Source of the DNA: a virus
Length of the DNA stretch: 20,546 bases
Virus record (IMG/VR): IMGVR_UViG_3300037504_000569
Coordinates: 1 to 20,546 of that record
Reading direction: 5' to 3' (one strand)
Shown: positions 1 to 20,546 of the stretch, piece after piece
How positions within the stretch are numbered: position 1 is the stretch's first letter
How the letters are laid out: each line of letters opens with the position of its first letter
The notes under the pieces: model-generated
Seen by the model: the letters and a program-made list of their open reading frames with translations, nothing else
Database searches by the model: none
What the model was told of the DNA's origin: nothing
Translations under genes and position numbers: made by a program

Positions 1-127
1 TCGTATTTTACCACAGAGGTCTCAACGCAGGCCATCGACTTCCGCGCATTGCAACGATCCGGCGTGGGGACCGTGGCAAAAGCGCAACTAGTCTCAACGC
101 AGGCCATCGACTTCCGCGCATTGCAAC
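1..127. CRISPR. CRISPR mini-array (two repeats, cut by the window start)
   Basis: Two identical 37-nt repeats lie at 19-55 and 91-127, starting GTCTCAACGC and ending CGCATTGCAAC on the plus strand. They are separated by a 35-nt spacer (56-90). Bases 1-18 would be the end of a further spacer, so the array probably continues left of the window. Perfect 37-nt identity with one 35-nt unrelated insert is a CRISPR signature. Orientation is uncertain: on the plus strand the ATTGCAAC end resembles Cas12f-type repeats, while on the minus strand the repeat ends in GTTGAGAC, which recalls the GAAAC/GAGAC ends of type I and III repeats. I saw no match to the spacer elsewhere in the window. Confidence 0.8.
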
Positions 128-259
128 TGCTGCGACGGTTGGGTGCAAAGCACCCTCTCAGCTTTAATCCGATGAGAACGCAACCTAACCACCGTGGAGC
201 GGTCAGTGATACACGATTTCTTCAGATTCGGGTTGTGAGACTGCAACCCGTCGCAACTC
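128..259. ncRNA. Structured spacer between array and Cas12-like gene (possible tracrRNA/omegaRNA)
   Basis: These 132 nt have no convincing ORF but contain clear hairpins: GGGTGC-AAA-GCACCC at 141-155, TCTCA/TGAGA at 156-177, and a 7-bp stem CGGGTTG/CAACCCG with an 8-nt loop at 229-250. GTTGTGAGAC at 232-241 could pair with the repeat start GTCTCAAC apart from a 2-nt bulge, a possible anti-repeat. In TnpB and small Cas12 loci the guide scaffold or tracrRNA often lies beside the 3' end of the nuclease gene, which is where this is. The RNA assignment and strand are inference. Confidence 0.35.
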
Positions 260-1726
260 TTATTCTGTTGTTAAAAGGCCGTCTTTTGCGAACGCGCGAT
301 GGAATGCTCTGTACCCACCGCGATCTTCCCATTCAGATTTATGATAAAGCGCTCGGCGAGCTATGTTCACGCCAGCCCCCTCATCGCTGTGATAGACCGC
401 GCCGCATTCGGGGCACGTGAAAGGGCTCCCGTCGCGTTTCCGGTCCCTATTGAGCGCTCCACAGTAGATGCAAATTTTGGACGAGTAGGCGGCCCAGATG
501 CCATCCTTCCAGATAGGAATGCCAGCCATCCGGGCTTTGTACTCTGTGATTTTGTAGAATTTCCTCCAGGCCGATTTGTAGAATTTGCCCCTGATCTGGA
601 TGTTGAGGTCTTCCATCACGATTTTGGCCTGGTGTTCCTGAGCCACGTCGAGCAGCTGATTGACCAGGCGATGCAGAATCGCCTCCCGCTCCTGCCGCTG
701 ATAATCTCGATAAGTTGGCGCCTTCCCACGGCGCTGCATAGCCTGTATCCGCTTGCCCGTGGTGATGTTGTGGTCGCGGAAGCCGTCCTCGTTGTGGTCC
801 ATCAACAGGATGCGCCCCTGTTTGTCGACCACGGCGTAGGCCATTGTGTAAAAAACCCCGCGGTCCACTCCCAGGAAGGCTTGAGGTTCATACTCGCGTG
901 CGCACGGGAAGGCGAAGGATATGTGCAAAAAGTAATCATTGCTGTAGTCATCTCGGACTAGATAGGCGGTTTGCACGCCGATCTTGCCATTCATCGCGGG
1001 CTCAATGAATTTCCTCTGTTGCCATTGATTGCGGCCCAGTTCGAGTGGGACCAGTATGGCCGTGCTGCTGTTGGATGTGAATACCTCGCCGGTACCCACC
1101 TTGATCAGGTTGCCCTGGGTAGCTCCCAGGGGCTGACACAACTCGTGGCGTCCGGGCAGCAACCATAGCGCGGCCAGCAGTTTATCTCGTTGCGGCGTGG
1201 TGAGTAGAGAATAATTGCGGTTTCGGGCCGATCCGGATTTGGTTTGCGCGGCGCCATCGGAACGGTTGAAGTAGATGGGCATTACTGCCCCGGCTGCCCG
1301 TTTTTTGAGCCTGCGCACCGATTCCTCGAAGTCCTCTAGATCGCTTCCCACCCCGACAAAATTATCTAGCGCATTAGGATAGCCTTGCGGATCAGGGTCG
1401 CGTCCCATTGGGTAGCCGGTATTGTCATCCTCTCCCAGGAGCTCCAGGTAGGAAGCGATGTTGGCGGCCACGTGCCTTTGAAGGGCGCCTTTGGCGCTGC
1501 TGTGCACCTGGCACTCGGGGCGGGGTAATAGGTTCGAGATGGACATACCGGTGTAGCTATCTCGGTATTGCCCATTGCGTTTGATTTTTTCCAGGTGCTC
1601 GTCAGCGTAGTCCAAAAGCTCCGTGTAGCCCCGCGTGTATTCCTCTAGGGCGTAGTCCATCACGGCGCGTTTATGCGCTGACGGATTGTGGATTTTGAAT
1701 TTGCAGGTCAAATATTGCTCAGTCAC
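260..1726 (-). CDS. Compact TnpB/Cas12-like RNA-guided nuclease
   Basis: 488-aa protein with a RuvC-like nuclease domain in its C-terminal half. RuvC-I is GVDRG (D288), RuvC-II is MEDL (E372) and RuvC-III is HSDEGAGVNI (D448). A zinc finger lies between II and III (C419/C422 and C438/C441). All three acidic catalytic residues are present, so it should cut DNA if expressed. The N-terminal ~280 residues match no subtype I can name. Length fits TnpB, Cas12f or the miniature type V-U effectors; no transposase, transposon end or cas1/cas2 is visible. The start is a GTG with GAGGAA a few bases upstream. The CRISPR-type repeats lie 132 nt past its stop. It could be a crRNA-guided type V effector or a TnpB-like protein that is near a CRISPR array by chance; I favour the first. 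Confidence 0.75.
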   Translation of the reverse strand: MTEQYLTCKFKIHNPSAHKRAVMDYALEEYTRGYTELLDYADEHLEKIKRNGQYRDSYTGMSISNLLPRPECQVHSSAKGALQRHVAANIASYLELLGEDDNTGYPMGRDPDPQGYPNALDNFVGVGSDLEDFEESVRRLKKRAAGAVMPIYFNRSDGAAQTKSGSARNRNYSLLTTPQRDKLLAALWLLPGRHELCQPLGATQGNLIKVGTGEVFTSNSSTAILVPLELGRNQWQQRKFIEPAMNGKIGVQTAYLVRDDYSNDYFLHISFAFPCAREYEPQAFLGVDRGVFYTMAYAVVDKQGRILLMDHNEDGFRDHNITTGKRIQAMQRRGKAPTYRDYQRQEREAILHRLVNQLLDVAQEHQAKIVMEDLNIQIRGKFYKSAWRKFYKITEYKARMAGIPIWKDGIWAAYSSKICIYCGALNRDRKRDGSPFTCPECGAVYHSDEGAGVNIARRALYHKSEWEDRGGYRAFHRAFAKDGLLTTE

Positions 1727-1745
1727 TCGAATTCCTCGCTAGTTG

Positions 1746-1780
1746 GGGGCAATTTGATGTACTTTTCTTGATTTTGCCCC
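1746..1780 (-). other. Inverted repeat upstream of the Cas12-like gene
   Basis: GGGGCAA at 1746-1752 and TTGCCCC at 1774-1780 form a 7-bp inverted repeat about 20-50 bp upstream of the GTG start at 1726. It could be a 5' UTR hairpin or an operator. I could not find a convincing -35/-10 pair around it. Confidence 0.3.
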
Positions 1781-1830
1781 GCCGATTTGTTACACTTTAC
1801 CTAGTTGAAACCGGTTGGCGGGCGGCTAAG

Positions 1831-1866
1831 ATTTAGCTCGCATATGGTTTATTATGCTAGCTAAAT
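1831..1866 (+). other. dif-like palindromic site A
   Basis: ATTTAGCT-CGC-ATAT-GGTTTA-TTAT-GCT-AGCTAAAT has perfect 8-bp outer arms. Architecture equals a Xer dif site: two 11-bp arms, inner ATAA/TTAT and a 6-bp centre. The right arm TTATGCTAGCT matches 8 of 11 bases of the E. coli XerD arm TTATGTTAAAT (from memory). The site overlaps the integrase stop codon and lies ~100 bp upstream of the Cas12-like gene. Being the most symmetrical copy and next to an integrase, it is also a candidate attP core. Confidence 0.6.
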
Positions 1867-3315
1867 CATTTCCTTCTGCTGACCGCCAGGCCCTCCTTTC
1901 TTAGTGCGGCGGTTCTGGGCCGCCCTGAGCAGCTCCAAAGCCGCCTCACGCCCTCCGGGGTCCTCTGGATCCTCCAGGTTTTTGTTGATGTAGACCATCG
2001 TTGTGTTCAACCCTTCGTGTTTGAGGAGCATTTGCAACACCTGGGGGTCTACGTTCCCCTTGCGCTTCATATTTTTGTAGCGCAGTCTGGCGCCCACGTG
2101 CCTCAACCCGTGCCCGTGCATTTTCTCGGCATCCACGCCTGCTCGTCGCCCGTATTTTTTGAGGGTGGCGTTGAACGTGGTGTTCGAGATGGGCGTGGTC
2201 GCCATCTCGACGAGTTCCTCGGGGGTGGCGTCGGGGCAGAGGCGGGCGATGCGTTCGGGGAAGAGCGGAATCCAGACATACTCATCGGGATCGGGTTCGA
2301 TCCCCGCCTCGCGGTCGAGGCGTCCGGCGGCTTCCAGGTAAGCGCAAATGCTCTGATATACCGCCTGATCGAGCACCTCGACGGCTTCCTCCTCGCGTCG
2401 TTTTTTGGCGATGCTATAAACGACGCGATACCCGCCAGCGTTAGGCCCGTCTGGGATGGGGGTGTGCTCGATGTCGCTCCACTGGAGATTGATGAACTCC
2501 GAAAACCTACGGCAGGTCTGTGAGAAGCCGTAGATGAGGGCGAAGTCTCTTTTCCCGGTCAGACACTCGGTGTTGATGGACGCGAGTACGTCCTTGAGCT
2601 CCTCCACCGAGGGATACTTGGCCCGTTTCTTGGGGGGTTTGTGCCGGTCGATTATTTCAGGGTCGAAGGGGTTGACGGCATCGGCGGGCCAAAGGGAAAA
2701 TGTGCGGCCGTCGGGCAGGCGCCGGTTATATTTGGCCCGCACCGAGGCGTAGAGGTTGCGCCCGGCGGCCAACTTGAGGTTGACCGACGAGACTGCCAGA
2801 GGTCCGCGCCTGGTGACTTCGATGCGCTCGACTTCGCCGTTGTCATTTCGGACCACGCGGCGGAGGTAGGGCGTCCCGTCCCCGTCCTCCCAGCGCATCC
2901 AGTCGGGCGCGTGCCGGGCGTTGAACTCGTCGCGTTCCCAGGGTGCCCGTCCGCCGGTGTCCGGGTCACGCTCGATGCCTTTACCCTCGCTGCGGAGCCA
3001 GGCGGCGAACTCCGTCGTCATTGCGCTGTTGACGTCGCCGGGGTAGACGGCGTGCCCCGAAAACCACTCGGCCCATTCGAAAAATGTCTCGATGGCAATG
3101 CGATAGGCGCTGGCGGTATGCTCTGATTGGTCCTTTTTCTGCTGCAGCCAGGATTCGATGGCCTGGCTCCAGAGCACCCACTTGACCGAGCGCGCGTCGT
3201 CGCCATAGACCTCATCAGAGATGGTGACGTCGCCGCCGAAGAGATCGGACAAATTGGCTGGGAGTTGCTGGGTGTCCGTCTGCGGTTGAGCTTGGACGAT
3301 TTGTGTCTGGGGCAT
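1861..3315 (-). CDS. int: Tyrosine recombinase / phage integrase
   Basis: 484-aa site-specific recombinase, expected to integrate and excise the element. The catalytic set is visible: Arg near residue 270 in CRRFSEFINL, a Lys candidate in SIAKKRRE, H402-x-x-R405-H406 in HGLRH, H433 in LLKHEG and nucleophile Y442 in MVYIN. An N-terminal SAM-like arm-binding region precedes (WSQAIESWLQQKK, SAYRIAIETFFEW). At 484 aa it is longer than XerC/D (~300 aa), with an insert before the catalytic domain. The chosen ATG has AAGGAG six bases upstream; a TTG 24 nt upstream is also in frame but has no such site. The stop codon lies inside dif-like site A. Its own core site cannot be proven here. Confidence 0.92.
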   Translation of the reverse strand: MPQTQIVQAQPQTDTQQLPANLSDLFGGDVTISDEVYGDDARSVKWVLWSQAIESWLQQKKDQSEHTASAYRIAIETFFEWAEWFSGHAVYPGDVNSAMTTEFAAWLRSEGKGIERDPDTGGRAPWERDEFNARHAPDWMRWEDGDGTPYLRRVVRNDNGEVERIEVTRRGPLAVSSVNLKLAAGRNLYASVRAKYNRRLPDGRTFSLWPADAVNPFDPEIIDRHKPPKKRAKYPSVEELKDVLASINTECLTGKRDFALIYGFSQTCRRFSEFINLQWSDIEHTPIPDGPNAGGYRVVYSIAKKRREEEAVEVLDQAVYQSICAYLEAAGRLDREAGIEPDPDEYVWIPLFPERIARLCPDATPEELVEMATTPISNTTFNATLKKYGRRAGVDAEKMHGHGLRHVGARLRYKNMKRKGNVDPQVLQMLLKHEGLNTTMVYINKNLEDPEDPGGREAALELLRAAQNRRTKKGGPGGQQKEMI

Positions 3316-3334
3316 CGCTTTCTCCTTGATCTTT

Positions 3335-3470
3335 AACAACAGGGGCGGCCTGGATTTTCACCAGGCGGGGGCCTTCAGCTCCTCGGCGGCAGCCCCAGCG
3401 CGGCCTTGTGGTGCCGGGATTACGCGCCCCGTTGCCGCTGGTCAGACGGCGGGGCCGCGCCCCTGCTGTT
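3335..3470 (-). other. Long inverted-repeat element in the integrase leader
   Basis: Arms AACAACAGGGGC-GGCC (3335-3350) and GGCCGCGCCCCTGCTGTT (3453-3470) are inverted copies with one mismatch and a 2-nt insertion, enclosing ~100 nt. Inside are GCCTGG-N7-CCAGGC (3348-3366) and a GCCCCG...CGGGGC pair near 3426-3454. On the integrase-coding strand the closing stem ends about 7 nt before the ribosome-binding site. It may be a structured mRNA leader or a DNA site for integrase or excisionase. No ORF is likely here. Confidence 0.4.
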
Positions 3471-3479
3471 GGTTTGTAA

Positions 3480-4064
3480 TTAGCGGCTATTACGGGATTC
3501 CAACCGGAAATTTTGGAGGTCTGAGGTTTGTTCTGCTGTCCATCTAAACTGACCGTCCTGGTGGACGGCCCAGGCAACACGAGGGTAGAAGCCTATCAAG
3601 CCGTGGATGGCTGTTATCACGTGCGTTGCCAGGAGTGACATTCCGGGCAATGCCAGATAGGCGCCTTCTTCTATGTAGGGGGCAGCGCGGTGAGCGATTT
3701 TTAATCCCCACGCTTGCACTTCTTCCGGGTTGGTGACATCAATGTTGGGAATGGTGTGTTCGTCTACTACAGTTACACCAGCCTGGGTAATGGAATGCCC
3801 GCTGGCGTTGAAAATGCGAAAATCGTTTTTGGTTTTGGATTGGAGCGCTAGTAGCGCTTCCTCTAGCGCCGAGGGATCAGGCCAGCGTTCGTTGCCCAGC
3901 AATTGTAGGGCCTTGGAGATGCCGGCGCGGGTGGCGTGCTCAGCGGCTTGGGTGGCCCAGCTCCAGGCCTTCGATTTGCTTTGCTTCCGCCTGGTTACTG
4001 TGATAGCCGCTAGAGCTTTTTCGATTTCTCCAGTTGCGTTCTCGTAATCTACGAGGTGTCCCAT
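3480..4064 (-). CDS. Protein with a Csx15-like C-terminal domain
   Basis: 194-aa soluble protein. The first ~75 residues are helical and unrecognised. The rest starts FRIFNASGHSIT, passes through VVDEHTIPNID and ends LPGMSLLATHVITAIHGLIGFYPRVAW. This order (N-x-SGH start, central helix, then a Gly-Pro-rich strand with LHG-x-x-G-x-FP) recalls the small CRISPR accessory protein Csx15, part of a group linked to cyclic-oligoadenylate signalling in type III systems. The resemblance is from memory and not proven. If right, a phage-borne copy could bind or destroy the host's signal molecule and so act as an anti-CRISPR. Good AAGGAGGG site before the ATG. Confidence 0.45.
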   Translation of the reverse strand: MGHLVDYENATGEIEKALAAITVTRRKQSKSKAWSWATQAAEHATRAGISKALQLLGNERWPDPSALEEALLALQSKTKNDFRIFNASGHSITQAGVTVVDEHTIPNIDVTNPEEVQAWGLKIAHRAAPYIEEGAYLALPGMSLLATHVITAIHGLIGFYPRVAWAVHQDGQFRWTAEQTSDLQNFRLESRNSR

Positions 4065-4154
4065 TTTTATTACCCTCCTTTTGATGGTTGATGGCCGGGG
4101 AGCTATCGGTGGGCCGGCCGTGAGTTTGTACTGGGTGTGTGTAGTGTGTGCTCC

Positions 4155-4267
4155 GCCTCGCGAGAGGCCCCAGGTGAATCAACACCTATCAGATGGGGCG
4201 TGTGTGATCAGCTGCCCCCACGGAAGCTCGACGAACGGGGCGGGGCGCCCGTCGAGCTCCTGTGGGG
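4155..4267. ncRNA. Hairpin-dense intercistronic region (possible structured RNA)
   Basis: The 215-nt gap 4065-4279 has no plausible gene but at least three perfect or near-perfect hairpins: GCCTC-GCGA-GAGGC (4155-4168, GNRA tetraloop on the plus strand), AGGTG-AATCAA-CACCT (4172-4187), and a long stem of ~17 bp pairing 4215-4233 with 4250-4267 with small bulges. GGGGC (4195-4199) could alternatively pair with GCCCC (4214-4218). No U-tract follows on either strand, so these are not ordinary intrinsic terminators. It could be a leader of the Csx15-like gene or a free RNA. Strand is unknown. Confidence 0.4.
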
Positions 4268-4279
4268 AAGGCCGAGCGT

Positions 4280-4588
4280 TTAGCTGGCCTCCAGGATGTC
4301 TTGGATGCGCTGGCGTTGACGGGCGGCATCGGTGGTTGCCAGGAGTTCTATCTCCAGGCAGCGCGGACAATCCGCATACCCGTCGATGTCGCGACCGCAG
4401 GTGGGGCAGGGTTTTACGGGTTCCCGTTGTTGCTCCATCTCGGCGACCAATGGACATTGATCGTCATCGCCTGCCAGGCACAAGCGTCGATTCTCGAACC
4501 CGTACTGGCTACCATCCGGATCGTCAAATGGCCTGGCTGGTACTGGGGTTAGTTTGTAGTGCTCGCATCCTTCGCATAAGCTATCCAT
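4280..4588 (-). CDS. Small Cys-rich (zinc-ribbon-like) protein
   Basis: 102 aa. It carries CEGC near the N-terminus (residues 5-8) and CPTCGRDIDGYADCPRC around residues 61-77, typical of one or two treble-clef or zinc-ribbon sites. Function is unknown; such small proteins are common in phage early regions and may bind nucleic acid or host proteins. The ATG overlaps the upstream gene's stop as TAATG, so translation is probably coupled. A longer in-frame reading upstream is a shadow of the next gene and was not used. Confidence 0.65.
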   Translation of the reverse strand: MDSLCEGCEHYKLTPVPARPFDDPDGSQYGFENRRLCLAGDDDQCPLVAEMEQQREPVKPCPTCGRDIDGYADCPRCLEIELLATTDAARQRQRIQDILEAS

Positions 4589-4851
4589 TACGACACCTCG
4601 ATGTACTCGCGACCCTGGAGGCCGCCGTAGCCGGTCACACGGACCTTGTACCCGGCCCGGTCTTCGCCGAGCACGCGGGCGCCATATTCCGCCACGAGTG
4701 CAACGCGGCACTCGTCGCAGACGGGGTACTGATGACGTCCCTGGTGATCGTAGAATTCGACCAGGGTGCGCCCCAGGCGCCCACAGCGAGAGCCGTTGCG
4801 GTAGTTGAGGCACTCGGCGCGTCCGTCCTTGGTGGTGTGTGATGGTCTCAT
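4588..4851 (-). CDS. Small zinc-binding-like protein
   Basis: 87 aa, unrecognised. Cysteine pairs in ECLNYRNGSRCGR and VCDECR suggest one bound zinc. The chosen ATG has GGAGG six bases upstream; an ATG two codons earlier abuts that site and is less likely. It overlaps the ribbon-helix-helix gene upstream only marginally and is probably cotranscribed from the promoter at 5141-5169. Confidence 0.6.
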   Translation of the reverse strand: MRPSHTTKDGRAECLNYRNGSRCGRLGRTLVEFYDHQGRHQYPVCDECRVALVAEYGARVLGEDRAGYKVRVTGYGGLQGREYIEVS

Positions 4852-4853
4852 TG

Positions 4854-5093
4854 TCATCCTCCGTTACGGACGAGATGCTCGACGGCCTCGTCCAAATTAT
4901 CTAGACCTTCATCTTTCGCAACCTGGGTGAGTGCGGCTATAGAGAGATCCGATAGGGCGAAGGAGCGATCCAGATACTCACGGAGTATCTCTGATCTTCC
5001 TACCCTGGTTTCCTTCTTCAATTGTCGCTGTGCTGCTATCCTGAGCAGCTTCTTGTCTTGATCCTCTCTTATAGTTACTGTTCTGGCGATCAT
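4854..5093 (-). CDS. Ribbon-helix-helix (CopG/Arc-type) regulator
   Basis: 79 aa. The N-terminus has a beta strand (IARTVTIREDQDKKLLRIA) followed by two helices ending in RVGRSEILREYLDRSF, the usual layout of RHH DNA-binding proteins, here with an inserted KKET turn. The C-terminal 30 residues form another helix (LDNLDEAVEHLV). The chosen ATG lies just after GGGGGGA; an ATG seven codons earlier lacks such a site. It is the first gene of a leftward unit from a consensus promoter and is divergent from the Xre repressor, so the two likely form the immunity/early switch. Confidence 0.7.
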   Translation of the reverse strand: MIARTVTIREDQDKKLLRIAAQRQLKKETRVGRSEILREYLDRSFALSDLSIAALTQVAKDEGLDNLDEAVEHLVRNGG

Positions 5094-5140
5094 TATTCCC
5101 CCCTGTAAATTCATTAAGCAATTCCTTTAATGCACTTATA

Positions 5141-5169
5141 ATAATATCATACATCGTTAAGTTTGTCAA
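5141..5169 (-). promoter_or_regulatory. Leftward promoter of the RHH operon
   Basis: On the minus strand a consensus -35 TTGACA (5164-5169) and -10 TATTAT (5141-5146) are separated by exactly 17 bp. The surrounding ~100 bp are strongly AT-rich, unlike the flanking genes. It overlaps the region that the divergent repressor would be expected to bind. Confidence 0.8.
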
Positions 5170-5203
5170 GGGGTATTTTGAACACATTTAACAATTTTAA
5201 GGT

Positions 5204-5209
5204 TATAAT
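5204..5209 (+). promoter_or_regulatory. -10 box of the repressor promoter
   Basis: TATAAT lies 11 bp before the repressor ATG at 5221. A weak -35 candidate is TTGAAC at 5178-5183, but the 20-bp spacing is long. Transcription would start near 5216-5217, leaving about four bases of leader and no Shine-Dalgarno site, so the mRNA may be leaderless, as for lambda cI from PRM. Confidence 0.55.
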
Positions 5210-5220
5210 GGGCATTAGAT

Positions 5221-5760
5221 ATGGTTAATGAATCGTTTAGCGAGTGGATAATAGACGAGGTTCAAAAGCGGGATTGGAGTTACTCTGAGCTAGCCAGGCA
5301 AGCGGGGATGTCTTCCGCTCAGGTTAGTATGGTTGTAAATGGTCGGAGTAATCCGGGTGAGAAATTTTGTCGTGGGGTAGCACACGCCTTTCGGGTTTCA
5401 CCTGATATAGTTTTTCGAAAAGCTGGCTTACTTCCTGATGTACCTGCTAGAGAGGAGACGGAGCAGAATCTCCTTTATAAGATCAGGCAGCTGGACCCCG
5501 AGGGTCGCGAGCGCGTGGCTGAGTTTTTGGAGTACCTGGATTATCAGAGGCGCTCTGATCGGGGAACTGCGCCCACGCTTGGAGATCTTGCGGAAGCCGA
5601 TGCCTACAATTTCCTTCGGAATGGCGGTAAGACGTTGGAACTCCAACGGTTGCTGGGGCATACGTCGTTGGCGATGGTCAAACGATATGTGGCTATTGCG
5701 GAGGTGGATCTGGAGAGGGCACACCGAAGGGCGTCACCGGTGAGCAACTGGGATTTGTGA
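5221..5760 (+). CDS. Xre-type repressor fused to a tyrosine-recombinase tail
   Basis: 179 aa. Residues ~20-60 are a Cro/CI-type helix-turn-helix (YSELARQAGMSSAQVSMVVN). Residues ~129-179 are unmistakably the C-terminal end of a XerD-like integrase: FLRNGGKTLELQRLLGHTSL with H147, then MVKRY with the would-be nucleophile Y156, then AHRRASPV. The recombinase Arg, Lys and HxxR residues are absent, so it cannot recombine alone. It is probably a DNA-binding repressor whose tail was captured from an integrase and may serve in multimerisation. Position between divergent promoters supports an immunity repressor. Possibly translated from a leaderless mRNA. Confidence 0.8.
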   Translation: MVNESFSEWIIDEVQKRDWSYSELARQAGMSSAQVSMVVNGRSNPGEKFCRGVAHAFRVSPDIVFRKAGLLPDVPAREETEQNLLYKIRQLDPEGRERVAEFLEYLDYQRRSDRGTAPTLGDLAEADAYNFLRNGGKTLELQRLLGHTSLAMVKRYVAIAEVDLERAHRRASPVSNWDL

Positions 5761-5780
5761 GGACGTGGATGAAGTGTTAA

Positions 5781-5813
5781 GCCCCCGACCATCGAAGTGG
5801 TCGGGGGCTTTTT
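5781..5813 (+). terminator. Intrinsic terminator after the repressor
   Basis: A perfect 10-bp stem GCCCCCGACC/GGTCGGGGGC with an 8-nt loop is followed by TTTTT. It ends the repressor transcript and also faces the end of the leftward early operon. Confidence 0.93.
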
Positions 5814-5821
5814 AGTATTAG

Positions 5822-5836
5822 GTGGGCGAGCGGGGT
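5822..5836 (-). repeat. Partial copy of the hairpin-start cassette
   Basis: GTGGGCGAGCGGGGTG is only the 5' arm (minus strand) of the repeated hairpin seen upstream of the operon genes. It lies past the stop of the last gene and before the terminator, as if a cassette had lost its second arm and gene. Confidence 0.55.
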
Positions 5837-5844
5837 GATGGGTG

Positions 5845-6108
5845 CTACTTAGAATGCCATTTCCACGTGGTCAAATCGAACCTGGCCACGACGTGGGGTT
5901 CTGGGTCACTGCGTAGCTGTACACATAAATCGAATGTGATCCAGTCCTCCAGATCGATATCGGATGAATTGGTAGCATTTTGCATATCCTCCATAATCGC
6001 GGTTTGAATAGGTGGCGTTGCGCACCACCCGTCGCCTCCGCCAGTGGCGAGGGTATACACGTGCTGGTTTTCGTCGAATTCTGGATAGTCTGGGATTCGC
6101 TTAGTCAT
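5845..6108 (-). CDS. Hypothetical early protein
   Basis: 87 aa, unrecognised. Sequence is acidic in the middle (DIDLEDWITFDL) and ends in a Trp/Lys-rich tail (TTWKWHSK). No cysteine pairs or membrane segment. The ATG follows GAGGAGAAGATAAAA and, 21 nt upstream, a hairpin cassette (6130-6158). It is the last gene of the leftward early operon. Confidence 0.65.
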   Translation of the reverse strand: MTKRIPDYPEFDENQHVYTLATGGGDGWCATPPIQTAIMEDMQNATNSSDIDLEDWITFDLCVQLRSDPEPHVVARFDLTTWKWHSK

Positions 6109-6129
6109 TTTTATCTTCTCCTCGGACTT

Positions 6130-6158
6130 GCTCCGCCCGCTTGTTGGGCGAGCGGGGC
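6130..6158 (-). repeat. Hairpin-start cassette 1
   Basis: Minus-strand RNA stem with heptaloop CCAACAA, 21 nt before the 6108 ATG. One base differs from the consensus, giving an A-C mismatch in the outer stem on the minus strand. Confidence 0.85.
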
Positions 6159-6167
6159 TTCTACCTC

Positions 6168-6515
6168 TTAAAATCTGTATCCGCCGCGCTGATCCTCTAG
6201 CGCCTTTTTCATAGCATCATTATCTGTAACTGAGTATAGCGCAGCACAGAATTCATTTAGCTCGTTTGGCTCATCATATCGCCAATCCAGGTCGAGCAAA
6301 TCCATTGCTGCTCGGTAGTCCTGATTGCTTATTTCAATCGTATTTGGCTCTTCTTCGCAGGCTTCCCAGGCTCTCAGGCGATGGGAGCCGGTGAACGCAT
6401 ATTCGCCCGCGACAACTACGGGCGGTAATTCGCCACCCGATTCAAGATGCTTGATCATCTTTTGTAGTTTTTCCTGATCCATTGTTTCGTGAGGGGGAAA
6501 GTAGCCCAATGCCAT
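6168..6515 (-). CDS. ParB-like nuclease-fold protein
   Basis: 115 aa. ELPPVVVAGEYAFTGSHRLRAWEA is a compact ParB/Srx-type core: a strand pair followed by the G-x-HR-x-x-AW nucleotide-binding loop. No helix-turn-helix follows, so it is not a partitioning ParB. Related small domains occur in phages as CTP/ATP-binding or DNA-modification accessory proteins. The C-terminal half (LDLDWRYDEPNELNEFCAAL) is unrecognised. The ATG follows AAAGGAGATAAAA and a hairpin cassette. Confidence 0.7.
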   Translation of the reverse strand: MALGYFPPHETMDQEKLQKMIKHLESGGELPPVVVAGEYAFTGSHRLRAWEACEEEPNTIEISNQDYRAAMDLLDLDWRYDEPNELNEFCAALYSVTDNDAMKKALEDQRGGYRF

Positions 6516-6528
6516 TTTTATCTCCTTT

Positions 6529-6557
6529 GCCCCACCCGCTTGTTGGGCGAGCGGGGC
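6529..6557 (-). repeat. Hairpin-start cassette 2
   Basis: Same 29-nt hairpin, 13 nt before the 6515 ATG. The one substitution turns a G-C pair into G-U in the minus-strand RNA, so the stem is kept. Confidence 0.88.
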
Positions 6558-6610
6558 CTTGCCTTAAATAGGCGGGGCTTTTTGCTTAGATAAACTCGAT
6601 TGTGTGAGCT

Positions 6611-6634
6611 GCCCCGCCCGGTTAAGAGCGGGGC
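6611..6634 (-). repeat. Divergent hairpin between operon genes
   Basis: A shorter relative of the cassette: a 7-bp stem GCCCCGC/GCGGGGC with a different loop. It lies just after the stop of the 6652 gene and is not followed by a start codon. Between it and cassette 2 (6558-6610) I see no gene. Confidence 0.6.
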
Positions 6635-6651
6635 CTGTTGTTCATACTCGC

Positions 6652-6954
6652 TCAGGCATTATTGATATTCTGCGATCTCTTAATTGTGCGGCTTTTTCGT
6701 AGCTGACGAAAGGTGGCCGATAAAGCCTTTCCCTTAGGTGTGAGATGGGCAACCATCCCACACTTCAGGCAAGTACCTTCCCAAGTGCGGTCATCGTAAG
6801 TCACACAGGGCTTGAACCTGTGTCCATCCTCTCGCACTCTGGTCTGAGAGAGGGTGTTTGGATCTACCCCCTTTGTGCTTCCGCCGTGTACCTCGCACTC
6901 AGTGACAGACCGCCACTTAATCTGTGCGAGGAGCTGTGTAAGTGTCATCTCCAT
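6652..6954 (-). CDS. Small basic zinc-binding-like protein
   Basis: 100 aa, unrecognised. TCLKCGMVAH near residue 62 supplies one CxxC; C20-E-V-H and C50 could complete a site. The C-terminus is strongly basic (TFRQLRKSRTIKRSQ), as in nucleic-acid-binding proteins. The first of two close ATGs is used because GGAG lies five bases before it. Confidence 0.6.
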   Translation of the reverse strand: MEMTLTQLLAQIKWRSVTECEVHGGSTKGVDPNTLSQTRVREDGHRFKPCVTYDDRTWEGTCLKCGMVAHLTPKGKALSATFRQLRKSRTIKRSQNINNA

Positions 6955-6965
6955 TTTTCTCCTTT

Positions 6966-6995
6966 GCCCCGCCCGCTTGTTGGGCGAGCGGGGGC
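6966..6995 (-). repeat. Hairpin-start cassette 3
   Basis: Consensus hairpin with one extra outer G (30 nt), 11 nt before the 6954 ATG. Confidence 0.88.
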
Positions 6996-7000
6996 TTTGA

Positions 7001-7210
7001 TTATTTCAATGCCTCAAATAATGGTCGGGCTGGTGACATTACGTGCGGTTTCTTTTCTTCAATGTCCTCGCTTGCCCGATACCCACGCATTTCTACAAGT
7101 GTCTCATCATTCTCGGGACGCTCGTAGAATTCTGCGTACAGATTGTAAGTTGTATTGTGGTGCTCGCCTCCCGTGTAGTTTTTCAGATATACCCTGCCTA
7201 CCAAGTTCAT
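7001..7210 (-). CDS. Hypothetical early protein
   Basis: 69 aa, unrecognised. A short beta-rich N-terminus (MNLVGRVYLKNY, NLYAEFYE) precedes a charged tail. The ATG follows GGAGAAAAACG, 14 nt after a hairpin cassette. A reading that starts upstream runs through the hairpin and was not used. Confidence 0.6.
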   Translation of the reverse strand: MNLVGRVYLKNYTGGEHHNTTYNLYAEFYERPENDETLVEMRGYRASEDIEEKKPHVMSPARPLFEALK

Positions 7211-7224
7211 CGTTTTTCTCCTTT

Positions 7225-7253
7225 GCCCCGCCCGCTTGTTGGGCGAGCGAGGC
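7225..7253 (-). repeat. Hairpin-start cassette 4
   Basis: Consensus hairpin with one base change that gives a U-G wobble pair in the minus-strand RNA. It is 14 nt before the 7210 ATG. Confidence 0.88.
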
Positions 7254-7260
7254 GATAAAA

Positions 7261-7452
7261 TTATGTTCCGGGATCTACCCATTCGATTCGACAGCGAGGG
7301 CAGATAACCGGCTCAAACCTTGGCCCGTAGGGCTCGCCGACGTCGAGCTGCTCTGTCGGCTGCCCGCATTCGGGACAAATTTCGGGTGGCCCATCTGCTG
7401 CATTATCGCCCCACCATTCCCGGTGGTCCCATTTTTCGGTCGGTTTCTCCAT
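7261..7452 (-). CDS. Small zinc-ribbon protein
   Basis: 63 aa. CPECGQ near residue 28 and CPRCRIEW near residue 53 form a classic CxxC-x(~20)-CxxC zinc ribbon. The N-terminus is Trp-rich (KWDHREWWG). The partner is unknown. The ATG follows AAAGGAGAAGGTG, 13 nt after a hairpin cassette. Confidence 0.68.
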   Translation of the reverse strand: MEKPTEKWDHREWWGDNAADGPPEICPECGQPTEQLDVGEPYGPRFEPVICPRCRIEWVDPGT

Positions 7453-7465
7453 CACCTTCTCCTTT

Positions 7466-7494
7466 ACCCCGCCCGCTTGTTGGGCGAGCGGGGC
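7466..7494 (-). repeat. Hairpin-start cassette 5
   Basis: Consensus hairpin with the closing pair changed to G-U in the minus-strand RNA. It is 13 nt before the 7452 ATG. Confidence 0.87.
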
Positions 7495-7500
7495 CATACG

Positions 7501-7707
7501 CTAAATTATTATTGGCTCGTCCGTATCCCATCCGCGGGCGCGCTGGGCTGATTTTTCTCGCGGGGATCGGAACCGATTGAATCGTCCGCCGCCTCGGTGT
7601 CGCTGTGAGAGCTGCTGGAGGCAATTCTCGCAGAGGATCATTCCACCCGATTCGACCGGGATACCGCGGGCCAATCGGCCGCATTCGATGCAGATACCCT
7701 CATTCAT
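7501..7707 (-). CDS. Small zinc-binding-like protein
   Basis: 68 aa. CIECGRL (residues 5-8) and CENC (near 28-31) look like one zinc knuckle, followed by an Arg-rich stretch (RHRGGGRFNRFRSPRE) suited to nucleic-acid binding. The ATG overlaps the end of the upstream gene (ATGAATGA), so translation is coupled, and it is the one gene in this part of the operon without its own hairpin. Confidence 0.62.
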   Translation of the reverse strand: MNEGICIECGRLARGIPVESGGMILCENCLQQLSQRHRGGGRFNRFRSPREKSAQRARGWDTDEPIII

Positions 7708-8128
7708 AGCCAAGCTCTTCCTTCAGGCGCCGGACGATTCCCTCTTGCTCCTCCCGGCTCCGGACGTCGTCCGGGTTGTGCTCAATGGGAAAATCTCCCC
7801 AATCGAGCATACCCTGGTTGTAGCCGAGCATCCGGAGCTGGTGCTCTCGCTGCTCGCGAATCTTGTCGAGCTCGCGGAGGTAGGCCCATTTGCGGGTCTG
7901 GTCGTCCTCGATCTCCCCGGCGCTGATGGCGCCTGAGAGATACCGGAGGATCTCTGCGCTCGGCTCTGGCTGCTCGATGAGCTCGGCGGCCTTGCGGAGC
8001 GCGAAATCAATCGCCTCCAGCCTGCCGCTGTGCTCATTGGGATCGAGGGCCAGATGCTCGCAAATTTTTTCTAGGAGCGGGCCTCGCTCCTGTGATAATC
8101 GGACGTTGGTGTATTCGTTTCTAGGCAT
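7700..8128 (-). CDS. Hypothetical early protein, possible RHH N-terminus
   Basis: 142 aa, mostly helical and highly charged. The first ~50 residues (YTNVRLSQERGPLLEKICEHL and RLEAIDFALRKAAEL) have the strand-helix-helix spacing of RHH proteins, but the match is weak. The C-terminal half (RELDKIREQREHQLRML, REEQEGIVRRLKEE) could form coiled coil. An upstream start at 8215 would bypass the hairpin and overlap the 8175 gene; the ATG with AAAGGGAAA is preferred. Confidence 0.62.
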   Translation of the reverse strand: MPRNEYTNVRLSQERGPLLEKICEHLALDPNEHSGRLEAIDFALRKAAELIEQPEPSAEILRYLSGAISAGEIEDDQTRKWAYLRELDKIREQREHQLRMLGYNQGMLDWGDFPIEHNPDDVRSREEQEGIVRRLKEELGYE

Positions 8129-8139
8129 ATTTTCCCTTT

Positions 8140-8166
8140 GCCCCGCCCGCTGTGGGCGAGCGGGGC
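8140..8166 (-). repeat. Hairpin-start cassette 6 (short loop)
   Basis: Same stem as the other cassettes but with a 5-nt loop (CCACA), a 2-nt deletion. It is 11 nt before the 8128 ATG. Confidence 0.87.
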
Positions 8167-8174
8167 GATAAAAT

Positions 8175-8327
8175 CTACACGAATGGAATTCGGTAGAACT
8201 GAATTTTTCCGACATCGTCCAGATTTTTCCCGTGCGGGGAGGTCCAAACCTGGATTTCTAAGAAATGCTTCCCCCCCCTTTTCGTCCGCTCTGCCTTTAC
8301 ACTGATTCCTGCGATCTTGAAGTACAT
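8175..8327 (-). CDS. Small hypothetical protein (50 aa)
   Basis: 50 aa starting MYFKIAGISVKAE and ending FYRIPFV, alternating hydrophobic residues that suggest a small beta sheet. Unrecognised. It is supported by position: ATG 11 nt after a full hairpin cassette, stop eight nt before the next cassette, and same strand as its neighbours. The Shine-Dalgarno is weak (AAAGAAAAATT). Confidence 0.55.
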   Translation of the reverse strand: MYFKIAGISVKAERTKRGGKHFLEIQVWTSPHGKNLDDVGKIQFYRIPFV

Positions 8328-8338
8328 AATTTTTCTTT

Positions 8339-8367
8339 GCCCCGCCCGCTTGTTGGGCGAGCGGGGC
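8339..8367 (-). repeat. Hairpin-start cassette 7
   Basis: Exact consensus 29-nt hairpin with an 11-bp stem and CCAACAA loop, 11 nt before the 8327 ATG. Confidence 0.88.
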
Positions 8368-8377
8368 GATAACCTAT

Positions 8378-8569
8378 CTAGAAGCTGTGGGCATCGATTG
8401 CGCTTGCGTCGACGCTTACCTCGCGCCCATCGGGCAGCCGGATCGCCACTTGCTCTCGATGGCGCGGATGTTTACCGGCCTTCGGCGCTGGCCCGATGTA
8501 CTTAACCTTGGTTCCGGCTTTCACGCTCTCTCCGTCTACTTTTACGCTATGCAGTAATTTAGGCATCAT
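8378..8569 (-). CDS. Small SH3-like hypothetical protein
   Basis: 63 aa. LLHSVKVDGESVKAGTKVKYIG and VAIRLPDGREVSVDASAI suggest a small beta barrel. Unrecognised. AAAGGAG lies five bases before the first of two adjacent ATGs. Instead of the cassette it has an unrelated small hairpin (8581-8595) before the ribosome-binding site. Confidence 0.6.
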   Translation of the reverse strand: MMPKLLHSVKVDGESVKAGTKVKYIGPAPKAGKHPRHREQVAIRLPDGREVSVDASAIDAHSF

Positions 8570-8580
8570 TTGTCTCCTTT

Positions 8581-8595
8581 GGGGATTCATTCCCC
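8581..8595 (-). other. Unrelated hairpin before a ribosome-binding site
   Basis: On the minus strand GGGGA-ATGAA-TCCCC is followed directly by AAAGGAG and the 8569 ATG. Its sequence is unlike the cassettes but its position is the same, which suggests selection for a hairpin next to the start. Confidence 0.5.
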
Positions 8596-9068
8596 TACTT
8601 GATCTTGGTTATTGAATCTAAGTTCCAAACCACCAACTGTTCGAAGTAGCCGCGATTTTCCTCATCGCGGTACCAGTACCCATCATATCCCTCGTCTTTC
8701 AGGTATTGAGCCGTCAGCCACCTGAAGCCACCTTCATCTCCCTGTGCGTCGAAGATGGCTCGAGTTTTCTCAGGGAGGTCTTCCGGGGATTTTTCTTCCC
8801 CGGTCAGGTAGCCATTCTCGATCATCCATTCCCGGGCGGCTCCCAGGTCGATGTCCGAGTAGTTGATGATGTTGTCCATCTCGACATCGACCTCTAGGGT
8901 TTTCAGAGAATGGTCCTGGAGATGAGTCCGCCAAATCTCGGGGTTTTGGGTGAGGTAAATCCCAGTCCCCAGATCGTCGCCGCCATTCTGGCCGACGAAC
9001 TCTAAAGAGAATCCGTTGTCTTTGATTTTCTGGATATTTTCCTCTTGGGTTAGGTGTTGAAATCTCAT
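8595..9068 (-). CDS. ADP-ribosyltransferase-like protein
   Basis: 157 aa. MRFQHLTQEENIQKIKDNGF followed by GDDLGTGIYLTQNPEIW has the H...G-x-GIY pattern of ADP-ribosyltransferases with a PARP-like (H-Y-E) arrangement, and the end YFEQLVVWNLDSITKI fits the third motif with its glutamate. Phage ADP-ribosyltransferases modify host RNA polymerase or other targets early in infection; the target here is unknown. Family call is by motif only. Longer in-frame readings upstream run through the promoter and were rejected; the chosen ATG has GGGAG five bases before it. First gene of the early operon. Confidence 0.5.
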   Translation of the reverse strand: MRFQHLTQEENIQKIKDNGFSLEFVGQNGGDDLGTGIYLTQNPEIWRTHLQDHSLKTLEVDVEMDNIINYSDIDLGAAREWMIENGYLTGEEKSPEDLPEKTRAIFDAQGDEGGFRWLTAQYLKDEGYDGYWYRDEENRGYFEQLVVWNLDSITKIK

Positions 9069-9104
9069 CTCATCTCCCTGTTTGTGCTCACTCTCTCTCA
9101 ACTG

Positions 9105-9137
9105 ATTATATTGTACCACAATGTGGTACATTGCCAA
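9105..9137 (-). promoter_or_regulatory. Leftward early promoter
   Basis: Minus strand: -35 TTGGCA (9132-9137) and a -10 at TACAAT (9110-9115, 16-bp spacing); TATAAT (9105-9110) overlaps it by one base and could be used instead. It drives the 10-gene leftward operon from 9068. Confidence 0.6.
9112..9130. promoter_or_regulatory. Perfect 19-bp palindromic operator
   Basis: TGTACCACAATGTGGTACA consists of two perfect 9-bp arms around one base. It lies between the -35 and -10 of the leftward promoter, a classic position for a repressor. I saw no second copy in the window. The Xre repressor is the obvious candidate binder but this is inference. Confidence 0.75.
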
Positions 9138-9205
9138 GTCGAAAACAGCCTCTAATCTTAAAGTTTTTGGGCAAAATAGGGGGGTTTTTGGGCGAGTCAT
9201 TTTGC

Positions 9206-9241
9206 AGGCAGCGCACATAACGCCAATTATTCCAACTGGCT
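9206..9241 (-). other. dif-like palindromic site E
   Basis: Arms AGCG-CAC-ATAA and TTAT-TCC-AACT around a 6-bp centre CGCCAA. It lies between the leftward early promoter and the rightward promoter at 9262, at the border of the early and late regions. The outer arms are more degenerate than at site A. Confidence 0.5.
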
Positions 9242-9261
9242 TCAAGACGGTTGGCCTTCGG

Positions 9262-9289
9262 TTGACAATCTGGGGGATTTGTGTATAAT
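9262..9289 (+). promoter_or_regulatory. Rightward consensus promoter
   Basis: TTGACA (9262-9267) and TATAAT (9284-9289) with 16-bp spacing, both perfect. AGGAGGT at 9296-9302 and an ATG at 9307 follow. It drives the small 9307 gene and possibly the late genes past the terminator at 9608. Confidence 0.88.
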
Positions 9290-9306
9290 CTGTGCAGGAG
9301 GTTAGT

Positions 9307-9501
9307 ATGGTCAATGTCGAGATTGACGGTAAAGTCCACCGGTTGCGCGGCAGGGCTGCGTTGATGGTGGCCTGGCTGGCACAGAGAAAGGGCCAGCTTG
9401 AGACCTCCGACAAGATGAGCATTTCTTTCAACTGCGCCGGGGCGTCCGTTCGTGTGGAGCACAAAAAGATCGAACGGGCGGATCCGGCGCTTTTGCGGTG
9501 A
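9307..9501 (+). CDS. Small hypothetical protein
   Basis: 64 aa, unrecognised: MVNVEIDGKVHRLRGRAALMVAWLAQRKGQ, then a beta-rich half and a basic tail. An upstream in-frame GTG would place the ribosome-binding site inside the gene, so the ATG five bases after AGGAGG is used. The strong promoter and perfect Shine-Dalgarno site suggest high expression, and the terminator downstream suggests it is often transcribed alone. It could be an early switch protein or a late activator; no fold is clear. Confidence 0.6.
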   Translation: MVNVEIDGKVHRLRGRAALMVAWLAQRKGQLETSDKMSISFNCAGASVRVEHKKIERADPALLR

Positions 9502-9573
9502 TGGCATAGCGCTGGCGTGGGGGAGCGCGGACGCGATTTCTGAACCACGCTAGGGGATCGCTTCAATTTAATA

Positions 9574-9592
9574 GGCCTGGATAATCCAGGCC
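9574..9592. other. Hairpin in the late leader
   Basis: GGCCTGG-ATAAT-CCAGGCC, a perfect 7-bp stem, no T-tract. It lies between the 9307 gene and the terminator at 9608 in a 160-bp stretch without a gene. Confidence 0.4.
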
Positions 9593-9607
9593 CGATGTTA
9601 GCGTAAG

Positions 9608-9652
9608 AAGCGCGTCGTCTGCAGGAAGATTCCTGTGGGCGACGCGCTTTTT
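9608..9652 (+). terminator. Intrinsic terminator
   Basis: Stem AGCGCGTCG/CGACGCGCT with a second inner stem CAGGA/TCCTG, followed by TTTTT. It separates the 9307 gene from the lysis and late genes, so late expression may need antitermination or another promoter. Confidence 0.85.
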
Positions 9653-9680
9653 CGCGTTTATGGATAACCGGAGGTTACAG

Positions 9681-10187
9681 ATGAAGATCAAGGCGGCTGG
9701 TGTTTTAGTTGTGCTAAGCGTGATTATGCTCGCTGTTTTCGTGGGTTGCGAAGGTGGCCCGCAACCCACGGCCTCGCCGGTGGATCAGGATACCGCGGCG
9801 ATGGTCACCGAGGATGATGGCGGGCCGGGCGTGGACGTGCCCGCTATGCCGGCCATTGAGGATGTATTGAACGCGGTGGCAGGCTTTTTCGTCGATGCGA
9901 GGTTTCACGTGATCGCGTTGATGATTTTCGTTGATTTGGGCCTGGGCCTCTCGGCTGCGATTCGCAGTGGGGAGTTCGACTGGGCGCGGGTCGGTGATTT
10001 TTATCGCAGCAACGTGGTGCCCTACGTCCTCAGCTATCTGGTGTTGTACATCGCCTTCGATGTGATGCCGGGTCTGGGGGATTTCGTTGACCAGGCACTG
10101 AAATCAATTTCCTTCGCGGCGATTGTCGCCAGCCTGGGAGGCAGCATCAAGAAGAACCTTGACAAATTGGCTCTACAGGCCGGGTAA
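9681..10187 (+). CDS. Holin-like membrane protein with lipoprotein signal
   Basis: 168 aa. The start has a lipoprotein-type signal (hydrophobic core, then VFVGC with C23 as the lipid-attachment cysteine), then a Pro/Asp-rich linker to ~55. Two or three membrane helices follow at ~76-96, 111-131 and 140-155 with DLGLGLSAAIRSGEFDW between, recalling phage_holin_4-type holins. Position just before the coiled-coil and amidase genes fits a lysis role. GGAGG lies six bases before the ATG; an ATG seven codons upstream was not used. A lipobox on a holin is unusual; the signal may instead act as a signal-anchor. Confidence 0.6.
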   Translation: MKIKAAGVLVVLSVIMLAVFVGCEGGPQPTASPVDQDTAAMVTEDDGGPGVDVPAMPAIEDVLNAVAGFFVDARFHVIALMIFVDLGLGLSAAIRSGEFDWARVGDFYRSNVVPYVLSYLVLYIAFDVMPGLGDFVDQALKSISFAAIVASLGGSIKKNLDKLALQAG

Positions 10188-10191
10188 TTGA

Positions 10192-10557
10192 ATGAGCGTG
10201 GATACCATCGTCGCTCTCATCGGTGCCATCTCGGGCCTCGGCAGCCTGGTGATCGCCTGGCGCAAATCGAGTACCGCGGCGTTGCAGGTCGAATCGGCGG
10301 CGCAGCAGGCGGATGTCGAGAGCCTGGCGAAGGCGTTGACGTCCCTCCAGGCCGAAAACGAGCGGCTATGCAATCGGCTAGAGGAGCTGGAGGCCGATCA
10401 CGCTAGCGCTCGCGAGGAGGCCGAGAAAGCTCGCGAGGCGGTTGAATCGCTACGCGACGAGGTGTCGGCACTCAGGCGTGAAAATGACCGGTTGCGGCGC
10501 CGGGTTTCCGAGCTAGAGAGGGAAAACCGGCAACTAAAAAGGACTCGGGCGCAATGA
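10192..10557 (+). CDS. Membrane-anchored coiled-coil protein (lysis cassette)
   Basis: 121 aa. One N-terminal membrane segment (TIVALIGAISGLGSLVIAW) followed by a long charged coiled coil with repeated Glu/Arg heptads from about residue 40 to the end. This is the shape of an i-spanin or a membrane-tethered lysis regulator; a single such protein next to a holin and an endolysin is common in phages. Sequence does not identify a family. It starts 4 nt after the holin-like gene and its end overlaps the endolysin start. Confidence 0.65.
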   Translation: MSVDTIVALIGAISGLGSLVIAWRKSSTAALQVESAAQQADVESLAKALTSLQAENERLCNRLEELEADHASAREEAEKAREAVESLRDEVSALRRENDRLRRRVSELERENRQLKRTRAQ

Positions 10558-11195
10558 ATAGTCAGGCTGTGGAGAAGGTTCTGGAGGTCGCGGAGCAGCT
10601 GCGCGAGCAACGCGGCCAGTTGGGTGCGTGCGTAGAATCCCTAGAAAGCATCCTGGAGGCTCGCCCGGATACGGATCACGTTTGGGATCGCGACCTACGC
10701 GGTGAGTTGGTGACCAACGATGATTGCCCTGGCGTGCTGGCTGGCGGTTGGTGGGTGCGTGATCTCGCACAGATCGACGGCGTGACAATCCATCATACGC
10801 TGTCCGGGTCTCCACACGCTATGGCCCGGTATTACATTCATAAAGGCGGGGGGCGCCCTTCGATCCCGTATACGGTCTGGGTGACCGAGGTAGGCGAGGT
10901 GCTTTTGTGCAACGACCTGACCGCCGGTTGCTGGCACGACCACACGGGGCATCGCAACACACACCTGAGCATCGGGATGGCGGGGCGATTGCACATCCAT
11001 CGCCCGGCTGATGTGCAGATGGATGCCGTAGCTCGCGTGGCGGTCTGGGCCATCAATCACGAGGAGATGTCAGTGGTGCGGGATGGTGTCCGTGGGCACT
11101 GCGACTATCACGATACTGAATGCCCGGGATGGGGTGATGGTGATAGCGGGCGCTGGAAGCTGGCGCTATTCAATCGTATTTACGAGCGTTTGTGA
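10554..11195 (+). CDS. N-acetylmuramoyl-L-alanine amidase (endolysin)
   Basis: 213 aa, Amidase_2/PGRP type. It hydrolyses the amide bond between the sugar and peptide parts of the host cell wall for lysis. Motifs: TIHHT with zinc ligand H80, the HLSIGMAG strand, and GHCDYHDTECPG with H182 and C190 as the other ligands. The first ~45 residues are a helix or coiled coil without signal peptide, so export depends on the holin-like protein. No separate wall-binding domain is seen. The start overlaps the upstream stop (ATGA). Confidence 0.9.
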   Translation: MNSQAVEKVLEVAEQLREQRGQLGACVESLESILEARPDTDHVWDRDLRGELVTNDDCPGVLAGGWWVRDLAQIDGVTIHHTLSGSPHAMARYYIHKGGGRPSIPYTVWVTEVGEVLLCNDLTAGCWHDHTGHRNTHLSIGMAGRLHIHRPADVQMDAVARVAVWAINHEEMSVVRDGVRGHCDYHDTECPGWGDGDSGRWKLALFNRIYERL

Positions 11196-12046
11196 GAGTC
11201 ATTGCTGTCTTTCTCGCGGATACCCACGGGGGCCACAAGTTAGGTCTCCTTCGACCGGGTATAGAGCTATATGATGAGGATGAGGCCGGCAATTTGACGC
11301 CGTACACGCCAGAGTTGACGGCTACACAAAAATATATCTGGCGCATCTATCAGCAGGACATTAACAGCGTGATGACACTGGCTGACGGCGATCCGATCTT
11401 CGTTTTCCACGTCGGCGACCTGACGCAAGGGGACACATACCCACATCAATTGGTCAGCACGCGGATGGCGGATCAGATACTGATCGCAGCCGCCAATATG
11501 CGGGAATGGGTGCAGCACGACAATGTAGATGCCCTGCGCTTGGTAGCCGGTACTGGTAGTCATATTTTTCGGGAGGGCTCGTCGACAGTGTTGGTCTCCG
11601 AGATGTTGCAGTCGGACGAGGTAGATGTCGGTGTCATCGGCCACGGTCTGGCTGATGTGCGCGGTATCAAAATTGATTACGCGCACCACGGGCCGTCCAT
11701 TGGCATCCGTCGCTGGACGGAGGGGAATCAGCTTCGGTACTACCTCAAAAGCCTGATGCTTGAGGAGATTACGCACGGTGATTTGCCGCCGCGCCTGGTC
11801 TTTCGGGCACATTTTCACGAGCTATGGCGTGAGACGGTGCGCCTTCGTCTGGGCAATGAGTGGCTGGTCGCCGATATTATCCTGCTCCCATCGTATTGTG
11901 GGATGGGAGAGTACGGGCGGCAGGCTACGCGGTCCAAAAATGTGATTAGCAACGGGCTGGTAGCCGTGGAGATTGAGGATGGCGATTTGGTGCAGATACA
12001 TAATTTTGAGCGCCAGGTTGACTTGAGAACTGAGGAGTCGTTATGA
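11192..12046 (+). CDS. Calcineurin-like metallophosphoesterase
   Basis: 284 aa. Metal-binding motifs in order: LADTHGGH (D10, H12), HVGDLTQGD (D76), GTGSH (120-124, a variant of GNHD), HHG (165-166) and RAHFHE (H207, H209; variant of GHTH). This predicts a phosphoesterase acting on nucleic acid or nucleotides; the substrate is unknown. It starts at a GTG overlapping the amidase stop and its stop overlaps the next start, so it is cotranslated with the lysis genes. Similar enzymes sit beside phage DNA-packaging or DNA-repair genes. Confidence 0.85.
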   Translation: MRVIAVFLADTHGGHKLGLLRPGIELYDEDEAGNLTPYTPELTATQKYIWRIYQQDINSVMTLADGDPIFVFHVGDLTQGDTYPHQLVSTRMADQILIAAANMREWVQHDNVDALRLVAGTGSHIFREGSSTVLVSEMLQSDEVDVGVIGHGLADVRGIKIDYAHHGPSIGIRRWTEGNQLRYYLKSLMLEEITHGDLPPRLVFRAHFHELWRETVRLRLGNEWLVADIILLPSYCGMGEYGRQATRSKNVISNGLVAVEIEDGDLVQIHNFERQVDLRTEESL

Positions 12047-12285
12047 AGCGTACCGCAAGAAGACAGATATTGGAAGAGGTGGAGGAATTTTCGCAGCCTC
12101 CCAAATTGCGACAGGATGAATTTACGATTCGTCAATTTTCTGAGCATACAGGGTTGACCTACAAACGGGCAGCGGGGCGCTTGAAGAGGCAGCTTGATGC
12201 CGGGCGACTCACGCGCCGGAAAGTCCTCGAGGACGGGCACGCCAAATGGGCGTATAGGCTGCGGGGGGATGATGACACAGGGTAG
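12043..12285 (+). CDS. Small winged-helix-like protein
   Basis: 80 aa. Residues ~25-75 (FTIRQFSEHTGLTYKRAAGRL, LDAGRLTRRKVLEDGHAKWAYRL) show a helix-turn-helix followed by a two-strand wing, as in MarR/DprA-like winged helices. Probably DNA-binding; no specific family. Start overlaps the phosphoesterase stop; GAGGAG precedes the ATG by five bases. Confidence 0.65.
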   Translation: MKRTARRQILEEVEEFSQPPKLRQDEFTIRQFSEHTGLTYKRAAGRLKRQLDAGRLTRRKVLEDGHAKWAYRLRGDDDTG

Positions 12286-12595
12286 GCCGCAATATGCCAC
12301 GCGGCGGGACGCTAATCAGGCTGAGATTGTGGATGGATTGGAGCGGCTGGGGTATCTGGTGCTGGATGTATCGCAGTTGGCTCACCTCGGCTTTGATTTG
12401 CTGATTTGTGGCTGGCACCAGGAGCGGTACAGCGTGGCCTGGCTAGCCGTCGAGGTGAAGGCGGAGGATGGCACGCTCACAGAGCGCGAGCGTGAATTTT
12501 TTGATGAGATGACGCGCTTCGGCGAGGATGTGCCGGCCCTGGTGGCACGTAATTTGGAGGATGTGTTGGATTGGTTCGGGAGGTTACAAGGATGA
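12272..12595 (+). CDS. VRR-NUC / PD-(D/E)XK-like nuclease
   Basis: 107 aa. ATRRDANQAEIVDGLERLGYLVLDVSQLAHLGFDLLICG, then AVEVKAEDGTLTEREREFF, is the pattern of VRR-NUC and resolvase-like PD-(D/E)XK nucleases: E in QAE, D in GFD, then E-x-K in VEVKAED. It may process branched or end DNA during packaging or recombination. An ATG one codon earlier is equally possible; a longer reading from 12194 overlaps the upstream gene and was not used. It overlaps the winged-helix gene. Confidence 0.78.
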   Translation: MTQGRPQYATRRDANQAEIVDGLERLGYLVLDVSQLAHLGFDLLICGWHQERYSVAWLAVEVKAEDGTLTEREREFFDEMTRFGEDVPALVARNLEDVLDWFGRLQG

Positions 12596-13029
12596 GGGTA
12601 AGAAGAACCGGCGCTAAAAAGGGGCAGTCGGTGACCTGGTACGTCCAGGCCGAAGGTGATGAGAAGGAATTGCTTCAACAGGGGCTCTGGGAGGAGCAGG
12701 CGCCCACGAGAAAGTACATTAACGTCCTCGCCTGGGGGTTTGGCAGCAAAGCGGACGCCGAGGCGGCGATGGAGCGTCTGGAGCCCCGCGTAGAGGCAGC
12801 GCTGGCCGATTTGGCCGATGATAGCGCGGATTCGTGCGCAGAGAAGCCCGTAGAGAGCGCGGTGATTCCAGAGAGCGTTGTTTCCTCGGTTGTGGAGCTA
12901 CGTAGTATCTCCGGGCGCCTTCGCGAGGTTGCGGATCAGCTCTACGATGTGCGCCTCAACCGGCTGGCGATGGAGATGGCCGACGAGGTGGAGATATTGA
13001 TGCACGCGGTCGAGGTGACCGGCAGTTAG
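12592..13029 (+). CDS. Hypothetical protein
   Basis: 145 aa, unrecognised. Basic N-terminus (MRVRRTGAKKGQ), a beta-rich segment to ~55, and acidic helices from ~60 on. Start overlaps the nuclease stop (ATGA) and is preceded by GGAGG. It is the last gene before dif-like site B. Confidence 0.6.
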   Translation: MRVRRTGAKKGQSVTWYVQAEGDEKELLQQGLWEEQAPTRKYINVLAWGFGSKADAEAAMERLEPRVEAALADLADDSADSCAEKPVESAVIPESVVSSVVELRSISGRLREVADQLYDVRLNRLAMEMADEVEILMHAVEVTGS

Positions 13030-13049
13030 TTAGCCCGCACCAGTCGACT

Positions 13050-13085
13050 ATTTAGCTGGGATAAGTTTCGTTATGCTAGCTAATT
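13050..13085 (+). other. dif-like palindromic site B
   Basis: ATTTAGCT-GGG-ATAA-GTTTCG-TTAT-GCT-AGCTAATT. The right half is identical to site A through AGCTAA. It lies 20 bp past the 12592 gene, at the border to the terminase module. Confidence 0.65.
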
Positions 13086-13121
13086 ATTTCGTGTAGTCAA
13101 TGGGTGAAGCGGGGGTATTGA

Positions 13122-13155
13122 ACGGCTCTGCCCAACGAAGGCAAATTCAAGCCGT
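13122..13155 (+). other. Two-tier hairpin upstream of the small terminase
   Basis: ACGGCT/AGCCGT encloses TGCC-CAACGAA-GGCA. No T-tract follows, so it is not an intrinsic terminator. The CCAACGAA loop sequence recalls the CCAACAA loop of the early cassettes, which may be chance. Confidence 0.3.
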
Positions 13156-13189
13156 ACAGATGGCGTATAGCGTGGTGTGGTGAGGATGG

Positions 13190-13729
13190 ATGGTAGCTTT
13201 CTTGCCGGATTGGATGACATACGAGATCGAGCAGGCGCTGCGCGGGCTGACGCGCAAACAGCGTACGACGGTGCTCAAGCTAGCCGAGGCTGCGGCCACG
13301 CCAGGGCGGTCGATGTCGGATGTGTTCCGGGAACCGGATTGCTGCAATCGTTCCACGTGGTACGACCGGCCTTCGCGGGATGGGTGGGAGAGCGACCCGC
13401 AAATTCAGCACGCTCTCGCGTTGGCCACCGAGCGAGCACAGCACTGGCAGGATACGACTATCGCCCGGCACATCGCGGAGGCGCAACGGAAGCTGGCTGT
13501 GGCCGCGCCCCCGGCGGTGGATCGGATTATCTCCTTGATGGCTGGTGCCGAGGATCAGCGGGTGCAACTGCGAGCGGCCGAGGGCATCCTCGACAGGACA
13601 GCTCAGGAAACAGCCAGCAAGCAAGCGGTCTCTGTTAGTGGGGAGCTACCTACGGTGAGCGATGAGGAGTTGAACGCTATTGAGCAGGCGCTCAGAGACC
13701 AAGCTGCAGGCGGCGGCGAGGCAGAATAG
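13190..13729 (+). CDS. Probable terminase small subunit
   Basis: 179 aa. N-terminal helical DNA-binding-like region (RKQRTTVLKLAEAAAT, CCNRSTWYDRP) and C-terminal oligomerisation-like helices (VQLRAAEGILDRTAQETASKQ). No strict family match, but phage small terminases have this shape and it precedes and overlaps the large subunit by 50 nt. It would recognise the packaging site and feed DNA to the large subunit. An ATG at 13217 is an alternative start. Confidence 0.68.
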   Translation: MVAFLPDWMTYEIEQALRGLTRKQRTTVLKLAEAAATPGRSMSDVFREPDCCNRSTWYDRPSRDGWESDPQIQHALALATERAQHWQDTTIARHIAEAQRKLAVAAPPAVDRIISLMAGAEDQRVQLRAAEGILDRTAQETASKQAVSVSGELPTVSDEELNAIEQALRDQAAGGGEAE

Positions 13730-15200
13730 TGCGATCTTTGCGCGGGTCTGGCGTGGTGGCATTCTCCCTGGCGATCATCAGTATGATATGGCCGCCCGCA
13801 TCGACGACCGTGCCCTGCGTTTCCAGGCTGATTTTTGGCCGCGAGATCACGGCAAGAGCGAGATTTTCTGCATAGCGTATCCACTGCGATGGATATGCGA
13901 GGACCCTAACATTCGAATACTGATTGTGCAGAAAACGGCCACGGAGGCCGAGAAAACGCTCTCTGTGATCAAGCAGGAGCTAGAGCGCAATCGTCGCCTG
14001 AAAAATTTCTATGCGCCACACTGGGAGCGCATGGTGGGCCACAGGGACATTTCCAACGCGACGGGCGTGATTGATCGCGACGGCGAGCGTGAAGGCGCCT
14101 GGCAGCAACGCAAAATCTATGTGAAGCGCACACGACGCGGGAAGGACCCCACGGTTGAGGCGGTAGGTGTGGGGGGGGCGATTACGGGCGGGCATTTCGA
14201 CGTAATTATCCTGGATGACGTGGAGGAAGATGAGAACACACGCACTGCCGGCCGATTGCGCACATTAAGGCAGTGGTTCAATGGCACCATTATGCAGCTC
14301 CGCGAGCCCGACACGAAAATGGTCGTGGTCGGGACGCTAAAGACAAATGGTCGGGACATTTACAATTCGTTGCTCAATAATCCAGTCTGGTCCTGCGAGG
14401 TACAGTCGTCAATTCTGAGCCACGATCTCGATGACATCGAATACGAGGCTGTCTACAACGACGACGGGCAATTGGTGGATGTAGAGGTGCTGACTGAGGA
14501 CGTTGAGGTGCTGTGGCCTGAGAAGTGGCCTATCGAGGCACTGATCTTCGATATGTTGGCCTCGGGCGAGCGCTCAATATGGATACGCGAGAAGCTCAAC
14601 GACCTGCGGGCAATTGCGGGCCGAGTTTTCAAGCGAGAGTGGTTTCGTTATTTTGAAGCGGTCCCTCCCGCACTGGATGATGTCATCCAGATTTGGGACA
14701 CGGCCTGGGAGGAGACCGAGAGCTCGGATTGGTCGGTGGGGCTGACGTTGGGGCTCCTGGAGGGCACAGTTTATGTGCTCGACGTGATGCGGGCACGGCT
14801 AGAAACACCAGATTTGTTGAGTGCTATGAAATCTCTTTATGAGCGATGGCGCCCACGCGAGATATTGATCGAGGACAAATCAAGCGGGAAAAGCGCTCGA
14901 CAGATGTTGCAAAGAGAGACTGGGCTGCCCGTGGTAGCGGTCAATCCCGGTGGGCGAGACAAGGTAGCAAGGGCAAGAGCAATCACGCCCTACTACGAAA
15001 GCGGGCGCGTTTTGCATCGCGTTGATACGCCGTGGTTGGATACGTTCGAGGATGAGTTGGTGCTGTTTCCGGAGGCCGAACACGACGATCAGGTAGACAC
15101 GCTTTTTTACGGCGTCTCACGGCTATTGATCGGATCGGACTCGGCCAAGGAATTTTTGGATTGGATGAAGGGGCAATCGAGTGGTGAAAATGAGCAATAA
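13680..15200 (+). CDS. terL: Terminase large subunit
   Basis: 506 aa packaging motor with ATPase and nuclease domains. Walker A-like RDHGKS (55-60), Walker B DVIILDDVEE (174-183). The RNase H-like nuclease has D340 (IWDTAWEE), E398 (LIEDKSSGKS) and D470/D473 (EHDDQVD). The start is uncertain: a TTG, 50 nt inside the small-subunit gene, is the only reading covering the N-terminus; the next in-frame ATG is at residue 37, before Walker A. The stop codon abuts dif-like site C. Confidence 0.92.
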   Translation: MSRRSETKLQAAARQNSAIFARVWRGGILPGDHQYDMAARIDDRALRFQADFWPRDHGKSEIFCIAYPLRWICEDPNIRILIVQKTATEAEKTLSVIKQELERNRRLKNFYAPHWERMVGHRDISNATGVIDRDGEREGAWQQRKIYVKRTRRGKDPTVEAVGVGGAITGGHFDVIILDDVEEDENTRTAGRLRTLRQWFNGTIMQLREPDTKMVVVGTLKTNGRDIYNSLLNNPVWSCEVQSSILSHDLDDIEYEAVYNDDGQLVDVEVLTEDVEVLWPEKWPIEALIFDMLASGERSIWIREKLNDLRAIAGRVFKREWFRYFEAVPPALDDVIQIWDTAWEETESSDWSVGLTLGLLEGTVYVLDVMRARLETPDLLSAMKSLYERWRPREILIEDKSSGKSARQMLQRETGLPVVAVNPGGRDKVARARAITPYYESGRVLHRVDTPWLDTFEDELVLFPEAEHDDQVDTLFYGVSRLLIGSDSAKEFLDWMKGQSSGENEQ

Positions 15201-15235
15201 TTTAGCTCACATAATCGGCCTTATCCCAGCAGAGG
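15200..15235 (-). other. dif-like palindromic site C
   Basis: ATTTAGCT-CAC-ATAA-TCGGCC-TTAT-CCC-AGC. Left arm equals site A except for one inner and one outer-triplet base. It begins at the last base of the terminase stop and ends just before the methyltransferase start. Confidence 0.65.
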
Positions 15236-15241
15236 TCTAGC

Positions 15242-16549
15242 GTGGATGAATTGCGATTAGAGTATAGATCACCGAAGGAGTTGGCAGACAACCCCGAAAA
15301 CTGGCGTCGCCACCCGGCGGGCCAGGCGGAGGGGTTGGACGCGGTGCTTGATGAGGTTGGATGGGCCGGGGCCGCGCTGTATAACGAGGCCACGGGGCGC
15401 CTGATCGACGGTCACCTGCGCAAAAAACGGGCCATCGAGCGCGGGGAGCGGGTACCGGTATTGGTGGGTTCCTGGACGGAGGAGCAGGAGCGATTGATCC
15501 TGAGCACGCTCGATCCGCTGGCGGCGATGGCCGAGGTAGCCGGGCAATCGCTCAAAGATTTGATTGACGTGGTTGAGCCGGATGCGCCTGAAGGCACGGA
15601 GGAGATATTCGAGCGATTGAAAGCCGAGGCTGAAGAGGCGCTGGCGGCGATGGTTGCCGAGGATGCGCCCGACGATCCCGGCGCTCAGGTGGACAAGGCC
15701 GAGGAGCTACGGGAGAAGTGGGGCGTCGAGGCGGGCCAGCTTTGGCAGTTGGGCGAGCACCGGCTGATTTGCGGAGACTGCACCGATGAGGCTGTGGTGG
15801 AGCGGGTGATGGATGGGGAGAAAGCGCAGTTGTCTCATCACGACCCGCCGTATGGTGCTGATGTGGTCAAGGTGAAGGGGAGGTCTAATCGTGGGTCAAT
15901 AGGGGGGAGGAATTGGGGGCCAGTTGGAGAATATGAGCCTGTAGTTGGCGACGATGAACCATTTGACCCTGCTCACCTGATGGATACGGGTGATGTGGTT
16001 GTGCTTTGGGGAGCGAACTATTATGCGGATAAGTTGGCGCCCTCCTCCTGTTGGTTGGTTTGGGATAAGCGTGATGGGATGGCAAGTAACAATTTTGCTG
16101 ATTGCGAATTGGCTTGGGTTAGCAGTCCCTCTCCAGCGCGTATTTTTGCCCACCGTTGGATGGGGATGATGAAGGCTTCAGAGCATGGTGAAAAAAGAAT
16201 GCACCCGACGCAGAAACCCGTTGCGTTATTTGAGTGGGTTGTGAGCCTGTTCACTGATGAGGCCGGTGTTGTATCTGACTGGTATTGTGGTGCTGGCGGG
16301 CAAGTGCTTGCCTGCGAACGCCTGAACCGCCGTTGCCGAGCTGTTGAGATCGCGCCGAAGTACGTCGCCGTCACGCTGGAGAGGTGGGCCGATATGACCG
16401 ACGAGGAGCCGGTGTTGGTGGAATCACAGACGCCGGTCGCGGCGGATGCACCAGATCAGCACAGCAACGCCAGCCGCGGCACCGAGGGCGGCGTCGAGGT
16501 GACCGAGGATGAGGCAGAAGGCAATCATCAGGATGCCGGCAATGATTAG
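15242..16549 (+). CDS. ParB-like domain fused to DNA methyltransferase
   Basis: 435 aa. Residues ~1-110 are a ParB-like domain with RLIDGHLRKKRAIE. Residues ~160-385 are an adenine-N6/cytosine-N4 methyltransferase: DPPYG catalytic motif (201-205), HPTQKP (321-326) and the SAM-binding part DWYCGAGGQVLACERLNRRCRAVEI (346-370, split here). The order places it in the beta class. Such fusions occur in phages next to terminase genes and protect phage DNA from restriction. The SAM motif has CGAGG where FxGxG is usual. Base use is lower in GC from about 15880 to 16300 than in the flanks. Start is a GTG after AGAGG. Confidence 0.85.
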   Translation: MDELRLEYRSPKELADNPENWRRHPAGQAEGLDAVLDEVGWAGAALYNEATGRLIDGHLRKKRAIERGERVPVLVGSWTEEQERLILSTLDPLAAMAEVAGQSLKDLIDVVEPDAPEGTEEIFERLKAEAEEALAAMVAEDAPDDPGAQVDKAEELREKWGVEAGQLWQLGEHRLICGDCTDEAVVERVMDGEKAQLSHHDPPYGADVVKVKGRSNRGSIGGRNWGPVGEYEPVVGDDEPFDPAHLMDTGDVVVLWGANYYADKLAPSSCWLVWDKRDGMASNNFADCELAWVSSPSPARIFAHRWMGMMKASEHGEKRMHPTQKPVALFEWVVSLFTDEAGVVSDWYCGAGGQVLACERLNRRCRAVEIAPKYVAVTLERWADMTDEEPVLVESQTPVAADAPDQHSNASRGTEGGVEVTEDEAEGNHQDAGND

Positions 16550-16579
16550 ATCGCGCATAGGGACATTATACCACATCAA

Positions 16580-16615
16580 GCGCAGCTTACATAATGCCTA
16601 TTATCCCAAGAGGAG
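16580..16615 (-). other. dif-like palindromic site D
   Basis: AGCT-TAC-ATAA-TGCCTA-TTAT-CCC-AAGA. The site reaches the AGGAG ribosome-binding site of the portal gene, so a bound protein here would affect the portal transcript. Confidence 0.6.
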
Positions 16616-16618
16616 CGT

Positions 16619-18637
16619 ATGAGGTTTTTTGATCGCGTCCGGCGGGCCTTCCGCGAATTCGCGGGGCCACCGGCGATGCCGAAGCCGCGCAAGAAGGAAA
16701 AAGAGCGCACGCTACTATCGAAGCCGCGGTCGGGGCGGCCCGATGCGACGCTCCTGCGCTCTGTGGCGGAGCAGGTGGCCGTCGTTCGGGCGGCGATCAA
16801 TGCCAAGAAACGCCACGTCACGGCGTTGCAATACCAGGTCGAAGGCCCGGATGATACCACAGCTCGTATGCTAGAGGATTTGCTGGCGGAGCCGATGCCG
16901 GGCTACTCCTGGCGCCAATGGATTTCCGAGGTGCTGGAGGACGTGCTGGTGCTAGATGCGGCCTGCATTTATCCGTGGCCCACGCGCGGCGGCGATCTCT
17001 ACGGTCTGATGCCGGTCGACGCGGCCACCATCGCCAAAATCCCTAACGATCAGGGTATCCTGCCAGAACCGCCAGAGACTGCCTACGAGCAGCAGATCGA
17101 CGGCGTGACCGTGGCGAGCCTGACGACGGAGGAGCTGATCTACGAATCAATGAATCCACGCCCTCAATCGCTCTACGGCCTGAGCCCGACCGAGGTGGTG
17201 TTGCACACGGCCTTGACGATGTTGCGGCGGATGACCTACGCGGCGGATGAGATTGACAGCTCGAATGTCCCGGCCTTCTTTGGCGAGGTGCCCTCGGGGT
17301 GGACCACGGCGCAAATCTCAGAATGGCAGGATTACTGGGATGCGATGGTCGAAAACAAGCCCCATCGGGGCGTGTGGGGGCCGGCCGAGATGAACGCGAC
17401 GTTTCCTCCACAACGCCAGATAGATATTGATTTTGACACCTACCTGGTGCGCCTGGTGTGCGCGGTGTTCGAGGTGCAGCCGCAGGAGCTCGGTTTCACG
17501 ATGGACGTCAACCGGGCGACGGGCGATAGCCAGGAGGTGATCACGCAGCGGCGCAGCGTACGACCGCTGGCGGGTTTGATTGTTGAGGCGGTCGATCAGG
17601 TTTTCGGGCTCTACGATTATGGCGATTATGGCCTGGTGTTCCCCGGCCTCCAGGAGCGGGCGCGGGCGGAGATTCGCGAGGATGCACGCACGTTGGTGCC
17701 GATTGGCGTGCTGACGCCGAATGATGTGCGAGGTGATTTGGGCCTGGAGCCGCTGCCGGGCGGTGACACGCCACAACGACCGGGGCTAGGTGGGATGGGC
17801 CTTTCGCAATCGCGTCGGTCTGAGCTGGCGGGCAAAATCCTGCGGGCCGAGGATGAGGTAGTGATCGACCCGCTGGGGCCAGATGACAACAATGTGCTGC
17901 TCGCCATCGAGGACGAGGCGGTCAAGGCCGTGATTGAATCCGGCGCGGACGTCGACCTGCGGGCGTTGCTGAAACCGATTGACGAGCGATTGATGGCCGG
18001 CGAGGAGATCGATGACGACCTGATCGATGAGCTGGCTGATGAGATAGGCGCGGCGCACGGCAATGAGCTGGCGCGTCTGACGCCCAATTTGGTCGAGATG
18101 GCGCAGTCGGGCGTGGATGCCGCGGCCGCGGCCTTCGCTGAGGCGATGAACATCACGCTGGATTGGAGCCTGGCGAACGCGGACGCGGCGACCTGGGCGC
18201 GGGAATATGGCTATGAGCTAATCCAAGGCCTGAGCGAGACGACGGCCAAGCGCGTGGGGGCCGAGCTCGGGACGTGGGTCGAGGCGCGGGAGGATTTCCC
18301 GGCGCTGGTGGACCGCCTGGCGGCCATTTTGCAGGATGAGGCACGGGCGGAACTGATCGCCTCCACCGAGGGCACGCGGGTCTACGCTGAGGGCAACCTG
18401 GTTTCCTGGCGGCAGGCGCGGGATGAGCTGGGCCTGACGTTTGTCAAGGTCTGGCGCACCGCGCGGGATGATCTGGTTTGCCCACTTTGTGGGCCAATGG
18501 ACGGGCAGCGAGCGCAGCTGGACGCTCAGACGTGGCACCACGCTAGCAATGCGGATAAGAGCGTGGGGATGACAGTCTCGGCGCCGCCGATGCATCCGCG
18601 CTGTCGGTGCTGGCTGGTCACGGCGGTGCAAGTATGA
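16619..18637 (+). CDS. Portal protein fused to MuF/SPP1-gp7-like minor head protein
   Basis: 672 aa. Residues ~1-390 are a phage portal (SWRQWISEVLEDVLVLDAACIY, YGLSPTEVVLHTAL, VNRATGDSQEV), the ring at the capsid vertex through which DNA is packaged. Residues ~480-672 match the head-morphogenesis family Mu gpF/SPP1 gp7: FVKVWRTARDDLVCPLCGPMDG with CxxC (621/624), then PPMHPRCRCW (H659, C662, C664). In most phages these are separate adjacent genes. The join (~390-480) is an acidic linker. Next gene starts inside its last codons. Confidence 0.85.
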   Translation: MRFFDRVRRAFREFAGPPAMPKPRKKEKERTLLSKPRSGRPDATLLRSVAEQVAVVRAAINAKKRHVTALQYQVEGPDDTTARMLEDLLAEPMPGYSWRQWISEVLEDVLVLDAACIYPWPTRGGDLYGLMPVDAATIAKIPNDQGILPEPPETAYEQQIDGVTVASLTTEELIYESMNPRPQSLYGLSPTEVVLHTALTMLRRMTYAADEIDSSNVPAFFGEVPSGWTTAQISEWQDYWDAMVENKPHRGVWGPAEMNATFPPQRQIDIDFDTYLVRLVCAVFEVQPQELGFTMDVNRATGDSQEVITQRRSVRPLAGLIVEAVDQVFGLYDYGDYGLVFPGLQERARAEIREDARTLVPIGVLTPNDVRGDLGLEPLPGGDTPQRPGLGGMGLSQSRRSELAGKILRAEDEVVIDPLGPDDNNVLLAIEDEAVKAVIESGADVDLRALLKPIDERLMAGEEIDDDLIDELADEIGAAHGNELARLTPNLVEMAQSGVDAAAAAFAEAMNITLDWSLANADAATWAREYGYELIQGLSETTAKRVGAELGTWVEAREDFPALVDRLAAILQDEARAELIASTEGTRVYAEGNLVSWRQARDELGLTFVKVWRTARDDLVCPLCGPMDGQRAQLDAQTWHHASNADKSVGMTVSAPPMHPRCRCWLVTAVQV

Positions 18638-19029
18638 GTGATATGGTGGTCGTTGAGGTGCGCGGGCTGGACGAGGCCCAGCGGCGGTTGGATGCCAACC
18701 TCGACCGGGTGCTACGCCGGGGCACACGGCGAGCAATTGAGCACGTGCGGGCTGTCCTGGCGACTTATCCGCCAAAACCGCCGGGCAGCACATACGACCG
18801 CACCGGATCGCTGGGGCGGGCCTGGGCGGTGGAGGTGCGCGGGCTGGCGGGCAATATCGTAGGCATCGCGGGTAACACAATGCCCTACGCGCCAAAAGTG
18901 CAGGATTTGCAAGAACAACGGGATGTCCACCGCGGGCGCTGGCCGACGGTGCAAGGTGTGGTTCAGAAAGAGGCTGGGTCGATTACAAATATCTATCAGG
19001 ATGAGCTAGATCAGGAACTGGAGAATTGA
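18634..19029 (+). CDS. HK97 gp10-like head-tail protein
   Basis: 131 aa. VVEVRGLDEAQRRLDANLDRVLRRGTRRAIEHVRAVLATYPPKPPGSTYDRTGSLGRAW is typical of HK97 gp10/tail-completion-type proteins: N-terminal helix, then a conserved TYxRTGxLxRAW element. Start overlaps the previous stop (ATGA). It probably acts at the head-tail connector. Confidence 0.7.
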   Translation: MSDMVVVEVRGLDEAQRRLDANLDRVLRRGTRRAIEHVRAVLATYPPKPPGSTYDRTGSLGRAWAVEVRGLAGNIVGIAGNTMPYAPKVQDLQEQRDVHRGRWPTVQGVVQKEAGSITNIYQDELDQELEN

Positions 19030-19030
19030 G

Positions 19031-19372
19031 ATGGCAAGAGCGAGCCTGACGGCACAGGAGACCGGCTCTTCGGGGCAAGCGGTGACAATGACCAACACCG
19101 CCTCGGCGGATGGTATATCGTTTGCAAACACGGGTCGCGAGATGGTGCTGCTGGAAAATGATACCGAAGGGGCCGTCACTGTGACGGTGCAGACGCCAGC
19201 TGAGATAGACGGTGATCTGGCAATCGCCGAGCGCACGTTGAGCGTGGCTAGTGGTGCCATCGCCACCATCGGGCCATTTAGCAAGCAATACTACAACCAA
19301 TCCGATGGGGCTGTCTATGTGGATTTTGACGAGGATGGAGTGGGCGCCGCGGTCATTCGTTGGCCGCATTAG
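19031..19372 (+). CDS. Small beta-rich virion-type protein
   Basis: 113 aa. Ser/Thr/Gly-rich, alternating strands (REMVLLENDTEGAVTVTVQTP, TLSVASGAIATIGPF, YYNQSDGAVYVDF). The pattern with GPFSKQYYNQSDG is shared by small phage proteins annotated as head or decoration proteins, so that role is likely. It begins one base after the previous stop and its own stop lies in dif-like site F. Confidence 0.62.
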   Translation: MARASLTAQETGSSGQAVTMTNTASADGISFANTGREMVLLENDTEGAVTVTVQTPAEIDGDLAIAERTLSVASGAIATIGPFSKQYYNQSDGAVYVDFDEDGVGAAVIRWPH

Positions 19373-19402
19373 TTGGGACAAAGGGAATTATATTAGCTAT
19401 GA
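19367..19402 (+). other. dif-like palindromic site F
   Basis: CATTAGTT-GGG-ACAA-AGGGAA-TTAT-ATT-AGCTATGA. Inner ATAA is ACAA here, so this is the weakest left arm. It lies between the virion-type protein and the protease genes. Confidence 0.5.
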
Positions 19403-19430
19403 CTTGGGCTATTGACGAGGGGAGGATCGA

Positions 19431-20546
19431 ATGGATCTGAAGCGATTGAAAGAGCAGGGATTGCGGTTGCGCGGGCAGATCACGCGCACGGACGATGAGG
19501 AGCGGATGGCCTATGGCGTGGTGACCACAGAGGAGCCGGTCGAGGACATTCCCGGCATCCTGACCATCCTGGATTTTGACGCCACGCGGGCCGCCGCCGA
19601 GCAGTGGGCGAAGTGGGGCAACATCCGCGAGATGCACCAGCTATCGGCGGTGGGCGTGGCGCGCGAGATCACGCCGCGCGAGGACAGCCGCGATCTCTAC
19701 ATCGGTGCTCACATCGTCGATGACGAGGCCTGGAAAAAAGTCAAGGCCGAGGTCTACCGAGGTTTTAGCGTCAACGCCGATCCGCGGGCTTGGGAGATTG
19801 AGGACGAGGACGCGGACGCGCTGACGGTGCGAGTGACGGAGTACGAGATCGCCGAGGTTAGTTTGTGTGACCGGCCGGCCGATCCGAACGCGACAATCAC
19901 GCTATGGCGTGCACAAGCACCCGACAGGATCATCCGAGCGAAGATGTGGATAGGTTGCGGCGATATCAATTTATACCCTGTGGCGCAGGAGTGGGATCGC
20001 GAGCAGGCCATCGCACGGCTGCAGGAGCGCGCCACCGAGGGCGAGCGAGTCAACTGGGCCGAGTATGGACGCGCTTTCCTGCTGCGCGATTGGTCCAATT
20101 CCGAGGATTGGTCTGGGTATCGGCTGCCTTTCGCCGATGTCAACGATTACGGTGAGTTGGTGGCGGTGCGAGATGGTATCTACCAGGCCGTAGATGGCCT
20201 GGATGATTTTGAGTTGAGTGACGTGACGCGCCGCGATGTAGAGGAGCGCATCGAGGAGTTGTACCGCCGGATGGGACGACGGGCGCCCTGGGAGGTCCAG
20301 CGGGCCCAACAACAGACAGGAGGTAGCGAGATGGAATTGCAAGAGCGGATTTGGAGGGACGTGCTGGGCCACGACGACGAGGTGCCAGGCGTCGAGGACG
20401 TGATCGATGAGCTCAACGGGTTGGCGCGGGCAGTACGCGAAGGCGTTGAGCCCGGCGAAGGGGATGATGTCGATGAGCCCCAGGACAGCGAGGAGCCGCC
20501 CTTCGCAGTGGAGCGCCTTGAGCGCGCGGTGCAGGCCGTGGAGACT
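19431..20546 (+). CDS. XkdF-like prohead protease, C-terminus beyond the window
   Basis: At least 372 residues, open at the window end. Residues ~25-160 are the XkdF/HK97-type prohead protease: WAKWGNIREMHQLSAVG with H69, VYRGFSVNADP with S113, then EIAEVSLCDRPADP. It cleaves scaffold and capsid proteins during head maturation. A second domain (~182-285) has WAEYGRAFLLRD and YRLPFADV, often joined to such proteases. The tail is acidic (EGVEPGEGDDVDEPQDSEEPP), like a scaffold, so the protein may be a protease-scaffold fusion. GGGGAGG lies five bases before the ATG. Confidence 0.82.
   Translation, partial: MDLKRLKEQGLRLRGQITRTDDEERMAYGVVTTEEPVEDIPGILTILDFDATRAAAEQWAKWGNIREMHQLSAVGVAREITPREDSRDLYIGAHIVDDEAWKKVKAEVYRGFSVNADPRAWEIEDEDADALTVRVTEYEIAEVSLCDRPADPNATITLWRAQAPDRIIRAKMWIGCGDINLYPVAQEWDREQAIARLQERATEGERVNWAEYGRAFLLRDWSNSEDWSGYRLPFADVNDYGELVAVRDGIYQAVDGLDDFELSDVTRRDVEERIEELYRRMGRRAPWEVQRAQQQTGGSEMELQERIWRDVLGHDDEVPGVEDVIDELNGLARAVREGVEPGEGDDVDEPQDSEEPPFAVERLERAVQAVET

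Follow-up and report, generated by a model that had tools for sequence, protein, structure and literature searches.

Dispersed 28-bp Sites With Xer-Type Geometry and Phage-Specific Arms Between the Gene Blocks of Tailed Phages

Introduction

Phage genomes are mosaic, and the origin of the borders of their modules, a long-standing question, is usually put down to rare illegitimate or short-homology recombination together with selection. Near-palindromic sequences that recur at the gene junctions of a single phage genome raise the question of whether they mark places of site-specific gene exchange or serve another purpose, such as the binding of a regulator. The window studied here is the whole stretch of 20,546 bases (IMG/VR record IMGVR_UViG_3300037504_000569, positions 1 to 20,546) and was assigned to a tailed phage. 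Leftward early genes come first, followed by a rightward block encoding an amidase, the small and large terminase subunits, a ParB-like/N6-N4 methyltransferase, a portal-MuF fusion, and more head genes.

Relatives were found by TerL, portal, and capsid searches of IMG/VR together with a motif scan. G003 is 90–94% identical over most of the shared part, and it extends the genome by about 10 kb rightward; G004 is mostly 81–93% identical (the reverse complements of these two records are referred to as g3rc and g4rc). L005, L006/L129, and L132 are more distant, with terL proteins of L005 and L006 that are 74% and 69% identical, respectively.

Results and Discussion

A Near-Palindromic Site With a Strict Gap

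A first-pass annotation of the window had reported six dif/Xer-like palindromes, and a near-palindrome is present at all six places, with either an ATAA-N6-TTAT core or one mismatch to it. The consensus given at that time, TTAGCT-N3-ATAA-N6-TTAT-N3-AGCTAA, described real sites but was too strict. It is exact at one of the six (13052) and recurs with one to three mismatches at 1833, 15202, and 19369 (chance expectation, 0.00), i.e., within three mismatches at four of six; at 9206 and 16580 the resemblance is mostly limited to the core and to portions of the arms. What actually recurs is a site of 28 bp, WGNNNNNATAA-N6-TTATNNNNNCW, with an 11-6-11 layout (Table 1). Allowing at most one mismatch, this model has eight matches in the window and none there when the gap is set to 4, 5, 7, or 8. 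It adds two matches to the six reported, one intergenic and one within an ORF, the latter probably due to chance.

The proposed Xer geometry of 11-6-11 was borne out by a control in which exact ATAA-N-TTAT was counted, sequence by sequence, at every gap length between 0 and 20: the gap of 6 is strict, with almost no matches at other gaps. Exact ATAA-N6-TTAT occurs four times in the window, three times in G003 beyond the window, four times in G004, twice each in L005 and L006, and three times in L129 (a total of 18, or 17 without one L129 site that duplicates an L006 site), whereas any other single gap gives at most one match per sequence. The mean count of the gap-6 core in 300 dinucleotide shuffles of the window was 0.07. 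A chance origin of the sites is ruled out by the gap control and the shuffles.

Placement in gene junctions holds for seven sites, two of which reach a few bases into a stop codon. The further claim that the sites lie in both orientations is suggestive only: exactly one GGG/GGA inner half is found in seven of the nine sites of the window phage type (combinatorial p = 0.145, computed from half-sites). No two spacers are alike among the sites of one genome.

Table 1. Sites of the 28-bp type in the window and genes discussed in relation to them.
Feature	Position	Strand	Remark
Tyrosine recombinase (phage integrase) gene	1861..3339	-	Candidate recombinase for the sites
XRE-type repressor with the final ~50 residues of an Xer-like integrase as its tail	5221..5760	+	Candidate binder if the sites are operators
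ParB-like/N6-N4 DNA methyltransferase gene	15242..16549	+	Cassette between s1 and s2; missing in G004
28-bp site AGCTCGCATAT-GGTTTA-TTATGCTAGCT	1835..1862		Overlaps integrase stop codon (gene 1861-3339, -); precedes Cas12f/TnpB-like gene
28-bp site TGCTTAGATAA-ACTCGA-TTGTGTGAGCT	6583..6610		New; between two leftward genes
28-bp site AGCGCACATAA-CGCCAA-TTATTCCAACT	9210..9237		24 bp upstream of perfect -35/-10 promoter 9262-9289
28-bp site AGCTGGGATAA-GTTTCG-TTATGCTAGCT	13054..13081		Upstream of small-terminase gene
28-bp site s1 AGCTCACATAA-TCGGCC-TTATCCCAGCA	15204..15231	+	Between terL stop (15200) and methyltransferase start (15242)
28-bp site s2 AGCTTACATAA-TGCCTA-TTATCCCAAGA	16584..16611	+	Between methyltransferase stop (16549) and portal start (16619)
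28-bp site AGTTGGGACAA-AGGGAA-TTATATTAGCT	19371..19398		Between 113-aa gene and protease gene; G004 junction different
Site-like match	9707..9734		Inside ORF 9660-10187

Phage-Specific Arms and a Possible Co-evolving Partner

The site type is present in all of the relatives (G003, G004, L005, L006/L129, and L132). G003 repeats the four right-hand sites of the window and has three more (g3rc 9580, 12075, and 15375). In G004, four cores are exact; there is also a site with one mismatch at g4rc 256-283 and, at the place homologous to g3rc 12075, a degenerate one (14216). The core of L132 reads ATAA-N6-TTAG. Exact matches to the narrow motif were found in 50 stretches of IMG/VR, nearly all of them AT-rich and with single sites, and distant prophages with portal relatives contained no such cores except for one stray match.

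Each half-site is built from [A/T]G, a phage-specific pair at -5/-4, NNN, and ATAA. The window and G003 have CT as this pair, G004 has CG, L006/L129 have GG, L005 has GC or GT, and L132 has mainly GC. Half-site similarity is 0.56 within phages vs. 0.42 between them (p = 5e-5, 20,000 label permutations). As the outer dinucleotide is phage-specific, a partner protein appears to co-evolve with the site. Within one phage, arms taken from different sites are more alike (0.56) than the two arms of a single site (0.49). This favors half-sites bound by a protein over RNA stems; RNA hairpins were rejected as an explanation, arm complementarity not being what is conserved. The spacer TGCCTA is common to the window, G003, and G004. 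We rejected the idea that spacers serve as “addresses” kept between relatives, which is true for TGCCTA and fails at other homologous junctions, most spacers not being kept at homologous junctions of diverged relatives.

Changes of Gene Content Around the Sites

The first-pass annotation had proposed looking in related phages for modules gained or lost between sites, and such a case is seen at the methyltransferase gene. This gene is flanked in the window and G003 by s1 and s2, which have the same orientation, and is absent from G004, where terL is followed by a single site and then by the portal gene. The single G004 site, TAATTTAGCGCACATAATGCCTATTATCCCCAGAGGAGCG, is a hybrid in which TAATTTAGCGCACATAAT is joined to GCCTATTATCCCCAGAGGAGCG: its left arm is that of s1, and its center and right arm are those of s2. 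Since L005, L006, and L132 also lack a methyltransferase gene after terL, gain at the site is the simpler polarity. If the gene was indeed gained, its point of insertion would be the inner arm/center boundary of the site.

The reported position of the sites at module borders is supported too, and the cargo behind the terL site is variable. A site comes directly after terL in all five lineages, and different genes stand behind it: the methyltransferase gene, a further site, and the portal gene in the window and G003; the portal gene in G004; a protease-capsid gene in L005 and L006, which has a long N-terminal extension in the former but not in the latter; and a 148-aa gene followed by protease-capsid in L132. 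Between G003 and G004, homology stops or resumes at the sites g3rc 2299/3740, 6527, and 15375. Two of the three homology breaks in the colinear part of these genomes fall exactly at sites and the third lies in a gene about 100 bp off; enrichment of breakpoints at sites was not significant by count alone. The methyltransferase is the only clear cassette event.

Weighing against cassette exchange at the sites, two swaps between the window and G003, one of terL (13582-15186) and one of the methyltransferase core (15855-16310), are not bounded by sites on both sides. The former replaces the large-terminase gene by another terL subfamily between flanks that are ~90% identical. The latter exchanges the catalytic part of the methyltransferase (DWYCGAGG in the window, DPFVGSGT in G003) and leaves both gene ends conserved.

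That these large swaps end inside genes, and that s1 and s2 have the short word GCTNACATAAT in common at the crossover, would be in line with short conserved boundary sequences that have no recombinase of their own, play another role, and merely offer short homology to general or illegitimate recombination. The hybrid site could come from illegitimate recombination between the GCTNACATAAT copies. We consider this explanation unlikely: why the gap is strict, why the site has two arms, and why these arms are phage-specific are all left unaccounted for, as is the primary role of the sequences.

Proposed Sites for a Tyrosine Recombinase

The sites exist, lie between genes, differ from phage to phage, and have the build of a tyrosine-recombinase site, and one clear cassette gain or loss is linked to them. 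The reading we favor, to which we give an even chance, is that they are the sites of a tyrosine recombinase (Xer-type and probably phage-encoded) and are used as cassette borders. On this reading, the 28 bp would form a recognition site with two inverted 11-bp arms around a 6-bp exchange region, to which a tyrosine recombinase of the Xer type would bind. Because different phages have different arms, the enzyme would be encoded by the phage and would not be the host XerC/XerD. Sites at gene-block borders would act as docking points for cassettes entering or leaving the genome, the methyltransferase being the best case. Since the spacers differ, exchange would take place mainly at one arm/center boundary, as in the XerC-only reactions of integrating phages; in phages that integrate by Xer, exchange at one such boundary is possible when part of the center differs (PMC5357621). 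Differing spacers hinder complete Xer recombination, and this is a point against the recombinase reading.

Sites adjoin two different integrase genes, one in the window and one in G004. The window integrase, whose stop codon is overlapped by a site, is Xer-like only in its C-terminal half. The G004 integrase is a different gene and shows Xer similarity along its entire length (E 2e-42 to 2e-39 against the NCBIfam profiles XerA, XerC, and XerD, short of their curated cut-offs); the one-mismatch site g4rc 256-283 lies just upstream. The last ~50 residues of the G004-type integrase survive in the window as the tail of the XRE-type repressor gene.

Taken further, and tentatively, as this may well prove wrong, the genome of these temperate tailed phages, probably of Chloroflexota, would be split into cassettes by phage-specific Xer-type sites and a phage-encoded recombinase, such that modules including the virion operon are gained and lost site-specifically and not only homologously. 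If true, the question of border origin would become testable in a phage whose module borders contain recombination sites of its own. The apparent gain or loss of the methyltransferase cassette exactly at a site may help to explain gene swapping among these viruses.

Promoters and a Possible Operator Role

The sites could also be dispersed operators, at which a phage-encoded dimeric DNA-binding protein (a repressor or late regulator) blocks or modulates transcription from intergenic palindromes, like the stoperators of phage L5; gene blocks would then differ beside the sites merely since intergenic gaps accept new phage genes. Sites are intergenic and in many cases lie ahead of gene starts, the window encodes an XRE repressor, and variable spacers would need no explanation. 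A site also lies upstream of a strong promoter in two phages: the window has a perfect TTGACA-16-TATAAT at 9262-9289, 24 bp downstream of its site, and L006 is arranged similarly, its site being followed after some 54 bp by TTGACA-17-TATAGT. However, the window site lies upstream of this -35 element and not over it, and no site occurs in the promoter region (5115-5220) that serves the XRE repressor and its divergent leftward neighbor. A fixed 28-bp two-arm site with 11-bp arms is, moreover, long for an HTH_3 repressor, and the hybrid site of G004 is not predicted by operators. Concerted, phage-specific motif change is known for the stoperators of Cluster A mycobacteriophages, although these are asymmetric and mostly one-way (PMC6550527). 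We regard an operator role as possible but doubtful, yet it stays the main rival, and a serious one, because stoperators and the ESAS of Cluster K mycobacteriophages show phage- or subcluster-specific motifs. Operators of this kind would be a new, long, two-arm, and concertedly evolving family inside a late operon, an outcome still of use but less surprising. A role of the sites as promoters themselves was rejected: near-TATAAT hexamers occur inside sites without -35 elements, which are absent at most sites, and some sites read backwards.

Probable Host and Comparison With Known Systems

Of 396 Anaerolineae genomes, 21 encode portal relatives (26–57% identity), and the genome search with the G004 integrase gave its best hit, at 29%, in an Anaerolineales MAG; a Chloroflexota host is therefore likely, judging from these protein matches. 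Host searches by terL and by integrases returned no close relative. The site type is at background level in the 396 Anaerolineae genomes (11 matches vs. 12 with a reversed control pattern), and site-like matches in these chromosomes lie in cellular genes where looked at. A chromosomal dif search, for a host that is only inferred, gave no recurrent dif with such arms. The background-level counts, the result of the dif search, and the difference in arms between related phages all weigh against dif-like sites copied from the host and used by host XerC/XerD, as in pdif modules or Xer-integrating phages. Such sites would share the geometry, and many of ours contain the inner CATAA/TTATG words as in dif, but we hold this origin to be very improbable.

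The resemblance to the pdif modules of Acinetobacter plasmids, raised in the first-pass annotation, extends to the layout and not to membership. Like the pdif sites of Rep_3/OrfX plasmids, the phage sites are 28 bp long, consist of two 11-bp arms and a 6-bp spacer, and lie between movable gene modules. Dif modules lie between inverse sites, with C and D modules alternating except for fused CD modules, and their rearrangements involve nearly identical spacers at the recombining sites (PMC13141974). In contrast, s1 and s2 share one orientation, their spacers are TCGGCC and TGCCTA, and all other spacers differ as well. The phage sites further depart from pdif in lying among tailed-phage genes, including the virion operon, and in having phage-specific arms; among the chromosomes searched, no match to a host dif was found. 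Because the spacers all differ and s1 and s2 are direct, we do not classify the sites as pdif; by their geometry, they are Xer-type sites whose partner is probably encoded by the phage.

Among other Xer-based systems, the integrating phages CTXphi, VGJphi, and TLCphi likewise have a dif-like site at which exchange is possible at one arm/center boundary, but their attachment sites number one or two and serve integration, instead of recurring between structural genes. In the single-recombinase XerS/difSL system, the recombinase gene adjoins its site, as a candidate Xer-like gene may do in the phages, but this system serves chromosome dimer resolution, with one site per chromosome and an 11-bp central region in difSL. 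As for regulatory repeats, Cluster A stoperators are likewise numerous across the genome, with a motif that co-evolves with the phage. They are 13-bp sequences, asymmetric and mostly in one orientation, whereas the sites described here are near-palindromic, with two arms and a fixed gap. The ESAS are inverted repeats ahead of genes, with a consensus that differs by subcluster (PMC3203893). They too are imperfect, lie upstream of gene starts, and have an unproven function, but their 17-bp arms enclose a variable spacer of mostly 4–13 bp, where ours is always 6, and they are found at non-structural genes and are tied to the 13-bp SAS (PMC3203893).

Other Features of the Window and G004

Several further elements were observed in these genomes. 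A reverse transcriptase, a bAvd-like protein, and an adjoining possible target gene in G004 (L125:5098-8227) likely constitute a diversity-generating retroelement. On the minus strand of the window, an identical hairpin, GCCCCGCTCGCCCAACAAGCGGGCGGGGC, lies ahead of at least six leftward genes between 6120 and 8370, mostly followed by AAAGGAG and a start codon; it matched no Rfam family. At the contig edge, two perfect copies of a 37-nt CRISPR-like repeat (19-55 and 91-127, 72 bp apart, with a 35-nt spacer) are found beside a Cas12f/TnpB-like gene (260-1726, minus strand; NCBIfam Cas12f2, E 2e-20, under the cut-off), and these could possibly represent a phage-borne mini type V CRISPR system. 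A minus-strand gene at 3480-4064, close to both the integrase and the Cas12-like gene, has a weak Csx15 match (PADLOC, E 6.5e-6) limited to its C-terminal third. A perfect GC-rich inverted repeat of 14 bp with a T-run (5779-5810) stands directly behind the repressor-fusion gene and is predicted to be a strong intrinsic terminator.

Follow-up and report, generated by a model that had tools for sequence, protein, structure and literature searches.

The early operon and its junction hairpins

The stretch of DNA analyzed here, hereafter the window, is a virus record of 20,546 bases from IMG/VR. It represents a temperate phage, with genes for a tyrosine integrase, a Cro/CI-type repressor, an amidase, a terminase and other late functions. 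In a search confined to Chloroflexota, terminase relatives with 46 to 47% identity over the C-terminal third were found in two genomes of that phylum, a mere hint that the host might belong to it. No integrase relatives were detected in viral contigs by pattern search. At the left end of the phage, two identical 37-nt direct repeats situated 72 nt apart (positions 19 to 127) resemble a CRISPR mini-array. The adjoining gene on the minus strand (260 to 1726) codes for a 488-residue TnpB/Cas12f-like nuclease, nearly all of whose NCBIfam matches are far below the cut-offs; it may represent a divergent phage type V effector.

Ten small genes, mostly orphans, form a leftward early operon on the minus strand between positions 5845 and 9068 (8595-9068, 8378-8569, 8175-8327, 7700-8128, 7501-7704, 7261-7452, 7001-7210, 6652-6954, 6168-6515 and 5845-6108). 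The early promoter (TTGGCA-16-TACAAT; 9110 to 9137, minus strand) overlaps a palindrome, TGTACCACATTGTGGTACA, and the operon ends at an intrinsic terminator with a 14-bp stem (5779 to 5810; U-tract on the plus strand). The noncoding leader upstream of the promoter (9109 to 9230), which contains GGCGTTATGTGCGCTGCCTGCAAAATG, is 87% identical in contig G002, and part of it (9127 to 9230) is 88% identical in contig G404; the adjacent genes differ in both. By eye, the product of the first operon gene (8595-9068, minus strand) is like a phage ADP-ribosyltransferase-type protein (GTGIYLT ... YDGYWYRDEENRGYFEQLVVWN), and it matches no Pfam or NCBIfam family. The repressor gene (5221 to 5760, plus strand) codes for an N-terminal HTH domain followed by a C-terminal segment of approximately 50 residues that shares 79% identity with the C-terminal end of a tyrosine recombinase of G002 and G404, a candidate fusion or attachment-site remnant.

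An 11-bp GC hairpin occurs seven times on the coding (minus) strand of this operon. All seven copies are entirely intergenic and precede the ATG codons at 8327, 8128, 7452, 7210, 6954, 6515 and 6108 by 11, 11, 13, 14, 11, 13 and 21 nt, respectively, which confirmed the seven near-identical hairpins 11 to 21 nt before seven genes of the original prediction. A search of the minus strand with a 21-nt core yielded six exact or one-mismatch matches and one copy with a 5-nt loop, where shuffled sequences are expected to give none. Six of the copies have the 29-nt form GCCCCGCTCGC-CCAACAA-GCGGGCGGGGC or are one change away from it. The CCAACAA loop that had been described as general is thus present in these six, but the copy at 8166 has CCACA instead. 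Searches for homologues of hairpin-led genes, two of them in phages and one in Chloroflexota genomes, found none.

Following the direction of transcription, copy 1 (8339 to 8367) has an 11-bp stem, a 7-nt loop and a predicted energy of -25.0 kcal/mol, and it lies 10 nt past the stop of gene 8378-8569. Copy 2 (8140 to 8166), with an 11-bp stem and the 5-nt loop, is found 8 nt past the stop at 8175. Copy 3 (7466 to 7494), 6 nt past the stop at 7501, has a G-U pair at its base; copy 4 (7225 to 7253), 7 nt past the stop at 7261, has an extra U-G pair; and copy 5 (6966 to 6994), 6 nt past the stop at 7001, has an end mismatch or a 1-nt bulge. Copy 6 (6529 to 6557), with an extra G-U pair, is the exception in not being beside a stop, the nearest one being 94 nt away. 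Copy 7 (6130 to 6158), 9 nt past the stop at 6168, has one broken C-A pair.

All eight nonoverlapping gene junctions within the operon hold some hairpin: the 29-nt element at six, a variant plus the element at one (6652-6515), and a weak 5-bp hairpin at the last. The variant (6611 to 6634, minus strand) combines a 9-bp stem and a TTAACC loop with the outer arms of the element; it lies 17 nt past the stop at 6652, and no start codon follows it directly. The 5-bp hairpin (GGGGA/TCCCC; 8581 to 8595, minus strand; z = -1.5) is unrelated to the element and is located at the stop of the first operon gene, before the AAAGGAG of gene 8378-8569. The first operon genes of the window and of G002, which have a start but no gene before them, lack the element. 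The probability that a single random 29-mer falls wholly between genes is 0.076, and the copies are not independent of each other.

AAAGGAG had been predicted to follow the hairpin usually. It does so exactly after four of the seven copies (7494, 7253, 6994 and 6557), but the other three carry AAAGAAA, AAAGGGA or AAGTCCGAGGAG instead. As the exact motif accompanies only these four, no Shine-Dalgarno sequence follows a copy in G002 (at 7377), and gene 8378-8569 has AAAGGAG without the 29-nt element, the Shine-Dalgarno sequence is no fixed part of the element. We also considered a coding origin of the hairpin, which reads APLAQQAGG in one frame, and rejected it because the hairpin-to-ATG distances fall in all three frames, i.e., the frame is random.

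Copies of the hairpin in four phages

A search of IMG/VR with an exact 19-nt core retrieved two other contigs, G001 (119 kb) and G002 (35.5 kb), both from sample 3300037826. A looser stem search of viral contigs added G405 (49 kb; sample 3300037504) with two copies, bringing the total to 13 copies in four phages; apart from this, loosened stem patterns matched mostly terminators of other phages. The hairpin at 8367 in the window is letter-for-letter the same as those at 7377 in G002 and at 17246 in G001, the 5-nt-loop hairpin at 8166 is identical to that at 16995 in G001, and the G-U variant at 6557 is identical to that at 1687 in G405.

A comparison of gene content between copies, as proposed with the original prediction, revealed that different genes adjoin the hairpin in the four phages. 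Pairwise protein comparison detected no protein common to all four, with some genes common to pairs; between the window and G001, just a methylase fragment matched at the protein level. The upstream flanks of the copies show no significant similarity to one another (p = 0.066). Since a single phage holds different alleles that are found again in other phages, exchange of individual copies would fit better than amplification within one lineage.

In G405, a nearly identical segment of approximately 57 nt follows the hairpin in both copies (L376 1577-1687 and 2336-2434, minus strand); additional hairpins are predicted ahead of the start codons. The same 22-nt palindrome occurs near both ends of this contig (L376 24-45; G405 48910-48931), possibly as a terminal repeat or a circular overlap.

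Positions 6589 to 6634 of the window are 93% identical to the end segment of the G002 operon. In G002 a terminator follows this segment, and in the window two more hairpin-led genes do. Thus, in this one comparison, the two operons share the leader and the operon-end segment and differ in the genes between, which is what the joining of hairpin-bounded genes would leave. The idea that the hairpin is a cassette that spreads genes is plausible. In its strict form, it would make the hairpins recombination joints without a regulatory role: cassettes would be shuffled at an identical 29-bp sequence, similar to the PeSLs of T4-like phages, and the hairpin would be kept only as homology. The presence of one hairpin next to orphan genes that are unrelated among the four phages, the shared operon ends and the recurring loop and stem alleles all agree with this. 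However, homology alone does not call for a hairpin, and the stem has nonetheless been retained through deletions in the loop and one in the left arm. In addition, no gene has so far been encountered in two states, one accompanied by the hairpin and the other lacking it. We regard such purely recombinational joints as unlikely.

Stem pairing and position at the junctions

The predicted energies of the seven window hairpins on the coding strand range from -18 to -25 kcal/mol, far below those of shuffled sequences, and the opposite strand folds nearly as well (-17 to -24 kcal/mol). The in-stem substitutions in the window comprise three C-to-T changes that keep the pair and one G-to-A change that breaks it, and one more copy has an end change. 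The earlier statement that substitutions mostly keep pairing as G-U is therefore literally true (three of four), but as evidence for function as RNA it does not exceed chance: the probability of at least three pair-keeping changes out of four is 0.31 by hand calculation, because half of the transitions in a GC stem keep a pair. The proposed search of relatives for the hairpin and its covariation produced the three further phages, but no two-sided, compensatory change was present at any stem pair among the 13 copies. A shuffle control for pairing equaled or exceeded the real value in 441 of 500 trials with the 13 copies. Stem cells are paired at 97.8% versus 41 to 55% with the register slid, a control that favors any consensus-derived structure. 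The hairpin is conserved by identity, and covariation reveals neither RNA nor DNA function, so that RNA pairing is not separately demonstrated. No match to any of the 4227 Rfam models was obtained.

Loop lengths of 7, 5 and 3 nt occur among the copies with the stem intact, and a 4-nt left-arm deletion in G002 still leaves a 9-bp stem. These variations suggest that the stem, not the loop, is what counts. A phage protein binding to the loop, as had been put forward, is disfavored because the loop varies in length and no protein common to the four phages is detectable.

An inverted repeat that recurs along the early operon of a temperate phage might be a double-stranded DNA operator for a repressor, in the manner of a stoperator; the ESAS of cluster K mycobacteriophages, which were judged more likely to be involved in DNA binding (PMC3203893), count in favor of this explanation. 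Nevertheless, the copies are in one orientation only, a symmetric position of the repeat is always asymmetric (U-G), the putative operator palindrome within the early promoter is unrelated in sequence, and the four phages have repressors that are either diverged or not detected, which makes an operator very unlikely. Still less probable in our view are partial terminators or attenuators that would act between genes and be bypassed by antitermination. The strong GC hairpin after each stop speaks for them, but no copy is followed by a U-tract, unlike the operon terminator at 5779-5810 (plus strand), and there are no promoters at the junctions. Intrinsic termination was rejected for these stems devoid of U-tracts, as were junction promoters, since the promoter-like sites of the coding strand are confined to the beginning of the operon (9137-9110 and 9314-9285). 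Thus, with neither junction promoter nor U-tract, the hairpin fits neither a PeSL-type promoter-terminator nor a simple terminator.

Regarding position, the preceding stop codon lies 6 to 13 nt upstream in 12 of the 13 copies (10, 8, 6, 7, 6, 9, 8, 9, 11, 13, 10 and 9 nt), all but the window copy at 6557. The next start codon is 10 to 21 nt downstream in 11 copies, including the G002 copy at 7752, which precedes the ATG at 7788. This placement would suit a start-associated translational element that raises or regulates initiation, perhaps via a bound protein. In G405, however, the hairpin stands at the head of a longer intergenic segment that is duplicated, and the starts are 73 and 81 nt away from the two copies; the variable loop and the lack of a detectable common protein weigh against a bound factor. 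Moreover, the predicted accessibility of the ribosome-binding site was no better than with a shuffled insert (the value for the G002 copy at 7752 was obtained with a start one base late, the others being unaffected). Exposure of the ribosome-binding site by the hairpin was rejected, as shuffled inserts do equally well, and a start-associated element appears rather improbable. The 'start cassette' of the original prediction thus holds for the spacing of 11 copies, but the stop is at least as tightly tied to the hairpin. The variant hairpins at 6634 in the window and at the end of the G002 operon also follow stops and directly precede no gene. Because the gap to the stop is the tighter constant, the G405 starts are distant and the variants end genes without a new start, we conclude that 'intercistronic, post-stop' describes the element better, with the proviso that compact packing constrains both distances and by itself would put any intergenic insert near both a stop and a start.

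A possible barrier between cistrons and its relation to known elements

A predicted stable hairpin is thus present on the coding strand between a stop and the next start, with identical copies next to different genes in four phages. We tentatively propose, with a little less than even confidence, that it is a short palindromic intercistronic element (approximately 29 bp) that functions as an RNA hairpin where the cistrons of a polycistronic early mRNA meet, is exchanged among phages that share hosts or habitats, and separates cistrons. The small number of independent phages known to carry it weighs against this proposal. The stem would start at the front edge of a ribosome that occupies the stop codon. 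For this reason, the most likely role we infer is that of a barrier between cistrons, which would slow the terminating ribosome or limit its run-on into the next gene, or block 3'-to-5' decay of the upstream message. Identical hairpins would in addition serve as homology for recombination events that add or swap genes. In Escherichia coli, REP hairpins less than 16 nt from the stop lower translation and stall ribosomes (PMC12306157). The stop-hairpin geometry seen here is the same, which is a likeness of position and no proof of a common effect.

A broader proposition is that a phage-borne hairpin without promoter or transposase spreads between unrelated phages, marks the boundaries of exchangeable early genes and gives new genes a junction that insulates their expression; we hold it to be possible, though doubtful. 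Little is understood of the means by which phages acquire small early genes and immediately express them as part of a common operon. The 29-nt junction element, identical in four phages that otherwise differ, represents a concrete, testable joint, from which predictions follow on the sites of gene entry into operons and on the insulation of a newly arrived cistron from those beside it. The hairpin could also serve as a sequence tag to find phages with a common gene pool.

The element has the features of REPs in being a GC-rich imperfect palindrome of 20 to 40 nt, extragenic, downstream of genes and within 15 nt after stops, and it might be a REP-like or MITE-like mobile element of the host that landed in phage genomes. 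Unlike REPs, it is phage-borne, occurs in few copies, each single and all in one orientation, and was not found in the sampled chromosomes. No GTAG or CGTC tag is present at either end in the flanks of the copies, and no RAYT (Y1 transposase, PF01797) was found in the four phages. CGTC REPs likewise lack an associated RAYT. The many chromosomal copies typical of REPs were not seen in the sampled genomes: neither 400 Chloroflexota genomes nor 158 genomes of one class held a convincing copy, the weak single matches in Chloroflexota being rejected as unrelated by eye, and none was seen among the matches listed from genome contigs. Repeated start-proximal hairpins of other sequence, sought in three Chloroflexota prophage regions, were ordinary terminators only. 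A host-derived mobile palindrome is improbable.

As described in PMC4503421, the PeSLs of T4-like phages (Arbiol 2010; Comeau 2014) are promoter-terminator units, and the archaeal virus HGTV-1 has a similar motif before many ORFs (PMC3950731). According to these descriptions, the likeness lies in a repeated stem-loop at the junctions of small orphan early genes and in a link, here putative, to gene shuffling; the window-G002 comparison, with shared ends and different genes between, is the one case that bears on such a link. The hairpin differs from the PeSL as described in having neither promoter nor terminator, its unit being stop-hairpin-(ribosome-binding site).

The resemblance in layout, but not in sequence, to the start-associated sequences (SAS) of cluster K phages that had been pointed out initially was supported by our comparison. 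The ESAS are 17-bp imperfect inverted repeats with a 4- to 13-bp spacer, directly upstream of SAS, for which RNA pairing found no support (PMC3203893). Both elements are repeated in one orientation, with an inverted repeat before the starts of many nonstructural genes, and the hairpin is directly upstream of a start in all seven window copies and in 11 of 13 overall. It differs from the ESAS by its 11-bp arms, its loop of 3 to 7 nt, the absence of an SAS, the preservation of the stem and the stop codon as its tighter neighbor. No match to the SAS consensus GGGATAGGAGCCC with at most two mismatches was found before gene starts, the sole two-mismatch match being on the wrong strand inside a gene, and the consensus is not enriched in the window (11 matches with at most three mismatches versus 7.9 expected). 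The hairpin thus resembles REPs, the PeSLs of T4-like phages and the ESAS of cluster K, departs from each in a defining property and is a member of none of them; we file it among repeated palindromic junction elements.
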